Positions 1-64,000 of a stretch of 64,000 nucleotides of DNA are shown here, piece by piece (position 1 is the first letter of the stretch; every line of letters begins with the position of its first letter). The DNA lies in NCBI GenBank assembly GCA_905182905.1, contig CAJJDH010000013.1:62001-126000 (forward strand), in the 5' to 3' direction. A program made the position numbers and the translations under genes. The notes under the pieces were generated by a model. That model was not told the origin of the DNA, made no database searches, and worked only from the letters and a program-made list of their open reading frames with translations. Source of the DNA: a marine gamma proteobacterium HTCC2089 (GTDB lineage: Bacteria; Pseudomonadota; Gammaproteobacteria; Pseudomonadales; Azotimanducaceae).

Positions 1-29
1 TTGCGGTCTGCGGTAGAGCATTGGCCGGC

Positions 30-70
30 GTTTATCTTTCGTTTATCTTTCGTTTATCTTGCGTTTATCT
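30..70. repeat. 11-bp tandem repeat, about 3.7 copies
   Basis: Three full copies and a partial copy of an 11-bp unit reading GTTTATCTTTC (third copy ends TTGC) lie in the noncoding DNA at the left edge. The core GTTTATCTT recurs in the 13-bp repeat at 14504-14546. Nothing else is evident in the first 159 bases. Confidence 0.85.
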
Positions 71-159
71 GACACTCACCTGCTATTTACGAACGAAAAG
101 CTAATTTAATTCTGTTTGCTTGTACTCAAGTTACCCCATCGCCAAATAAAACGCATTGT

Positions 160-1206
160 TTAACGGGTCGGATCGTCGCCAACCGCCAGCAGTGTTTTAC
201 CAAAGTTATCCCCTGTCAGCATGTCATAAAAAGCTCGGGGCGCGCAGTCCAGCCCTTGGCGTAAGTCTTCTTTGTATTTCACCTCGCCACTGCGCACATA
301 CTCAGCCATTTCCTGTAAAAACACATCTTGGTATTGGTCAACAAAGTTGCCCACAAACAAATCGTGAACTGTTACCTGCTGACGCTGAAAAGTGGGCTCA
401 CCAACTGCCTGCCAAACCGCTCGAGGGTCTTTGCCATCAGTATTGCCGTATTGCGACACCACACCACACAGGGTAATTCGAGCATTTTTGTTGAGCAGTG
501 GTAGCACAGCATCAAAGACTTTGCCGCCAACATTCTCAAAGTAGACATCACAACCATCAGGACAAGCCGTTTTGAGCTGTTCTGAAAAATCAGGATCTAA
601 GTGGGAAACCACACTATCTACACCCAGAGCCTGCAAATAATCCACCTTGTGCTGTGCACCAGCAATGCCCACTACCCGACACCCGGCTAGCCGAGCCAAC
701 TGTACGGCGACTTGCCCCACACCACCCGAGGCCGCAGATACCACCACGGTTTCTCCAGCCTGAGGCTGGCATTGCACCATTAAACCGGAATAGGCAGTGA
801 GTCCCAACATACCAAGTACACCTATCGCCGTAGAGATAGGCGCGGTTGCAGGATCTAGCTTGCGCGGGTGCATGTAACCGAAAATCCCAACGCCCTCGCC
901 ACTCAGACCATATTGCTGCCAACCATTGGTGTTAAAAAGGTAATCGCCTTCTGCATAACCTGAAATGCGACTTTTAACCACTCGCGACACTGTTCTACCA
1001 TGACAAACCTCGCCAGGTAGCTCCACACCAGAACGCCGACGCCCCCACTGATAAGGATCTAATGACAAATACAGTGTTTGCGTAAGCATTTGGTTGTCTT
1101 CCGGCTCAGGTAGTTCATTTGTAACCCAAAGAAAATCCTCGGTGCTGGGCAAACCACCCTTAGGTGTGGCGGCTAATCGCCACTGGGCATTGAGTTGTTC
1201 TGTCAT
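160..1206 (-). CDS. NADP-dependent MDR-family oxidoreductase (CurA / leukotriene B4 dehydrogenase type)
   Basis: A 348-residue zinc-independent medium-chain dehydrogenase/reductase. This subfamily reduces C=C bonds of enones and similar substrates with NADPH in the cytoplasm. An N-terminal GroES-like part is followed by a Rossmann domain with the nucleotide-binding motif AASGGVG near residues 158-164, then VAVQLARLAGCRVVG; no catalytic zinc cysteines are visible. The start at 1206 (MTEQLNAQW) follows an AAGGAA ribosome site; the open frame extends 27 residues upstream, but that part is Lys-rich and unlike the family. It is divergent from the Baeyer-Villiger monooxygenase gene across a 293-bp region containing a small dyad, so the two may share control and act on related ketones. 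The substrate cannot be told from sequence. Confidence 0.88.
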   Translation of the reverse strand: MTEQLNAQWRLAATPKGGLPSTEDFLWVTNELPEPEDNQMLTQTLYLSLDPYQWGRRRSGVELPGEVCHGRTVSRVVKSRISGYAEGDYLFNTNGWQQYGLSGEGVGIFGYMHPRKLDPATAPISTAIGVLGMLGLTAYSGLMVQCQPQAGETVVVSAASGGVGQVAVQLARLAGCRVVGIAGAQHKVDYLQALGVDSVVSHLDPDFSEQLKTACPDGCDVYFENVGGKVFDAVLPLLNKNARITLCGVVSQYGNTDGKDPRAVWQAVGEPTFQRQQVTVHDLFVGNFVDQYQDVFLQEMAEYVRSGEVKYKEDLRQGLDCAPRAFYDMLTGDNFGKTLLAVGDDPTR

Positions 1207-1336
1207 TTTTATTCCTTTTAATCTGCCTTTTTTTTGGCCTTTTAAAACCGTTTTTCGGTCTTTCAATTTGCTCGTTTTATATTCCAAATGAGGGTGCCGT
1301 TCTTTTCGGGGTCACCGCGAACGCTGTTTTGCTCAC

Positions 1337-1362
1337 ACTCGGTCTAAGCATCATTACCGAGT
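1337..1362. promoter_or_regulatory. Operator-like inverted repeat between divergent oxidoreductase and monooxygenase genes
   Basis: Perfect 7-bp arms ACTCGGT and ACCGAGT are separated by 12 bases in the divergent intergenic region. Size and position suit a dimeric repressor controlling both genes. No regulator gene is adjacent, and short arms like these can arise by chance. Confidence 0.3.
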
Positions 1363-1499
1363 AAAAGTTGTCAACGATAGTGTCGAGTACAAACCCTTCG
1401 GTAGCTGAACGTAAAGTGGCCTGCAAATAGTCGGCTTTTAATTCTAATAAAACCTTTGTATAACAAGTACACGACAAGGGGAAGTTACGAAGGATATCC

Positions 1500-3329
1500 A
1501 TGCAAGCAGCAAATATGGCCGAATTGCTCGGCGACTTAGATTTTGATCCAACCGCACTAAAAGAAAAATATCTCAGCGAAAGAGACAAGCGCATTCGCGA
1601 CGACGGTAATCAACAATACGTGGAAGTAACCGCTGAGTTTTCTCGTTACATTGACGACCCCTATGTGGATCCGGGGTTCACTCGCGACCCACTCTTTGAC
1701 GAGGTAGAAGTTGCAATTATCGGCGGTGGCTTTGGCGGCTTGTTAATGGCTGCAAGAATGAAAGAAGCCGGCTTCGATGATATTCGCATGATCGAGAAAG
1801 CTGGAGATTTTGGCGGCACCTGGTATTGGAATCGCTACCCGGGCGCAATGTGTGATGTAGAGTCCTACTGCTACCTTCCTCTGTTAGAGGAACTCAACTA
1901 CATGCCTAAGAACAAATATTCTTTTGCACCGGAAATACTCGAGCACAGTAAAAATATAGCTCGCCATTACAACCTCTATGACAACGCCTGCCTGCAAACC
2001 AGCATTACTAATATGACTTGGGAACCTTCTAGTCAAAAATGGATTATTGAAACAGATCGCGGCGACAAGATGCGCGCCAGATACGTGGCTATGGCGAACG
2101 GCCCCTTAAGCAGACCCAAGCTTCCAGGTATAAAAGGTATCAATGACTATAAGGGCCATACATTTCACACCAGTCGTTGGGACTACAACTATACCGGCGG
2201 CAACTCCTACGGCAATTTAACCAACCTAAAAGATAAGCGGGTGGGTATTATTGGCACCGGCGCCACCGGCGTACAGTGCATACCGCATCTTGGTGAATGG
2301 GCCAAAGAGCTCTACGTTTTTCAGCGCACACCGTCATCCATTGATGTACGCAACAATGGCGAGACAGATCCAAACTGGGCAGCCACACTGCAGCCCGGAT
2401 GGCAAAAAGAGCGCATGGATAACTTTAATACATTAGTCAGCGGTGGCGACCAAGAAGTAGATTTGGTTGCCGACGGATGGACTGACATTATGCGTAACCT
2501 CACGGGCATAGCAGCAAAAATCGCCAGTCGTAAACTAGGGCGCAAACTGACCAAGGGTGAGCGTGCTGAGTTGATGGAGTTATCTGACTATAAGAAAATG
2601 AACTTTATTCGACAGCGTGCCGAGGAAGTTGTGAACGACCCTAGCGTTGCCGAAAAGCTCAAGCCTTGGTATCGACAGTTCTGCAAACGCCCATGTTTCC
2701 ATGATGAATATTTGCATACCTATAATCGCGAAAACGTCACCTTAGTAGACACTCAGGGCAAGGGTGTAGATGAAATCACCAGCAATGGACTCATAGCTAA
2801 CGGTAAGGAATATGAAATTGACTGCTTGATCTTCGCCACCGGATTTGAAGTGGGTACTTCTTATACTCGCCGTGCTGGTTACGATATTATCGGCCGGGGC
2901 GGGCAGAGTCTAAGTGATCATTGGTCCGAGGGCTTGCGCACATTCCAAGGCTTGACCAGCCATGGGTTCCCCAACTGTTTCTTCCTAGGGTTCACTCAAA
3001 CCGCGATTACTGTAAATGTGCCCCATGCACTGAATGAGCAAGCCAAACATCTGGCGCATATTATTGGTAAAGCTAAATCTCAGAACACTCACACTATTGA
3101 GGCCACTGGCATGGCTGAGGAAGAATACGTCGCGGAAATCCGCAAAACTGCGAGCACGGGTTCGCGGTTTTACGCTGAGTGTACTCCGGGTTATTACAAC
3201 AGCGAAGGTCAGCGCGGCAATACCGCTGGCTTTTTCTCAGATATGCACGGCGCAGGGCCAGTGAGGTTCTTCAAAATTCTTGAGCAATGGCGAGCGCAGG
3301 GTGATCTGGAAGGCCTAGAACTGAGCTGA
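1500..3329 (+). CDS. Flavin-containing (Baeyer-Villiger type) monooxygenase
   Basis: A 609-residue type I Baeyer-Villiger monooxygenase, which uses FAD, NADPH and O2 to convert ketones to esters or lactones. The FAD Rossmann motif GGGFGG is at residues 75-80, followed by GGTWYWNRYPG. The family fingerprint FxGxxxHxxxW appears as YKGHTFHTSRW (about 216-226, Tyr replacing the first Phe). The NADP motif GTGATG is at 251-256 and the ATG motif is in LIFATGFEVG. The roughly 70-residue N-terminal extension with KEKYLSERDKRIR matches the long subgroup that includes enzymes acting on cyclic and steroidal ketones. AAGGAT upstream supports the start; an internal Met at 1515 is possible. The following hydrolase and CoA-transferase would suit opening and activating a lactone or ester. 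Confidence 0.93.
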   Translation: MQAANMAELLGDLDFDPTALKEKYLSERDKRIRDDGNQQYVEVTAEFSRYIDDPYVDPGFTRDPLFDEVEVAIIGGGFGGLLMAARMKEAGFDDIRMIEKAGDFGGTWYWNRYPGAMCDVESYCYLPLLEELNYMPKNKYSFAPEILEHSKNIARHYNLYDNACLQTSITNMTWEPSSQKWIIETDRGDKMRARYVAMANGPLSRPKLPGIKGINDYKGHTFHTSRWDYNYTGGNSYGNLTNLKDKRVGIIGTGATGVQCIPHLGEWAKELYVFQRTPSSIDVRNNGETDPNWAATLQPGWQKERMDNFNTLVSGGDQEVDLVADGWTDIMRNLTGIAAKIASRKLGRKLTKGERAELMELSDYKKMNFIRQRAEEVVNDPSVAEKLKPWYRQFCKRPCFHDEYLHTYNRENVTLVDTQGKGVDEITSNGLIANGKEYEIDCLIFATGFEVGTSYTRRAGYDIIGRGGQSLSDHWSEGLRTFQGLTSHGFPNCFFLGFTQTAITVNVPHALNEQAKHLAHIIGKAKSQNTHTIEATGMAEEEYVAEIRKTASTGSRFYAECTPGYYNSEGQRGNTAGFFSDMHGAGPVRFFKILEQWRAQGDLEGLELS

Positions 3330-3349
3330 ATCCAAGTACCGTCTAGCAC

Positions 3350-3383
3350 GCAACCTCCCTAACTCACATTCGAGGGAGGCTGC
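3350..3383 (+). terminator. Hairpin after the monooxygenase gene
   Basis: Arms CCTCCCT and AGGGAGG, extendable with GC bases at the base, pair across a 12-base loop just after the monooxygenase stop. There is no clear T-run, so it may act as a 3' mRNA stabiliser or a weak terminator between converging genes. Confidence 0.45.
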
Positions 3384-3425
3384 GGAGACTAACGATTCAA
3401 AATCATTTTAAACGAATGCGAATTG

Positions 3426-4640
3426 CTAGATAACGCTGACCACTAGCTCGTCAGCGTTTATCTTCAACAACAATTTATTATCTATGGCAGAGCCCAAGCC
3501 AGCGGCCAAATCTAATTGTGCTTGGTAAACCGTAGGTTGCTCTTGGGTGTACAACCCAGTAGTTGCTGGCGGGTATTGCGCGGAGAGCAAGTGCACCACT
3601 ACCCTATAGTCGGCAAGCACAGGACCACTGTTCAGCGGTATGGAAAATTCCCCTCCTGCGCTTGAGACAATACGTGCATGGGCTATCGGGTGATCTTGAT
3701 TTTCTGGGATAAATGTCACAGCGGCGATACCAAGCGATTTATCTTCAGCTAGCAGCTGCCCTTGAATTGCGACTCTATCTTGCGCTGCAAAGTAGCCATG
3801 CCTACGCAACCATCGCAGCAATAGCTCAGTCCACTGCCCTACATCGGGTTCATCCACAGCCAAGCCAAGTCCATGATCGCCATGATTAAAGATATGTAAC
3901 TCAGCAGCTACTCCCGCTTTTAACAAAGCATCGTATACCAAGGTTGATTGACTGGCTGGCACTACGCTGTCTTGATGGGTATGCACTATAAACGTTGGCG
4001 GTGTATTTGCTGTTACCGATGTATCCGTAGGCAAATACTCATCCGCCTTACGACCACGCACTGCACCATTGGTCACCGCATACACAGGTACAACAAAATC
4101 GGGGCGACTACTGACAGCATCGATTGGATCACCAACGCCCTCAGCACCATCAACGACTGCCACATAAGGTTGATGATTACCTACAGCTAACGCTAAATGA
4201 CCCCCTGCCGAAAACCCCAGCATGCCTATTCTCCTTGGGTCTAAAGTCAACTCTGAGGCGTAATAACGAACTAGGCGCAGGCAGCGCAAGCCATCAATAA
4301 GCGAAATGCTTGAGTGGTATTTAGGCCCTAACCGATAGCGCAATACAAAAGCGTGTACGCCTTGAGCGTTTAGCCAATGAGCTACCTGTAAACCCTCATG
4401 GTCAGATGCCAAGCTACGGTACCCGCCGCCAGGACAGACCACTACACCGCAGCCATTACCGTCTTTCGCCAAATGGATGCTGACCATGGGTTGATCGATA
4501 ATCTCCTCACCCACTCCCTCATCACCTGCAACGAAGCCCGGCGCAATACCCGGCCAAAGCCGCACGTTAGCCGTCAACAAACTGTCACCCACGACCATGG
4601 GCAACCCTAACTTTGTCAGAAGACTTTCAATATCTTCCAA
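3426..4640 (-). CDS. Alpha/beta hydrolase (esterase, acetyl-xylan-esterase-like)
   Basis: About 404 residues. The oxyanion-hole motif CPGGGY (about 69-74) and nucleophile elbow GFSAGGH (Ser near 144) define an HSL/BD-FAE type serine hydrolase. The likely acid lies in HTHQDSVVPAS and the base in FNHGDHGLG. After the hydrolase domain there is a roughly 120-residue C-terminal extension of predicted beta character, beyond the usual core length. No signal peptide is evident. I chose the TTG at 4640 because GGGAGGGA sits five to six bases upstream; ATG at 4598 and TTG at 4688 are alternatives. The gene is convergent with the monooxygenase and could hydrolyse its ester product, but this is inference. 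Confidence 0.85.
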   Translation of the reverse strand: MEDIESLLTKLGLPMVVGDSLLTANVRLWPGIAPGFVAGDEGVGEEIIDQPMVSIHLAKDGNGCGVVVCPGGGYRSLASDHEGLQVAHWLNAQGVHAFVLRYRLGPKYHSSISLIDGLRCLRLVRYYASELTLDPRRIGMLGFSAGGHLALAVGNHQPYVAVVDGAEGVGDPIDAVSSRPDFVVPVYAVTNGAVRGRKADEYLPTDTSVTANTPPTFIVHTHQDSVVPASQSTLVYDALLKAGVAAELHIFNHGDHGLGLAVDEPDVGQWTELLLRWLRRHGYFAAQDRVAIQGQLLAEDKSLGIAAVTFIPENQDHPIAHARIVSSAGGEFSIPLNSGPVLADYRVVVHLLSAQYPPATTGLYTQEQPTVYQAQLDLAAGLGSAIDNKLLLKINADELVVSVI

Positions 4641-4830
4641 AATCCCTCCCAAACACTGTCTATATATAACCAAGATATAACCAAGCAAAACGCTACGAGG
4701 GTAATGATAGAACCCAAAAAGAATTGAACTTGATCGGTCATTGTAATGGCTAAATCAAGTGCAAATCATTAACACTGAGATTAGTTTTCTATGGCAGACT
4801 AAAGACACAAATTGCAAAGTGAGTAGAGAA

Positions 4831-6021
4831 ATGTCTGGACCTTTAGCAGGTATTAAAGTCATAGATGTAGGTTTATTGGTCCAAGGACCGCAAGCTGCGG
4901 CTACCCTCGCAGACATGGGCGCAGAGGTGATCAAAATTGAGCTGCCTGGTTTAGGTGATCATTCTCGATTTGTGTTTATTGCCGAAGACGATTTTCGCAG
5001 CGCCTACTTTACCGCCTGTAACAGAGGTAAGCGTGGGCTTACATTAGATTTACGCATCCCAGCAGGGGCGGACATTTTTCGCCGCCTAGCAAAAGAAGCC
5101 GATATCATAATCAGCAACTTTAAACCCGGCACCATGGACGAATGGGGCCTAGGATACGAGCAACTCAAAGTACTCAACCCCGGCCTTATCTGGGCGGCAG
5201 GCAGCGCATTTGGACCCATTGGGCCTGATGCAGATCGCGAAGGAGCAGATCTTGCCGGCCAAGCTGCGGGAGGTTTAATCAGTACAATCGGCGCTGACGG
5301 ACAAGTGCCCTCACCCGTTGGTGTAACCATTGCAGATCACATTGCTTCACAAAATTTAACGGCGGGTGTTCTCGCCGCCCTAGTCCATCGCGGCACCACT
5401 AACATGGGCCAGAAGGTGGAAGTATCACTACTAGGCGGTCAAATCTGGGCACAAGCGGCGGAATATTCTCACTTCCTGATTAGCGGCGAGATGCCTAGTC
5501 GAGCAAACTACGGACACCCCCTGATCAACGGCATTTACCGAATATTACAAACCGCAGACGGCTGGATTGGTATTATTGGCGTGCCGCCTGCTGCCAAGGA
5601 TGGATTCTTTATTAGCCTTGGAAAACCCGAGTTGAGTGTTGACCCAAGATTTGAGGGACCAATCTTAAGTAGTCAAGCATTGGCATTTTTATGGTCGGAA
5701 ATAGAACCCATAGTTCGTGAACACCCCACCGCACACTGGGAGCAAGCTTTCCGCGAAGCCGGTGTGCGTTACGCACCCGTGCGCAACTATCGCCAAGTTA
5801 CGCAGGACCCTGGGGCATGGGAAAACGGCTACTTCCAGGAAGTCACTAACCAGCAAGGTGAATCGGTGCAAATTGTCGGCAACCCTATAGCTATGAGTGC
5901 GACCCCGCTTAACCCTGCAGGTTGGGCACCCGAGTTAGGTGAGCATACTGACGAGATTCTCAAAGAAATTGGCATCACAGAGGCGGAGTTAAAGGACCTC
6001 AAAGATCAACAAGCGATTTAG
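4831..6021 (+). CDS. Family III CoA-transferase (CaiB/BaiF)
   Basis: A 396-residue class III CoA-transferase, which moves CoA between carboxylic acids to activate a substrate for breakdown. The N-terminal MSGPLAGIKVIDVG, the AEVIKIELPG strand, NFKPGTMD and the segment GADLAGQAAGG, with Asp near 140 matching the catalytic aspartate of formyl-CoA transferase, are characteristic. The frame can be opened further upstream from a GTG at 4759, but the family begins at MSGPL, so ATG 4831 was chosen; its ribosome site is weak. A small ABM monooxygenase follows 59 bases downstream, probably in the same transcript. The acid substrate is not predictable. A second family III CoA-transferase lies at the right end of the window. 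Confidence 0.92.
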   Translation: MSGPLAGIKVIDVGLLVQGPQAAATLADMGAEVIKIELPGLGDHSRFVFIAEDDFRSAYFTACNRGKRGLTLDLRIPAGADIFRRLAKEADIIISNFKPGTMDEWGLGYEQLKVLNPGLIWAAGSAFGPIGPDADREGADLAGQAAGGLISTIGADGQVPSPVGVTIADHIASQNLTAGVLAALVHRGTTNMGQKVEVSLLGGQIWAQAAEYSHFLISGEMPSRANYGHPLINGIYRILQTADGWIGIIGVPPAAKDGFFISLGKPELSVDPRFEGPILSSQALAFLWSEIEPIVREHPTAHWEQAFREAGVRYAPVRNYRQVTQDPGAWENGYFQEVTNQQGESVQIVGNPIAMSATPLNPAGWAPELGEHTDEILKEIGITEAELKDLKDQQAI

Positions 6022-6080
6022 CGCAGAACAATAAAGAGAGGGCGGCAAAGAATTTGCAGCAGCCTTAACAAGGACTTTTC

Positions 6081-6368
6081 ATGATTCATAACAATGTTAT
6101 CTTGCGGGCAAAACACCTGGAAGATATCGGTACCATTAGCCACCTACTAACTACCCAAGCTGAGGTTTCATTAACCGAGCAAGGATGTAGGCGCTTTGAA
6201 GTTTACCAATCAGAGAGCGACGCTCAAACCTTCATTCTTATCGAGTGGTGGGAAACTCAAGAAGACCTTGACAGACACAAGTCAGCAAAACAATTTGTTG
6301 AAGTTTACGTGCCACAAGTTATCCCGCTGGTGGAAAGATTTCCTCACCCAAGCAAACGCTTGGTCTAG
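6081..6368 (+). CDS. Antibiotic biosynthesis monooxygenase (ABM) domain protein
   Basis: A 95-residue single-domain ABM protein with the dimeric alpha+beta barrel fold typical of putative quinol monooxygenases such as YgiN. Visible signs are the strand FEVYQSESDAQTFILIEWW, the helix with DRHKSAKQF, and the terminal region VEVYVPQVIPLVERF. These small proteins oxidise or bind aromatic and quinoid compounds, or act as stress proteins, in the cytoplasm. An AAGGACT ribosome site lies upstream. It follows the CoA-transferase in the same direction and is probably co-transcribed. The exact reaction is unknown. Confidence 0.8.
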   Translation: MIHNNVILRAKHLEDIGTISHLLTTQAEVSLTEQGCRRFEVYQSESDAQTFILIEWWETQEDLDRHKSAKQFVEVYVPQVIPLVERFPHPSKRLV

Positions 6369-6541
6369 GAAAATAACCGTTTAGTAGCAGTTGTCTTGAC
6401 AGACTTGGGCACGCTAAGGCTTTCTAAGTAATGCCTTCTAGGTAGCGCGGTTTTTCTTAGGATGAAAATTTAAAAAATCAGCTAACACACCAAAACTGAA
6501 TAAATAGGTGCCATGTGATACGGGCAAGAGAGATGTCTAAC

Positions 6542-9500
6542 ATGAAATTCTTAACGCGTATTTTTACTATCTCAGTTGCCCTAACGGTAACCGCTTGCGG
6601 TGGTGGCGGAGGCGGAGGATCTAGCAACGCGGCTGCTACTCCAGTGGCGCCGCCAGCGCCAGTTACGCCGCCAACAGTTACCGCGTCAATTCCTAGCGGC
6701 ACGTTTAATGCAGCTCAATCTGTAACACTCACATCTAACGCCCCCATATATTTCACAACGGACTCATCCACACCCAGCAATGTATCAACGCGTTATACCG
6801 GCGCCATAATAATTACGACCGATACAGTATTGAGTTTTATAGCCATCGGTAGCACCGGCCTACGCAGCTCCATTGGCGTGGAAACCTATTTAATAGATAC
6901 GGTTGCGCCAGCGAACCATGCGTTAGTCAGTGCCACAACAGTGATTAGTGCAAACAATGAAGCAAGCTTTCCGGTGAGTATCGAAAACGCAGAGCTCGGT
7001 ACAAATTATAGAATTGTCTTCAACGACTCTGACACTAATACAGCGGAATTAGTAAGAACAGGAACAATTGTTAACGCGCCATCAACTACTCTTCAATTAG
7101 ATTTTTCTGGCTTTAGCGATGGTCAGGTCGCCGGAACACTGGTGCTTACTGATACAGCAGGTAATAGTTCCCCACCCTTTACTTTAGCTCTTATAAAAAC
7201 TGGTAACTTAGGTCCATTCAACATCACAGGCTCTGTACTTATTTCCCCGGGAACCCAAATAGACTCGGATATCAATGATGTAACGACCACTGTGATTGCC
7301 AACAACAACTTCACTGACGCTCAGGAAATATTTGCGCCAGGCATGCTGGGGGGTTACGTAAATCAGCCCAACACTGGAGAGAGTGGCAATTTAGACGTTT
7401 CTGGCGATGAAGATTTCTTTTTCCTACAGCTGGCTAATAACGATCAAATTGTCTTAACCATTGGAGACGATAGCGCTGATTTAGATATCGAGCTGTATAG
7501 CAGCGCGCAAGTGCTCGTTGATGATTCTCTGGGGGTAGGTAATACCGAAGTAATCGAAGTAAACGGCCCAGGCGACTACTATATTCGAGTATTCGCTTTC
7601 TCTGGCGCGTCCAACTATGTCTTAAGTATTGGGCAGGTAAGAACATCTGCCGTTACTGCTAACAACATGTCTAGCTTTGATAAATTCGTTCCGAACCAGG
7701 CAGTCTTCGAACTAGACGAAAAAAAATCTGAAACGCAAATGCGAGCTAATCTAGACCAGCTAAAAACCAGGGCTTTAATCCTATCTGATATCGCACTGGA
7801 CAGACCGCAGTTCATGAATTTCGGCAGCGTCGAACAACGCGACGGTATGATCAATACGATTAATCATCAACTGAATTCAAAAAGAGTACTCAACAATATT
7901 ACTCAGAAAAACAAACAGGAAACTATTTGGGCGATCAAAGCTCTGCGCAATAAGACTGGTGTTAAAAACGCGCAACCTAATTTTTTACGCCGAAGCAGCG
8001 CAACACCCAACGACACGCTCTATAACGAACAATGGCACTACCCGCACATAGGGCTCCCTGATGCATGGGATGTAACTACCGGCAACCCAAACGTTATTGT
8101 CGCTGTGATCGATAGCGGCATTCTTGCCAACCACCCTGACTTCCAAGGCAAACTTGTTCAAGGGTATGACATGATCAGTAATATAAATAACGCAGGCGAT
8201 GGAGACGGCGTCGATAGCAACCCAGAGGACCCCGGCGATAGAGAGCTAGGCGATGGCAGTAGCTCCTTCCACGGCACCCACGTGGCCGGCACAATTGCTG
8301 CATCCACCAACAATAATTCTGGAGTCGCAGGTGTTGCCTGGCAGAGTAGAATTATGCCGATAAGAGTCTTAGGCAGAGATGGAGGAACAAGTTTCGATCT
8401 TATTCAGGGCATTCTCTACGCCGCTGGCCTAGAAAATGCCAGCGGACAACTTCCAAATCAACGTGCCGACATTATTAACATGAGCTTGGGCGGTGGTGGA
8501 TTTTCCTCAAGCGAAGCCAGTGCTATAAGCGCGGCACGCGATGCCGGCGTGATTGTTATAGCCGCAGCAGGCAATAGTGGCAATGCCAACTCTGAATATC
8601 CTGCTTCCTATGACGGCGTAGTTTCAGTGGCCGCTGTGAACCAAGCAAATAGTCGAGCCAGCTATTCCAATTTCGGGGCAAACATAGACATAACGGCACC
8701 CGGGGGCGACCTTGATCAAGATGCAAATCAAGACGGAACACCTGACGGCGTTCTCAGCACTATAGGTAACGACCGAGGCGCAACTACCACTTACGGTTAT
8801 CGCTATTATCAAGGCACATCCATGTCTGCACCGCACGTAGCTGGAGTCGCCGCGCTTATGAAAGCAATAGCTCCAAACCTTACACCTGCAGAGTTTGACC
8901 AAGTACTTAGCGAAGGCAGAATCAGCGATGACTTGGGCAATCAAGGCCGAGACGACGACTTTGGCTATGGCCTAATAAATGCTATGAAAGCTGTGAATAC
9001 CGCGCAAGAACTCGCCAGCGGCTCGCTAGCGCCCTTGCCAACCCAGCTGAGAATCACACCGCCAGTAATTGACTTTGGCTTCACACAAAATCAGCAGAGC
9101 TTCAATCTTTCCAATTCAGGTGGTGGCACGTTAACGGTGAGCAGTGTTACCGAGAATGCTAACTGGTTAACTGTTACAAAAGACTCAAACAATGCCAGCA
9201 ACCTTGGTTCTTATACAGCAACTGTGGACCGAAGCGTTCTCACCACTGGAGATCAAAACACCAACATCACGATCCAGTCCGACCTCGGGCAAAGCCTATT
9301 AACGGTAAATGTAAGAGTTAGTGCAACAAATTTTGCCGCCAATTCTGGCACCCTTTTTGCGATATTAGGCGACCCAAGTACCGGCGACACTCTATTCCAA
9401 GAAAACTTAATTGCGCCTGTAGATGGTAGTTACTCTCTCAATTTCAGCTCTATCCCCGCAGGCGAATACCAACTGTTTATTGGTTCAGATATGGATAACG

Positions 9501-9706
9501 ACAACTTTATTTGTGATGCAGGAGAAGCCTGCGGTGCCTACCCAACACTGAATCTAACCGAAAACTTGCAAGTGACCGAAAATGTTGAAATAAATATTGA
9601 TATCAGCTTCGATCAAAGCCGCTTCTTTAATCAATTGAACCCAAGCTCAGTAGACGGCGTTGCCTACAAAAAGAAAAAGAAGACGCTAAGACGGCTCAAT
9701 AACTAG
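6542..9706 (+). CDS. Lipoprotein subtilisin-like serine protease (S8) with CHB_HEX_C-like and PPC domains
   Basis: A roughly 1,054-residue exported protease. MKFLTRIFTISVALTVTAC is a lipoprotein signal with lipidation at Cys19, followed by a run of seven glycines and a Pro/Ala linker. Next come a domain resembling the chitobiase/hexosaminidase C-terminal fold (about 40-110, with PIYFTTDSSTPS), an Ig-like stretch and a PPC-type domain (about 287-365, ending GDYYIRVFAF). The S8 domain has Asp524 (VIDSG), His577 (HGTHVAG), the oxyanion Asn in AAAGNSGN and Ser760 (GTSMSAPH). The C-terminus carries an Ig-like module and a prealbumin-like domain ending in a basic KKKKK tail. Start 6542 fits the signal peptide and a GAGAG site; GTG 6515 and ATG 6533 are alternatives. 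It probably digests protein at the cell surface. Confidence 0.92.
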   Translation: MKFLTRIFTISVALTVTACGGGGGGGSSNAAATPVAPPAPVTPPTVTASIPSGTFNAAQSVTLTSNAPIYFTTDSSTPSNVSTRYTGAIIITTDTVLSFIAIGSTGLRSSIGVETYLIDTVAPANHALVSATTVISANNEASFPVSIENAELGTNYRIVFNDSDTNTAELVRTGTIVNAPSTTLQLDFSGFSDGQVAGTLVLTDTAGNSSPPFTLALIKTGNLGPFNITGSVLISPGTQIDSDINDVTTTVIANNNFTDAQEIFAPGMLGGYVNQPNTGESGNLDVSGDEDFFFLQLANNDQIVLTIGDDSADLDIELYSSAQVLVDDSLGVGNTEVIEVNGPGDYYIRVFAFSGASNYVLSIGQVRTSAVTANNMSSFDKFVPNQAVFELDEKKSETQMRANLDQLKTRALILSDIALDRPQFMNFGSVEQRDGMINTINHQLNSKRVLNNITQKNKQETIWAIKALRNKTGVKNAQPNFLRRSSATPNDTLYNEQWHYPHIGLPDAWDVTTGNPNVIVAVIDSGILANHPDFQGKLVQGYDMISNINNAGDGDGVDSNPEDPGDRELGDGSSSFHGTHVAGTIAASTNNNSGVAGVAWQSRIMPIRVLGRDGGTSFDLIQGILYAAGLENASGQLPNQRADIINMSLGGGGFSSSEASAISAARDAGVIVIAAAGNSGNANSEYPASYDGVVSVAAVNQANSRASYSNFGANIDITAPGGDLDQDANQDGTPDGVLSTIGNDRGATTTYGYRYYQGTSMSAPHVAGVAALMKAIAPNLTPAEFDQVLSEGRISDDLGNQGRDDDFGYGLINAMKAVNTAQELASGSLAPLPTQLRITPPVIDFGFTQNQQSFNLSNSGGGTLTVSSVTENANWLTVTKDSNNASNLGSYTATVDRSVLTTGDQNTNITIQSDLGQSLLTVNVRVSATNFAANSGTLFAILGDPSTGDTLFQENLIAPVDGSYSLNFSSIPAGEYQLFIGSDMDNDNFICDAGEACGAYPTLNLTENLQVTENVEINIDISFDQSRFFNQLNPSSVDGVAYKKKKKTLRRLNN

Positions 9707-9779
9707 GGAATGGGGCCATTAACTGAGAACTAACGCATATTAAAAGTTATAGTTCGAGTTCAAACTGACAAATATACCG

Positions 9780-10655
9780 CTATGGCTTACCAATAGAATT
9801 AAACTGTGGGCCAACAGACTCGCCTGTTACCGTTGGAACTGGCGGCAATAGCATTGAGGCAGGCCATACGACAGGCAGGCCATCGCCCTGAATCAAACCT
9901 CCAACGGGAACTTTGGCACGATCCAATGGAAACGTTGGCCATGGCTTTGTGCGCTTACTTCCTGCTGCAATAAACACAACGGTAAAAACTCGTCGGGTTG
10001 CGGAAGCTGTATTTGCCGCTGCTTGATGTACGGTAAAACCGTGGTGCCAGACAATGCTGCCAGGGTTTACTGACACCCATTCCGGCGCAGCTCCGTTCAA
10101 TGCTGGGTCGGATAGAATGTCGTACGGCTCAGTACTATGAGTTATATCCACCGGCTTCAAACCGCCCGCTTTGTGAGAGCCGGGTACGTAAGCCATTGCA
10201 CCATTTGCAAAACTCACAGGGTCGAAGGGAATCCACGCGCTGACTAACTTCGCGTCCCCTACCGGCCAAAAAGTTTGGTCCTGATGCGGATCGGTTTCCC
10301 GCCCCTGAGGTTCCTTATACAGCGCTTGATCTTGCCATAAATGCAGTCCATCAACGCCGAGCAATTGAGCGCCAATGCCGGCTAAAACGGAACTACAGGA
10401 CAACTCCCTGACCACATCACTAGTCTCCCACAGCCGCATACACTGGATAAAAGACTGCTCATACGTACTTTTCTCAGCAACATCTCGAAAATCCGCTGCA
10501 GTACGTAGTTCAACCTCCGCATCTACCGCACGGGAATAACGCTCTAGGGTTGAAGAGGCAAATACATCATCTGTGACCACAAAACCTTTGCTCTGAAACT
10601 CAGCCACTACCTCTTCATTTACCGAATATGGGTATGCAATTTTTTGTTCGCTCAT
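9780..10655 (-). CDS. Phytanoyl-CoA dioxygenase (PhyH) family protein, copy 1
   Basis: A 291-residue Fe(II)/2-oxoglutarate oxygenase of the PhyH family, which hydroxylates branched acyl chains, small molecules or alkyl groups. The iron triad is H124-x-D126 in DPHQDQTFW and H210 in HHGFTVHQ, with the 2-oxoglutarate-binding Arg at 221 or 222 (SATRRVF). A GGAGAAG site five bases before the ATG at 10655 fixes the start. It is the last gene of a three-gene minus-strand operon, 63 bases after the sulfatase, and is only distantly similar to the first gene of that operon, so the two oxygenases probably act on different positions or substrates. Confidence 0.9.
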   Translation of the reverse strand: MSEQKIAYPYSVNEEVVAEFQSKGFVVTDDVFASSTLERYSRAVDAEVELRTAADFRDVAEKSTYEQSFIQCMRLWETSDVVRELSCSSVLAGIGAQLLGVDGLHLWQDQALYKEPQGRETDPHQDQTFWPVGDAKLVSAWIPFDPVSFANGAMAYVPGSHKAGGLKPVDITHSTEPYDILSDPALNGAAPEWVSVNPGSIVWHHGFTVHQAAANTASATRRVFTVVFIAAGSKRTKPWPTFPLDRAKVPVGGLIQGDGLPVVWPASMLLPPVPTVTGESVGPQFNSIGKP

Positions 10656-10718
10656 TGAACTTCTCCGCACAAATTTTTCACAGCTAGGACTAAACTTTGC
10701 CCTATCCGCAGATGTAAG

Positions 10719-12161
10719 CTACCCACTAAGTAACGACCAATCCGGCACCGACTCAGGATGACTCAGCTCACCAAAAGCATTTTTTACAACTCGCCGCTGG
10801 TCATCTAGCCAATCCTTGGCATCTTCACACGGACCCAAATGATCTTGCCGGCGCCGCTGGTGTTCAATTAGAAGAGTTCGCATTTGTATGAGCAATTCTT
10901 GGGCCGAAGGCTCAGCACTCAGATCTTTCATTTGCAGCGGATCCGCTTCAAGGTCATACAATTCTTCTTTGCCGCCTAACCACATAGCATACGTATGAGT
11001 TTTGCTACGAACGCCCCGCCATTCAGCACCATTCTTGAACCAATCAAAGTACTTAGAAAAGTTCATAATAAAGGCACTATCTGACTGTGCGTGTTGCGCA
11101 CCACCGCGCCACTGATCAGATAGGTCTTTGCCTTCGATAGAGCGAGGCGGTGTAACTCCTGCCAAGCCACAAATACTTGGAAACCAATCAACCATACTAG
11201 TCACAGTATCAATACGACTGCCGGCCTTGATAACGCCAGGAAAACGAATAATACCCGGTACATGAATAGAAGCGTCGTAGGGATTTTTCTTGGACCATGG
11301 GTTTACGCCCTGAGAGCCTCCTTGCGTGCCATGATCTGAAGCCAATACCACGATGGTATTTTCTACCAAGCCTCGCCGCTCCAAGTCGTCCAGCAATTTG
11401 CCCAACATTTCATCAACAGCCAAGATCATAGCCAGATAATGACGCATCATCACCATAGTGTTTTCAACCTGTTCGCTGGGAACATTTTCAGGCAACACTA
11501 AATCGTTAGGCAGCGCCTCGTAGTATTTTTCTGGTGCAAATTCAAACGGAGTGTAATGCGGTTGATGGGGTGACAGAAACATAAGAAATGGATCATCTAC
11601 GCAACCGTCTAAAAACTCCTGGGCATAATTAAACAGACCATCTGTTTCGTAACCCTCCCAGCGTTCATAATTCCAATCATCTTTATGCACAAAACCGTTA
11701 AAGTAGACCATATGCTGGTTATAGGCCCGCCAATATTCGAAGCCCAAACGATCACGACCTTCGGGCACCCAATCTGGGTGTTGAGGCATACGGTCAAGAG
11801 CCGGCCACAGCCCTGTATGTAAATGCCACTTACCAATCCAAGCGGTTTTATAGTTTGCATTGGCAAACGCATCAGCGATTGAAATCTCTGAGTGCCTAGT
11901 ACGGGTGGTATTAATCAAATGGCCGGTAGTCTGAGGATAACGACCAGTCACAAGCATTGCCCTAGCCGGAGTACATACCGGGCAATTTGAGATGGCGTTA
12001 TCTAAAGTTACTCCTTCACTGGCTAACCGATCGATGTTGGGCGTAGCGATCTGCTGTGCACCGTAACGCTGACTATATAGGGGTAGGGATTGAGCACGGA
12101 GTTGATCCGGAAAGAGCACCACCACATTGGGACGCCCTTGCGCCATATTATGTTCGCCCAC
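10719..12161 (-). CDS. Sulfatase (arylsulfatase family, formylglycine-dependent)
   Basis: A 480-residue type I sulfatase, hydrolysing sulfate esters. The formylglycine signature C-x-P-x-R is present as C63-TPAR, followed by AMLVTGRYPQ, so a maturing enzyme (FGE or anSME) is needed but is not encoded nearby. Metal ligands are suggested by FPDQLR at the N-terminus and ASDHGTQGG in the middle. No signal peptide is visible, so it would act in the cytoplasm unless exported otherwise; this fits degradation after import. The GTG at 12161 is preferred because GGAG lies five bases upstream; an ATG at 12146 is the alternative. It sits between two PhyH oxygenases and near two TonB-dependent receptors, pointing to a sulfated organic substrate. 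Confidence 0.92.
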   Translation of the reverse strand: MGEHNMAQGRPNVVVLFPDQLRAQSLPLYSQRYGAQQIATPNIDRLASEGVTLDNAISNCPVCTPARAMLVTGRYPQTTGHLINTTRTRHSEISIADAFANANYKTAWIGKWHLHTGLWPALDRMPQHPDWVPEGRDRLGFEYWRAYNQHMVYFNGFVHKDDWNYERWEGYETDGLFNYAQEFLDGCVDDPFLMFLSPHQPHYTPFEFAPEKYYEALPNDLVLPENVPSEQVENTMVMMRHYLAMILAVDEMLGKLLDDLERRGLVENTIVVLASDHGTQGGSQGVNPWSKKNPYDASIHVPGIIRFPGVIKAGSRIDTVTSMVDWFPSICGLAGVTPPRSIEGKDLSDQWRGGAQHAQSDSAFIMNFSKYFDWFKNGAEWRGVRSKTHTYAMWLGGKEELYDLEADPLQMKDLSAEPSAQELLIQMRTLLIEHQRRRQDHLGPCEDAKDWLDDQRRVVKNAFGELSHPESVPDWSLLSG

Positions 12162-12255
12162 TACTACTCCTTTTCCGCTACCAATACCTTCGGGACGTCA
12201 ATGCTAAAGAAATACCCCTCTTTACGAATATATATAAGACAAAACTCCGAGCAAA

Positions 12256-13134
12256 CTACTTTTTATAAGGTGTCATATCCATTTCAGGGTATCGAGCGGA
12301 TACACCAGCTACCGTTTCATCACTCCAATAGGGATCGTTTGGCGCAGGGAAACCAATGAGTTCACGCTCTTGGGGCGTCGCCTTTTCCATCCACGCCGAG
12401 AAACTGGGATATATGCCCTGTTCTGGCCATCCAATAATGCCCATCCAACGAGGCTTTGCCGGTGCGTATGAGACAAAGTGAGCAACCCGAGCCCCTTCCT
12501 CTAAAAATGCTGTGCCGCGATGAAACGTACGCATGCTATAGGCAAGGACCGACCCGGCGGACACGGTAGCTTTCACCTCATTTTCGTACAACGAAGGGCG
12601 ATCCGCTTTGGTGTGTACGGGCGGCCAAAGGATTTCATCCTTATAGTTCTGCCATGAGCACACAGCCGTGGGCGCTTCATGAGCAGCTACATCTGTGTAG
12701 TAAATTAGGAAGGCTGTTTGCCAATACGCTGGATCTTCAGGTGGATAGGCCAACGTATGGTTTACATAATCTAGGTGCATTACTTGATCGTTGTCAGCGT
12801 AATGCCCCTTACACTTATAGATCAAATCTGATTGCTCACAAAAAATATCACCACCGCCCGCCATCATAGAAGCAAAACGCCGCAACTCTGGATGCATTGT
12901 AATAGTATTCAAGTGGGTTCCCTTAAACGGAAATCTCCTAGACCTTCTGGAGACTAATGTTTCATCCCAGTTTGCAGGTTTTGGTCTTTTAGGGTCTGCG
13001 GCGTAGTCCAACCAACCGGGAATAAAGACCTCTACTTCTTCACGAGCGCCTGCTAACTCCTCTGGAGAAAGAAAATTCTCCAAAATGACAAAACCGTGAT
13101 CTTTGTAATGTTGGATCTGCTCGTCGCTTACCAT
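12256..13134 (-). CDS. Phytanoyl-CoA dioxygenase (PhyH) family protein, copy 2
   Basis: A 292-residue Fe(II)/2-oxoglutarate oxygenase. The iron ligands are H120-x-D122 in VMHLDYVNH and H205 in TFHRGTAF, with Arg216 in GARVAHF for 2-oxoglutarate. The GGGGAG site six bases upstream supports ATG 13134. It is the first gene of the PhyH-sulfatase-PhyH operon. The C-terminus RYPEMDMTPYKK closely resembles the end of the decayed PhyH gene at 36971-37601, so these two are paralogues. It probably hydroxylates a lipid-like or alkyl substrate as an early catabolic step; the substrate is not known. Confidence 0.9.
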   Translation of the reverse strand: MVSDEQIQHYKDHGFVILENFLSPEELAGAREEVEVFIPGWLDYAADPKRPKPANWDETLVSRRSRRFPFKGTHLNTITMHPELRRFASMMAGGGDIFCEQSDLIYKCKGHYADNDQVMHLDYVNHTLAYPPEDPAYWQTAFLIYYTDVAAHEAPTAVCSWQNYKDEILWPPVHTKADRPSLYENEVKATVSAGSVLAYSMRTFHRGTAFLEEGARVAHFVSYAPAKPRWMGIIGWPEQGIYPSFSAWMEKATPQERELIGFPAPNDPYWSDETVAGVSARYPEMDMTPYKK

Positions 13135-13180
13135 AATGGCTCCCCTGCCTTCGTGCACCTTGCACCGATTCGCAATGCTA

Positions 13181-13208
13181 TCTAAAACAATACTCTCTAA
13201 AACAATAC
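13181..13208. repeat. 15-bp tandem duplication upstream of the PhyH operon
   Basis: Two copies of TCTAAAACAATAC are offset by 15 bases, about 50 bp upstream of the first PhyH gene. They may lie in its promoter or leader. Confidence 0.75.
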
Positions 13209-13810
13209 TTTACGGAACATACATTAAAATATTGAACAAGACTCGAGCGCAGAGATCAATCCCATAACTTTTACGCCCCGCTAATGAGTCAGAGTTCGCT
13301 GCAACAGGCACATTTTGTTTTTTACTGGTAACGATAAACGGTTTTTCTGGAATACGTTTGAAGCGAATCGCGTTCTCGTTACAAGCGGTAGAGGCGCAGC
13401 AAAAGACCTTAGCAAAAGGGTATTCGCTACTGCGCTCGTAAACGATTTAGCTACCATTATCCTAACTAGAATTGGTCTAGAAGAAATCTACCTACCCGCA
13501 TGCAAATCGCGGGGAAAACTATAAATCCGCACACACAATGAGACGTGCAATTAGCTAGGGCTTACCGGCGACGCCAGTAAGTTAGCATTAGGTTAGGACA
13601 TTTGAATGAACGCTGAACTAAATCTGTTCGTGTTTTTCAGAGCAGTGCTGGAAGACCCAAGCAGAAATGGCCAAGAGATATCCACCTGAAATGGTCTCCA
13701 GATGCTTCGCAATGACAAGTTATCTGTCTGGCGAGTTTCGCGAGTGATACCTCTAACAGCGACTAGGTTAGGCAGCTAGCCTTAATCAAACTCTAGGTAT
13801 TCGTCAGACC
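13209..13810. other. Gene-poor region between the PhyH operon and the Thr-rich protein gene
   Basis: About 600 bases with no convincing gene. A 69-codon frame from a TTG near 13315 has no clear ribosome site and no recognisable features. A 28-codon frame from ATG 13605 has an AGGA site eight bases upstream and reads MNAELNLFVFFRAVLED at its N-terminus, faintly like the start of a LysR regulator, but stops quickly. Both are weak. Confidence 0.5.
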
Positions 13811-13843
13811 AAAAAAAAATGCCTGCGGTAGCACAGGCATTTC
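13811..13843 (-). terminator. Rho-independent terminator of the Thr-rich protein gene
   Basis: Arms AATGCCTG and CAGGCATT close on an eight-base loop. Read on the minus strand, the hairpin is followed by about ten T residues, an ideal intrinsic terminator roughly 60 bases after the stop of the upstream minus-strand gene. Confidence 0.9.
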
Positions 13844-13898
13844 GAAGATCAACTTAATGGGGCAAAAGTAAACTTGAGCCTCAAATACACTACTTGGT

Positions 13899-14306
13899 TT
13901 ATGTGCCAGTAGTAGCGGTAGTACTAGTAGTTGTCGTTGTACTCGTAGTTGAAGTGGTGCTTGGAGTCGTGGGAGTATTTGGCTCATCCACAGGAGAACT
14001 GGAATCGTTAGAGTTGTCAACCGCCACACCAATAAGTGCTGCACCAACAACACCAATAGCGACCGCCGTACCTAAACCTATACCACCTATGGCGCCTGCT
14101 CCAGCACCTGCACCTGCTCCAGCGCCACCGCCTGCTCCAGCAGAAGAGCTCGAACCGCCCTCGGCGGTCTCTGCAGCCGCGGCCACGGCCTGCTGGCTGG
14201 TGCAAGCCAAAACGACTAGCAGACAGCTCATAACGGCTCTTACTGCCCTTTGGGCATTTAAAAATGGGCTATCCACAGTGGATATCAACTTAGTCAATGT
14301 TTTCAT
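13899..14306 (-). CDS. Small exported Gly/Ala- and Thr-rich protein (YjbE/GfcA-like)
   Basis: About 135 residues. An N-terminal hydrophobic segment (SCLLVVLACTSQQAVAAAA) looks like a signal peptide or anchor. A Ser/Gly/Ala tract and a second hydrophobic stretch (IGLGTAVAIGVVGAALIGV) follow, and the protein ends in a long Thr/Ser tail (PTTPSTTSTTSTTTTTSTT). This layout resembles the small exported YjbE and GfcA proteins that precede polysaccharide-export genes in enterobacteria; no such genes follow here. Low complexity makes homology claims weak. It has its own ribosome site (GAGAG) and a strong terminator, so it is probably a real monocistronic gene. Function unknown; a cell-envelope role is likely. 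Confidence 0.65.
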   Translation of the reverse strand: MKTLTKLISTVDSPFLNAQRAVRAVMSCLLVVLACTSQQAVAAAAETAEGGSSSSAGAGGGAGAGAGAGAGAIGGIGLGTAVAIGVVGAALIGVAVDNSNDSSSPVDEPNTPTTPSTTSTTSTTTTTSTTATTGT

Positions 14307-14348
14307 CACGCTCTCTCACTTGAAATGTTCAAAATTAGGTTCCGAATT

Positions 14349-14379
14349 CTTATGCTCTTATGCTCTTATGCTCTTATGC
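14349..14379. repeat. 8-bp tandem repeat, about four copies
   Basis: The unit CTTATGCT is repeated almost perfectly about four times in a noncoding stretch, followed by degenerate ATGC-containing copies. Copy number could vary by slippage. Confidence 0.85.
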
Positions 14380-14503
14380 CCACATGCATGCTCGTATGCT
14401 TGAAAGCGCTCCCCGAAAGCCGCTGTAGTGCTAACGGCGACTTACTAAGGCTTTCTATGGGCGATTGCATCCGCTAAGTCTATTCGTCTATCTTTTCTAA
14501 CTC

Positions 14504-14546
14504 GTTTATCTTGCTTGTTTATCTTGCTTGTTTATCTTGCTTGTTT
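14504..14546. repeat. 13-bp tandem repeat, about 3.3 copies
   Basis: The unit GTTTATCTTGCTT is repeated three times perfectly and then breaks off after GTTT. The core GTTTATCTT is shared with the repeat at the left edge of the window. Confidence 0.9.
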
Positions 14547-15079
14547 GATTTTAGTCTCTATGAAGCTTTTTGAGCTTTTAAGCCTTCTATTGTTTGCGCA
14601 GTTATCCTGCAAGCGAAACCACTTTTCAGAATCTGACAAATCGCACCAACACTAAATACAAACTTGGAAGCCCCCATAAGCAAGTTGGCTTGCAACAACC
14701 GTTAGGCTTGAGCGCAATTCTCATCGCGACTGGGGCTTTTAGGAAAAGCTTTCCGCTGATCGAGCTCAAACAGAGGATAAACGGTGCAATCAAGACGTAA
14801 TGATTTTTGACTGCAGACTTGCTCAAAATTACCCTCACCCCGCCCTGCGTATGATGCGGCGACACGAAGTCGACAAAACTTTCACTTTTTACTCACTTTT
14901 CGCCCATTTCCTCCATTATTTTTACTATTTTCATCACTTTTGAGTCTATTTTGTATACTTTATGGGAACAAACTTAGGCATAATTCGCTCCGTTCCATGA
15001 ACACGAATGCCTTTGGTGTTCATGCATGGTAAATCTGCTAAAAAAAACAGCGACGGTATCGTCGTAATGGAGAAAACAA

Positions 15080-17659
15080 TTGTCTATCTTAGAAAAAATT
15101 AAGGGAAGAGGAGTGGCTTTAGCTGCCGTTCTAAACTTCACTTTGATCAGTCTATTTGCGTCAATCAGCACTTCGGCCTACGCCTTAGAACAAGCTGACC
15201 CAGACGTAATCGAAGAAGTAGTTACTATCGGCACTCGCAGTAAGCCGCGTTCTGTAACTCAATCACTTGCACCTGTAGATGTTATTTCAGGTGATGATTT
15301 CACTAACCAAGGCGGTATCGATACTAGCAACTTGCTACGTAATGTTGTGCCTTCGTTCAACGTCAACGACCAACCCATCAGTGACGCGGCAACTCTTGTT
15401 CGCCCCGCTAACCTTCGTGGTTTAGCGCCTGATCACACGTTGCTATTAGTGAATGGTCAAAGACGTCATCGCGCTGCAGTAATTACTTGGTTAGGTAACG
15501 GACTGTCTGATGGATCTCAAGGTCCGGACCTGGCAGCAATACCTTCACTCGCGTTAAGAAGTATTGAAGTACTTCGCGATGGCGCAGCGGCCCAATATGG
15601 CTCTGACGCTATTGCTGGCGTTATCAACTTTAACCTAAAGAACGCTGACTCTGGCGGTTCGTTCGAAGCTAAATATGGTAGCTACTCAGAAGGTGACGGC
15701 GATCAATATATCCTTGCTGTAAACAAAGGTTTCGCAATTGGCGGCAACGGTTTTGTCAACGTGACAGCTGAGTGGGCTGATACCGAAGCAACTGACCGTG
15801 CAGTGCAACGTGGTGATGCGGCTAGTCTTATCGCTGCTGGCTACCAAGGTGTTGGTAACCCAGCACAAGTGTGGGGTTCACCTGAAGTTGCCGATGACTA
15901 TAAAGTATGGGTAAATTTTGGCAGCAACCTTAACGACAATATCGAATTGTTCGGTACAGCTAACTATAATAGTAAAGATGTACTCGGCGGATTCTACTAC
16001 CGTAACCCTACCAACCGCGGTGGAGTTTATAGTGGTGACGGCGGAGCTACCCTGCTAATTGGCGACTTAACTCCCGGCCCTGTAGGTCAAACGAACGCTG
16101 GTTTTCCTGCGCTATCTGCGGGTGACGGTGTTAGCTGCCCAACAGTTGCGGTAAACAACTTGGTACCTGAAGCAACATCAATGGCTCTTGTAGCTGCAGA
16201 TGCTAATTGCTTTAGTTTCCAAGAACTAATCACAGGCGGTTTCACCCCTAACTTTGGCGGCGAAGTTTCAGATTCATCTTTCCTCATTGGATTGCGCGGC
16301 GAACTAGATAATGGCCTTGAGTGGAGCGTGAGCTCTTACTGGGGTATTAATAGAGCAGCATTCGTTATCAACAACACTGTAAACGCAAGTTTAGGTCCTA
16401 TCACACCTCGCAATTTTAACCCCGGTTACTATGAGCAAGGCGATCACAACCTAAACGCAGATTTCTCTTATCCTGTTTCTGACGCTATGCAGGTCAGCTT
16501 CGGTGCTGAGTTACGTAAAGAGGAATTCACGATTGGTGCGGGGCAAAGAGAATCCTATATCGACGGCGGACTTGGTACACAGGGCTTTAGCACCTCAACC
16601 AATGGCTTCCCTGGATTTTCTCCTGCTATCTCAGGCAGCTGGGAACGCGAAAACTATTCGGCTTACGTAGATGTTGAATACTATGCAAGCGAGCAACTGC
16701 TTATTGGCGCAGCTCTACGTTTCGAAGACTTTGATGACTTCGGTACAACTACCAACTATAAGTTGGGCGCAAACTACGCAGTTAACGATACAATGGGATA
16801 TCGCGCGACTATCAGCACAGGCTTTAAAGCGCCTACTCCTGGTCAGTCAAACGCATCGAACATCTCAACTCAGATCATCGGTGGCGTCCTGACTAACCAA
16901 GGTGTTATTCCACCGAATAGCCCAGCGGCACTATTGCGTGGCAGTTCGGTACTTGATCCTGAAGAGTCAACTAACTTCACCATTGGTGCGTACATGAATG
17001 TTGGCGCTTTTGACATAACAGTCGACTACTTTGATATCAATGTAGAAGATCGTCTAAGCCTTTCAAATGACTTCTCGCTGACAGCAGCAGACCTAGTTAC
17101 TTTGGCTAACCAAGGTATCGACGCTTCTGATATCTCTCAATTTCGTTTCTTCACTAACCAATTCGAAACCGATACATCGGGTATTGACTTAGTTGTGACA
17201 ACAGAAACTGAATGGTTAAACGGCGTTACCACATGGAACTTAGCGTACAATGTAACAACTACTGAAGTTGGCGACAGAGACCCTGCACTCTTCGGTAACA
17301 ACAGAGTTCTTTTGGTTCAAGATGGCACGCCATCTACACGCTGGAACCTTACTGCAAATCACAACATTGCTCAGTGGAGATTCCTAGCTCGCGTGAACTA
17401 CTATGGCGAGTACTATGACAACGAAGCTGGTGGTTATTTTGATGATGCATTGCTCCTCGACCTAGAGGCTGCATATAGCGTTAGCGAAGATATGACTATC
17501 ACCTTCGGTGGCCGCAATGTTAGTGACGAGCAAGGCTGCTCAACTTCTAGCTGTGGTACAACACCTCCTGGTGCGTTGGGACTCCCATACAGTCAGTTCA
17601 CACCGTTTGGTTTTAACGGTGCGTTCTACTATGGACGTTTTACTTATAACTTTAAGTAA
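15080..17659 (+). CDS. TonB-dependent receptor, copy 1
   Basis: An 859-residue outer-membrane receptor that imports a bulky ligand using TonB energy. A signal peptide ends at about SAYA (residue 34). The plug domain follows (about 45-165), with the TonB-box candidate EEVVTIGTR, LRGLAPDHTLLLVNGQRRHR and VEVLRDG-like SIEVLRDGAAAQYGSDAIAGV. The rest is a 22-strand beta-barrel ending in FYYGRFTYNFK. A Cys pair sits in EQGCSTSSCG near the end. The start is a TTG preceded by GGAG with seven bases between. It is closely paralogous to the next gene. Its codons favour GGT, CGT and GAC-type choices more than the neighbours, which suggests strong expression. The ligand is unknown; an organic substrate of the surrounding catabolic genes is more likely than iron, since no Fur box is evident. 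Confidence 0.94.
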   Translation: MSILEKIKGRGVALAAVLNFTLISLFASISTSAYALEQADPDVIEEVVTIGTRSKPRSVTQSLAPVDVISGDDFTNQGGIDTSNLLRNVVPSFNVNDQPISDAATLVRPANLRGLAPDHTLLLVNGQRRHRAAVITWLGNGLSDGSQGPDLAAIPSLALRSIEVLRDGAAAQYGSDAIAGVINFNLKNADSGGSFEAKYGSYSEGDGDQYILAVNKGFAIGGNGFVNVTAEWADTEATDRAVQRGDAASLIAAGYQGVGNPAQVWGSPEVADDYKVWVNFGSNLNDNIELFGTANYNSKDVLGGFYYRNPTNRGGVYSGDGGATLLIGDLTPGPVGQTNAGFPALSAGDGVSCPTVAVNNLVPEATSMALVAADANCFSFQELITGGFTPNFGGEVSDSSFLIGLRGELDNGLEWSVSSYWGINRAAFVINNTVNASLGPITPRNFNPGYYEQGDHNLNADFSYPVSDAMQVSFGAELRKEEFTIGAGQRESYIDGGLGTQGFSTSTNGFPGFSPAISGSWERENYSAYVDVEYYASEQLLIGAALRFEDFDDFGTTTNYKLGANYAVNDTMGYRATISTGFKAPTPGQSNASNISTQIIGGVLTNQGVIPPNSPAALLRGSSVLDPEESTNFTIGAYMNVGAFDITVDYFDINVEDRLSLSNDFSLTAADLVTLANQGIDASDISQFRFFTNQFETDTSGIDLVVTTETEWLNGVTTWNLAYNVTTTEVGDRDPALFGNNRVLLVQDGTPSTRWNLTANHNIAQWRFLARVNYYGEYYDNEAGGYFDDALLLDLEAAYSVSEDMTITFGGRNVSDEQGCSTSSCGTTPPGALGLPYSQFTPFGFNGAFYYGRFTYNFK

Positions 17660-17676
17660 ACTGCCCTAGCGTCTTG

Positions 17677-17700
17677 TTGGGCCCTGAATTCAGGGCCTAA
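17677..17700 (+). terminator. Hairpin after TonB-dependent receptor 1
   Basis: A perfect 18-bp palindrome, GGCCCTGAATTCAGGGCC (17680-17697), extended by three further pairs, begins 17 bases after the stop codon. It is followed by CATTTCTTCT, so it probably attenuates or ends transcription between the two receptor genes. Confidence 0.65.
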
Positions 17701-18034
17701 CATTTCTTCTCAACGTCTTTCCCTCCCGCTGTAGCCCAACTAAACACCAGATATCCACAACCTTGGTTTCAACCAGACACCTGCCTTTTAGCATAATAGC
17801 CCCTACATACCACCAACCGCATAAATGCCCCTTCCACGAAGGCTATAACAGTTATCCACTTTTCACTTTTTCCCACCTTTTATTCCATTTTGTGAACCAT
17901 TAGTCCGTTGTATCTAGGCATTTTTCGTAATCTGTTTAAGTTGCGCCTGTTAACTATTTAGTTGCATTCGACTGGATAGCCTACGTGACCAACAAACTAA
18001 CTTGGCGCCAAGTGGCGCATGGAGATCGACTTCA
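17701..18034. other. Intergenic region upstream of TonB-dependent receptor 2
   Basis: No gene is seen. It contains a pyrimidine-rich block with CACTTTTCACTTTTTCCC, similar to the DNA before receptor 1. A separate promoter for receptor 2 is likely given the hairpin just upstream. Confidence 0.4.
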
Positions 18035-20611
18035 ATGTCAAAACTATTAAACATCTACCTGTGGCGTAGAAGCATTGTGAGTGTTTCAGTTACAGCTCTG
18101 TCTTTACTTGGATTATCTACACAACCTGCCCTCGCACTGGAACAAGCAGATCCAGAGATTATCGAAGAAGTTGTGACTATTGGCACGAGGGGTAAGCCAA
18201 GATCAGTAGCGCAATCGCTTGCACCAGTAGACGTCATTTCCGGTGACGACTTTGTTAACCAAGGTGGTATAGATACAAGCGACCTACTGCGCAACATAGT
18301 GCCCTCATTTAATATCAATGATCAACCAATTAGTGACGCAGCGACACTAGTACGCCCAGCGAATCTAAGAGGTTTAGCACCTGACCACACTCTTGTATTA
18401 GTCAACGGTCAGCGACGCCACAGATCTGGCGTTATTACTTGGCTAGGCAATGGCGTATCAACCGGCTCACAAGGGCCAGACATCTCTGCCATCCCTTCCT
18501 TAGCACTACGTACCGTCGAGGTACTACGTGATGGTGCAGCAGCGCAATATGGTTCCGACGCTATTGCCGGTGTCATTAACTTCAATTTAAAGAACGACAA
18601 TAGTGGCGGCTCTTTCGAAGCAAAATATGGGGTCTATCAAGAAGGCGACGGTGATCAGTACAGTTACGCGTTCAATAAAGGCCTACCTATAGGCGACTTT
18701 GGCTTTGCCAACGTTACCTTTGAATGGGCAGATACTGACGCGACAAGTCGTTCAGTGCAAAGAGCTGACGCTGCAGCACTAGCAAATGCTGGTTATCAGG
18801 GCGTTAGAAATCCAGCGCAAATTTGGGGCACCCCTGAAGCCGGTGACGATTATAAAGCTTGGGTCAATTTTGGTGCTGACTTCGACGGTGGTATTGAGCT
18901 CTTTGGTACAGCCAATCACAATAACAAAGATATTCTTGGCGGCTTCTACTACCGCAATCCAACCAATCGCGCTGGTGTATATAGTGCCGATGGCGGCGCC
19001 ACTCTTCTGGTTGGCGACCTTACACCCGGCCCATTAGGACAGGACAATTCAGCATTTCCTATACTATCTACCGGTGATGGCATCAGTTGTCCGACTGTAG
19101 CTATAACAGGCCTGATACCAGACCCCGCTGCACTCGCACAAATAACCGCCGACCCAAATTGCTTTAACTTTCAGGAAACTATCCCCAATGGTTTTACCCC
19201 AAACTTTGGCGGTGAAATTACAGATTCTTCATTTCTTATCGGTCTTCGCGGTGAGCTAGGAAATGGCCTCAACTGGAGTGTCAGCACTTATTGGGGCAAT
19301 AACGAAGCGGATTTCGTGATCAATAATACAGTGAATGCCAGCTTAGGGGCGTCAACACCTAGGAACTTCGATCCAGGTTCATACGAACAGGAAGACCTTA
19401 ACTTCAACGCAGACTTTTCCTACGAATTCTCCACCCAACTACAGCTAAGTTTCGGTGCAGAATATCGAAAAGAGGAATTCACTATTGGGGCCGGTCAAAG
19501 CGAATCTTATATTGATGGCGGCTTAGGTAGTCAAGGTTTCAGCACCTCGACCAATGGTTTTCCCGGTTTTTCTCCGCAAATTTCAGGCAGTTTTGATCGC
19601 AGCAATTACGCACTTTACGCTGACTTGGAGTATCTACCCAACGAAGACTTACTAATTGGTGGCGCAATAAGATACGAGGATTTCGAAGATTTTGGTACAA
19701 CTACCAACTTTAAGCTGGGTGCAAATTATTCACTCGAAGAAGGCATAGGCTTTCGCGCAACCGTAAGTACCGGCTTCAAAGCCCCGACTCCAGGCCAGTC
19801 AAATACATCAAACATATCTACGCAGTTCACTAACGGTATGTTAACCAACCAAGGTGTTGTCCCATCAATCAGCCCTGCAGCCCGCCTGCGTGGCGGCAGC
19901 GAGTTACAGCCCGAAGAATCTACCAACTACACATTGGGCGCCTACGCGAGTCTTGGCGCACTCGATGTAACCATGGATTATTTCTTCATAAATGTTGACG
20001 ACCGACTTAACCTTTCCAGCAACTTCACCTTGACGGCCGCTGACTTAGCAACACTGCTGAATCAAGGTATAGACGCTTCAGATATTTCACAGTTCCGCTT
20101 CTTCACTAACCAGTTTGAAACAGATACCTCTGGAATAGATGTTGTCGTTTCTACGGACACACAATGGCTTAACGGTGTAACGACTTGGCAATTGGCCTAT
20201 AACTTGACCACCACTGAGGTTGTCGACAGAGATCCCGCCTTATTCAACAACGGCCGTGTGCGCCTGATTCAAGACGGTGTGCCCGGAACGCGTTGGAATT
20301 TCACTGCTAATCATAACTTTGAGCAATGGCGAATTCTTGGACGCATCAATTACTACGGTGATTTTTATGACAATGAAGCCGGCGGCTATTTTGATGATGC
20401 CATCATCATTGACTTAGAAGCAGCGTACAACTTTAACGAGCAAATGACCTTCACTGTAGGCGGACGCAACGTATCCGACGAGCAAGGATGCTCTACTGCA
20501 AGTTGTGGTAACACCCCGCCAGATGCGTTGGGACTACCTTATAGCCAGTTCTCGCCTTTCGGCTTTAACGGTGCATTCTATTACGGACGCTTTACTTACG
20601 TTTTAGAATAA
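18035..20611 (+). CDS. TonB-dependent receptor, copy 2
   Basis: An 858-residue outer-membrane receptor, tandem paralogue of the preceding gene. A signal peptide (YLWRRSIVSVSVTALSLLGL) ends near PALA, then EQADPEIIEEVVTIGTRGK begins the plug. The first 85 mature residues differ from copy 1 at only about nine positions, and the barrel stays alignable to the final FYYGRFTYVLE. The ATG at 18035 (MSKLLNIY) has GGAG ten bases upstream; eleven extra codons could be read before it but give no signal-peptide benefit. Codon choice is less biased than in copy 1. The two receptors probably import the same or similar ligands under different conditions. A strong terminator follows. Confidence 0.94.
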   Translation: MSKLLNIYLWRRSIVSVSVTALSLLGLSTQPALALEQADPEIIEEVVTIGTRGKPRSVAQSLAPVDVISGDDFVNQGGIDTSDLLRNIVPSFNINDQPISDAATLVRPANLRGLAPDHTLVLVNGQRRHRSGVITWLGNGVSTGSQGPDISAIPSLALRTVEVLRDGAAAQYGSDAIAGVINFNLKNDNSGGSFEAKYGVYQEGDGDQYSYAFNKGLPIGDFGFANVTFEWADTDATSRSVQRADAAALANAGYQGVRNPAQIWGTPEAGDDYKAWVNFGADFDGGIELFGTANHNNKDILGGFYYRNPTNRAGVYSADGGATLLVGDLTPGPLGQDNSAFPILSTGDGISCPTVAITGLIPDPAALAQITADPNCFNFQETIPNGFTPNFGGEITDSSFLIGLRGELGNGLNWSVSTYWGNNEADFVINNTVNASLGASTPRNFDPGSYEQEDLNFNADFSYEFSTQLQLSFGAEYRKEEFTIGAGQSESYIDGGLGSQGFSTSTNGFPGFSPQISGSFDRSNYALYADLEYLPNEDLLIGGAIRYEDFEDFGTTTNFKLGANYSLEEGIGFRATVSTGFKAPTPGQSNTSNISTQFTNGMLTNQGVVPSISPAARLRGGSELQPEESTNYTLGAYASLGALDVTMDYFFINVDDRLNLSSNFTLTAADLATLLNQGIDASDISQFRFFTNQFETDTSGIDVVVSTDTQWLNGVTTWQLAYNLTTTEVVDRDPALFNNGRVRLIQDGVPGTRWNFTANHNFEQWRILGRINYYGDFYDNEAGGYFDDAIIIDLEAAYNFNEQMTFTVGGRNVSDEQGCSTASCGNTPPDALGLPYSQFSPFGFNGAFYYGRFTYVLE

Positions 20612-20685
20612 GCGGTCTATTTGAACGCGTAACTTAGGTTATTTGCAATCTAGGTTGCACGTTCCAACTTGATAGAGCGATATAC

Positions 20686-20714
20686 AAAAATGCCCTGTTT
20701 ACAGGGCATTTTTT
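20686..20714 (+). terminator. Bidirectional intrinsic terminator
   Basis: AAAAATGCCCTG and CAGGGCATTTTTTT form a stem with a TTTA loop and T-runs on both strands. It can end both the plus-strand receptor gene and the converging minus-strand aldolase operon. Confidence 0.92.
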
Positions 20715-20813
20715 TGCCTGAATTTTTTGCCTACCAGCTCTTGCAGAACTTTCAATATTTCCAAGCAGAGAGGCCTTTTCTATCGGTCCTCCAGCAAGGG
20801 ATCAACAACCCTC

Positions 20814-21584
20814 TCACATGCGATAAGAGTCATCTTGCTTATCCAGCATTCTGAGCAACGCAGGCCACGCTAATCGTGACGAACGGCTTGGTTTATTCAG
20901 CTTTACGCGGCCATAGTCTCGAAGCATCTTGGCCGCACTTTCTTTGGTATGGTGCAAATCAGCACCGCTAGCCATTGCATCTACTTGTACCTTGCAGGCG
21001 TTCTCCAAAATATACATCTGATAAAACGCTTCAGCGACTGTAGAGGCGCAAGTGAGTAAGCCATGGTTATGCATAATCATTGCATGCTTTTCACCAATAT
21101 CTCGGCCCAACCGCTCACACTCATCTTCCGCACCTACGGCAATGTCGTAGTCGTGATAACAAAGATTATCCATTACCTCACTGGCCTGCTGAGTCAGTGG
21201 TAACAACCCACACTGCATACACGATACCGTCATACCTGCCCGCGTGTGGCTATGTAAAACTGCATTCACATCGGGGCGAGCCATCAATATTGCGGTGTGA
21301 ATAGCGTGACCGGCATCGTTGTACTTATAATCACCGCTTATTACATTGCCTTGAAAATCCACCTTCAGAAGCGATGAAGCGGTAATCTCCTCGAACATGA
21401 GTCCATAAGGGTTAATAAGGTACTGATCATCAACTCCTGGTACCCGAGCTGACAGGTGAGTAAATATCAGGTCTGTCCAACCGTACTTTACAAACAATCG
21501 GTAACAGGCAGCTAAATCTGTCCTGACCTGCCATTCCTCTTCACTGATACCTGCAATTGGTGTTATTTGCTCAGCCACTGACAT
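20814..21584 (-). CDS. Class II aldolase/adducin family protein
   Basis: About 256 residues. The zinc ligands of class II aldolases are visible: His-x-His in VLHSHTRAG and a third His in MIMHNHGLL. The acidic residue region is FEEITASSLLKVD. Such enzymes cleave or epimerise phosphorylated sugars, though a large bacterial subgroup acts on unknown hydroxy-acids or aldehydes. The ATG at 21584 lies almost against the GGGGAG site; the in-frame GTG five codons earlier in the listing of alternatives (VAEQITPIAG start, 21578) has better spacing, so the true start is uncertain. It is co-transcribed after an enoyl-CoA hydratase-family gene (51 bases between), so a retro-aldol step on a hydroxyacyl or keto substrate is plausible. 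Confidence 0.85.
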   Translation of the reverse strand: MSVAEQITPIAGISEEEWQVRTDLAACYRLFVKYGWTDLIFTHLSARVPGVDDQYLINPYGLMFEEITASSLLKVDFQGNVISGDYKYNDAGHAIHTAILMARPDVNAVLHSHTRAGMTVSCMQCGLLPLTQQASEVMDNLCYHDYDIAVGAEDECERLGRDIGEKHAMIMHNHGLLTCASTVAEAFYQMYILENACKVQVDAMASGADLHHTKESAAKMLRDYGRVKLNKPSRSSRLAWPALLRMLDKQDDSYRM

Positions 21585-21635
21585 TCTCCCCACAAATCAA
21601 AATTAGTTACCAAACTCGCTCACAACCGTAAACGC

Positions 21636-22358
21636 CTAATGACTGTACAAATGCGCATTTCTTAACATATAGGCAGGACCATGAACTTCGTTTATCGCAG
21701 AATTTTCGCCGTACAAACGTTCTTTTTGGCCGCCGAAGTTCTCGCGATTTGCACCAAGGGGCGCTAACTCAGCAGCCCGTTGTTGTGCTAATTCAAGCAA
21801 CCCTTCAGCAGGCGCCACTGCTTCAACCAAACCCGCCTGCAATGCGTGAGGACCGGCCCAGCGGTGGGCTAATTGCACAGTCTTGTGAAATACGTGGCGC
21901 GGCATTTTGTGCCGAAATAGCGCCAGCTCCGGGCTTGGAATGGACATACCAATTTGTATTTCGTTAGCGCACATAAAACCGCGATCTTCTCGCATAACAC
22001 GAACGTCATGACACATAGCTGCCATAAACCCCGCGCCAAATGCATGACCATTAACAGCACATAGTGTAGGTATCGGCATGGTCATAAAGCGGGCCATCAA
22101 CGTCATAAATTCAGGACCAAAGGCTTTTCTATCTCCAGCAGCAGGAAAACCATCAGGGTTTTGTACCCAATCTAAATCTAACCCATTAGAGAAGAACTTT
22201 TCACTAGCAGAGGCAGTAACAAGTGCGGCGGGACCACTCGATGCTTCTACTTCGTCCAAGACCTCTGCTATCGCGCGAACAAAAGTAGTATTCCAGCGGT
22301 TTTCCCCAGCATTTAGGGTCATGGTAAACACATCACCGTTTTTCTCTAAATCAATCAT
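21636..22358 (-). CDS. Enoyl-CoA hydratase/isomerase family protein
   Basis: A 240-residue crotonase-fold protein. The oxyanion-hole segments are SEKFFSNGLDLDW and NGHAFGAGFMAAMCHDVRVM. The region NEIQIGMSIPSPELALFRHK and the lack of the two hydratase glutamates suggest it is closer to the delta3,delta2-enoyl-CoA isomerase type than to a classical hydratase. The GGGGAAAAG site immediately precedes the ATG. It heads a minus-strand pair with the class II aldolase, and is divergent from the acyl-CoA synthetase gene across 187 bp. It probably isomerises unsaturated acyl-CoA intermediates in the same pathway. Confidence 0.87.
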   Translation of the reverse strand: MIDLEKNGDVFTMTLNAGENRWNTTFVRAIAEVLDEVEASSGPAALVTASASEKFFSNGLDLDWVQNPDGFPAAGDRKAFGPEFMTLMARFMTMPIPTLCAVNGHAFGAGFMAAMCHDVRVMREDRGFMCANEIQIGMSIPSPELALFRHKMPRHVFHKTVQLAHRWAGPHALQAGLVEAVAPAEGLLELAQQRAAELAPLGANRENFGGQKERLYGENSAINEVHGPAYMLRNAHLYSH

Positions 22359-22431
22359 CTTTTCCCCTTTTCCGCGTATTGCTTAAATTATCAGATCAAG
22401 GATTCTGTCTGCTTTGGTTGGTGCCTTCAAG

Positions 22432-22533
22432 TTTGATTGCTCACTGCATTCCACAGCTAAAGTGATTTAGGCGTCTATTTGCCTTGAAGTAGATTGCTGC
22501 ATCTGGGCAGAATCACTGTTTGAAGCAATCAAA
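22432..22533. promoter_or_regulatory. Split inverted repeat in the divergent isomerase / acyl-CoA synthetase promoter
   Basis: TTTGATTGCT (22432-22441) is repeated in inverted orientation as AGCAATCAAA (22524-22533), 82 bases apart, with CACTG near both. One copy lies near each gene. This could be a pair of regulator sites for looping, or chance. Confidence 0.35.
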
Positions 22534-22545
22534 TAAGGACAGACT

Positions 22546-24069
22546 ATGTCGATCAAAGTTTACGATTGGGTGGCGTATCATGCGCACCAAGCCCCTTCAC
22601 GATTGGCCATAATCGATCTATTTTCTGGCCGCCAGTACACCTACGGGCAAATGCAAGAACGCACTGCAAAACTCGCTAATGGTTTAAGGAGCCAATACGC
22701 CATCACCAAGGGCGACAGAGTCGCGGCGCTGACTAACAACACCTCGGATTGCTTAGAGTTGGAATTTGCGTGCATGAAGCTAGGTGCTATTTACGTGCCA
22801 TTGAATTGGCGCCTGAGCGTTCCTGAGCTAGAGTATATTGTCGGTGATTGCGCGCCCAAGGTACTCGTACACGAGGACGTATTCAATGATGAAGCAGACG
22901 CATTAAAAGCTTCCGGCTGTGTCAGCAAGTTACTTGACTTGAGAGCAGACGGCCACGCTTCTGGCTATGAATCTCTAATAGATGCAGCGGGTACAGACAA
23001 CCCAGAAGTTGACCTAAATCACGATGACCTCTGGGTCATTATGTATACCTCTGGCACAACGGGTAATCCTAAGGGTGCCATGATCACTTACGGCATGACC
23101 TTTTGGAATGTCATTAATGCCCTCACACCGCACCGAGTTTCTGAGGATATGGTTAACCTTGTGGTACTGCCTCTTTTCCATACAGGCGGCCTTAACTGTT
23201 ATGCCAATCCAGCAGTACATATGGGTGGGACTAATATTATTGTGCGCAGTTTTGACCCCGGTGAATGTCTAAAATTATTATCCGACCCCAACTATGGCGT
23301 AACACATATGCTGGCGGTACCCACCAACTATCTATTCATGAGTCAGCACCCGACATTTGAGCAAAGTGACCTAAGCCATGTAAAAACCTTTGGCATCGGC
23401 GGCGCACCAACCCCCAAGGAAATGATCAACACTTACGCCAAACGCGACATTGGCCTACAACAGGTCTTTGGAATGACCGAAACCAGCCCTTTGGTGTCCG
23501 CATTAACTGCGGAAAATGCTATGCAAAAAATCGGCTCGGCAGGTCTGCCAGTACTACACAACCAAGTGAAAATAATGACCGAAAACGGCGAGCCTATAAG
23601 CACGCCAGAAACCGTTGGTGAACTATGGGTAAAAGGCCCTAATATCACTCCCGGCTATTGGAACAAGCCTGAGGTTAATGCAACGGCATTCACTGATGGC
23701 TGGCTGCACACTGGCGACGCAGCCTATTTAGATGCGGAAGGGTTTATCTACATAGTCGACAGATGGAAGGACATGTATATTTCCGGCGGCGAAAATGTCT
23801 ATCCAGCGGAAATAGAAAATGTCATCTACCAGTTGCCACAGGTGGGTGAAGTGGCAATTATAGGGGTGTCAGATGATCGTTGGGGGGAAGTCGGCCAAGC
23901 AATAATAGTCATCAAACCTGAACAAACTTTAGATGAACAAACTGTTCTCAAACACTGCTCGGATAAACTGGCAAAATTCAAACAGCCTCAGTCCGTAAGA
24001 TTTATTGATGAAATCCCGCATAACGCTACGGGCAAGGTGCTGAAAAGAGAGCTTAGGCTGCAATCATAA
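22546..24069 (+). CDS. Fatty-acyl-CoA synthetase / AMP-dependent ligase
   Basis: A 507-residue ANL-superfamily ligase that activates a carboxylic acid with ATP and CoA. The P-loop YTSGTTGNPKG is near 167, FGMTETSPL is the A5 motif, GWLHTGDAAYLDAEGFIYIVDRWKDM carries the adenylate-binding Asp and hinge (read in pieces), and the catalytic Lys is in HNATGKVLKREL at the C-terminus. AAGGA lies six bases before the ATG. It begins a plus-strand run with GST and aminotransferase, divergent from the isomerase-aldolase pair. It would feed the acid into beta-oxidation-type steps. Medium- or long-chain specificity cannot be assigned. Confidence 0.93.
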   Translation: MSIKVYDWVAYHAHQAPSRLAIIDLFSGRQYTYGQMQERTAKLANGLRSQYAITKGDRVAALTNNTSDCLELEFACMKLGAIYVPLNWRLSVPELEYIVGDCAPKVLVHEDVFNDEADALKASGCVSKLLDLRADGHASGYESLIDAAGTDNPEVDLNHDDLWVIMYTSGTTGNPKGAMITYGMTFWNVINALTPHRVSEDMVNLVVLPLFHTGGLNCYANPAVHMGGTNIIVRSFDPGECLKLLSDPNYGVTHMLAVPTNYLFMSQHPTFEQSDLSHVKTFGIGGAPTPKEMINTYAKRDIGLQQVFGMTETSPLVSALTAENAMQKIGSAGLPVLHNQVKIMTENGEPISTPETVGELWVKGPNITPGYWNKPEVNATAFTDGWLHTGDAAYLDAEGFIYIVDRWKDMYISGGENVYPAEIENVIYQLPQVGEVAIIGVSDDRWGEVGQAIIVIKPEQTLDEQTVLKHCSDKLAKFKQPQSVRFIDEIPHNATGKVLKRELRLQS

Positions 24070-24155
24070 AATCACTCACAAACTGTTTTGGGTTGTTCAC
24101 TAAAGCACATAACCCAAAACCAAATAAGAATAATGAAGATCGTTAGGAGCTTTCT

Positions 24156-24767
24156 ATGATACGTTTTTACCACGCCCCGAGGACACGAGGCATAAGACCC
24201 ATTTGGCTTTGCGAAGAACTAGGCATTGACTACGAAGTAGAGATGATTGACTTCACACAAGAGTTTAGAGCAACACCACAATGGCGCAAGATAAGCCCGT
24301 TAGGAAAAGTGCCAGTAATGGTCGACACGGCAAATGACTTACTCATGTATGAGTCCTGCGCAATGGTTCAATACCTTCTTGACCGCTATGGCAACGGTCA
24401 ATTACAGCCTCAAGCGGGTACTCCAGAGCAAGCGATTTATCAGCAGTGGAATTGGTTTGCCGAATCTACCTTTGCCCGTCCATTAGGCGAAGTAGTCAAT
24501 CACAGTCGCGAGTTCCCAGGCGAAAAAAATATCCCAGCAGTCGTCGCTGAAATGCTCAATCGCGGCGAGCAGTGCGCTATTGCAGTCGGCGACGCTATCG
24601 GTGATAACAGTTTCATATTGGGGGACGATTTCAGCGCCGCTGACATTAATCTGGGCTATACAATAATGCTCGCAGAACACTTCTTACCTAACGGCTTACC
24701 CGAGCACCTTAAATCTTATTGGGAGCGACTATCTGCGCGCCCAGCTTTTATCAAAGCCACCAGCTAA
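24156..24767 (+). CDS. Glutathione S-transferase family protein
   Basis: A 203-residue GST. The thioredoxin-like N-terminal domain (MIRFYHAPRTRGIRPIWL, KISPLGKVPVMV, and the gamma-Glu-binding YESCAMVQYL) is followed by the all-helical C-terminal domain containing FILGDDFSAADINLGY, a typical N-capping box. An AGGAG site precedes the ATG. It sits 86 bases after the acyl-CoA synthetase and 28 before the aminotransferase, so it is probably part of their transcript. It may conjugate, isomerise or reduce a pathway intermediate; a detoxification role is equally possible. Confidence 0.9.
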   Translation: MIRFYHAPRTRGIRPIWLCEELGIDYEVEMIDFTQEFRATPQWRKISPLGKVPVMVDTANDLLMYESCAMVQYLLDRYGNGQLQPQAGTPEQAIYQQWNWFAESTFARPLGEVVNHSREFPGEKNIPAVVAEMLNRGEQCAIAVGDAIGDNSFILGDDFSAADINLGYTIMLAEHFLPNGLPEHLKSYWERLSARPAFIKATS

Positions 24768-24795
24768 CTCGCCAAGTCGAATTGAGGTTATCGGG

Positions 24796-26139
24796 ATGAC
24801 AGCAAAACACACAGGAAAGAATTTGGGTTCAAACCGAGCCACGACTAAAGCTCACTGGATGCCGTTTACCGCCAACCGTCAATTCCATAAAGATCCACGC
24901 ATTGTCGTGGCCGCTGAAGATTGCCACTTCATTAGTGACGATGGTCGGCGCGTATTCGACTCTTTGTCAGGTCTTTGGTGTTGTGGCTACGGGCATAACC
25001 GACCTGAAATCACCGCAGCAATAACTGCGCAACTGGCCACGCTAGATTACGCACCGGCTTTTCAATACACCCACCCCGGCGCTACCACTCTAGCCGATCG
25101 CCTGACTGCTATGGCACCGGGCAACCTCGACCATGCCATCTTTACCAATTCAGGATCCGAATGCGCTGATACCGCTCTGAAACTGGCCCGAGCCTATTGG
25201 CGGCTAAAGGGCCAACCCAGCAAAACACGCTTTATCGGCAGGATGAAGGGATACCATGGTGTAAATTTCGCCGGCACAAGTCTTGGCGGCATTGGCGCTA
25301 ACCGCAAACTTTTCGGTCAACTTGGCGATGCCGACCACCTACCCCATACATTGCAACCTGAGTTTGCGTTTACCAAAGGTCAAGCTGACGAGGGTATGGA
25401 ATTAGCGAATCATCTAGAGCAGCTGATTACGCTACATGATGCTTCAAACATTGCCGCCGTCATTGTTGAACCCATGTCAGGATCCGCAGGGGTCATAGTT
25501 CCACCTAAGGGCTATCTACAACGGCTAAAAGAGATCTGCGTCGAACACGACATTTTGCTTATATTCGACGAGGTCATCACCGGCTTTGCGCGCACTGGCG
25601 AGCGCTTCGGTGCGGATACGTTTGCCGTCACACCAGATATCATGACCGTTGCAAAAGGCTTAACTAATGGCGCAATCCCCATGGGCGCAGTGCTAAGTTC
25701 GGCGCCTATCTATGAGGCGTTTATGGCGATAGAGACGCCCGAACATATGGTTGAATTACCTCACGGCTATACCTATTCAGCACACCCCGTAGCCTGCGCA
25801 GCTGCGAACGCGGCCCTTAATGTGTTTGAAGAAGATCATATGGTAGAGCGCGCGAAAAAATTAGCACCTGTGTTGGAAGAAACCTTACATAGCCTGCGCG
25901 GTACTCAACACATTACAGATATTCGCAACTTCGGTATGGCTGGAGCAATTCAACTTGCGCCAAGAGACGGCGACCCTACAGTAAGACCATTTGAAGTTGG
26001 AGTACGTTGCTGGGAAATGGGTATTTACGTTAGGTGGGGGGGAGACACCCTACAATTCGGGCCGCCGTTTACCGCCTCGGAAAAAGATATTAGATCAATC
26101 GCACAGGTGGTAGGCGAGGCCATAGAACAAACACATTAA
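24796..26139 (+). CDS. Class III (omega-amino acid:pyruvate type) aminotransferase
   Basis: A 447-residue fold-type I PLP enzyme. Landmarks are SGLWCCGYGHNRPEI, the GSECADTALKLARAYWR phosphate-binding helix, the Asp in LLIFDEVITGFARTG that holds the PLP nitrogen, and the Schiff-base Lys in VAKGLTNGAIPMGAV. The N-terminal AHWMPFTANRQFHKDPR is typical of the beta-alanine:pyruvate transaminase group. A GAGG site eight bases upstream marks the start. It is last in the synthetase-GST-aminotransferase run, so the substrate of the locus may contain an omega-amino group, or the enzyme may supply or remove alanine. No terminator was identified in the 285 bases that follow. Confidence 0.93.
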   Translation: MTAKHTGKNLGSNRATTKAHWMPFTANRQFHKDPRIVVAAEDCHFISDDGRRVFDSLSGLWCCGYGHNRPEITAAITAQLATLDYAPAFQYTHPGATTLADRLTAMAPGNLDHAIFTNSGSECADTALKLARAYWRLKGQPSKTRFIGRMKGYHGVNFAGTSLGGIGANRKLFGQLGDADHLPHTLQPEFAFTKGQADEGMELANHLEQLITLHDASNIAAVIVEPMSGSAGVIVPPKGYLQRLKEICVEHDILLIFDEVITGFARTGERFGADTFAVTPDIMTVAKGLTNGAIPMGAVLSSAPIYEAFMAIETPEHMVELPHGYTYSAHPVACAAANAALNVFEEDHMVERAKKLAPVLEETLHSLRGTQHITDIRNFGMAGAIQLAPRDGDPTVRPFEVGVRCWEMGIYVRWGGDTLQFGPPFTASEKDIRSIAQVVGEAIEQTH

Positions 26140-26424
26140 AATGCCGAGCGACTCGAAATAACTCAGTATCATTAGAGAGCGTAAAATTCCAAGCGAGCGC
26201 CGTTTCTTCGTCTACTAGTCTTGCGCTATATCTACAAAAGTGTCTTGGAAGATATCCCCGCAAGAGAAAATAGCTCTGTTCAAACCGCGCAGGACAAGCG
26301 TAACATCAAGCTCATGCATGGATACTATTCAACTGTCTAACCTTCGCCATAGCCAAAAGACACATTGTTACTCTTGGGTTACTCTTTGTTTTTAAGCAGG
26401 CAATAAATACTTAGGAACTCACAT

Positions 26425-27327
26425 ATGCGTATTCTCATTCTTCTCGCGGCAGCACTAACTTTTACTGCTTGCAGCCAACCTGAGGAAACTCAGACTCAAA
26501 CAATCGCAGAACCTCAGGCTACTTCCATGCCAGAGCAAGCTGCAACCAACTCTCTTGCAGCAATTTTAGCAGCCCAGCCCGATGCGGTAAGGGCACGCTA
26601 TGTATATCGACACCCAGAAGAAACACTAAACTTTTTTGGCATTGTGCCGGGTATGACAGTCGTCGAGGCGTTGCCTGGCGGCGGTTGGTATAGCAAATTA
26701 TTACTGCCTCACCTTGGCGCGGAAGGCCAGTTAATTGGCGCAAACTATCCACACGCTGTATGGCCGTTATTTGGTTTCATGAGTGCCGAGCGCATTGAAC
26801 AAATGCGCACTTGGACTACTGACTGGCCAGCAGGAGCACAAGAATGGCGCGGCGAAAATTCAGCCCCTGTCTCAGCTATGGAATTCGGCAAGGCAGCAGA
26901 AAACTTAAATGGTACTGCTGACGCAGTACTGTTCATTCGAGCACTACATAACTTGGCTCGATTTGAGGGCCAAGGCGGTTTTTTAACCACTGCTATCAAT
27001 GATGCCTACAACGTTCTAAAACCTGGCGGAATTGCTGGTGTGGTTCAACATCACGCACCAGACAGCGCTACCGACGAATGGGCTAGCGGTTCGCGGGGTT
27101 ACCTGAAAAAGTCATTTGTCATTGCGCAAATGCAGGCTGCCGGTTTTGAATTTGTTGCCAGTTCAGACATAAACGCAAACAGTAAAGATCAACCAGGAGC
27201 AGACGATGTTGTTTGGCGCCTTCCTCCTTCATTACGGGGCGCTAAGGATGATCCAGAGCTAAGCACCAAAATGCTCGCTATTGGCGAATCTAACCGTATG
27301 ACACTAAAGTTTAGAAAACCGCTTTAG
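26425..27327 (+). CDS. Lipoprotein with class I methyltransferase fold
   Basis: A 300-residue protein whose N-terminus MRILILLAAALTFTAC is a clear lipoprotein signal (Cys16). After a low-complexity Gln/Glu/Thr linker, a Rossmann methyltransferase-like domain follows, with VPGMTVVEALPGGGWYSKL standing for motif I and VLKPGGIAGVVQHH for the later strand. It resembles the predicted methyltransferases of COG4798. SAM is not expected outside the cytoplasm, so it may bind another ligand. AGGA lies upstream of the ATG. It is separated from the genes on both sides by more than 130 bp and is followed by a hairpin, so it is probably monocistronic. Function unknown. Confidence 0.82.
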   Translation: MRILILLAAALTFTACSQPEETQTQTIAEPQATSMPEQAATNSLAAILAAQPDAVRARYVYRHPEETLNFFGIVPGMTVVEALPGGGWYSKLLLPHLGAEGQLIGANYPHAVWPLFGFMSAERIEQMRTWTTDWPAGAQEWRGENSAPVSAMEFGKAAENLNGTADAVLFIRALHNLARFEGQGGFLTTAINDAYNVLKPGGIAGVVQHHAPDSATDEWASGSRGYLKKSFVIAQMQAAGFEFVASSDINANSKDQPGADDVVWRLPPSLRGAKDDPELSTKMLAIGESNRMTLKFRKPL

Positions 27328-27341
27328 CATTACAAGCTTAG

Positions 27342-27379
27342 CAAATGGGGTATTGTTTTCAGCGCAATGCCCCTATTTG
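27342..27379 (+). terminator. Imperfect hairpin after the methyltransferase-like gene
   Basis: CAAATGGGGTATTG pairs with CAATGCCCCTATTTG across a short loop (about 13 of 15 positions, with one bulge). There is no long T-run after it, so it is a weak terminator candidate. Confidence 0.5.
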
Positions 27380-27404
27380 TGGGGATCTTTGCACCTACTG
27401 CTAA

Positions 27405-27456
27405 TAGAACTTCTTATTAGAACTTTCTCTTGGAACTTTCTACTAGAACTACCGGA
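27405..27456. repeat. 13-bp degenerate tandem repeat upstream of modB
   Basis: TAGAACTTTCTCT-like units begin at 27405, 27418, 27431 and 27444, exactly 13 bases apart. Copies one, two and four start TAGAACT and copy three TGGAACT. The array ends nine bases before the modB start. Confidence 0.85.
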
Positions 27457-27464
27457 CATATTCT

Positions 27465-28133
27465 GTGGAACTTACAGCCATTTGGCTAACACTTAAACTT
27501 GCGTCCATCACCACTCTGATATTGCTGCTTTTAGCCACCCCTCTTGCCTGGTGGTTAGCCCACAGCAACAGCAAACTAAGGCCTGCAATTGAGGCCATCA
27601 CCGCCATGCCCTTAGTAATGCCGCCTACTGTCATCGGCTTTTATCTTTTACTTTTGTTCAGCCCAGAGAATCCAATAGGCCAATTTTGGTTGCAAACCAC
27701 CGGTAACACCCTGACATTTTCCTTTTCAGGCCTAGTAGTCGCTTCGCTAATTTACTCCCTGCCTTTCATGGTACAGCCGTTAATGAACACTTTTGTTCAG
27801 GTTGGCAAAGGTCCTATTGAAGTGGCTTACACTCTAGGTGCTAAGCCTTGGGATGCATTTCTTAACGTGATTTTACCGCTCTCTCTAAGGGGTTATATCA
27901 CCGCATCGGTGTTGACCTTCGCCCATACGGTTGGCGAGTTCGGCGTAGTTTTAATGGTTGGTGGTAATATCCCGGGCGAGACAAGATTAGTATCTATTGC
28001 CATTTACGAAGAAGTAGAAACCCTTAACTATGCCCAAGCACATTTACTTTCAGGCATTCTTATAGCCTTCTCGTTCCTTGTACTGTTGCTGGTCTACAGC
28101 CTCAATCGGCGTGCCGCCATGCGGGTACTGTGA
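27465..28133 (+). CDS. modB: Molybdate ABC transporter permease ModB
   Basis: A 222-residue inner-membrane permease with about five transmembrane helices. The ATPase-docking EAA loop is GPIEVAYTLGAKPWDAFLNVILPLS, quoted only as its core EVAYTLGAKPWDAF. The late segment FAHTVGEFGVVLMVGGNIPG is characteristic of ModB, and so is MPLVMPPTVIGFYLLLLF. The start is GTG; there is no good ribosome site, possibly because repeats occupy the leader. modC begins two bases after the stop. The substrate-binding gene modA, normally just upstream, is absent from the window. Tungstate is an alternative substrate. Confidence 0.92.
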   Translation: MELTAIWLTLKLASITTLILLLLATPLAWWLAHSNSKLRPAIEAITAMPLVMPPTVIGFYLLLLFSPENPIGQFWLQTTGNTLTFSFSGLVVASLIYSLPFMVQPLMNTFVQVGKGPIEVAYTLGAKPWDAFLNVILPLSLRGYITASVLTFAHTVGEFGVVLMVGGNIPGETRLVSIAIYEEVETLNYAQAHLLSGILIAFSFLVLLLVYSLNRRAAMRVL

Positions 28134-28134
28134 C

Positions 28135-29223
28135 ATGTTAGAAATAGATATAAAACTTGCTAGAGATGATTTTCAACTTAATCTGGCAGCCACTATTGGC
28201 CCAGGGGTAACCGCGATTTTTGGATCCAGCGGCAGCGGCAAAACCAGTCTGCTTAAAGCCATTGCAGGCCTAGTGCCGGTCCAAGGTCATATCTCTTTTA
28301 TGGGTACTACATGGCTCAACGAAACACAGCACACCCCGCCCTATTTAAGACCCATAGGTTTACTGTTTCAAGAAGATAGACTCTTTGCTCATCTAAATGC
28401 CTTGGACAATCTCAACTTTGCGATCAAGCGGGCAACCAACAGAAAACCCGCTGTAACACCAGATTCCTCCACAGCAATTTCTTTACAAGCCGTTGTAGAC
28501 ACATTTGATTTAGCACCCCTACTACAGCGCAGTGTAGGTAATTTGTCAGGCGGCGAACGTCGCAGGATAGCTATGGCACGCACACTGTTAACCCAACCAC
28601 AGCTACTGCTGCTAGATGAGCCCTTGAGCGGTTTGGACGAATCTCGAAAAAGAGAAATACTACCCTATCTGCATGCACTTTCTAACGAATTCAAAACACC
28701 TACACTATACGTTAGTCATCAATTAGAAGAAGTCACACAACTTTGCCAAAATATAATGGTCATCAACTCTGGGGAAAAATGCTTCCACGGCTCTACCTAC
28801 GACGGCGTAAATTATGTGGAAGCGCAGCTTAACAACCTACTCACCACGGACCTTTCATTTTTGCACGGCAGGGTCATTGAACATGACGTTACCTATCACA
28901 TGACGCGGTTAAACGTGGCAGGTCAGAATGTGCAAATTCCAAAGTTGGAATATAGAGATCTTGCCATCAATGAGTACGTCACTCTTCAGGTTAAACCCAA
29001 TGATGTTGCATTAGCACTACAGCGGCCAACCGGAATAAGCACTCGAAATGTTTTAAAAGGTGTGATCAAAAGCATCGACGCAAGCGAACGTTTTGCCGAC
29101 ATTACGCTATCTATCGGTGGACAAACTCTGCGTTCTAGAATCACTCTACCGGCCTGCCATGAGCTGGGTTTACAGCAAGGTATGACAGTCTATGCCCTGC
29201 TCAAAAGTAGCGGCCTTGGCTAA
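28135..29223 (+). CDS. modC: Molybdate ABC transporter ATP-binding protein ModC
   Basis: A 362-residue ATPase. Walker A is GSSGSGKTSL, the Q-loop LLFQEDRLFAHL, the signature LSGGERRR, Walker B LLLLDEPLSG and the switch His is in YVSHQLEE. The C-terminal Mop/TOBE domain, which binds molybdate and regulates transport, includes RNVLKGVIKSIDASER and ADITLSIGGQTLRS. The ATG at 28135 overlaps the ModB end by spacing of one base, implying translational coupling; longer upstream reading frames are inside modB. It is convergent with the carotenoid oxygenase gene, 33 bases apart. Confidence 0.94.
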   Translation: MLEIDIKLARDDFQLNLAATIGPGVTAIFGSSGSGKTSLLKAIAGLVPVQGHISFMGTTWLNETQHTPPYLRPIGLLFQEDRLFAHLNALDNLNFAIKRATNRKPAVTPDSSTAISLQAVVDTFDLAPLLQRSVGNLSGGERRRIAMARTLLTQPQLLLLDEPLSGLDESRKREILPYLHALSNEFKTPTLYVSHQLEEVTQLCQNIMVINSGEKCFHGSTYDGVNYVEAQLNNLLTTDLSFLHGRVIEHDVTYHMTRLNVAGQNVQIPKLEYRDLAINEYVTLQVKPNDVALALQRPTGISTRNVLKGVIKSIDASERFADITLSIGGQTLRSRITLPACHELGLQQGMTVYALLKSSGLG

Positions 29224-29256
29224 CGCTCAGCCAATGCCACTCAGCCCAACGGGTTG

Positions 29257-30666
29257 CTATTGTGCGCCGCGCCAGTTGCCATGAAACCCGTAAGGAATGC
29301 GGTGGTCTAAATAGGCTTTAGCAAGGGGACCAGCTGCGACATTTTGCGCATCTAAAATGGCTAAGTGACTGGCGCCTCGATTAGCGTCATACACATGGGC
29401 TAACAAAAACCCTTCCCCCTCAGCAGCATCTTTAGAAGTAGGTACAAATATTGGCTCACCGGTGGCACACCCTTCGCCCACATCATATAGGTCCAACGAG
29501 TTGGTCTTGTGGTCAACTGCGCCAATGACATTGAACCCGCCCACTTTCTCTGGCGGCTGGGTATCTCCGGCAAAGTAGCCGTAGCGGTAACTCATACCGG
29601 TCAGACGCTCGTCAAAACGCGGAAACTCGCAGACTATGTCGTGCAATTGCTCTTCTTTAAAAACATCTGTTTCGCTATCTAAATCAAATGTCCAACGAAC
29701 CATCTTTGCCAGTGCTTTCTTCGGATCTCCGCGACTACCGTCCACAAGTGGAAACAAAGGTGCTTCAGGATACTCGCACACATCGCAAATAATCTTGTTA
29801 CCGTCCGTGTACGAATTCATGGGGTGGAATACATAACTAGGAGCGCCACGGAACCAGCGCAAGTCTTTGACAGAACCAGCTCTTGGCATAACACCAATAT
29901 GCACACCCTTCTCTGGCTCCCAGGCGTAAACTGGACCACCAGCGAACGCACGCTCAATTGAGCCTGTGAGCGGCATGATCGGAAACAAAATGTGTTCCTT
30001 GGTCACCATAAAATCGTGAACCATGGATGCATAGGGTGCGACAAATGCCTCTGATCGAGTCACAGTGCCGCCGGCATCCACCACGCTAAAGGTCATATGC
30101 TCGGAGATTGCACCCTTGGCGTTATAACCAAAGAAAAACATTTCCCCAGTTTCTTCATCCATTTTTGGATGAGCGGTCATGGGACCATGTAACCTGTCAC
30201 CGAAGGTATGTCCGCCCTTTGTTTCTAACGAAATAGGGTCTAGTTCAATAGGTATATGCGCTTCTTCTAAAACCAACAACTTGCCACCGTGCCAGATAAT
30301 ATTCGTATTACCCACACCATCTGTTTCCATACCCTGAACGCTTTCATCGACATCCATAGGATTAAAACTGTTAAAAAGCGATCGGCCTGCTTCTCGCTCT
30401 TTCTCAAATCGCTGAGTGCGTACCCAACGATTACGGTAACTAACTCGCCCGTCTTCAATACTTAAGGCATGAATCATGCCGTCACCACCAAACATATGGT
30501 ACGCGCCTCGAGGAGAATATTGCGGGTTGGGACCATTGCGGTAAAAAGTACCATTAAGTTGCTTGGGTACTTCGCCTTCGATAATTAGGTCGTGAACATC
30601 ACACTCCATTTGCAGGGGCGCAAAGCCACCACGCAGGTTGGGGTGATTGGGGAATAATTGAGCCAT
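29257..30666 (-). CDS. Carotenoid oxygenase family protein
   Basis: A 469-residue seven-bladed propeller dioxygenase (carotenoid or stilbene cleavage type). The four iron-binding histidines are visible in TAHPKMDEETG, MVHDFMVTKEH, YVFHPMNSY and the C-terminal YGFHGNW. The N-terminal NGTFYRNGPNPQ and FGGDGMIHAL are family hallmarks. An AGGAT site lies eight bases before the ATG. It cleaves a double bond in a carotenoid, apocarotenoid or lignostilbene to give two aldehydes or ketones, using Fe(II) and O2. No retinal-dependent rhodopsin gene is in the window, so a catabolic role on plant- or alga-derived compounds is as likely as retinal synthesis. Confidence 0.94.
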   Translation of the reverse strand: MAQLFPNHPNLRGGFAPLQMECDVHDLIIEGEVPKQLNGTFYRNGPNPQYSPRGAYHMFGGDGMIHALSIEDGRVSYRNRWVRTQRFEKEREAGRSLFNSFNPMDVDESVQGMETDGVGNTNIIWHGGKLLVLEEAHIPIELDPISLETKGGHTFGDRLHGPMTAHPKMDEETGEMFFFGYNAKGAISEHMTFSVVDAGGTVTRSEAFVAPYASMVHDFMVTKEHILFPIMPLTGSIERAFAGGPVYAWEPEKGVHIGVMPRAGSVKDLRWFRGAPSYVFHPMNSYTDGNKIICDVCEYPEAPLFPLVDGSRGDPKKALAKMVRWTFDLDSETDVFKEEQLHDIVCEFPRFDERLTGMSYRYGYFAGDTQPPEKVGGFNVIGAVDHKTNSLDLYDVGEGCATGEPIFVPTSKDAAEGEGFLLAHVYDANRGASHLAILDAQNVAAGPLAKAYLDHRIPYGFHGNWRGAQ

Positions 30667-30709
30667 GGGTTAGATCCTATAAAAAGAACCGTTCTAAATG
30701 ACGGTTTAT

Positions 30710-31492
30710 CTAGACTAAGTCTACACCCACTGGACAGTGATCGGAGCCTAAAACATGGGGCCAAATAAAAGCCTCTTTGACCCTACGCATACCTGAATGC
30801 GAAGCAAATACGTAGTCGATACGCCAACCTACATTATCATCTCGAGCACCACCAAACTGGCGCCACCAAGTGTAGTGGTCGGGATCATCAGAATGAGTGG
30901 CTCTGAAAGTATCAACCCAGCCATGACTCATCCAGCGCGTTAACTCATCACGCTCTATAGGTAGAAAGCCACTGGCTTTTTTGTTTGTCTTGGGCCGGGC
31001 AAGGTCAATTTCTTCGTGAGCAGTATTATAGTCTCCTACAACATATACAGGACCACGTTTGCGCAGCACTTCGATACGATCAAAAACAGCCCTATAAAAG
31101 TCCATTTTGTAGGCTACTCGAGAGTTATCTCTATCCTTACCGCTGCCCTTTGGGAAGTACACACAAACCACAGCTAGCCGACCATAATGTGCGGCTATAA
31201 ATCGCCCCTCATCGTCGAAACGGTCTTCACCTAAACTTGTTTCAACTCGACTAGGGTTGGTTTTACTGAAGATCGCCACGCCGCTATATCCAGGGCGCTT
31301 TGCAGGTGCGAAGCATACATGCCAATTTTCTGGCGCTAAAACATTTGGGGGTAACTGCTCAGGAAATGCACGAACTTCTTGCAAAGCAACGACATCGGCT
31401 TTGGAAGATTCCAAAAAGTCGAGAAAACCTCGCTTTGCGCAGGCACGAAGCCCATTAACATTCCAACTCACAATTCGCATTTTTTTAGCCAT
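30710..31492 (-). CDS. xth: Exodeoxyribonuclease III (AP endonuclease)
   Basis: A 260-residue endonuclease/exonuclease/phosphatase-fold enzyme for base-excision repair; it cuts at abasic sites and trims 3' ends. The metal- and substrate-binding residues appear in RIVSWNVNGLRA, the Glu of VVALQEVRAF, the Asp/Asn of VVGDYNTAHEEIDLA, WRIDYVF and the catalytic Asp-His of LGSDHCPVGV. The start is uncertain: ATG 31492 (MAKKMR) or ATG 31480 (MRIVSW), neither with a good ribosome site. Its length matches family norms. It lies 43 bases upstream of the carotenoid oxygenase gene on the same strand. Confidence 0.95.
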   Translation of the reverse strand: MAKKMRIVSWNVNGLRACAKRGFLDFLESSKADVVALQEVRAFPEQLPPNVLAPENWHVCFAPAKRPGYSGVAIFSKTNPSRVETSLGEDRFDDEGRFIAAHYGRLAVVCVYFPKGSGKDRDNSRVAYKMDFYRAVFDRIEVLRKRGPVYVVGDYNTAHEEIDLARPKTNKKASGFLPIERDELTRWMSHGWVDTFRATHSDDPDHYTWWRQFGGARDDNVGWRIDYVFASHSGMRRVKEAFIWPHVLGSDHCPVGVDLV

Positions 31493-31635
31493 TTAGATCA
31501 GCAAATATCCAAGTTGTTAATGAAAGCCATTTTGCCATTCACGCGCAATAAAAATGCAGACCAGCGGTAGTCACTAGACCGACCACCTGCAACTTTTAGC
31601 AATAAATAGGGACAAATTAAATTTCTGATGAACAT

Positions 31636-32316
31636 TTAGCGGCGCAAAAGGAGCGCTGCCCAACGCGTTAGATTGAGCACATCCGCCAATGCTGCGGCTA
31701 CATATGTAAACGCCGCCGCACGCAAAATCTTGGCAACTACCTGTTCTTGTTTGGCACCTAGATAAGAACCGGCCTTTAGTACCGGTAAAGCCTTTCCGAA
31801 GCTTGCGTCCCATTCGATTGGCAAGGTAACGAGGTGCACCAACATCCGCACAAGAAGACCGCTGAGGCCACATAAAGCAAGCGCCCAAAAAGGTACCGGG
31901 TGACGAGTTATCAGAGCGAAAATTGGCGCCGCCCAAATGGCACCTGCACTGATTTGGGCAATTCTATTCGCAAAGGGTACCAACCGTGTGCGTGCCGCCA
32001 ATCGAGGATCTTTCTGATGATCCTGCATTGCATGACCCACCTCGTGTGCAGCAATAGCAACGGCGGTTAAAGAACGACCGGAAAAATTAGCTTGGCTCAA
32101 ACGCACACACTTATCCGAAGGATCATAGTGATCACCAATCTCTGTCGTTTCAACCTTTACAGATTCAAGGCCAAACCGTTCAATCAGGTGTTTTGCCAGC
32201 TCTCCTCCGGTGCCTGGCATACCTTCTATGTCCTGAGAATAGGCGTTCATAACCCAGCGCACCCACAGACTTGGGGCAAAAACCACAACCAGCAGTATTA
32301 GAACAATTACAATCAT
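31636..32316 (-). CDS. Membrane zinc metallopeptidase (YugP family)
   Basis: A 226-residue integral membrane peptidase. The N-terminus is a transmembrane helix (MIVIVLILLVVVFAPSLWV), then a soluble segment with the zinc site HEVGHAMQDH (HExxH), and further hydrophobic helices near FANRIAQISAGAIWAAPIF, FWALALCGLSGLLVRMLV and the C-terminus. The ATG at 32316 with AGGG upstream is preferred over TTG at 32319. It follows the aldolase gene by 21 bases on the same strand, so the two may be co-transcribed. The physiological substrate of this family is unknown; membrane-protein quality control is a common guess. Confidence 0.9.
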   Translation of the reverse strand: MIVIVLILLVVVFAPSLWVRWVMNAYSQDIEGMPGTGGELAKHLIERFGLESVKVETTEIGDHYDPSDKCVRLSQANFSGRSLTAVAIAAHEVGHAMQDHQKDPRLAARTRLVPFANRIAQISAGAIWAAPIFALITRHPVPFWALALCGLSGLLVRMLVHLVTLPIEWDASFGKALPVLKAGSYLGAKQEQVVAKILRAAAFTYVAAALADVLNLTRWAALLLRR

Positions 32317-32337
32317 CAAACTGCCCTACTATTTGAA

Positions 32338-33129
32338 CTAATATCCGGTGCCTTCGCGCTTTGCCTCTGCCACGCCTCGAGCTGCGGACAGCTCCTTCGC
32401 AGCACTTCTAGTCATATGGCCAGAGTCACTGCCTAGGGTGACAAAGTTAAAGCCAAGCTCTAAATACTTCTGGGTATATTCAATACCACCGGTATGAATA
32501 CCCGCTGCTATGCCATGAGCCTTGCACTTGGCGAGTAAACTTTTAACTACTTCCAAATGTTCTGGTTGTGGCTGATCGCCCATCGCAGGCAGCCCCATAG
32601 ATAAAGCTAAATCAGCTGGACCGATGTAAACACCGTTAAGCCCGGGTGTAGACATAATTTCATCCGCATTGGCTACGCCTTCGGCAGTTTCGATCATTGC
32701 AATACAAGCAACTTGGTCATTCGCCTCAACCGCATACCCGCGCCCTGCATCAAGGGCTGCGCGAATAGGCCCAAAAGAACGATTACCTTGTGGCGGGTAG
32801 CGACAAGCATGCACAGCAAGTTCGGCTTCTTGGCGATTATTCACCATAGGTACAATGACACCATAAGCACCTGCGTCTAGTACCTTCATAATTTCGTAAG
32901 GTTCATTCCATGGCACCCTGACTATAGGTGTGGCATTAGAATTAGAAATTGCGGGCAACATGTTTCTGACATCTGTGTAATCGATAAGACCGTGCTGCAT
33001 GTCAATACAGACCCAATCAAAACCCAATTTCGACATAGCTTCCGCAGAATAGGAATTTGCAAGGCTCAGCCAACAGCCCACCGTCTGTTCATCCCTACGC
33101 CATGCGGCTAGTGCTTTATTCTCTTTCAT
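32338..33129 (-). CDS. HpcH/HpaI-type class II aldolase
   Basis: A 263-residue metal-dependent aldolase that cleaves 2-keto-3-deoxy or 4-hydroxy-2-oxo acids to pyruvate plus an aldehyde. The metal Glu and Asp lie in IETAEGVANADEI and GVYIGPADLALSMG; the catalytic His is in DMQHGLIDY and the conserved Arg in TPIVRVPWNEP. The subgroup is close to 2-keto-3-deoxy-L-rhamnonate aldolase and 4-hydroxy-2-oxoheptanedioate aldolase; the name cannot be chosen by eye. The ATG has a GGGGTAGG site. It heads the minus-strand run down to the carotenoid oxygenase. Confidence 0.92.
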   Translation of the reverse strand: MKENKALAAWRRDEQTVGCWLSLANSYSAEAMSKLGFDWVCIDMQHGLIDYTDVRNMLPAISNSNATPIVRVPWNEPYEIMKVLDAGAYGVIVPMVNNRQEAELAVHACRYPPQGNRSFGPIRAALDAGRGYAVEANDQVACIAMIETAEGVANADEIMSTPGLNGVYIGPADLALSMGLPAMGDQPQPEHLEVVKSLLAKCKAHGIAAGIHTGGIEYTQKYLELGFNFVTLGSDSGHMTRSAAKELSAARGVAEAKREGTGY

Positions 33130-33321
33130 AACCTACCCCTATGGTGACTATTACAAATGTTATCGCGCCCCTGCGAGCACTAACCATACGTTATTCTTAC
33201 CTAAAATTTCCATTAGATAACAGCAAAAGCTCTTCCCTGGACGCAAATTTGCACGCCATTGTTACAACTCATCTAGTAGTATCTCGCCTCCTAACTCTTG
33301 GCAGGAAATTCACACACCCTG

Positions 33322-33642
33322 ATGACAACTCTGAATCAACAGTTTATCGACCTAAGCAATACGACTCGGGAACTCATAGGTTTACTCGACGAGACCGATG
33401 AAAAATTTTGGCTGATGGTACTTAGGCGTGCGCTGGTCAAAGTGGATGCCCACGAATTGGCCGGGGCTACGCTAATTTTAGGCTGTTATGGCGGCGTAGA
33501 CACCTTCTCAGATCTGATCATTGGCAAACCTTTAGAGGCTGATGATCCATTGAGCTTTCGCAACTTAAATGCTCGCTTAGACCACCTGCGCACGCAAACT
33601 TTTGAGGCAGCTAGACGTATTGCTGCGCGACAAACATGGTGA
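33322..33642 (+). CDS. Small conserved-looking hypothetical protein
   Basis: About 106 residues from ATG 33322; a TTG at 33298 would add eight. No signal peptide or transmembrane helix. The middle reads WLMVLRRALVKVDAHELAG and ILGCYGGVDTFSDLIIGK, which resembles small proteins with a conserved F/Y-GG-x-x-S/T-x-x-D-L motif (DUF6966-like, from memory). The ribosome site is weak (AGGAA, 13 bases away). It faces the minus-strand aldolase gene divergently and is followed by a pyrimidine-rich tract. Function unknown. Confidence 0.55.
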   Translation: MTTLNQQFIDLSNTTRELIGLLDETDEKFWLMVLRRALVKVDAHELAGATLILGCYGGVDTFSDLIIGKPLEADDPLSFRNLNARLDHLRTQTFEAARRIAARQTW

Positions 33643-33715
33643 ACAAACCTGCTTTGTGACGGCGACTGGAGTGCACCTGCCGAGGTATTGTCGCTCTCGG
33701 GCTGCTCCCTTGTCG

Positions 33716-33790
33716 TCTTCGTCTTTTTCCTCTCTTTCTTTTCTCTTTTTCCTTTTCTCTTTTTCCTTCTTGTTTATTTTTTTGTCTTTA
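33716..33790. repeat. Polypyrimidine low-complexity tract
   Basis: About 75 bases almost wholly C/T on the plus strand, with repeated TTTTTCCTTTTCTC-like units, between the hypothetical gene and the convergent enoyl-CoA hydratase gene. It can be read through on either strand as Ser/Phe- or Lys/Glu-rich peptides, which are not real genes. Confidence 0.85.
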
Positions 33791-33842
33791 GTGTAAAAAG
33801 AAAAACAGTGTGGCAACATTATTTGCTCACTAGTTAAGATGC

Positions 33843-34598
33843 TTAAAATTTCGAGAAATCTGCCGGCCTGCGCTCTTTGAATGCAGCTACCGCTTCCAAA
33901 TTGGCAGGCCCACCCATCAAACTAGCTAGGGCCTTATTTTCTACTTTATAAACCTCGCGCAAAATTTCTCGACGCGGCGCCATCATGAGTTCTTTTGTGG
34001 TGACCAAAGCAGCCAGTGGTTGCGCCGCTAGGATCCGGGCGTGCTCATCAACCTTAGCCATTAACTGCTCTGCCTCTGCCAGCGCAAATACTAGGCCTAA
34101 ATCTTTACATGTCTGAGCGTCCATCCACTGGGAGCTCAAAAGACCCCAAAACGCATTTTGATAACCCATCAGCTGAGGAAAAGTCACGGTGCTGCCGGCT
34201 TCAGCAGTTAAACCTAGCGAGGTAAATGGGCAGCGCAGACGAGCGTCGTCGGCCATAAATACCAAATCAGCCAAGCCACAGATGGTGCAACCAAATCCGA
34301 CACCTAGGCCGTTAACAGCAAGAATGATGGGTTTGGGAAATTCAATAATTGCTTCGAACATGCCTGGAAAGCCATATTTAGGTTCGGACCCACCACGTTG
34401 AGCCGCTAAGTCCATACCAGCGGAAAACGCTCTACCAGCGCCTGTTATCACCAACACTTTGACACTGTCATCTTCCGTAGCAGCTACAATGTCTGCAGCC
34501 ACGGCGTCAAACATATCGTCGTTAAACGCATTCAGGGCTTCAGGTCGGTTAAATGTCAGCGTTCTTACAGCGCCCTTGTTACTAATCGAGGTGAGCAT
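33843..34598 (-). CDS. Enoyl-CoA hydratase/isomerase family protein
   Basis: A 251-residue crotonase-fold enzyme. LTFNRPEALNAF, the oxyanion loop AGRAFSAGMDL and VNGLGVGFGCTICGLADLVF are clear. The hydratase glutamates are not both evident, so isomerase or other crotonase chemistry is possible. The ATG at 34598 has AAGGA seven bases upstream; 18 further codons upstream are open but have no such site. It is divergent from the VOC dioxygenase gene, 135 bp apart, and the two may share regulation. Confidence 0.9.
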   Translation of the reverse strand: MLTSISNKGAVRTLTFNRPEALNAFNDDMFDAVAADIVAATEDDSVKVLVITGAGRAFSAGMDLAAQRGGSEPKYGFPGMFEAIIEFPKPIILAVNGLGVGFGCTICGLADLVFMADDARLRCPFTSLGLTAEAGSTVTFPQLMGYQNAFWGLLSSQWMDAQTCKDLGLVFALAEAEQLMAKVDEHARILAAQPLAALVTTKELMMAPRREILREVYKVENKALASLMGGPANLEAVAAFKERRPADFSKF

Positions 34599-34733
34599 AT
34601 TCTTATCCTTATATCTAACGCGAAATTCTAGCTCCAAATACTCGATTAACACAAAAGCAAATGTTCTAACACTTGAGCAAGGCGTCTTTCCAGCATACCT
34701 TAGGATCCCATACTCAGTACGTTTGGACGGACT

Positions 34734-35648
34734 ATGCCTGATATTAGAGACTTACTTTATGTGCGCTTTGAAATTCCGGACCTAGATAAACAAGCGCAAT
34801 TTCTCACAGATTTTGGCTTTCAGGTCACAAGAGAACAGGGTTGCCTGTTCGCACGAGGCTACGATGCCCAACCCTACGCTTACATCGCCGAGCAAACCGA
34901 AGGCGCCGCTTGTTTTAAAGGTATGGGTTTTGAGGCTCTGTCACGCCAAGAACTAGAACGAATCGCGGCGATGGACAGTGTTCCTATAGAAGAAGTAAAC
35001 CTGCCGGGTGGCGGTCTTAGAGCACGGCTAATAGATCCAGACGGCAACGAAGTTGATATTGTTTACGGCATAACAAAATCAGCCCCCCTAGCACCGCCAT
35101 CCCGGTCACCACTCAATCAAGATGAGCCGCGACTTAGATTGGGCCAGCGAGTGGGTTTCAATGCCAATACAGCCGCTATAAAAAGACTAGGACACTGCGT
35201 TTTAAACGTCACGGACTTTCGCGTTAGCGAAGCTTGGTACAAGGAGCGGCTTGGCTTTATCACCAGTGATGAAATTTATATTGGCAGCGAAGAGAAAACC
35301 CTTGGCGCGTTTATGCGCCTTGATCGAGGCGAGGTTTATGTAGATCACCACACGCTATTTTTAGTCGGCGCTGGGCACGGAGAATTTAATCACGCAGCAT
35401 TTGAGGTTTGTCATTGGGACTACATAATGCAGTCTCACGATTTTCTGGCGCAACAGGGTTATGAGCAGCGGTGGGGTGTTGGCAAACATCTCTTAGGTAG
35501 CCAAGTCTTCGACTATTGGAAAGACCCTTCAGGATTTACCTTGGAGCACTTTACTGACGGTGATTTGTTTAACCGTTCTTTCGGCTCCCACAAGCAGCCA
35601 ATAGACAAGCTCTTAGCCGTACACTGGGGACCAGAAGGGTCGCCCTAA
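34734..35648 (+). CDS. Two-module VOC protein, extradiol ring-cleavage dioxygenase type
   Basis: A 304-residue vicinal-oxygen-chelate protein with two repeats: DLLYVRFEIPDLDKQAQFL at the start and RLGHCVLNVTDFRVSEAWY from about residue 143. The C-terminal module carries the probable iron ligands of type I extradiol dioxygenases: His in LGHCVLN, His in GEFNHAAFEV and Glu in GFTLEHFTDGD. Such enzymes open catechols next to the hydroxyls. The N-terminal module lacks these ligands, as usual. It lies beside an enoyl-CoA hydratase-family gene and a DUF1330 gene, which suits aromatic or steroid ring degradation. Confidence 0.88.
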   Translation: MPDIRDLLYVRFEIPDLDKQAQFLTDFGFQVTREQGCLFARGYDAQPYAYIAEQTEGAACFKGMGFEALSRQELERIAAMDSVPIEEVNLPGGGLRARLIDPDGNEVDIVYGITKSAPLAPPSRSPLNQDEPRLRLGQRVGFNANTAAIKRLGHCVLNVTDFRVSEAWYKERLGFITSDEIYIGSEEKTLGAFMRLDRGEVYVDHHTLFLVGAGHGEFNHAAFEVCHWDYIMQSHDFLAQQGYEQRWGVGKHLLGSQVFDYWKDPSGFTLEHFTDGDLFNRSFGSHKQPIDKLLAVHWGPEGSP

Positions 35649-35715
35649 GGTAAACTACCTTAGAAGCGCGTGTACAAATAGCATTCTAGCCAATATGCGG
35701 GCAAGAGGCGGGACG

Positions 35716-36021
35716 CTATTGGTTAACGTTTAGTGGAACGCCCTCAATCATCGCAATATTGGCCGTGGATGCAACCCAACGATGTGCAGCGAGCTGCTGA
35801 TATTCGTCGCTTGAGTACCAACTTTTGGCTGCCTGAGCAGACGGAAACTCAATCAAGACCGTTCGGGTATACGACCATTGCCCTTCCCACACCTCTGGTG
35901 CTTCGTCCACCGCAAGCATCTTGCCCTCATAGCTGGCAAAAATTTCCATAAAACCCTGCTCGTATTGGGCGTATTTTTCTCGATCATGGATATTGATTTG
36001 AGCGGTCACGTACGTGGTCAT
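35716..36021 (-). CDS. DUF1330 family protein
   Basis: A 101-residue protein of the dimeric alpha-beta barrel superfamily. The DUF1330 pattern shows as YVTAQINIHDREKYAQYEQG, the central LAVDEAPEVWEGQW, and VLIEFPSAQAAKSWYSSDEY. AGGA lies six bases before the ATG. Members are cytoplasmic and of unknown activity. It converges with the VOC gene and is divergent from the XRE regulator region. Confidence 0.9.
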   Translation of the reverse strand: MTTYVTAQINIHDREKYAQYEQGFMEIFASYEGKMLAVDEAPEVWEGQWSYTRTVLIEFPSAQAAKSWYSSDEYQQLAAHRWVASTANIAMIEGVPLNVNQ

Positions 36022-36095
36022 GTTGCGTCCTATTGAGGTAGCCGTTAACTATAATCACCCCGCTCAGCCATGCACACCAAAATCTGCCTGCGAAC

Positions 36096-36113
36096 GGTAG
36101 GTTCGAATCTACC
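36096..36113 (+). other. tRNA T-arm-like sequence (remnant or chance)
   Basis: GGTAGGTTCGAATCTACC forms a 5-bp stem around GTTCGAAT, like a tRNA T-arm but with an eight-base loop. No acceptor stem, anticodon arm or CCA end fits around it, so there is no tRNA gene here. A remnant of an attachment site is one possibility, given the phage-type repressor downstream. Confidence 0.3.
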
Positions 36114-36254
36114 CAAAGACCCTAGTATCACGAGCGTCTATCTCAAGATGACACGTACGAAAAATCTCCCAGAGTGTTTATTGAAGCTCAACAGCGGATA
36201 TTGCGCACAAATTAGTTCGTGCAATCCCTGCATAGGCTTAGTAATTTCAGATAC

Positions 36255-36282
36255 TTTTGGTATCATCAACTGTATACCAAAA
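36255..36282. promoter_or_regulatory. Operator-like dyad upstream of the XRE regulator
   Basis: Perfect arms TTTTGGTAT and ATACCAAAA are separated by ten bases, ending 42 bases before the regulator start. The size fits a lambda-repressor-type dimer, so autoregulation is likely. AT-rich DNA after it (AATATCATAT) could hold the -10 element. Confidence 0.7.
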
Positions 36283-36324
36283 ATATCATATTCAACCCTT
36301 TTCACTAGGGCTAGCCTTTCGCTC

Positions 36325-36756
36325 ATGTCAGCCCTATGTAAACGTATCAGCAGCGCAAGAAAAAAAGCAGGTCTCACTCAAGAAGCCTTGGCTGACCGAC
36401 TACAAATAACTCGCGCGGCATGTAGTCATTGGGAACAGGGAATTTCCAACCCCTCAGCCAAAAACCTAATAATGCTCTGCCGGATACTAGAGGTTAACCA
36501 CGAATGGCTAGTCCTTGGACAAGGGGAAATGTATGCGCGTATTGCTGAAACCGCGCAAGGGTCAAGGAACAAGCCGGGCGACCTCCAAACAGGAGAAGGT
36601 CGTGGCGAGTACAAACGGGCTATGGTGAGAACAGACCGTGAAACAGTTCAATTTTCAGAAATGTTCTTCGCATTATCGAAAACTCAGCGCAAAGTCATAA
36701 TTGATATGCTGAACCTGCTCACATCAAAGAAATCCGCAAAACGTAAATCCAACTAA
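36325..36756 (+). CDS. XRE-family helix-turn-helix transcriptional regulator
   Basis: About 143 residues from ATG 36325. An N-terminal cI/Cro-type helix-turn-helix (about 4-62) reads RISSARKKAGLTQEALADRL, ITRAACSHWEQGISNPSAKN and CRILEVNHEWLVLGQG. The C-terminal half is charged, without a LexA-type peptidase domain; the end TSKKSAKRKSN is basic. Upstream codons are open for another 85 triplets but contain the dyad and stop-poor noncoding DNA rather than protein-like sequence. The ribosome site is weak. It probably represses itself through the upstream dyad; other targets are unknown. It may be a stray phage or plasmid regulator. Confidence 0.85.
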   Translation: MSALCKRISSARKKAGLTQEALADRLQITRAACSHWEQGISNPSAKNLIMLCRILEVNHEWLVLGQGEMYARIAETAQGSRNKPGDLQTGEGRGEYKRAMVRTDRETVQFSEMFFALSKTQRKVIIDMLNLLTSKKSAKRKSN

Positions 36757-36948
36757 TTTTTGGCGGCTACAAGCAACAAAAATAGCTTCCAAATAAAGCC
36801 AATTCGATGTGGCGCAAAATCGAAATCTGTTTACCAAAAGAAAACACCACAAGCATGGTGCAGTTTAGTGACACGGTTTACGTAGGCTTAAAATTTTGCT
36901 GCGATAGCCTTTCACTGCTCCCCGGCCCTCAACTTAATCGGCGTACAT

Positions 36949-36986
36949 CCTTCGCTCATGGCCTTCGCTCATGGCCTTCGCTCGGG
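36949..36986. repeat. 13-bp tandem repeat at the head of the broken PhyH gene
   Basis: CCTTCGCTCATGG occurs twice perfectly and a third, partial copy reads CCTTCGCTCGGG. A 13-bp unit changes the reading frame with each copy, so the duplication itself would break a gene at this point. Confidence 0.88.
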
Positions 36987-37601
36987 CGGCGCTAAAACCT
37001 CAAGACATCCATCTATACCAATGCCAAGCATGGGCAAAGTTCACGAGGGAGGCAGATTACACTCAACCACTACACAGGGATTTCGCCAACCACACGCTCA
37101 CCGTATCCAGCGAAAACCCAGCCAACAACAGTGAGGCCATTCTTTGTTACTTCAGTGATGTAGGCGAAGCGCATGGTCCCATGCACTATGTTACTAGGTC
37201 CGACAGCAATGCGATTGCAGGACCTGAAGCGGCTTTTTCAACTGACCCTGCTTTACAGCAAAACTCTTGCCCCTATGCCGGTCTAGCGCCACACCTGCTG
37301 GCAGTATCTTCCCGTACGGTATTGATATTTATCATCGCGGCACCAATCTAACTGCAGGATACGGTCATCGTTACGCGGTAATGGCATGCTTTAAAGCCGC
37401 GGAGAATGATCGGCATGCGTGGCCATTCCACAACACCCAAACTTGTCCAATGTCTTGGACAACACCACACCAGACAAACTCACTTGTTTTGGTGTTGCGC
37501 CGCCGGGAGATGGGTTCTGGACGAAGGTAACACTAGACAGGGCTAAGGTAAGGTATCCAAACTGGGATGTAACCCCTTATCAAGATGCGCTAGAGAACTA
37601 A
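36971..37601 (+). pseudogene. Decayed phytanoyl-CoA dioxygenase (PhyH) family gene
   Basis: Three successive reading frames together give the remains of a PhyH-type oxygenase. Frame one (to about 37300) has HLYQCQAWAKF and the iron motif H-x-D in PLHRDFANHTL. Frame two (about 37300-37430) has the distal His and Arg in IDIYHRGTNLT and GYGHRYAVMACFK. Frame three (about 37430-37601) ends GVAPPGDGFWTK then RYPNWDVTPYQ. Two frameshifts are therefore needed, and the N-terminal 80 or so residues are missing or scrambled behind the 13-bp repeat. The C-terminus matches the intact PhyH at 12256-13134 in its RYPxxDxTPY ending. Sequencing error could explain one shift but not all defects. Confidence 0.85.
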
Positions 37602-37619
37602 CTGGCTGGTTGCTACCGG

Positions 37620-38576
37620 TCAGCTAGCAGGCCATAGCCATCGCAAAGTCTCGGCGAACAAAGCCCCACCGTGCCTAAGGTTGTGTCCGCCTGTGCCAAA
37701 TTCAAATTGATATTCATAGCCTGCAAATTCTAAGGCCGATGCAATCTGTTGATTGGCTAAAGGCCAGCTACCTGTGACAATCTGCGCGTCCATTTCACCA
37801 CTTTGTAAGAACACTTTTAGGTCCTTACGCTCAGTGCTACGAATAAGATACGGGTAGTTATGCCCGCCGCGAATATTAGTGAATGAGCCACAATGACTGA
37901 TCACATTGCCAAACTCATCCGGCCTATGCCACGCGGCATTAAAGGCACAAATACCGCCGCTAGAAATGCCGCATATTCCTCGGTTAGATGGGTTTTCGCT
38001 CAAATTCAAACCCAACTCCTTAGTAACAAACGGCAGTAGTTCTTGGCATAAAAATTCTACGTAGTTAGGGGTACAAGAATCATACTCAAAACTGCGCTGT
38101 TGGTTCGCGATAGGGTCTGGACGAGCATTTTTCGTGACTACTATACCCTTAGGTATACCGGGGTTAACAAACACTGCAACCGTAGCTGGGATAGCGCCAG
38201 TGGCAATCAAGTTATCCAACACGTTAGCCGCGCGAACACTGCCTTTGCTGCTCAGATAACCATCACCGTCGTTAAACACTAACAAGTTCTCTGGGCGAGC
38301 ATTAGCACTCCTCAAAGCAGGCACATAAACCGAGAACTTGCGCTGGGCCTGGGGATAGAACCTACCCTCGGACCAATCACGAAAAACATGCACCAGACCT
38401 TTCTCTACACCCGCAACCTCAAAGGCCTCTGGGCAAGGATGGTAATGCACATCTCCTGCGGTATTGAGAGCCTGTAGGATTTCAGCATTGGCCCGACCGT
38501 TCACTTGGAATTCGAAACTATGGTGATCGCCCCAAGCTTTATCTAAACCAAGTGCTTTAAATGTTTCTAAAAGCAT
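37620..38576 (-). CDS. Esterase (enterochelin esterase / esterase D fold)
   Basis: A 318-residue alpha/beta hydrolase of the putative-esterase family. The nucleophile elbow is GISSGGICAFNA (Ser in G-x-S-x-G), the acid probably in FLQSGEMDAQI and the base His in GTGGHNLRHGG. The N-terminal third is an all-beta domain resembling the carbohydrate-binding-like module that precedes Fes-type esterases. No signal peptide. GAGGAG lies six bases before the ATG. It is the last gene of the minus-strand run starting at 43809, 34 bases after the serine hydrolase. It probably cleaves an ester imported by the neighbouring transporter; the substrate is unknown. Confidence 0.88.
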   Translation of the reverse strand: MLLETFKALGLDKAWGDHHSFEFQVNGRANAEILQALNTAGDVHYHPCPEAFEVAGVEKGLVHVFRDWSEGRFYPQAQRKFSVYVPALRSANARPENLLVFNDGDGYLSSKGSVRAANVLDNLIATGAIPATVAVFVNPGIPKGIVVTKNARPDPIANQQRSFEYDSCTPNYVEFLCQELLPFVTKELGLNLSENPSNRGICGISSGGICAFNAAWHRPDEFGNVISHCGSFTNIRGGHNYPYLIRSTERKDLKVFLQSGEMDAQIVTGSWPLANQQIASALEFAGYEYQFEFGTGGHNLRHGGALFAETLRWLWPAS

Positions 38577-38610
38577 AAATGCTCCTCAAATCTAAATCCG
38601 CTCCTCGACC

Positions 38611-39888
38611 TTATTCAACCAACGCCTGATAAACCCGCGCACGTAGCTCACGTCGAATCGGGTAAGTAGAAGACGGTATCAACTGCGTAAAGAAAACCAC
38701 GAACAGATCTTCCACTGGATCAATCCAAAAGAATGTACTGGCAGCCCCGCCCCAGTGATGCTCACCTTTGGAGGTGATAATGGATGCCGTTGGCGGATCT
38801 AGTACCACGGCAAAACCTAGACCAAAACCAATACCATCGTAACTGGTCTCACTCCAAACCGGTTGCCCCATAGCCGCCATATCGCAGTCGTTTGGTAGTT
38901 GATTAGTGCGCATAAAACGCACTGTCGTTGGGCTTAGTAGCCGCGCGCCGTCTAGTTCACCACCGTTCAGCAGCATCTGGCAAAAACGTCCATAGTCTCC
39001 GATACTGCCAACCAAACCGCCGCCGCCAGAATCGGACGTTGTTGTTTTGAAATACCGTGACTTACCCGACCCCTCTTGGAGCGTTAAACCACGCTGCTCA
39101 ACCTTTGCTAAATCAAGGCCCGCTTTACCGACACTGCTCATATCCACACCATTAGCAGGACCGTACAAGGCGGAAAAACGATTCTGATTTTCAGCTTTAA
39201 CTTGAAAGTCTGTGTCATGCATTTGTAGTGGTGTGAAAATCCGCTGCTGCAGAAAATCAGCTAAACGCATACCCGACCAAACTTCCACAAGACGACCTAA
39301 TACGTCTGTGGAGACACTGTAATTCCACTGGCTGCCCGGTTGAGAAATCAATGGAATCTTAGCTAACCGATTAACGACATCGGCAAGGCTATCTTTATAG
39401 CTTATAAACTCAATGTCTTGGGTCCGATATTCCGCGTCCACAACATTGCTTTGCATAAAGCCGTAGGTCAGCCCCGAAGTGTGTGACAACAGGTGCTTCA
39501 CGAGCATGGGGCTGGTTTGCGCCTCCGTCTCATCTAGGCTGGCATCACCACCGCGCCAAACAGGTGTTGTAGCAAATTCAGGGATATATCTAGCAACGGG
39601 GTCATCTAGCTGAAAGCAGCCCTGTTCGTAGAGCATCATTGCAGCGACTGAAGTGATGGGTTTGGACATAGAGAATATCCGCACCACACTGTCTTGGCTA
39701 AATGGCTTCGCTATTTCCTTATCCGCAAAACCCGCAGCTTCCAGATAAGAAATTTTACCTTGGCGACCAATCATCACACTAGCGCCGGCTAAACGTTCGC
39801 CACTAACCTGCTCTTCTAGCCATTGCGTAACTCGCTCTAAACGCTCTTCACACATACCCACTAACGATGGATGCACTTGCTCTAACAT
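38611..39888 (-). CDS. Class C beta-lactamase-like serine hydrolase
   Basis: A 425-residue penicillin-binding-protein-fold hydrolase. The SxxK nucleophile motif is SMSK at 73-76, the second motif YSVS (in WNYSVSTDVLGRL) and the third HWGG (in EHHWGGAASTF). Such esterase-like enzymes (EstB, lovastatin-esterase types) cleave esters or amides rather than antibiotics. No signal peptide is visible, so it is probably cytoplasmic, which argues against a beta-lactam resistance role. AGGAAG sits five bases before the ATG. It lies between the transporter and the esterase in the same run. Confidence 0.92.
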   Translation of the reverse strand: MLEQVHPSLVGMCEERLERVTQWLEEQVSGERLAGASVMIGRQGKISYLEAAGFADKEIAKPFSQDSVVRIFSMSKPITSVAAMMLYEQGCFQLDDPVARYIPEFATTPVWRGGDASLDETEAQTSPMLVKHLLSHTSGLTYGFMQSNVVDAEYRTQDIEFISYKDSLADVVNRLAKIPLISQPGSQWNYSVSTDVLGRLVEVWSGMRLADFLQQRIFTPLQMHDTDFQVKAENQNRFSALYGPANGVDMSSVGKAGLDLAKVEQRGLTLQEGSGKSRYFKTTTSDSGGGGLVGSIGDYGRFCQMLLNGGELDGARLLSPTTVRFMRTNQLPNDCDMAAMGQPVWSETSYDGIGFGLGFAVVLDPPTASIITSKGEHHWGGAASTFFWIDPVEDLFVVFFTQLIPSSTYPIRRELRARVYQALVE

Positions 39889-39979
39889 CGAACTTCCTTA
39901 CATTTTTAAAACTAAAATCTCGCTTCCACAAAAAATTTTACCAAGTGGCCCTGCAAGTAACTATCGCTCACCAACGCGC

Positions 39980-41449
39980 CTATTGCTGGGGTAACTGAGC
40001 CTGGATAACCGCGAGCTTTTCTTTGGATAACGAGTATTGACTGAGTAGATACACCGGTAGAAAAAAGAAACAAGGTATTAACAGACCGTCAACAACGCCC
40101 AAAGTAATTAGAGTATCCGCGCCAACTTCTCCAGGCGTAGCTTGCGTTGGAAACGCAATAACATGCTCAAGCAACAACCCGCCTACAAATAGTCCAAGGC
40201 CCGCAGTGGTCTTACTGGCAAAACTGAACGCGGATGCAAAAACGCCTTCTTGACGGCGGCCCACCAACAATTGCTGTTCGTCAACCATGTCGGGCAACAT
40301 TGCCACCACCATGACCGAGAACAGTGTTACAAAGAACATTTGAATACAAGTGAACAGCACCAACAATGGCAGCAATTTGGGGTCGCCATTAGCTGGCCAA
40401 ACATCAGTGAACCGAAAAGACACTTTTGTCACCAACGTAATAATCAATAGCACCAAACAAACAACAGCAATATCACGCTTACCAAAACGGTTTTGTAGGG
40501 AGCGAGTAATAGCAAACGCTACAAACGCAAAAACGATGGACAGACCAAGCCAGCGCAGATCTTCGCTACGCAGCTCCCAAAAATAGGTATTCATATATAT
40601 ATCAAATACAGCGCCAGTGCCTGCCGTTGCAAAAAAAGTCAGCGAGACGAAAAAAAACAAGCGGAAGTTCTTGCTCGCAAAAGCAAACCGAATTTCTGTT
40701 AAAAACAACTGCAAATTGAGTGGCGTGGGGTCAGTAGGCTGACGTAAATAGGGGATCTGGTCGCGCGTAAAGTGTGTGGTAATGGTTGCCCAAAGCATCA
40801 CTAAACCAGCTAACCAAAAAGCAAGTACAGGATAGTTATTGGCATCTAGCTGACCATAACTCTCGCCGATGTCTTGCATTACAAATGAATAAACAAGAAC
40901 CTGAAAAGCAATGCCGCCAACCCACGCCATGGCAACACGATAAACAACAATACTGGTACGTTCTTCGTAGTCGTCGGTCAGCTCTGCAGACAGCGCTGCC
41001 CACGGTACAACATAAAGAGTAAACGCTAACCGCGCGGCGACGGCCCAAAAGCACAGCCATGCGAGCAATGCTTGCTGGCTTTCCCAGTTTGGCGGAGAGA
41101 AGAGGCAAAATAAAGATATGCCTAACGGCAGAATTGCCATGTACATAAATAGATGGCGACGCCCCAGACTAGGAAACAGGCGCGGCTTAAAGTTATCGGA
41201 AATAGCGCCCATCAGCGGGTCGGTAATGGCATCAATGATGAGCGTAACCGCCAGCACCAATGACACCCAACTTGCAGACAAACCTAGAATTTGCGAGTAG
41301 TAGAGCAACAAAAATGTATTGAAGACAAATTCTTTATAGTTGCCTGGCATTGAACCCACGCCATGGGCCAACTTAGTCTCTATCGATACTCGCCCCAACC
41401 TGTCTTCGGGTCGCAGATACTCAGCGGGATTATCTAGCTTACTAGTCAC
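39980..41449 (-). CDS. GPH-type MFS sugar/cation symporter
   Basis: A 489-residue, 12-helix secondary transporter of the glycoside-pentoside-hexuronide family. Typical features are the early DAITDPLMGAISDNFKPR loop, GRRHLFMYMAILPLG and the later GRRQEGVFASAFSFASKT signature. The start is a GTG five bases after the stop of the acetyltransferase gene, with no ribosome site of its own, which points to translational coupling. Members import glycosides or related compounds with Na+ or H+. It is probably the uptake step for the esterases encoded downstream. Confidence 0.9.
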   Translation of the reverse strand: MTSKLDNPAEYLRPEDRLGRVSIETKLAHGVGSMPGNYKEFVFNTFLLLYYSQILGLSASWVSLVLAVTLIIDAITDPLMGAISDNFKPRLFPSLGRRHLFMYMAILPLGISLFCLFSPPNWESQQALLAWLCFWAVAARLAFTLYVVPWAALSAELTDDYEERTSIVVYRVAMAWVGGIAFQVLVYSFVMQDIGESYGQLDANNYPVLAFWLAGLVMLWATITTHFTRDQIPYLRQPTDPTPLNLQLFLTEIRFAFASKNFRLFFFVSLTFFATAGTGAVFDIYMNTYFWELRSEDLRWLGLSIVFAFVAFAITRSLQNRFGKRDIAVVCLVLLIITLVTKVSFRFTDVWPANGDPKLLPLLVLFTCIQMFFVTLFSVMVVAMLPDMVDEQQLLVGRRQEGVFASAFSFASKTTAGLGLFVGGLLLEHVIAFPTQATPGEVGADTLITLGVVDGLLIPCFFFLPVYLLSQYSLSKEKLAVIQAQLPQQ

Positions 41450-41454
41450 ACTGA

Positions 41455-42711
41455 TCAGTAATGGTCAGGGCAGTGAGGAGCGTATTGGGTAGCCATCAAG
41501 CGGTCTAGTCGAGTAATTGCAGAGGCGTCACCGTCAATCAACCCCCAATTAGCCAGATCTCGAGCTCGATACATACCACAAAATAAAGACGTTAGGCTTT
41601 TCACAGATAAAGTTACATCTGCGCTTTTGCTACTCGCCGCAACGCTGGCTTTAGCACCTCCCTCTTCAGTGCTTAGGCGCCAACAGCCATTATTCCATTT
41701 CGCCAAATCGTCGCCAGCAACGCCAATATTGATATCCGCTTCTACATCGTAACCGCGCTGAGACAGCGCGCCAGCCACATCCACAATGCGCCACCAACTG
41801 GCTTCAGTATCTTGACTGTGGAGCATTCTGGGTTCTTGGAATAATGCCAATGCAGGATCGTCCATAGGCGCATTGGCCCAAGTAACACGCCCGACCAAGT
41901 CATGCTTACCGATAAACCGCCAAAGACTTTGATAGGAGGCTAAATCTAACCACGCAAAGTCACGGATTTTTATTTCTTGAGCGCGCGCCCGATTATCAAC
42001 TAGGTTGGCTCGCAAGGTGTAAACAACATATCCAAGGGGTGCGTGAAGAGAACCGGCTATGGCAATATAAACGGGGCCATCAGGAGTGGTTTCATCTAAG
42101 GTACTATTCAGCCAAAGCGACTTACCCCGATGTAGGTAGCCTGTGCGTTGGGCAATAAAGTTTTTATATACCTCACGCGCCGCATCCAACCCCTGAGCCG
42201 GGGTATATCGGTTCACTACAGGCTGCGTCAACGCAGCATTTGCGGGATCCGCAGCCAGCTGAATATCAACCGTGTCTACGGCATAGTTTCTATTTAGACC
42301 AGCATGGGTAAAACCATAACGCTGATATATAGCAGCTTGAGAGGCCCAAAGCCCGGCAATGGTCTGGCCGCGATCTCTTTGCTCAGCAAACGCCCTAGTC
42401 ATAATTTTGCGTAGCAGGCCCATGCGTCGATATTCAGGACGCGTACCCACCGTTGAAATACCTGCCATAGCCATAGCCTTGCCGTTTACCCGAGTGGTAA
42501 AAGGGAATGCACAGAATGATGTGGCCATGGTGGCTTGATCTTTATCAGTGCGAACAGCGTCATCAAATGCACAAAGGGTCCACTCAGCTTTAGTGCTAGT
42601 GGCGACAACATTATCTTCGCCGTCGCCAAAAGCACCCGCGTAGGAATAGGAGCCCATCAATCCAAGCTGGCCCATCTCTTCATCTTTGGCAGGCCTAATA
42701 TCAAATTCCAA
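41455..42711 (-). CDS. GNAT N-acetyltransferase, Eis-like
   Basis: About 418 residues, with the Eis family layout of two GNAT domains plus a C-terminal sterol-carrier-like domain. The acetyl-CoA-binding segment is TRPEYRRMGLLRKIM and AIYQRYGFTHAGLN follows; the C-terminal domain covers about 310-410 (DVTLSVKSLTSLFCGMYRA). Known Eis proteins acetylate amines on aminoglycosides and peptides. A TTG at 42711 (LEFDIRPAKD) has GGGGAG six bases upstream and is preferred over a TTG six codons earlier. It directly precedes and probably couples to the transporter gene, so it may modify an imported or toxic amine. Confidence 0.88.
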   Translation of the reverse strand: MEFDIRPAKDEEMGQLGLMGSYSYAGAFGDGEDNVVATSTKAEWTLCAFDDAVRTDKDQATMATSFCAFPFTTRVNGKAMAMAGISTVGTRPEYRRMGLLRKIMTRAFAEQRDRGQTIAGLWASQAAIYQRYGFTHAGLNRNYAVDTVDIQLAADPANAALTQPVVNRYTPAQGLDAAREVYKNFIAQRTGYLHRGKSLWLNSTLDETTPDGPVYIAIAGSLHAPLGYVVYTLRANLVDNRARAQEIKIRDFAWLDLASYQSLWRFIGKHDLVGRVTWANAPMDDPALALFQEPRMLHSQDTEASWWRIVDVAGALSQRGYDVEADINIGVAGDDLAKWNNGCWRLSTEEGGAKASVAASSKSADVTLSVKSLTSLFCGMYRARDLANWGLIDGDASAITRLDRLMATQYAPHCPDHY

Positions 42712-42759
42712 AATGTACTCCCCAATCAACTTCTACAAAACGGCTTAGTTCTTAAGGCT

Positions 42760-43809
42760 TTAGCGTTGTGCGGTCTTTTCGGCTATTGCTTCACTTTCTA
42801 ACAAACGCGCACCACGCAAGATATTACCCATGGCATAGTTTCCTTCATGGCAAGCATACTCATAAACCTTACCTTGGGATGCTTGCCAGACATAAGCACC
42901 ACTCCAAGGCTGAGTCCACGCGGTGTCGTCTTTAACCGTGAAGTCATAAAGCAGGTCGCCATTTTCTTGTAACGTAAAACGCTCAATCAAATAGAGATTT
43001 TCATCGCCTCCATACAGACCTGTTTGATTACGGAAGTTAGTGGTCTCAACCACCAAGGTATCACCTTCCCATCGACCAATTGCATCGCCCAACCACGTGC
43101 GATGGCTAGCTGGGCCATGCTCGGCGTTCATACGAATAATCCGGGCATCGTGGACCATCTCTAGAAGAATCATTATATGATCTTCAGTCTGCACAATGCG
43201 CTTATAGTTGTTGTATAACCCGGGCAAACTGGGAGGGCCGGCACTAAAACCAAGTAAGCAACGTTCGGCTAACGCCAAATCTTCAGGGCCATCAAAAGGG
43301 CCATGACCACCCTTCTTCAGCCAAGACGCAGTACCATCATTGGTATAAGCAAACGAACTGAAGTTGTCCGCCATAGCTTGCATGCCGCGAGGCGTCATTG
43401 CCGGCTGCCGGCCATTTGCAGGAGCGTAGACTATGGATGTTCTAATTTGACCGTTAAGTTCAGAGACATCACTGCCCGGGTCAACCCAAAACGTGTTGTA
43501 ACCACCTACTCCGCCAGCACCAAAGCCATGCTGACCGTCACCGCCACTGGGCGGTGCTTCACGGTTAGGATCGCTGACTTTGTCTGCATCTGATTGCAGC
43601 AAGCCACTCATCTTTTTCAGCACTTCAGCCTCGGCGCGAGTCATAAATTTCTTATCGCCCAGCTCTTTGGGGCGATTCAGTGGGGTCAGTGTGCCGCTGT
43701 CATAAAAGCCGGATAAGTCAGGTTGACCCGAAGCAGTACGCTTAATATCAGCCTGCGCTAAGCAAGCAGCGAACAAACAGCCTAAAACTAAAACAAACTT
43801 TTTATACAT
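42760..43809 (-). CDS. Secreted conserved protein of unknown function
   Basis: A 349-residue protein with a signal peptide (YKKFVLVLGCLFAACLAQA). Its mature part has DLSGFYDSGTLTPLNR at the start, ERCLLGFSAGPPSLPGLYNN in the middle, then RIVQTEDHIMILLEMVHDAR and IGRWEGDTLVVETTNFRNQ, and near the end YEYACHEGNYAMGNIL. This set of motifs is common to a family of periplasmic proteins of unknown activity in proteobacteria and acidobacteria. The ATG at 43809 follows GGGAG; the open frame continues upstream through a GGGATA repeat giving Arg/Asp codons that are not protein-like. It is the first gene of the run ending at the esterase. Confidence 0.85.
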   Translation of the reverse strand: MYKKFVLVLGCLFAACLAQADIKRTASGQPDLSGFYDSGTLTPLNRPKELGDKKFMTRAEAEVLKKMSGLLQSDADKVSDPNREAPPSGGDGQHGFGAGGVGGYNTFWVDPGSDVSELNGQIRTSIVYAPANGRQPAMTPRGMQAMADNFSSFAYTNDGTASWLKKGGHGPFDGPEDLALAERCLLGFSAGPPSLPGLYNNYKRIVQTEDHIMILLEMVHDARIIRMNAEHGPASHRTWLGDAIGRWEGDTLVVETTNFRNQTGLYGGDENLYLIERFTLQENGDLLYDFTVKDDTAWTQPWSGAYVWQASQGKVYEYACHEGNYAMGNILRGARLLESEAIAEKTAQR

Positions 43810-43817
43810 ATCTCTCT

Positions 43818-43835
43818 CCCTATCCCTATCCCTAT
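43818..43835. repeat. GGGATA hexamer x3 at the ribosome site of the secreted unknown
   Basis: Three perfect copies of CCCTAT (GGGATA on the coding strand) directly abut the GGGAG ribosome site of the minus-strand gene starting at 43809. A change of copy number would alter the Shine-Dalgarno context. Confidence 0.9.
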
Positions 43836-43961
43836 CACAAGTTGCACTCATGTTGAGCAAAGCCCATCTCCTGAGCTTACCGCTCAAAGGTGCAGTGTAA
43901 AAGGTGGGGAGTAAAGGTATGAGAATCTGTCAATTCCGAGTTTGGGCATCTAGCGGGCCAT

Positions 43962-44084
43962 GAATAAGGGTTTGGGCCTGTTTATTGCTGGTCTGTGATA
44001 TGCCAAAGATTTTCAAAGGACAACAAAGCAGGTCTACTGCCTTTGGACGCTCTTAAATCGACAATTATGCCAGCACCCTTATTC
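43962..44084. repeat. Possible 123-bp inverted-repeat element at the Fic truncation
   Basis: GAATAAGGGT (43962-43971) and ACCCTTATTC (44075-44084) are perfect 10-bp inverted ends of a 123-bp stretch with no gene. The right end falls exactly where the Fic reading frame loses its family match, just after GNGRIG. No target-site duplication is seen, so a small inserted element is possible but unproven. Confidence 0.35.
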
Positions 44085-44707
44085 GTCCAATTCTGCCATT
44101 GCCATCATCGAATGGGTGAATCAATTCAAATTGGGCATGCAATACCGCTGCCTGAACAATTGGGTCTAATGAAGCATCAAGCTGATTTGACGAATCTATA
44201 AACTGTTCGAGAAGCTCTTGTAATACAACTGGGGGCGGCGGGACGTATGTAGCTTTGTCTATTGTACAACCTCGAGGGCCAATCCAGTTTTGAGTCCCTC
44301 TAAATTGCCCAGGATTTTTATCTTGTCCACCGGCACCTTGCATCAGGTTTTCATGCATTTGCCTAAGCAAGTGGAGGGATAGGGGACCAGCTCCCAATTT
44401 CTGCCCTGCTGTTCGCAGTGTGTTTCGATAATTTAGTATTTCTTGTATGTCAGCATATTTTCCTAGCTTGAACTCCTCACCCGCGATGTTGGTAGAGTTC
44501 ATTAGCTGTGGCAACAGTCCCCTCTATTTTTGAGGATAACTCTGCTTCTTTCATGACTGAAGGGGATAACATAACGTCAGGGTTTATTAGGCTTTCCGGT
44601 AGTCCGTCATACCTAGCTAGCGTCGCGTTGGCCTTACCAATTAGTGCCACTATAGACCCTAAGTCTATGTTTTTATTTGAGAATATGCCCTGATATTGAA
44701 TACTCAT
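44065..44707 (-). pseudogene. Fic/DOC-family AMP-transferase gene, frameshifted and truncated
   Basis: Two reading frames join to make a class II Fic protein. The first (from ATG 44707, with AGGA upstream) carries the N-terminal Fic_N region and the inhibitory helix motif SSKIEGT. The frame changes by one base near 44500, after ATANELY. The second frame continues through GEEFKLGKYADIQEIL, FRGTQNWIG and TYVPPPP to the catalytic Fic motif HPFDDGNGRIGR, then stops six residues later. Intact relatives continue about 100 residues more with a winged-helix end, for which no trace is seen further on. With frameshift and truncation it is probably inactive. A strong inverted repeat lies in its promoter. 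Confidence 0.88.
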
Positions 44708-44724
44708 TTTTGTATCCTGTATCC

Positions 44725-44785
44725 GACACTAATACATTTGTATATGTTATTCACCGCTTCCATCATACACAAATGTATTGGTGTC
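44725..44785. promoter_or_regulatory. Long inverted repeat in the Fic promoter
   Basis: A 22-base arm GACACTAATACATTTGTATATG (given here only by its core ATACATTTGTAT) at 44725-44746 pairs with 44764-44785 at 20 of 22 positions across a 17-base spacer. Each arm contains its own partial dyad ATAC-N4-GTAT, so these may be two binding sites of one repressor, or a hairpin. Confidence 0.7.
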
Positions 44786-44824
44786 CATTCGCGGCGCTGC
44801 TAGGTTCCAGAATATATAGGAGCA

Positions 44825-45055
44825 ATGAAGGATCCTCATAAGGGAACAAACACCTGCCTCGACGAGTACTTTGCCCTTGAACCAATAGAGACCCTCGCTC
44901 GGCAGCTGTTAGGAGAGAACGTCCCTCTATTTTACCTTTACACTAAACCCGACAATCATAATGCTGATACCAACGCGAATGGCACTAAGCCCCATAAGCT
45001 TACAGATTCAGGCATAGTGTTAATGAACGATTACTTGAATCAAGTCACGACATAA
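44825..45055 (+). CDS. Small hypothetical protein
   Basis: A 76-residue frame with AGGAG two to three bases before its ATG, which is close. The protein is hydrophilic (FALEPIETLARQLLGENVPL, then an Asn-rich NHNADTNANGTKPH), without signal peptide or known motif. It is divergent from the Fic remnant across the long inverted repeat, so it might have been controlled with it. It may also be a chance frame. Confidence 0.35.
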   Translation: MKDPHKGTNTCLDEYFALEPIETLARQLLGENVPLFYLYTKPDNHNADTNANGTKPHKLTDSGIVLMNDYLNQVTT

Positions 45056-45105
45056 CTAAAAATCAGCAAACTGGTACAAATCTCCCATCCAACACAGGCA
45101 CTAAA

Positions 45106-45558
45106 ATGTTCACGAAAAAAACCACAGCAAAAATACTTCGCCAGGTTTCCATACTAGCTGGCAGCGCACTGTTAGCTTTCTCTAGTTCAAGCAGTTTTGC
45201 AGATGATCATGGAGGGCACGCACAACACTCAGACAAGCGCGTATACGAACTACGCACATACACCACTTTCCCAGGAAAATTGGATGCATTGGAAACACGT
45301 TTTAGAGATCACACTATGGCGCTGTTCGCCAAGCATGGCATTGAAAATATTAGTTATTGGAAACCACTAGAGCTGCCTAACACCCTAGTTTATTTGGTAG
45401 CACACCCAAGTCTTGCAGAAGCAGCAGTCGCGTGGAAAGCGTTTGGAACAGACCCTGCGTGGCAAACTGTCTATGCAGCGTCTATTAGCGAAGGCCGCTT
45501 AATAGAAAATATCGACAAGGTATTTATGACGAAGACAGACTATTCGCCACTGCCATAA
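45106..45558 (+). CDS. Exported NIPSNAP-family protein
   Basis: A 150-residue protein with a signal peptide (LRQVSILAGSALLAFSSSSS, cleavage near FADD) and a single NIPSNAP ferredoxin-like domain: RVYELRTYTTFPGKLDAL, ALFAKHGIENISYWKP and AAVAWKAFGTDPAWQ. A His-rich DDHGGHAQHSDK linker separates the two and might bind metal. NIPSNAP proteins lack a firmly assigned activity; an export signal is less common in the family. No strong ribosome site is visible. It converges with an enoyl-CoA hydratase gene across a hairpin. Confidence 0.85.
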   Translation: MFTKKTTAKILRQVSILAGSALLAFSSSSSFADDHGGHAQHSDKRVYELRTYTTFPGKLDALETRFRDHTMALFAKHGIENISYWKPLELPNTLVYLVAHPSLAEAAVAWKAFGTDPAWQTVYAASISEGRLIENIDKVFMTKTDYSPLP

Positions 45559-45578
45559 ACCACAAGACAGAATTCAAA

Positions 45579-45598
45579 AGCCGGTTTAAAACCCGGCT
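45579..45598. terminator. Hairpin between convergent genes
   Basis: AGCCGGTTT and AAACCCGGCT form a stem with a bulge just after the NIPSNAP gene, overlapping the end of the minus-strand hydratase gene. On the minus strand it is followed by TTTTG. It is a weak two-way terminator candidate. Confidence 0.5.
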
Positions 45599-46356
45599 AA
45601 CCTTTCCGAAGTATCAGTAATTTGCGGATATTCCTGGGCCAGCTCAGCCTCTAACGCATCAATCATTCCGTGTCCTTGCTGAGAAATATTGTATAAATCC
45701 TTTATGGCTGCCACTGCAGATGATGAATTCGCAACGATGTCAGCGGCGCGTTGGGCCACCAGTTCATCTAACGCCTCGATGTCCTCAACGGCGGCGCAAG
45801 CCATGCCTAACTCAACCGCTTCAGCACCTAAAAATGTTCTTGCCGTAAAAGAAAGCTCTTTGGCTCTGCGCAAGCCAACCGCCTGAGCTAGTGTTTGCGT
45901 CATCCCCCATGTTGGGCGCAGGCCAAACTTGGCATGAGTGTCACCGAACTTAGTAGTATTGGTGGTATAAATAAAATCACAGTGCAGGGCTATCTCTAGA
46001 GCGCCTGTAAAACACGCACCGTGGACTTTTGCAATAACTGGCATACGCGCACCTCGAATGGCTAGATACGCGCGCTTGGCAGGCGCGTCAAAAACATCGC
46101 CCACTTTACCGCCCATAGGCTCGGTGCCTTGCAGCACTTTCAAATCAACTCCGGCGGAGAACGCTCGGCCCGCGCCCTCCAGAATTACAACAGACACCTG
46201 AGCATCGGTGTTAGCCGCGTCTAAAAGCTGAGCAATACCTTGCAACATCTCGGGCCGAAAAGCATTCAGCGCATCAGGTCGGTTGAGCGTAATAGTTAAA
46301 ACGCCATCGACAAGTGTGGTAGCCAAAAATTCTGTGGGAGAGTTGTATGTGTTCAT
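45586..46356 (-). CDS. Enoyl-CoA hydratase/isomerase family protein
   Basis: A 256-residue crotonase-fold protein. It shows LTITLNRPDALNAFRPEM, AGRAFSAGVDLKVL and the second oxyanion element VHGACFTGALEIALHCDFIY. The later region has FGLRPTWGMTQTLAQAVGL. One hydratase-type Glu (GALEIAL) is present. AGGAA lies five to six bases before the ATG. It is downstream of a thiolase on the same strand, but a palindromic operator candidate in the 190-bp gap suggests its own promoter. Likely role in acyl-CoA breakdown. Confidence 0.92.
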   Translation of the reverse strand: MNTYNSPTEFLATTLVDGVLTITLNRPDALNAFRPEMLQGIAQLLDAANTDAQVSVVILEGAGRAFSAGVDLKVLQGTEPMGGKVGDVFDAPAKRAYLAIRGARMPVIAKVHGACFTGALEIALHCDFIYTTNTTKFGDTHAKFGLRPTWGMTQTLAQAVGLRRAKELSFTARTFLGAEAVELGMACAAVEDIEALDELVAQRAADIVANSSSAVAAIKDLYNISQQGHGMIDALEAELAQEYPQITDTSERLAGF

Positions 46357-46436
46357 TATGTTCCTTTTTTTCGGCTTAGAGTCCGGCCTTCTTAATCGCC
46401 TAACTAAATGTCCTTCGGGCTAGTATGTTACGCATT

Positions 46437-46452
46437 TGAGACGGCCGTCTCA
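46437..46452. promoter_or_regulatory. Perfect 16-bp palindrome, TetR-type operator candidate
   Basis: TGAGACGGCCGTCTCA is a perfect dyad 81 bases upstream of the hydratase start, in the gap after the thiolase gene. Its form matches operators of TetR-family repressors of fatty-acid and xenobiotic catabolism. No TetR gene is in the window and I saw no second copy. Confidence 0.6.
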
Positions 46453-46547
46453 GCTTCACCGGATCTCGCGCACTTTGCCGGATTGATTAGCGCTAGTGCT
46501 GTTTTACAACAGCACCTAGTAATGGCAAATGCTAGTGCTAGTTCCAG

Positions 46548-47744
46548 TTATAGAACTTCGAACAAACCTGCCGCCCCTATGCCGCCGCCAACACACATGG
46601 TAGCTACAACATACTTAACACCACGGCGTTTACCTTCGATCAAAGCGTGGGCAACCATGCGTGACCCTGACATACCGTAAGGGTGACCTACAGAAATGGC
46701 GCCGCCATTTACGTTGAGCAACTCATCAGGAATACCCAACTTGTCACGGCAATAAACGACCTGTACAGCGAATGCTTCGTTCAATTCCCATAGACCAATA
46801 TCATCCATGGTAAGGCCATTCTTTTCTAACAACTTTGGAATAGCGAAAACTGGGCCAATACCCATTTCATCAGCCTGAGTACCCGCAACAGCCATGCCAC
46901 GGTACGCGCCTAACGGCTGAAGTCCACGTTGCTCAGCTACCTTAGCTTCCATCAATACACAGGCGGAGGCACCGTCAGATAGCTGTGAAGCATTTCCGGC
47001 GGTAACATGCCTGCCTTCTTTAATGACCTGACCACCGCCAAATACTGGCTTTAGACCTGACAAACTCTCATAGGTTGTACCTGGACGATTGCCTTCGTCT
47101 TTATCCAGATTCATTTCTATTTCATTGACCTCGCCAGTTTCCTTATTCATCAGCTTCATAACCGAAGCCAATGGCACTATCTCATCATCAAATGCACCAG
47201 CCTGTTGAGCCGCAGCAGTACGAGCCTGAGATTGCGCAGCGTAAGCATCTTGATCTTCACGGCTTACCCCGTAACGCTCACCAACAATCTCTGCGGTTTC
47301 AATCATTGGCATATACAAGCCAGGCTGATTTTCAATTAACCACGGGCTTGGTGTAGTGAACATATCGCCGGTTTGGTTGGTTGAAATAGATTCAACACCA
47401 CCGCCAATAGCAACATCCATTCCGTCAGCAATAATTTGCTTGGCGGCAATACCAATAGCCATCATGCCTGAAGAACATTGGCGATCTATACTTTGGCCCG
47501 GGACACTATCAGGAAGTCCTGCTTCCAAAAGACACTGACGAGCAGTATTAAAAGCACTGCTCCCCATCTGTAGAGCCGCGCCCATAATTACGTCTTCTAC
47601 TTGGGCGGGATCAATACCTGCGCGCTGTACCGCGTGCTTAATGGCATGGGCACCAAGGCTTTGACCAAGCGTGCTATTAAATGCACCACGGTAGGCTTTA
47701 CCAATAGGTGTACGGGCTGTTGAAACGATGACTGCTTCGCGCAT
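46548..47744 (-). CDS. Acetyl-CoA acyltransferase (thiolase)
   Basis: A 398-residue thiolase. The acylated Cys is in [12 protein letters not shown] (about 90), the HxxG motif in [15 protein letters not shown] and the second Cys in [13 protein letters not shown] at the C-terminus. It begins [20 protein letters not shown], as degradative thiolases do. GAAGGAA precedes the ATG. It cleaves 3-ketoacyl-CoA to acetyl-CoA plus a shortened acyl-CoA, the last step of beta-oxidation. It lies after the nitronate monooxygenase-like gene, 112 bases apart, and upstream of an enoyl-CoA hydratase. Confidence 0.96.
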
Positions 47745-47856
47745 ATCAATTCCTTCTGTAGTTTTCAGTAGATAAATTTTGTTTTAGGAAGATGTTTAGT
47801 GCCCCGAGCCAATGGCTCGGGACAGAGCAAACGCAGATTTAAAAGGTAAATCTACG

Positions 47857-48831
47857 TTACGCAGCGAACCCCGCCAAACGCTTTGAAATCAATGTATCGG
47901 CTTCGCCCATGATTCGATCCATCAACTCTTGCACTGATGGAATATCATAAACAAGACCTGCGACCATGCCGCATGACCATGCGCCAGCTTCCATGGTGCC
48001 ATCCATCATGATCTTCGGATATACGCCGGCTACTTCAGCAGCGATATCTTCAAACTTAAGATCCGCTCCCATTTCTTGCTCTTTCACTAACAGGCGCTCT
48101 ACGGCTTCATTTGTCAGCACGCGCTCTGTATTGCGCAGCGGACGCATCACCAAACGTGTGTCTAACTCTGAGGCCGCAAGAATCGCTTGTTTAACGTTTT
48201 CGTGCACTGGCGCTTCTTTAGTGGCGATAAAACGTGTGCCCATATTCATGCCTTCAGCGCCCATAGCTAGCGAGGCAACCAACGAACGCGCATCGGCCAT
48301 ACCACCTGATGCGACAAATGGAATAGTCAGCTCATCCGCCGCTCTAGGCAGCAAAATGAAGTTAGGAATATCGTCTTCGCCAGGGTGCCCACCACACTCA
48401 AATCCATCTACTGAAACAGCATCACAACCAATGTCTTGGGCTTTAAGCGCGTGTCTAACCGAGGTGCACTTATGGATAACTTTGATGCCTGCTTCTTTTA
48501 ATTGAGGCAACCATTTCGCAGGGTTGTTGCCCGCTGTTTCCACTGCTTTAACACCGCTTTCAATAATAGTGTTAACCAAGCCCGGATAGTCAGGAGGTGT
48601 AAGGGAAGGCAAAAAGGTCAAGTTTACGCCAAACGGCTTATCCGTCATTTCGCGGCAGCGCGCAATTTCGTTAGCGAGCTTTTCCGGCGTGCCTTGTGTC
48701 AGCCCAGTAATAATGCCGAGGCCACCTGCGTTAGACACTGCAGCTGCCATCTCTGCTAAGCCAACATAATGCATGCCCCCTTGAATAACTGGGTGCTCAA
48801 TACCAAATAATTCCGTAATTCTTGTCTTCAT
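47857..48831 (-). CDS. NAD(P)H-dependent flavin oxidoreductase / nitronate monooxygenase family
   Basis: A 324-residue FMN TIM-barrel enzyme. The family start TRITELFGIEHPVIQGGM, the FMN phosphate-binding region in PFVASGGMADARS and MGAEGMNMGTRF are clear, and DAVSVDGFECGGHPG carries the position of the catalytic His (GGHPG). GAGGT lies seven bases before the ATG. Members act as nitronate monooxygenases, enoyl reductases or quinone reductases; here, beside a thiolase and a hydratase, a CoA-ester or enoyl reductase role seems as likely as nitronate oxidation. Confidence 0.92.
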   Translation of the reverse strand: MKTRITELFGIEHPVIQGGMHYVGLAEMAAAVSNAGGLGIITGLTQGTPEKLANEIARCREMTDKPFGVNLTFLPSLTPPDYPGLVNTIIESGVKAVETAGNNPAKWLPQLKEAGIKVIHKCTSVRHALKAQDIGCDAVSVDGFECGGHPGEDDIPNFILLPRAADELTIPFVASGGMADARSLVASLAMGAEGMNMGTRFIATKEAPVHENVKQAILAASELDTRLVMRPLRNTERVLTNEAVERLLVKEQEMGADLKFEDIAAEVAGVYPKIMMDGTMEAGAWSCGMVAGLVYDIPSVQELMDRIMGEADTLISKRLAGFAA

Positions 48832-48984
48832 AATGTTACCTCTTAGAAAAAATGATCTTTGCCTCTACCAAAATCGGCGCGCCACAATCGGAGCAGCGAA
48901 AAGCTACTTCAGATTCAGGGGCGAAGATACTGACCAATGGTCCAGTGGCCTGTCAACACAAGCGCGCAAATTTTAGCTAATAAC

Positions 48985-50391
48985 CTAAGATCGCGATCGC
49001 ATACGAGCAGCCAGTAGGGGCAAATGCTGGCGGCCTTGAAACGGTTCAGCGCCAATAAAGTAGGTTGGGCTAACCGACAAACCTAGATTTTGAGCGTCAA
49101 CTGATGTCTGCTCCAAGTGAGCCAAACCCGCCCCTCCAGCGAATGCCGCAAAACCCTCTGTCGCCAAGCCCGTATGTTTGAGAACACTTTCCACACTCAC
49201 AATTGAATCAACATCTTCATGTAAGCGCCAAAACCGATGCAAAATATCTCTCACATAGCTATCCACATCCTTTTGAGAGCCGTGCGCTTTAGCCCAAGCC
49301 AAACCTAAAGCCGGTGCGCTAGAGTACTCTTGGACGTATAGATCTTCTAATGTGTGAGGCGCATAACGTTGCATATCCTGCGCAATATATTCACCGCGAA
49401 TGCGGCGGTGCATTGACCCGCGATCTTCATCTGCAACTTCAACCGCAGGCTTGCGCAAAGGTTGACCGCGAAAAAAATGCCAATCTAAGTCGATATTTTT
49501 TTGCTTAGCCATGGCCAAGGTACCGTTCAGAGCTAAGTAACTTTGCGGCGCTTTGACATCTATATATACCGCTAGCCTAGCATCACCCGCACCCTCATCT
49601 GGTGGAAGCTGTGCACCTTCACCCACCTCGTAGGCAACATCTGGCCGATCGCCAGACTGCCCCTGTAAGAACCAGCGAATGAGCGGCAGGTGTTCGCGGC
49701 CGAAAAATTGTTCTGGTTTACCGTCTTTTAGTTCATTTCCAGCGGTGTCGACTGACGAGGGCTGATTCGGTAAGACATAAGTCGGCACACCATAAATACC
49801 AGATTCAAACGCGTCTGCCTGAAACTGTGCATTAGCCTGCAAGCCAGGACCTTCTGCATAGTCCCTAAAGCCATCAACACTTGCACCCACGTCGAGCAAC
49901 ACCTGTTCCACTGCATGGATGTCCTCAGCATCAAACTCACGCCGCCAAAAAGGCGCGTAAACCGCGTCGATATACTTTTCCAATAAGCTGCCAGGTGCAC
50001 ATTGCTGCGCCAAACTTTCTTGTTGCTTTACCCACCACCAGCCAACTGCCGGTAAATCTGTGTTCCAAATTTTTACTGTGCCACGAACCGTCATATTTCT
50101 TAAATTGGCATAACGTCGACAATCAAAGTAGGCATATTTCACGCCAGACCACTGCTCTTTGCTACGGCTTTGTTCGGCCACCTTGCCACTCTTATCCAAT
50201 TTGGCGGAGCCCAGATAGCTCGCAATATCCAAAACAAATGGACGCCAATCTGCAACAACCCCTATTTCTGCCAACATTTTCCGCGTTGGTTCAACCGCCA
50301 AGTAGGCATAGGGACTCTTAAAATCTAAATAGATGATAAGAGGCACCTGAGCATCAGTAGATGTGGCAACCGGGCACTTCAAGGACTTCAC
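48985..50391 (-). CDS. Tandem DsbA-family / 2-hydroxychromene-2-carboxylate isomerase-like protein
   Basis: About 468 residues made of two copies of the thioredoxin-like HCCA-isomerase/DsbA fold. Copy one (about 15-225) has YLDFKSPYAYLAV, then VPTYVL and FFGREHLPLIRW. Copy two (about 270-465) has YIDVKAPQSYLAL, SPTYFIGAEPFQG and RQHLPLL. Neither has a CxxC redox pair; the Ser in SPYAY matches the glutathione-contacting residue of HCCA isomerase. The usual family protein is about 200 residues, so this is a duplication or fusion. The GTG at 50391 has GGAG eight bases upstream and is preferred over a TTG at 50436. It lies downstream of the acylase gene and probably shares its transcript. Function unknown; glutathione-dependent isomerase chemistry is likely. 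Confidence 0.82.
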   Translation of the reverse strand: MKSLKCPVATSTDAQVPLIIYLDFKSPYAYLAVEPTRKMLAEIGVVADWRPFVLDIASYLGSAKLDKSGKVAEQSRSKEQWSGVKYAYFDCRRYANLRNMTVRGTVKIWNTDLPAVGWWWVKQQESLAQQCAPGSLLEKYIDAVYAPFWRREFDAEDIHAVEQVLLDVGASVDGFRDYAEGPGLQANAQFQADAFESGIYGVPTYVLPNQPSSVDTAGNELKDGKPEQFFGREHLPLIRWFLQGQSGDRPDVAYEVGEGAQLPPDEGAGDARLAVYIDVKAPQSYLALNGTLAMAKQKNIDLDWHFFRGQPLRKPAVEVADEDRGSMHRRIRGEYIAQDMQRYAPHTLEDLYVQEYSSAPALGLAWAKAHGSQKDVDSYVRDILHRFWRLHEDVDSIVSVESVLKHTGLATEGFAAFAGGAGLAHLEQTSVDAQNLGLSVSPTYFIGAEPFQGRQHLPLLAARMRSRS

Positions 50392-50468
50392 TATTGTTTC
50401 TCCAATTCTTATTAATTGATACTCAAACACACCCAATAGTGTGCAAAAAAACTATTCCATTCTAGCCG

Positions 50469-52697
50469 CTAATAGTCGTCCCCAGGACGGTAAGCGCGCT
50501 GCAAATTTTGCTGCAATGCCGCTTCGCTGAACCAAGGGTCATGGAGTATCTCTAAAGCATAGTCTTCGGCTTGGTCCGCGTAGTGGGGTGACGTTTCATC
50601 CAAAGTTGCGCTACCAAACTGATGTACGCCTTCAACTTTGAGTTTTTTCGATGCATCCCATTCAACGAGATAGTAAAGGCCGTCGCCAGCAACATTAGTT
50701 AAGTAGCCGTCTTCTTTTATACCCCGCCCATAAATGGCCCGCAAAATATCTGGCCCACCTGCAACTGGTAAATTGAGTTCTCCGCGCACATGCCGATTCA
50801 CCTCTCCCCAAGGTGGATTCATGCGCCCAACCGCACCCTCTAATCCACCTATGCAGCTATCTAGTATTTCACTGATCTCTGCCTTACCGTCTTCGTGCCT
50901 ATTTGTCTTCGGTTGAGCTGCCAAAAACACACAGGTACCCAAAGCTGTACTGGTATTTTCTAAATCGGTACCCAAATCCCAATCCGCCAAAATCTGCTGC
51001 GCTCGCCTACGCTTGGCGTCAGTAAATTCAACGTTGGCAATCTGCTTTAAGTAACTGACATAGTCAGTATTAGGTGAATAGTACTTGTCATGCTTAATAG
51101 CCGAGAATTCTTCTTTACTGATCACTGGACCAAAGGACTGAAAGAGCTCTAAACCGCGGACTGCGCGATTGGTCATATCCATTTGAAAGCCGTGTTCTGG
51201 CGCAAAATCTTCAATTTTCACATTGTCCGCGGCTGCGGTAACGTTAAAGGGTGTTTGGTTGGCGCTATGCACATAACCCGAGGCCGGATTACTGACCTGG
51301 GGCAAACTGGCAAAGGGTAAGTTTTCCTTCCAGATCAGTGATGCATCGTCACCAGGTAAATACAATGACCAGTCATAACGTTGGTCGCGCCTAGGTGTTA
51401 GGGAATTATGTAAAAACATAATATTGCCCTCTTTGTCAGCGTAAACAAAATTGAAGCTGGCAAATGACTGCAATGACATTGCCTCCTTCCACTGGGTAAA
51501 ATCCGTCGCCTGATTCATACGGTACCACTGCTCAACTTGGCGTAGTTCACCCATACCCGCATAGCGAACGGCGTATACACCATGATCCGTTCGCAGCACT
51601 GGCCCGTGTTTTGAAGCCAACACTTCCTGACTGACGGTCCAAGGGAAAAAACCCCATAACCTGATATCAATAGCCACTTCGCTAACGGTTAAGTCTAGCC
51701 ATTTGCCGTCTAAACGATACTGATTGGGATTTTGCGGATTTATATCTAAGACAAATACATCAACAAGGTCAGGATTATTCACCGTTGCACCCCAGGCGAG
51801 GTTTTCAGTAAAACCCACACTCACCATAGGAGTGCCGGGAAACAAACCACCCATCACATTCAAACCTTCAGAACTCTTCAGGTGTGCTTCATACCAAGCC
51901 ACAGGACCGGTAGTGGGTTGATGAGAATTAATCACTATTCGTGTAGCCCCCTCCGCGGAGATCTTCGGCGCTATAGCAAAGGCGTTAGAACCGATGGGTA
52001 CGCCACCGATAGAAATTTCATTAGGCGCTTGCTGCAAAATAGCAGGCGGTTCAAATAAAGGCTCTGCACCTTGCACATCATCACTGGGCAACAATAGCTG
52101 CTGTGCAGGACGAATAATTTCACTCACCGCGCGCTGTCGAGTCGGCTTGGTTAACTCCTTAATACTGCCCTCAAAACCATAAAAAATCAGATGGCGCAGC
52201 ATAAAACCCGCTACAACATCTTTGCCCGAGACAGGCAAAATCCGTTCATCTACTTCATCAGGATGGGTCGCGCCATAATAGTTAATGCCATCTGCATAAG
52301 CTTCAACATAGGCTCTTACATCTGGGCTAATATCCCATTGGTAATTTTCGTCTATGGTTCGCCACAGGCCCAGCCACTTCACAAGAAAGTCTGTAATTGC
52401 GCCATCTTGACCAACATACAGAGCACTATTGCCACGATAAAAGGGCATGGAATCTTCTATCAATTGCCAGTTATCTTCCGCCTGAGCAAAAGCAAATCCA
52501 AAGGCGACATCAGGATTAGTGGTGCCCAGAACATGCGGTACACCACGAGTATCTCGGCGAATTGTCACCTCATATTGATCAGACAAATACAAATAGTCTT
52601 CCGCTTGAAATGTTGAAGTCGGCCAACCATAACCAACCCATGCTAAAAGCATAATTAGAATCGCCGCAAAACCGCGCAAAACCCATGACTTAGTCAT
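50469..52697 (-). CDS. Penicillin acylase family (Ntn) amidohydrolase
   Basis: A roughly 742-residue Ntn hydrolase precursor. An N-terminal membrane or signal segment (VLRGFAAILIMLLAWVGYGW) leads to the alpha-chain start TIRRDTRGVPHVLGTTNPD and AFGFAFAQAEDNWQLIEDS. The autocatalytic cleavage site and nucleophile Ser are in VPIGSNAFAIAP (about 245). The oxyanion Asn lies in FTENLAWGATVNNPD and the C-terminus has TLDETSPHYADQAE. GGGGG precedes the ATG at 52697. Relatives deacylate penicillins, acyl-homoserine lactones or other N-acyl compounds in the periplasm. The substrate cannot be inferred by eye. It is the first gene of a minus-strand pair with the tandem DsbA-like protein. Confidence 0.93.
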   Translation of the reverse strand: MTKSWVLRGFAAILIMLLAWVGYGWPTSTFQAEDYLYLSDQYEVTIRRDTRGVPHVLGTTNPDVAFGFAFAQAEDNWQLIEDSMPFYRGNSALYVGQDGAITDFLVKWLGLWRTIDENYQWDISPDVRAYVEAYADGINYYGATHPDEVDERILPVSGKDVVAGFMLRHLIFYGFEGSIKELTKPTRQRAVSEIIRPAQQLLLPSDDVQGAEPLFEPPAILQQAPNEISIGGVPIGSNAFAIAPKISAEGATRIVINSHQPTTGPVAWYEAHLKSSEGLNVMGGLFPGTPMVSVGFTENLAWGATVNNPDLVDVFVLDINPQNPNQYRLDGKWLDLTVSEVAIDIRLWGFFPWTVSQEVLASKHGPVLRTDHGVYAVRYAGMGELRQVEQWYRMNQATDFTQWKEAMSLQSFASFNFVYADKEGNIMFLHNSLTPRRDQRYDWSLYLPGDDASLIWKENLPFASLPQVSNPASGYVHSANQTPFNVTAAADNVKIEDFAPEHGFQMDMTNRAVRGLELFQSFGPVISKEEFSAIKHDKYYSPNTDYVSYLKQIANVEFTDAKRRRAQQILADWDLGTDLENTSTALGTCVFLAAQPKTNRHEDGKAEISEILDSCIGGLEGAVGRMNPPWGEVNRHVRGELNLPVAGGPDILRAIYGRGIKEDGYLTNVAGDGLYYLVEWDASKKLKVEGVHQFGSATLDETSPHYADQAEDYALEILHDPWFSEAALQQNLQRAYRPGDDY

Positions 52698-53082
52698 AAA
52701 CACCCCCAACGCATAATTATTTTTCTCAAGGGTAGAATCATAGCTTAGTTCAATTATTTAGTAAGCTGGGTCCTCACCCGCACACCCAGATGCCACGATG
52801 CGGCAGTAACGGACTAATGTACTCCCGAACATATAAGAACAGCTTTTGGTAGCTTTTTGTTAAAACAGCTGTGAAACCTAGCCTTACAGACGCTGTATCA
52901 AGACAAACCCTTGACTTCTACACCTCCAAGCCTCAATCTGCGCGCCGCGTGACCTAGTCCCGCACCACCCTCTCCAGCGTATTGCTGGTTAGCGAACATC
53001 AACAAGCCGACCCCACCTAGATGCCAGGACTCGAACGCTTTCGATTACGGCATGTGAGAGTGTTTGCTTACCAGGAAAAAAT
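52698..53082. other. Long leader region of the DEAD-box helicase gene
   Basis: About 385 bases between divergent genes, with no gene. It includes an A/T-rich dyad (AGCTTTTTGTTAAAACAGCT, 52850-52869). A long untranslated leader would fit a cold-regulated RNA helicase. Near 53028 the minus strand carries a GTTCGAGTCC box, but no tRNA cloverleaf forms. Confidence 0.4.
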
Positions 53083-54636
53083 ATGACTAATGGAGTCTTT
53101 GCAGACCTTGGCCTGCACAGTAGCTTTTGCGAAACCGTAACCGAATTAGGTTTCACCGAACCCAGCGACATTCAAAAAGCGGCAATACCCGATGTCTTAG
53201 CAGGCAGAGACTTGTTAGGAATTGCACAGACCGGCACGGGTAAAACTGCGGCGTTCGGTTTGCCACTGCTGCAAAATCTAATTAAGGCTGCGGCAGCAAA
53301 CAAAGCAAAAATGCGCTGCACCCCTCGTCACCCACGCGCACTGATTCTTGCGCCTACTCGCGAACTAGCGATTCAAATTCACGAAGAGCTTGGCAAACTT
53401 GCAGGCAACACAAAAATGAATTTTGCCTGCGTTATTGGCGGGGTTAATCAAAACCCACAAGTTAAGAAGTTACGCATGGGCGTGGATATATTGGTTGCTG
53501 CACCGGGTCGGCTGTTAGATCTAATGAATCAAGGCCACGTAACCCTTAGCGAAACTCAATTCTTAGTTTTAGATGAATGCGACCGACTGTTGGATATGGG
53601 CTTTATTCCAGACGTACGCAGAATTGTTGGAGCAATGCCAAAGCAACGCCAGACTCTACTGTTTTCAGCTACCATGCCTACCGAAATTGGTCGCCTAGCA
53701 AAAGAAATCTTAGACGAACCCGTTCGTGTGGACGTATCTCCAAAAGAAGTTACGGTAGCAAAAATTGATCAGCGCGCAGTTATGGTTAGCACACCAAACA
53801 AGCGGGTGGTACTCGAGCACTTACTTAGAGACAAGGACCTTGTTCGGGCCATTGTATTTACGCGTACAAAACACGGTGCTAATAAAGTTGCTAAGCAACT
53901 CAACGGTGCTGGTTTTGTAGCTGAAGTGATTCACGGCAATAAAACTCAAGCCGCAAGACAGCGCGCGCTGGAGAACTTTAAGAACGGTAATTCTTGGATC
54001 TTAGTTGCCACAGACATTGCTGCAAGAGGCATCGATGTCAGTGACGTTTCACATGTATTTAACTATGAACTGCCCCACGAGCCAGAAAGTTATGTACATC
54101 GCATTGGTCGAACTGCGCGTGCAGGCGCAAAGGGCATTGCCTGGGCATTAGTTGACGCAGCAGAAGTCAGCCGCCTCAGGGCTGTTGAACGCTTAACCAA
54201 ACGCAAAGTTGATGTGGTTAAACTCGACATTGAGCTACCCAACAAGACTTCTAAGCCAACAGAAGATAGTGAGCGCGCAGAGCGACGTCAGGGCCAGCAG
54301 CGCAGCCGTCGGCCCGGACAAGGAAGCACCCAAGGTCAAGGTCAAAACCAAGGTGGTAGCCATCGCAGTCGCCGTCGCAGTAGCGGCAAACCTGGGCAGG
54401 GAGGCAACTCTACAGGAAACAGTAATGGTAACCGCAGAAGTGGCGAAGCTCAGGCTCAAGGCTCGGAAAATCCCGCAAACAATAACCGCAGTAGCAACGT
54501 TAACGGCAACACACTGACCAGTACTAACGAAAACGTTAGTCCATATGGTCGCGTTGGACCACGTGCAGGTTCAAGCAGCGATGGTGGACGTGGCGGCGGT
54601 GGCACGCCAAGACGACGACGCAACCCAGCACGTTAG
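53083..54636 (+). CDS. DEAD-box RNA helicase, RhlE-like, with low-complexity tail
   Basis: A 517-residue helicase. The Q motif is FTEPSDIQKAAIP, motif I AQTGTGKTAAF, Ia PTRELAIQ, II DECD (in LVLDECDRLLDMGF rather than DEAD), III SAT, and VI HRIGRTARAG. Two RecA-like domains end near 385. The remaining 130 residues are Arg/Gln/Gly/Ser/Asn-rich (QGQQRSRRPGQGSTQ and similar), a disordered RNA-binding tail of the kind seen in cold-adapted RhlE proteins. AGGA lies seven bases before the ATG. It acts in ribosome assembly or mRNA turnover, particularly in the cold. It converges with dbpA across a hairpin. Confidence 0.95.
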   Translation: MTNGVFADLGLHSSFCETVTELGFTEPSDIQKAAIPDVLAGRDLLGIAQTGTGKTAAFGLPLLQNLIKAAAANKAKMRCTPRHPRALILAPTRELAIQIHEELGKLAGNTKMNFACVIGGVNQNPQVKKLRMGVDILVAAPGRLLDLMNQGHVTLSETQFLVLDECDRLLDMGFIPDVRRIVGAMPKQRQTLLFSATMPTEIGRLAKEILDEPVRVDVSPKEVTVAKIDQRAVMVSTPNKRVVLEHLLRDKDLVRAIVFTRTKHGANKVAKQLNGAGFVAEVIHGNKTQAARQRALENFKNGNSWILVATDIAARGIDVSDVSHVFNYELPHEPESYVHRIGRTARAGAKGIAWALVDAAEVSRLRAVERLTKRKVDVVKLDIELPNKTSKPTEDSERAERRQGQQRSRRPGQGSTQGQGQNQGGSHRSRRRSSGKPGQGGNSTGNSNGNRRSGEAQAQGSENPANNNRSSNVNGNTLTSTNENVSPYGRVGPRAGSSSDGGRGGGGTPRRRRNPAR

Positions 54637-54672
54637 ACGCTGGCTGTAACTTCAAATCGTTGCAGCCTAACA

Positions 54673-54693
54673 TCCGGCCTACCTGCGAGGCCG
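54673..54693. terminator. GC-rich hairpin between convergent helicase genes
   Basis: CCGGCCT and AGGCCGG pair across a seven-base loop, between the stop codons of the two converging helicases. It lacks a T-run on either side, so Rho-independent action is doubtful. Confidence 0.45.
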
Positions 54694-54726
54694 GTGCTGT
54701 ACAAGGCTCGCTAGTACTTGTTGGCT

Positions 54727-56151
54727 CTAACCAACTCCGCGAGCACGATACTGCCGGCCCTTAATCTTCGCCCCATTTAGCAAGTTCAAGGCTGCGGGCG
54801 TGACATCGCGACGAATAGCCACATAAGTCAAATTATCCATCAAATCGATTTTGCCAACGGCATCACCAGGCACAGTTTTGTCTGCAGTAAGCGCACCTAA
54901 GATATCCCCAGGGCGTAATTTACTGCGACGACCACCATTGATTTCAACTGTATAGACACCCGGCCTTCGTAGACCTTCGCCTTCCTCATCCGCGTCCAAC
55001 ACTTCAGGCAAATCAGCAGGCACTTCCCACAACTGCATGGCCTTTCCTTCAGAAAATTCTTCCACCGCACTCAACCGTGACATCTCTCTGTCTGCGACTA
55101 AGCTAATAGCTACACCCTGCTTACCTGCTCTGGCAGTACGACCAATTCGGTGTATGTAGACTTCGGCATGAGTTGGCAATTCGAAATTGAACACGCCGTC
55201 AACGTTATCAATGTCTAATCCGCGAGCGGCAACATCTGTAGCAACCAATACATTGGCGCTACCATTAGCAAACCGCACCAAAGTTTGATTGCGCTCAAAC
55301 TGCTCTAAATCTCCGTGCAGTGCGACCGCGTCCAAACCCGCAGCAACCAATGTTTCGCACACGTGAGCGCAGTCAATCTTGGTGTTACAAAAGACCAGGT
55401 TCAGTGCTCCACCCCAAACCCGCATGGCAGCCAACAATGGTTGAACTCGGTCGTGTCTGTCTACTGGCAACCAATACTCTCCGATCTCTGGCTTATTATC
55501 TTCTTGGGTCACATTGATATGAATTGTGTCTTTACCCATAACCCGACGAATAGATTTAACCCCATCTGGGTAGGTCGCAGAGAAAAGTAAATTTTGTCGC
55601 GTCGGCGGCATATAGCTGAGTATTTCTTGAATCTCGTCCTCAAACCCCATATCTAACATGCGATCTGCTTCGTCTAACACCAAAGTATCAATACTCAGAA
55701 GGTGCAGGGTTTGTTTATTCAGATGCTTAAGTACTCGACCAGGCGTACCCACAATAATATGCGCACTACGAGATAACGAACCAATCTGGGGACCCAAGGG
55801 CACACCACCACATAAGGTAAGCACTTTGGTATTACTGATTTGCGCGGCCAAACTACGCATAGTTTGCGCCACCTGCTCCGCAAGTTCCCGAGTTGGACAC
55901 AAAATCAGAGCCTGCACATGAAAAGCTTTAGCGTCTATCTTCTGCAAGCAACCCAACGCGAACGCAGCGGTTTTACCACTACCCGTACTGGCTTGAGCGA
56001 CCACATCTCGACCTTCCAGTATTTTCGGTAACGCAGCAGCTTGCACCGCTGTCATGGTGTTGAATTTAATAACTTCTAACTGAGTTTGTAACTCTGGGCG
56101 AAGCGGCAGGCCGGTAAATTTATCCGGGAGAATATATTGGTTTTCTGTCAT
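54727..56151 (-). CDS. dbpA: ATP-dependent RNA helicase DbpA
   Basis: A 474-residue DEAD-box helicase. Motifs are AAALPKILEGRDVVAQ (Q-motif region), ASTGSGKTAAF, PTRELAEQ, VLDEADRMLDMGF, SATYP and HRIGRTARAGKQG. The specific mark of DbpA is the C-terminal RNA-binding domain (about 400-470): KLRPGDILGALTAD, VGKIDLMDNLTYVAIRR and LNGAKIKGRQYRAR, which recognises hairpin 92 of 23S rRNA. It assists 50S ribosome assembly in the cytoplasm. No clear ribosome site precedes the ATG. It follows the photolyase gene by 51 bases on the same strand. Confidence 0.96.
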   Translation of the reverse strand: MTENQYILPDKFTGLPLRPELQTQLEVIKFNTMTAVQAAALPKILEGRDVVAQASTGSGKTAAFALGCLQKIDAKAFHVQALILCPTRELAEQVAQTMRSLAAQISNTKVLTLCGGVPLGPQIGSLSRSAHIIVGTPGRVLKHLNKQTLHLLSIDTLVLDEADRMLDMGFEDEIQEILSYMPPTRQNLLFSATYPDGVKSIRRVMGKDTIHINVTQEDNKPEIGEYWLPVDRHDRVQPLLAAMRVWGGALNLVFCNTKIDCAHVCETLVAAGLDAVALHGDLEQFERNQTLVRFANGSANVLVATDVAARGLDIDNVDGVFNFELPTHAEVYIHRIGRTARAGKQGVAISLVADREMSRLSAVEEFSEGKAMQLWEVPADLPEVLDADEEGEGLRRPGVYTVEINGGRRSKLRPGDILGALTADKTVPGDAVGKIDLMDNLTYVAIRRDVTPAALNLLNGAKIKGRQYRARGVG

Positions 56152-56202
56152 CGCGGAAGTATAGGCCGTAGCTACCTAATTCCCAGTGTTTTAACAGATA
56201 AC

Positions 56203-57708
56203 TTAGGAATAAGTGTTGGTTTTTAGAAATTCTTCCGCTGCAGGGAAGATTATCTCTCTACGCTCATCGCTCAAGCGGTCTAAAGCCCTGGGCATCAGCG
56301 CCAAACGCGGGTTTTGCGCAAAGAACTCACGATTCTTTTCAATAAAACGCCAATACAAGCCATCTACCACGTTGCACCATGGACCTTTGGGGTAGTTGCT
56401 CATCTTAAGCAAATAGTTAGAACCACAAATATAGGGTTTAGTGGCAAAAATACCTCCGTCGCTAAAGATACCCATGCCATAAATATTTGGACCCATTACC
56501 CATGACGCAGAATCCACATACATTTCCATAAACCAACGATGGGCGGCCTTGGGCTCTATTTCGCATAACGTCATGAGGTTTGCGACAACCATCAGTCGGG
56601 GAATGTGGTGGGACCAACCCATTCGCTGTGCGGTCTCAATACAGTCATCCAAGGGCACGATACCCGTGCTGGCATCGTACCAACCCGGTGTTAGTTGCCT
56701 GTGATGGGACCAATAGTTTTTGCTCGCCTGCTCGGCGCTAAAGTTTTGATAAATACCTCTTACAAACTCGCGCCAACCCATTATCTGGCGAATAAAACCT
56801 TCCAAGCTTTGCAACGGAATATCGCGTGTTTGCGCGGCAGTAGTAACACGCTGCAAAACTTCACTCGGAACCAATAACCCAATATTCATGAGAGGACTGA
56901 GGACACTGTGAAAAACTGTATCCGAGCGCGTATGCATTGCGTCTTCATAAGGGCCAAAATCAATTAGTCTGTGCGCTATAAAATCATCTAACCAAACAAG
57001 AGCACCCTCTCGGGTAGTAGGCCACGCAAAGTCGTCTGCACTCCCAGGGTGTTGTGCAAAGTGCTCTTTCACCAATTCTACGATTGTGTCGAGATGGTTG
57101 TTGTGAACAATGGCTGGCAGTTGTGGCGGGAACACGTCTTTGGGTAATTTTTTTCGGTTGTCCGCGTCAAAACTCCACTGACCACCAACAGGCTTGCCCT
57201 CTGGGGTCATCAAACTATTTGATCTGATTCTTTCAGCCTTATAAAAAGCGGCCATTTGCGGCTTTTTACGACCTTTAAGAAAACTCTCAAAACGTTGCCT
57301 GTCACACAGAAACATTGGCGAGGCAATTTCCTTAGCGACAATGTCGGCGCTAGATAAAGCCTTTGCTAAATTGGTCTGGGCAGCTTTACCTTCAACCTCA
57401 AAATGCAGAAGCTCGGTGTAATTATTAGTTTGAAAGCAATCAACAAGAGCGTCGTTAATCGCCACCTGGCAATCTAAATTGAGCTTTGTGTAATGCACTT
57501 GTAAGCCAACCGCACGCAGTTCATCTGCATAAGCTCGCATGGCTGCCAATATCAGCACTATCTTTTGTTGGTGGTATTTAAAATGGCTGCAAAGAAAATA
57601 GTCCTCAGCCATAAATATTCCCGTTGGATTCAGCGCAAGCACTTGGTCAACGGGAAACAACTGATTACCCAAGATAAATAGCAGGGTGTTAGGCGCTTTG
57701 GCGACCAT
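56203..57708 (-). CDS. Photolyase/cryptochrome family protein (FeS-BCP type, cluster cysteines incomplete)
   Basis: A 501-residue deoxyribodipyrimidine-photolyase-related protein (COG3046 type), a relative of bacterial (6-4) photolyases. It starts with the Rossmann-like LLFILGNQLFPVDQ and ends with the FAD-binding helical domain, including IRQIMGWREFVRGIY, GWSHHIPRLMVVANLM and MYVDSASWVMGPNIYGMG. In the four-Cys iron-sulfur members a YCxxCxY segment follows KMSNY; here that place is KMSNYPKGPWCNVVDGLYW, so two of the cluster Cys seem missing while LTLCEIEP and GPWC remain. GAGGA lies six bases before the ATG. It probably repairs UV lesions using light; a cluster-free variant is inferred. Confidence 0.9.
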   Translation of the reverse strand: MVAKAPNTLLFILGNQLFPVDQVLALNPTGIFMAEDYFLCSHFKYHQQKIVLILAAMRAYADELRAVGLQVHYTKLNLDCQVAINDALVDCFQTNNYTELLHFEVEGKAAQTNLAKALSSADIVAKEIASPMFLCDRQRFESFLKGRKKPQMAAFYKAERIRSNSLMTPEGKPVGGQWSFDADNRKKLPKDVFPPQLPAIVHNNHLDTIVELVKEHFAQHPGSADDFAWPTTREGALVWLDDFIAHRLIDFGPYEDAMHTRSDTVFHSVLSPLMNIGLLVPSEVLQRVTTAAQTRDIPLQSLEGFIRQIMGWREFVRGIYQNFSAEQASKNYWSHHRQLTPGWYDASTGIVPLDDCIETAQRMGWSHHIPRLMVVANLMTLCEIEPKAAHRWFMEMYVDSASWVMGPNIYGMGIFSDGGIFATKPYICGSNYLLKMSNYPKGPWCNVVDGLYWRFIEKNREFFAQNPRLALMPRALDRLSDERREIIFPAAEEFLKTNTYS

Positions 57709-57947
57709 ACAAATTCCTCAATGAATTACCAATTTCTAACTTAGTAATGCGCGACTTTAAGCATCGCGTCGCAAATTCCGCCGCATTTTGATGGATCCAA
57801 ACGGTAGTTTTTACTCCGCAGTCACATCAAAAAGTGCAAACAAATAGTTCACATTTGTAAAAATTTGACCGTAAGAGTATTCGAGTTCGGGTGAACGTGC
57901 AGTGAAGAGTAATTGCCTGCTGAGCCGAAAACCTTGCCGAGGTTAGC

Positions 57948-58400
57948 TTATTTACTGCCGTTAGCGTTGCGTGGACCGAACAAACGCACCAAAGGCAACC
58001 ACAACGGCTTGAAGGGTACTTTTGCCTCAACTAGTCCTTGCTCGTAGATTTCATAGATCTGCACAGGATTCATAGACAGTTGTTTGCGATACTCAAGCAA
58101 AACAGCTCGTACAAGGGAATATTCGGTTGTCCAGGGTTGCCCGTAAACGAAATGACTGTCTATAGGACCCATACGAAAAAGACCGAAAAAGACCATCGGT
58201 GCATGTAATCCCATGCTAAACGAACGCCACTGGTAGCCTGGTTTCACATCGAGGACTGAATTCGCAACTACTATCTTTTCATCTTCAAACTCGACCCCAC
58301 TTAACGATTGGTGGGTGAATGAATACCACTGCACTACCTCATAACTAAATAAAGCAAATTTGCGTACTTTGAGACCTAGTCCTCCCAGATTGAGACTCAC
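57948..58400 (-). CDS. Hypothetical protein
   Basis: A 150-residue protein with no recognised domain. It has no signal peptide; the segments WRSFSMGLHAPMVFFGLFRM and PFKPLWLPLVRLFGPR are hydrophobic or aromatic. The start is a GTG with GGAAG three bases upstream. It lies alone between the photolyase and the iron permease genes, on the same strand as both, 239 and 62 bases away. Amino-acid composition is protein-like. Function unknown. Confidence 0.6.
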   Translation of the reverse strand: MSLNLGGLGLKVRKFALFSYEVVQWYSFTHQSLSGVEFEDEKIVVANSVLDVKPGYQWRSFSMGLHAPMVFFGLFRMGPIDSHFVYGQPWTTEYSLVRAVLLEYRKQLSMNPVQIYEIYEQGLVEAKVPFKPLWLPLVRLFGPRNANGSK

Positions 58401-58462
58401 GAGCTTCCACTTTTGATTGACAGACCTTCATTTTACCCTTGTTAAGGCACGCAATCTAAGAA

Positions 58463-60112
58463 TCATTCAGGATTCTTCATCGATTTTGTAACCAATATCA
58501 TTACAGTGGGAATTAGACTCAACAAAATGATGCTCAAGGCTGCCGTTGAAGCCTCAGCAAGGCGCTCATCGGCGGCTAGTCTAAAAACTCTAGTTGCTAG
58601 GGTTTCAAAGTTGAACGGCCGCATAATCAGCGTTGCCGGCAGTTCTTTCATCACATCAATAAAAACTAATAGAAGACCCGTCAAAACCGCCGGTCTGAGT
58701 AAAGGAAGGTGGATTGCACTAAGCACCCGGCTTGGAGTGGCGCCCAGGCTGCGCGCTGCCGCGTCGAGGTTATAATGCAACGCAGCCATACCCATATGAC
58801 TGCTGTTATAGGCAACAGTCAAAAAACGCGCCACATAGACAAAAATCAAACCGGCTACAGTGCCCGTTATAAAAAGCCCGCCTACGATCTCAAAATTATC
58901 GCGTAAAAACCCACTCAATGCCCGATCAAGAAATGTTAGAGGCACAAGTAGCCCCACCGCCAATACCATGCCGGGTATTGCATAGCCTAATGTCGCGGTA
59001 CGCACAGCGAGTTTGACACCCGTACTGGCTCGCAGACGTTGTGCGTAGTTCAGCCACAGTGCGGCCAAAGCACAGAGAATTGCTGCAATGCCGGCCACAT
59101 ACACGCTGTTAAATAACAACTCGGAGAAGCCTTTGCCGATCATGGGATCACCCTCCAACAGCGCATGATTAAGCAGTACGGCAAAAGGCAAAACAAAGCC
59201 CAGCAATACAGGTACGGTGCAGGTTATGGTAGCGCCAATGGCTTTTACACCGGTGAGCGGTACGAGTTCAGTAGGCGTGCTCCTACTTACCGGATTGAAG
59301 TGTTGCCCACGCCGAGCGAATTGTTCGGCTACAACCAATAGCGCAACGATTACAAACAGCCATCCTGCCAATTGTAGTGCAGCTGAATGCTCGCCCATGG
59401 CGTACCAAGTACGAAAGATACCAGAGGTAAAAGTAGGTACTCCGAAGTGCTCGACCACGCCGTAATCTGCGACGGTCTCCATGAGCACTAGGGCTATGCC
59501 GCCGGCAATCGCCGGCCTAGCTACAGGCAAGGCAACGCGCCAGAATACGCGCTTACTGTCAGCGCCCAGCACACGAGCAGTTTCATGCAGCGCCACCGAC
59601 TGCTGCATAAAACTGGACCGAGCAAGTAGATAAATATATGGGTAGAGCACCAGGGCAATGACAAAACCTGCGCCACCTAAGGAGCGAATCGACGGGAAGT
59701 AGTATTCGCCTCCTTGGAGATCAAATGCGGTGCGCAAAAAGCCTTGTACCGGACCGGCAAACTCAAAAAGGTCAGCGTAAACATAACCCACTACATACGC
59801 TGGCGCCGCCAAAGGAAGGACTAGCGCAGGAGTTAAAATCTTACTTAAAGGAAAACTAAAATTTGCGCTCAACCAAGCAGTACCGACTCCAATAATAGTT
59901 GCCACGGAGCCGACCAAGGCCATCAGCGCAAAGGTGTTGTATAAGTAGGTAGGCAATACAGTCTGGCGGATATGCACCCATACATCACCGCTTTCACTAC
60001 TAACGTCCAAGGGCAGGAACAGCGAATACAGCAAAACACCAATGGGCAGAGCCACTGGAATAGCGATCAGTAACACACCCGACATCCAAATCGGCGAATG
60101 ATTTTGCGTCAA
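58463..60112 (-). CDS. fbpB: Ferric iron ABC transporter permease (FbpB/SfuB type)
   Basis: A 549-residue inner-membrane permease with two fused BinPDT permease domains, about 12 transmembrane helices. Each half has an EAA docking loop: ETARVLGADSKRVFWRVALP and AARSLGATPSRVLSAIHLP. The core VLPLAAPAYVVGYVYADLF is typical of iron(III) uptake permeases. The start is a TTG at 60112 with GGGA about eight bases upstream; a later Met is possible. It is divergent from the ATPase gene, so the usual A-B-C operon order is split. It would bring Fe(III) from the periplasmic binding protein into the cytoplasm. Confidence 0.92.
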   Translation of the reverse strand: MTQNHSPIWMSGVLLIAIPVALPIGVLLYSLFLPLDVSSESGDVWVHIRQTVLPTYLYNTFALMALVGSVATIIGVGTAWLSANFSFPLSKILTPALVLPLAAPAYVVGYVYADLFEFAGPVQGFLRTAFDLQGGEYYFPSIRSLGGAGFVIALVLYPYIYLLARSSFMQQSVALHETARVLGADSKRVFWRVALPVARPAIAGGIALVLMETVADYGVVEHFGVPTFTSGIFRTWYAMGEHSAALQLAGWLFVIVALLVVAEQFARRGQHFNPVSRSTPTELVPLTGVKAIGATITCTVPVLLGFVLPFAVLLNHALLEGDPMIGKGFSELLFNSVYVAGIAAILCALAALWLNYAQRLRASTGVKLAVRTATLGYAIPGMVLAVGLLVPLTFLDRALSGFLRDNFEIVGGLFITGTVAGLIFVYVARFLTVAYNSSHMGMAALHYNLDAAARSLGATPSRVLSAIHLPLLRPAVLTGLLLVFIDVMKELPATLIMRPFNFETLATRVFRLAADERLAEASTAALSIILLSLIPTVMILVTKSMKNPE

Positions 60113-60217
60113 ATTTCAACGTCCCTATTTTGTAAATACCATGCACGGCAACGGACATTAAGGCAGTATGCCCTTTGCTTTTAAACCTTTAAGAGAACTG
60201 CAAAAAGTACTTCAAAT

Positions 60218-61300
60218 ATGACGATAGCCTTTCGTGACATCAGCCATAAGTTCGGTAACCAAACCGCCCTCAGTAATATTGACCTAAACGTGACTGATGG
60301 CGAAATAGTCTGCATCTTAGGACCCTCTGGTAGCGGCAAAAGTACCCTACTACGCATAGCCGCAGGCCTAGAACCGGTACAAAACGGTGCCATCTATCTT
60401 GGCGATCAACTCATGGCTGATGCATCTACTAACCCGCCACCAGAGCAACGGCCTATTGGCTTAGTCTTTCAGGACCACGTGCTATTTCCACATCAGACCG
60501 TGGCGGAGAATATAGCATTTGGCCTACACAACCAAAGTAAAGCTCAGCGCCGAGTCACAGTAGAGGAACAGCTGGCCAGTGTAGATTTGGTCGATGTGGC
60601 GCAGCGCTACCCGCATACATTGTCAGGGGGACAACAACAGCGAGTGGCATTAATTCGCGCATTAGCCACTGAGCCCGCCGTAATGTTGCTAGACGAACCC
60701 TTCGCCAGTGTTGACACGCCACTGCGACGTAAACTACGTGAACAAGCGCGGCTCACGCTAAAAGCGGCGGGCACGCCAACCCTGATGGTCACCCACGACC
60801 CGGAAGAAGCAATGGATATGGCTGATCGTATTTTGGTCTTAGTAGACGGCCAGGCAGTGCAATTGGGGACTCCCGAAGCGCTTTGGCGGTCACCAAAAAA
60901 TGCATTTGTCGCCCAAACTATCGGTGGACTTCAATCTATCCAAGGCAGGGTATTTGGAGATCAGGTTCAAACCAATTTTGGCAATATTCCAATCAGCTGT
61001 GTCAATAACCGACAGGAACTGGAAATAAATTCTGGCGAAAGCGGCTTTCAAGGAGCAAGTGCGCTGTTAGAGGAAGGTGCTACCGTCACTCTCGGCATCC
61101 GCCCGCATACGTTGGAGTTAACGCCATCATCGGGCCCTGGAGTGATAAGCGACAAAAGATTCTTAGGCCAACGCTACTTAACCCTGGTTACAGTTGGTAG
61201 CGAGCAAATGCGGGTCGAGACCATTACCGAAAAGGTTCTGCCAATAGGCGCTTTAGTAGATATAAATTTTGCCTCCGTGGAAGCCATAATCTATAGTTAG
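60218..61300 (+). CDS. fbpC: Ferric iron ABC transporter ATP-binding protein
   Basis: A 360-residue ATPase of the FbpC type. Walker A is LGPSGSGKSTLL, the Q-loop FQDHVLFPH, the signature LSGGQQQRVAL, Walker B MLLDEPFASVD and the switch His is in VTHDPEEAMDMADRI. The C-terminal TOBE-like regulatory domain begins near 235 and includes VTLGIRPHTLELT. No strong ribosome site is seen before the ATG. Downstream, the binding-protein gene begins after a 32-base gap that holds a Fur box, so the latter has its own promoter in addition to possible read-through. Confidence 0.94.
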   Translation: MTIAFRDISHKFGNQTALSNIDLNVTDGEIVCILGPSGSGKSTLLRIAAGLEPVQNGAIYLGDQLMADASTNPPPEQRPIGLVFQDHVLFPHQTVAENIAFGLHNQSKAQRRVTVEEQLASVDLVDVAQRYPHTLSGGQQQRVALIRALATEPAVMLLDEPFASVDTPLRRKLREQARLTLKAAGTPTLMVTHDPEEAMDMADRILVLVDGQAVQLGTPEALWRSPKNAFVAQTIGGLQSIQGRVFGDQVQTNFGNIPISCVNNRQELEINSGESGFQGASALLEEGATVTLGIRPHTLELTPSSGPGVISDKRFLGQRYLTLVTVGSEQMRVETITEKVLPIGALVDINFASVEAIIYS

Positions 61301-61301
61301 A

Positions 61302-61316
61302 TGATAACCATTCTCA
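61302..61316 (-). promoter_or_regulatory. Fur box upstream of the ferric-iron-binding protein gene
   Basis: The minus strand reads TGAGAATGGTTATCA, matching the 7-1-7 Fur consensus TGATAATNATTATCA at 12 of 14 conserved positions. It lies 17 bases before the GTG start of the binding-protein gene, overlapping the end of the ATPase gene region. Confidence 0.8.
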
Positions 61317-61332
61317 TTTAGGCTAAATAATA

Positions 61333-62370
61333 GTGATTTACCCAACAATACAAACTTCAGTTCGAATATGCGCCGCGTTCATTATCCTACTTAGTTTGCT
61401 TGGACAGAACCTTGCCCATGCTAATGGCGAGGTTAATGTCTACTCCGCTCGCCACTACGATACAGATATGGCGTTATACGAGCACTTTACCAAGCTCACG
61501 GGAGTTAAAGTTAACTTGATTGAGGGTGGTAGCGATGCGTTGATCGAACGTATCGTTAATGAAGGCGAATTCAGTCCAGCCGATATGTTAATCACCGTAG
61601 ATGCAGGTCGCATTTGGCGGGCTCAAGAAAAAGGCATTTTTCAGGCCATTGAATCTAAGACTATGAATGAGCGAGTGCCTGCCCATCTGCGCAACGCAGA
61701 CGGCTTCTGGTATGGGCTTTCAAAACGCGCCAGAGTTATAGCATTCAACAAAAAGCGCGGCTTACCTATAGAAGTTAACAACTACGAAGACTTGGCGAAC
61801 CCTGCTTTAGTCGGCCAAGTGTGTATGCGTACATCATCAAATATCTACAACTTGTCGCTAATGAGTGCGCTGATAGAAGCCAGTGGCGAAACTGCCGCTG
61901 AAACTTGGGCCACTGGAGTGGTAGCCAATTTTGCCCGGTCACCCCAAGGCAACGATACCGCTCAGCTTAAAGCTGTTGCCGCTGGTGAGTGCGGAGTTAC
62001 GATAGCGAACACTTACTACCTAGGGCGCATCCTAGGTTCTGAAAAAGCTCAAGACAAAGCTATTGCAGCAAGCTTGGGTGTGATTTTTCCAAACCAAGGT
62101 GAACGCGGTAGCCACGTTAATATCAGTGGGGCGGGCATCACCAAATACGCGCCGAACAAAGATAACGCTGTACTCTTCTTGGAGTACCTAACAAGTGATT
62201 TTGCCCAACGACTGTTCGCCGAAGGCAACAATGAGTACCCGATTTTGGGCCCAGCCACTGGACCCGTGGCAAAGCTTGGTAGATTCAAAGAAGATAATGT
62301 AGATGTGCAGGTTTTAGGCCAACGCCAAGCCCAAGCGGTTAAAGTATACGACCGCTCCGGCTGGCAATAG
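61333..62370 (+). CDS. fbpA: Ferric iron ABC transporter substrate-binding protein
   Basis: A 345-residue periplasmic protein with a signal peptide (VRICAAFIILLSLLGQNLAHA). After it comes EVNVYSARHYDTDMALYEHF, typical of FbpA/FutA/IdiA proteins. Candidate iron-binding tyrosines are in YSARHY and TIANTYYLGRIL. The start is a GTG with AGG about ten bases upstream. It delivers Fe(III) to the permease encoded divergently. Repression by Fur at low demand is expected from the box upstream. The symbol is by family similarity. Confidence 0.93.
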   Translation: MIYPTIQTSVRICAAFIILLSLLGQNLAHANGEVNVYSARHYDTDMALYEHFTKLTGVKVNLIEGGSDALIERIVNEGEFSPADMLITVDAGRIWRAQEKGIFQAIESKTMNERVPAHLRNADGFWYGLSKRARVIAFNKKRGLPIEVNNYEDLANPALVGQVCMRTSSNIYNLSLMSALIEASGETAAETWATGVVANFARSPQGNDTAQLKAVAAGECGVTIANTYYLGRILGSEKAQDKAIAASLGVIFPNQGERGSHVNISGAGITKYAPNKDNAVLFLEYLTSDFAQRLFAEGNNEYPILGPATGPVAKLGRFKEDNVDVQVLGQRQAQAVKVYDRSGWQ

Positions 62371-62454
62371 CGATAGCTGACCGCCAACCACCAATTATTC
62401 TTACTGGCTGCCGCAGACCAGTTACACACTAAAACTAGATAGGAAATACCTTTA

Positions 62455-62880
62455 ATGATTAGCACATTGCAGACATATACAGGCGTTGTCGGACGAGTAC
62501 TCTTGGGTGTGTATTTTCTTATACCGGGCATCAGTAAGATCACCAATTTCCAAGGTAATGCTGACTACATGCAGGAACAAGGCATGATCTTCATCCCATT
62601 TTTCTTGGTACTCACGATCATCGTGCAACTTGGGGGCGCTGGAGCGCTAATTGCTGGTTACCGTGTAACATTTACGGCATTCATACTAGCAGGTCTAACA
62701 TTGGTCATAAGTGTAGTAATGCACGACTTCTGGAATATTGAAGCCGGTATACAACAAGCACACGAAACACAGAACTTTGTCAAAAACCTTGCGATTATGG
62801 CAGGCCTAATGGCGTTGGCTGGAGGCCAGAGAACCCACGCACTTAGTGTGGATAAGAGCAACAGTTCAGATCCGGCCTAA
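62455..62880 (+). CDS. DoxX family membrane protein
   Basis: A 141-residue protein with four predicted transmembrane helices. The DoxX signature is GRVLLGVYFLIPGISKITNF at the start, then GAGALIAGYRVTFTAFILAG and VVMHDFW; the last helix has NLAIMAGLMALAGGQ. An AGGAA site lies 10 to 11 bases before the ATG. It follows the iron-binding protein gene by 84 bases in the same direction and might share its iron-responsive transcript. DoxX proteins take part in redox or quinone-related membrane processes; the role here is unknown. Confidence 0.93.
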   Translation: MISTLQTYTGVVGRVLLGVYFLIPGISKITNFQGNADYMQEQGMIFIPFFLVLTIIVQLGGAGALIAGYRVTFTAFILAGLTLVISVVMHDFWNIEAGIQQAHETQNFVKNLAIMAGLMALAGGQRTHALSVDKSNSSDPA

Positions 62881-62934
62881 TAGTCTAATTGCGGGCTTTT
62901 CGCCGTAACCACTAGCGGCGAAAATGCTCGTCAC

Positions 62935-64000
62935 TCAGACAGTTTTTTCGTCAGGCAACCAACGCTCATTATCAGCACCCACACTTTTCGGGGGCCGAGT
63001 GGGAGGCAGGTTATGCCCATTGAGGCGAAAGCCTATTGCGGGCAACCGCACCTTGGTTTGTTCGGACCCAACCGGCAATGTTGCAAGCAGCCCCCTTGCC
63101 TGAGGCTGACCTTCCCCAAGCAACTCGCTCAGTGATCGTACGCGACTGGCGGGTACGCCTTGTGCATCAAGTAGGGTTTCCCAAACTGCCGCTGGCCGAC
63201 TAAGAAACGCTTTCGCAATTTCGCTCCGCAATGCATCAAAGTGATCGCGCCGCACCTTTGGTACAGCCCACCTTGGGTCTTGAGACCACTCTGGATGACC
63301 CAATACTGCGCACAAATCGACAAACTGCCGCTCATTATTCGCCGCCAACATAATATTGACACCGTCTGCCGCGACAAAACATCCCGACGAGGGTGAACCA
63401 CTAGCGGCCTCATTACCTAGCTTTGGTACATCCTCACCGGTAGTTGCTACAGTGACGAGATTATTTGCCATGAGATTCAAAGCAGTATCCAACATGCTGA
63501 TATCCACAGTCTGCGGCTCTCCAGTACGATCTCTTTCGCGTAGCGCAGCCATAACAGCAAAGGCAGCATTCAGCCCAGTGGCGTAATCGATATAGGGTGC
63601 ACCCACTTTGACAGGACCCATTTCATCAGTTCCCGTAGTGGACATAATGCCACTCATAGCCTGCACCACATGATCATAGGCAGGACGATGACCTACGGGG
63701 CCCTCTCCACCATAGGCCGAAATTGAGCAGTAGATTATCTGCGGGTTTACTTGGCGCAGGGCATCAATACCCAGACCCAGCCGTTGAGCCACGCCAGGAC
63801 GATAATTTTGCACAAAAATATCTGCGTCAGCGGCCAATGCCAGTACTGACTGCACCGCCGCAGCCGTCTTCAAATCTAGTTCCACGCTATCTTTATCAGC
63901 ATTTTGCGTACAATAAGCCAGCCCCAAACCTTGAGCTGCTAGGTCAGGCAAATTCCCTCCGAAGCGAGTTTGTTCTCCACCCGGCGGTTCAATTTTGATC
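62935..64000 (-). CDS. Family III CoA-transferase (CaiB/BaiF), partial at the window edge
   Basis: The C-terminal 355 or so residues of a class III CoA-transferase; the first 40 lie outside the window. The visible part begins IKIEPPGGEQTRF, then LDLKTAAAVQSVLALAADAD, NYRPGVAQRLGLG and the catalytic-Asp region RPAYDHVVQAMSGIM, with Asp in the expected place of the D-x-x-x-Q-A-x-S-G motif. Late motifs are TVDISMLDTALNLMAN and GVPASRVRSLSELL. It is unlike the first CoA-transferase in this window in detail, so it probably serves another acid. It converges with doxX, 54 bases apart. Confidence 0.93.
   Translation of the reverse strand, partial: IKIEPPGGEQTRFGGNLPDLAAQGLGLAYCTQNADKDSVELDLKTAAAVQSVLALAADADIFVQNYRPGVAQRLGLGIDALRQVNPQIIYCSISAYGGEGPVGHRPAYDHVVQAMSGIMSTTGTDEMGPVKVGAPYIDYATGLNAAFAVMAALRERDRTGEPQTVDISMLDTALNLMANNLVTVATTGEDVPKLGNEAASGSPSSGCFVAADGVNIMLAANNERQFVDLCAVLGHPEWSQDPRWAVPKVRRDHFDALRSEIAKAFLSRPAAVWETLLDAQGVPASRVRSLSELLGEGQPQARGLLATLPVGSEQTKVRLPAIGFRLNGHNLPPTRPPKSVGADNERWLPDEKTV

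Follow-up and report, generated by a model that had tools for sequence, protein, structure and literature searches.

Does the contiguous run of genes in the window analysed here, a stretch of 64,000 nucleotides, encode a single pathway, and on what kind of compound would it act? The first-pass annotation had read the run as a locus for uptake and degradation of a sulfated, hydroxylated or branched lipid-like compound. Searches with Pfam and NCBIfam profiles bore out every gene family it had named, in position and as a contiguous series (Table 1). The intergenic gaps of 48 and 94 bp in PhyH2-SULF-PhyH1 are compatible with a single transcript.

Table 1. Genes of the locus with window coordinates, strand and supporting features
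Feature	Position	Strand	Support
PhyH1, Fe(II)/2-oxoglutarate oxygenase, module A	9780-10670	-	PF05721 98.4 bits; H129-x-D131...H215
SULF, Cys-type S1 sulfatase, module A	10719-12161	-	PF00884 169.7 bits; CTPAR, GKWH, SDHG
PhyH2, second PhyH-family oxygenase	12256-13158	-	PhyH 36.5 bits, cut-off 22
Small low-complexity protein, predicted exported	13899-14309	-	Gly/Ala-rich, Thr tail, hydrophobic N-terminus
TonB-dependent receptor 1	15080-17659	+	PF00593 and PF07715
TonB-dependent receptor 2	18002-20611	+	75.8% identity with receptor 1
Class II aldolase family, module B	20814-21593	-	PF00596; NF005451 313.8 bits, cut-off 207
Crotonase-fold protein, module B	21636-22358	-	PF00378
Acyl-CoA ligase (AMP-ligase)	22546-24069	+	NF004837 497.4 bits, cut-off 476
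Glutathione S-transferase (GST) family, module B core	24156-24767	+	family match and block in relatives
Omega-aminotransferase, AptA type (class III), module B core	24796-26139	+	NF052567 672.7 bits, cut-off 500
Rest of the conserved block: a lipoprotein that matched no Pfam profile, an ABC permease with ATPase, an RPE65-type gene	26425-30666		

These families are not one conserved unit. Two modules meet in the window, namely module A (SULF and PhyH1) and module B, a genus-level block of PhyH2, aldolase, crotonase, GST and aminotransferase beside which module A lies here. Conservation of the whole neighbourhood in relatives, the check that the earlier reading had set for itself, was not seen: among the genomes examined the complete arrangement occurred only in the window genome and, split over separate contigs, in G005 and G021. 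Relatives of PhyH2 at 67-72% identity sit in module B of other genomes. The receptors and the ligase are additions to module B in the subclade of the window genome; outside the window genome, the ligase was seen in this block in G005 and G021 alone, and the identity of the two receptors, extending over 839 residues, marks them as a tandem duplicate with a putative role in uptake. A SusC/D polysaccharide utilisation locus was not recovered, with receptor 1 scoring 19.5 bits against the 46.2 bits of the SusC signature and a scan of 17 window proteins giving neither SusD nor a glycoside hydrolase. In the crotonase, one of two Glu residues at positions which we take to be catalytic seems to be missing, and this fits its earlier designation as an isomerase. 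For the small Gly/Ala/Thr protein, predicted to be exported, the minus-strand frame is the best reading, and the overlapping 169-aa plus-strand ORF matched no Pfam or NCBIfam profile. This protein is probably not a member of a pathway.

A single pathway whose substrate is a lipid (sulfated, branched or hydroxylated), with import through the TonB receptors and shortening via CoA thioesters, would agree with the contiguity of the genes and with the presence of ligase, crotonase and aldolase families. It would further agree with the order PhyH2-amidohydrolase-PhyH1 in five relatives, where PhyH1 lies beside PhyH2 and not beside SULF, a gene order that may leave a link between modules A and B. However, SULF showed no significant association among 24 same-genus genomes with the aldolase (both 5, SULF only 10, aldolase only 1, neither 8), with the aminotransferase at 70% identity or more (both 12, SULF only 3, aminotransferase only 5, neither 4) or with PhyH2 (both 10, SULF only 5, PhyH2 only 2, neither 7; p 0.09). 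The locus of G016 keeps SULF-PhyH1, whereas both receptors and the ligase are gone and PhyH2 is reduced to a scar, and PhyH1 matched human phytanoyl-CoA hydroxylase only weakly (1.6e-5). Neither the joint pathway nor the lipid-like substrate was thus upheld; nothing found suggests a lipid, and the recurrent partner of SULF is instead a nucleoside hydrolase. We consider a lipid pathway improbable.

The linkage of SULF with PhyH1, also part of the earlier reading, did hold, as the two genes travel together both among loci and among same-genus genomes. SULF adjoined a downstream PhyH1 in 29 of 45 loci. Within 37 same-genus genomes both genes were found in 20, SULF alone in two (fragments at contig ends in each case), PhyH1 alone in one (G010) and neither in 14, a co-occurrence with p 3e-7 when kinship is ignored. 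When only the 25 genomes of at least 90% completeness were counted, 14 encoded both, none SULF alone, one PhyH1 alone and ten neither. The two genes lay on different contigs in six of the 20 genomes encoding both, and the presence of each took six steps on the AT3 tree (23 genomes). G010 encoded PhyH1 and the hydrolase in the absence of a SULF orthologue; its PhyH1 is not a broken gene, the reported stop being the natural end. A mirror-tree test was uninformative, since SULF, PhyH1, the hydrolase and the control AT3 behaved alike (r about 0.88-0.93). Outside its own genome SULF had no match at 1e-100 in 369 genomes drawn from the Gammaproteobacteria. Plasmids carried no orthologues: wherever a record matched SULF, PhyH1 or the hydrolase, even the best match was less than 60% identical.

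In 27 of the 45 loci a nucleoside hydrolase (PF01156) was encoded next to SULF or close by. In 24 of these the main type lay directly upstream of SULF (21, plus L054, L055 and L066 by tblastn), and in the 21 the two ORFs overlapped by four bases in 12 and were spaced by six bases or fewer in seven more, with starts assigned mechanically. Three of the 24 loci were cut off within SULF; PhyH1 came next in 20 of the other 21, and L062 carried a diverged PhyH. Non-orthologous hydrolases, about 23-34% identical over aligned parts, were found near SULF in three of the loci, in MAGs titled as other lineages: two genes upstream in L065, divergent with PhyH1 between in L070, and as the convergent next gene in L059. 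One strand of L065 carries genes of an importer, one for a LacI-like regulator (both read by eye), the hydrolase, a ribokinase-like PfkB gene (251 bits, below the cut-off of 299.65) and SULF. SULF had no adjoining hydrolase in L046, L060, L067 and L072. The window genome encodes the hydrolase away from the locus, on contig C56 beside a homocysteine S-methyltransferase gene, and eight same-genus genomes encode it without SULF.

Since SULF repeatedly has PF01156 hydrolases from several subfamilies as neighbours, a sulfated (ribo)furanoside is the likeliest substrate. Our best model, which we put forward tentatively, is that a small sulfated ribofuranoside, nucleoside-like and not a lipid, is broken down in the cytosol, with module A as the conserved heart. 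No hydrophobic N-terminal stretch was visible when SULF was inspected by eye, in agreement with the first-pass annotation, and intracellular desulfation is the natural reading of a sulfatase without visible signal peptide. What the sequences show are families, motifs, gene order and co-occurrence; as a prediction, SULF and PhyH1 would both be cytosolic and share a single substrate, a small sulfate ester brought in from outside. SULF would take off the sulfate, the hydrolase would split the glycosidic bond and PhyH1 would attack a C-H bond, oxidising either the sugar or the aglycone, perhaps in this order and under common regulation. Weighing against the model are the place of the hydrolase on another contig in the window genome, its presence in genomes that have no SULF, the loci in which SULF has no hydrolase as neighbour, the PhyH1-PhyH2 pairs of five relatives, the gene content of G010, the two residues by which the hydrolase departs from RihA, the surroundings of the distant plasmid homologues and the failure to find a canonical maturation enzyme in the window genome. 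Arsenosugar sulfate, a marine 5-deoxyriboside with a sulfated glyceryl aglycone, is a chemically fitting candidate substrate, which would unite the sulfatase, the altered pocket of the hydrolase and the glycerate-kinase-like and methyl-transfer neighbours.

SULF and PhyH1 might instead act on another small sulfate ester, such as a sugar, polyol or glycerate derivative, with the hydrolase merely co-regulated or acting on a non-nucleoside furanoside. A glycerate-3-kinase-like gene takes the place of the hydrolase upstream of SULF-PhyH1 in L045 and L048, and in six loci (L043, L047, L049, L050, L051, L057) SULF stands next to neither PhyH1 nor hydrolase. Distant SULF homologues on three plasmids lie among sulfatases, joined in two of the three cases by formylglycine-generating enzymes and sugar ABC importers, and no nucleoside hydrolase was among their annotated neighbours. 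That three non-orthologous hydrolases recur close to SULF, in MAGs bearing other names, argues against this explanation, which we regard as possible but on the unlikely side.

An organophosphorus substrate would require SULF to use its formylglycine for the hydrolysis of phosphonate or phosphate esters, and PhyH1 to be, presumably, a PhnY-like oxygenase. PehA and phosphonate monoester hydrolases are indeed distant matches of SULF, but sulfatases scored far better (8di0 at 1.1e-43 versus 4upk at 3.7e-21), which also led us to reject a phosphonate hydrolase identity, and no phosphonate gene was noticed nearby. We judge this reading highly improbable.

If the ribofuranoside model is correct, the intracellular release of sulfate and a pentose from sulfated ribosides is encoded by genes that recur together among uncultivated bacteria, apparently marine ones, and is a part of the organic sulfur cycle. 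No published gene set for this release was found in the literature searched; the accessible text of PMC9038784 presents a hydrolase and a choline sulfatase as separate genes. That hydrolase, SULF and PhyH1 form an undescribed pathway for sulfated ribofuranosides remains doubtful. A contiguous locus can mislead, as the conserved partner of SULF in other genomes lies here outside the window.

Among known systems, SULF matches PF00884 over its full length and belongs by motif to the Cys-type S1 sulfatases. It shares with the S1 formylglycine sulfatases the C-x-P-x-R site and the catalytic K, H and D residues, retained in 15 of 15 aligned sequences, but differs in having no visible signal peptide and in reaching none of the NCBIfam equivalog cut-offs. 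Its nearest solved proteins by profile search were 2qzu, 8di0 and 6j66. Choline sulfatase, which acts on a small metabolite, is a distant match, and this identity was rejected because SULF scored 144 bits where the model (TIGR03417) asks for 433.45. In the window genome (94% complete) no PF03781 gene has the Cys pair, and the anSME model found no match; the close relative G016 encodes an FGE-like gene. Of ten genomes searched, eight showed no canonical formylglycine-generating enzyme and no anSME.

The C56 hydrolase is a member of the nucleoside hydrolases (PF01156 133.1 bits, cut-off 34.2), and D8, D10, D17, E158, N160 and D245 were conserved in 42 of 42 sequences. It thus shares fold and catalytic residues with the ribonucleoside hydrolases RihA, RihB and RihC, but reached none of their equivalog cut-offs (best 81.6 versus 382 bits, RihC), and the partner hydrolase has D and Y at two positions where RihA has N, so that ordinary ribonucleosides are not assured as substrates. 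Basic residues in a hydrolase loop, considered as a mark of anionic substrates, were not consistently associated with SULF.

Both PhyH1 and PhyH2 keep H-x-D...H, and PhyH1, above the PF05721 cut-off and with the distal Arg, is a PhyH-type Fe/2OG oxygenase. Its closest solved relatives by profile search were SnoK (2.5e-28), the nearest, MysH (1.5e-21) and SnoN (1.8e-14). The C5'' and C4'' targets of SnoK and SnoN are sugar carbons. In nogalamycin biosynthesis, the accessible text of PMC5321127 places the action of SnoK at C5'' and that of SnoN at C4''. These relatives being tailoring enzymes, module A could serve biosynthetic or detoxifying tailoring and not catabolism, yet the neighbours in L065 are hydrolase, importer-like and ribokinase-like genes, and we find tailoring quite improbable. 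SnoK, SnoN and MysH are biosynthetic, whereas PhyH1 lies among catabolic-looking genes.

The first-pass annotation had read the gene families between positions 9780 and 26139 of the window as a candidate locus for uptake and degradation of a sulfated, hydroxylated or branched lipid-like compound, and the families that it named were borne out. Catalytic motifs were kept in the Cys-type S1 sulfatase (SULF) and in both PhyH oxygenases, PhyH1, which makes up module A together with SULF, and PhyH2, which is grouped with the aldolase, crotonase, GST and aminotransferase genes as module B. The two TonB receptors were tandem duplicates with 75.8% identity.

Positions of the genes discussed, in the window (no prefix), in contig C56 of the window's own genome G000, and in loci of other genomes (L prefix)
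Feature	Position	Strand	Remark
PhyH1	9780-10670	-	module A
SULF	10719-12161	-	module A
PhyH2	12256-13158	-	module B
Exported protein	13899-14309		Gly/Ala-rich, low complexity, Thr tail
TonB receptor pair	15080-20611		inserted between PhyH2 and aldolase in the window's subclade
RPE65-type gene	29257-30666		end of the block conserved in relatives
Nucleoside hydrolase	C56:5825-6736		only PF01156 gene in G000
Glycerate-3-kinase-like gene	L045:7803-8744		
MtaA/URO-D-like gene	L062:7037-8212		adjoins SULF; MAG title SAR324
MtaA/URO-D-like gene	L067:7203-8321		adjoins SULF; MAG title Bacillota; under the Pfam cut-off
Amidohydrolase and MadL/MadM transporter genes	L156:12837-15848		adjoin PhyH2 and PhyH1 in relatives; amidohydrolase distantly L-fuconolactonase-like

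Among 37 genomes of the same genus, SULF and PhyH1 were found together in 20 and were jointly absent from 14, with SULF alone in two and PhyH1 alone in one (p 2.7e-7, kinship ignored). The corresponding numbers for the 25 genomes with at least 90% completeness were 14 with both, none with SULF only, one with PhyH1 only and 10 with neither. Relatives lacking both genes included G014 and G017 as well as G012 and G013, which are 68% and 73% complete. SULF also co-occurred with a nucleoside hydrolase of family PF01156 (both 21, SULF only 1, hydrolase only 8, neither 7; p 0.004). As controls, the same comparison was made in 24 genomes between SULF and three genes of module B, giving, in the same order, 10/5/2/7 for PhyH2 (p 0.09), 5/10/1/8 for the aldolase (p 0.35) and 12/3/5/4 for the aminotransferase at 70% identity or more (p 0.36). 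SULF and PhyH1 each required six steps on a tree built from 23 aminotransferase sequences, and all genes compared tracked the species tree equally.

SULF and PhyH1 lay on separate contigs in six of the 20 genomes encoding both. PhyH1 was located downstream of PhyH2 in all five of these six that were examined, and two of the six, read gene by gene, showed the order PhyH2, amidohydrolase, PhyH1, MadL, MadM. Relatives of PhyH2 with at least 57% identity were present in 12 of 35 genomes; in G016 PhyH2 was reduced to short matches between SULF and the aldolase. The module B block, with the order RPE65-ABC-permease-lipoprotein-aminotransferase-GST-crotonase, was complete in nine of 20 fetched stretches, partial in another nine, mostly truncated where the contig ended, and was not observed in the remaining two (L173, L175).

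The assembly G000 comprises 2.83 Mb in 125 contigs with 94% completeness, and the window spans positions 62001-126000 of its contig C13. Its relatives are titled as Pseudomonadales, Gammaproteobacteria or K189A clade MAGs and are apparently mostly marine. SULF relatives with at least 69% identity were encoded in 20 of 58 relatives (G000 counted in), all of the same genus, to which G034 and G007, carrying SULF fragments, also belong. Outside the genus the top match among the 58 had 33% identity, and of 369 genomes sampled from the class, G000 alone gave a match at 1e-100.

A scan of genome contigs yielded 45 SULF loci from at most 44 genomes, because one MAG contributed two contigs, L069 and L073, with a portion of SULF on each; several of the MAGs are identical to genomes among the 58 relatives above. 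The names Limnohabitans, SAR324, Acidimicrobiaceae, Actinomycetes and Bacillota derive from record titles, and misbinning is possible. PhyH1 directly followed SULF in 29 loci and preceded it in one (L070), a diverged PhyH was present in L062, and 14 loci had no PhyH beside SULF, three of them being truncated by the end of the contig. In 27 loci, a PF01156 hydrolase was encoded at or near SULF. In 24 of these it belonged to one main type and lay upstream of SULF, and in three (L059, L065, L070) it was unrelated to this type. The other 18 loci comprised three from the window's subclade (L029-L031), three at contig ends (L032, L039, L073), six with SULF alone (L043, L047, L049, L050, L051, L057), four further loci without the hydrolase (L046, L060, L067, L072) and two (L045, L048) in which a glycerate-3-kinase-like gene takes the place of the hydrolase immediately upstream of SULF-PhyH1.

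All eight sulfatases of G000 possess the active-site Cys. Among 10 genomes searched, the cysteine pair that we take to mark FGE was found in G016 and G023 only, and anSME gave no match in any at 1e-20, leaving eight with neither the canonical FGE pair nor anSME. Incomplete assemblies could explain the absence of FGE, yet eight of 10 is a large number.

The hydrolase of G000, on contig C56, shared 53-62% identity with full-length main-type hydrolases. It is surrounded by genes for a homocysteine S-methyltransferase, an ADP-ribosylglycohydrolase family protein, a carboxylesterase, a GST-like protein and a reductase. L036 and L040 (from G028 and G019) combined methyltransferase, hydrolase, SULF, PhyH1, GST-like gene, methyltransferase and reductase in a single cluster, with a carboxylesterase gene lying in between in L040. 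Many relatives carried a hydrolase locus of the C56 kind without SULF-PhyH1. This, together with the single cluster, suggests that module A may formerly have been at such a locus or may have been inserted into it.

From these observations we infer that a small sulfated furanoside would be the substrate. The MtaA/URO-D-like genes that adjoin SULF in L062 and L067 and the homocysteine methyltransferase give a hint, which is speculative, that this substrate might be methylated. The hydrolase retains the catalytic residue set, but two positions occupied by Asn in RihA are changed.
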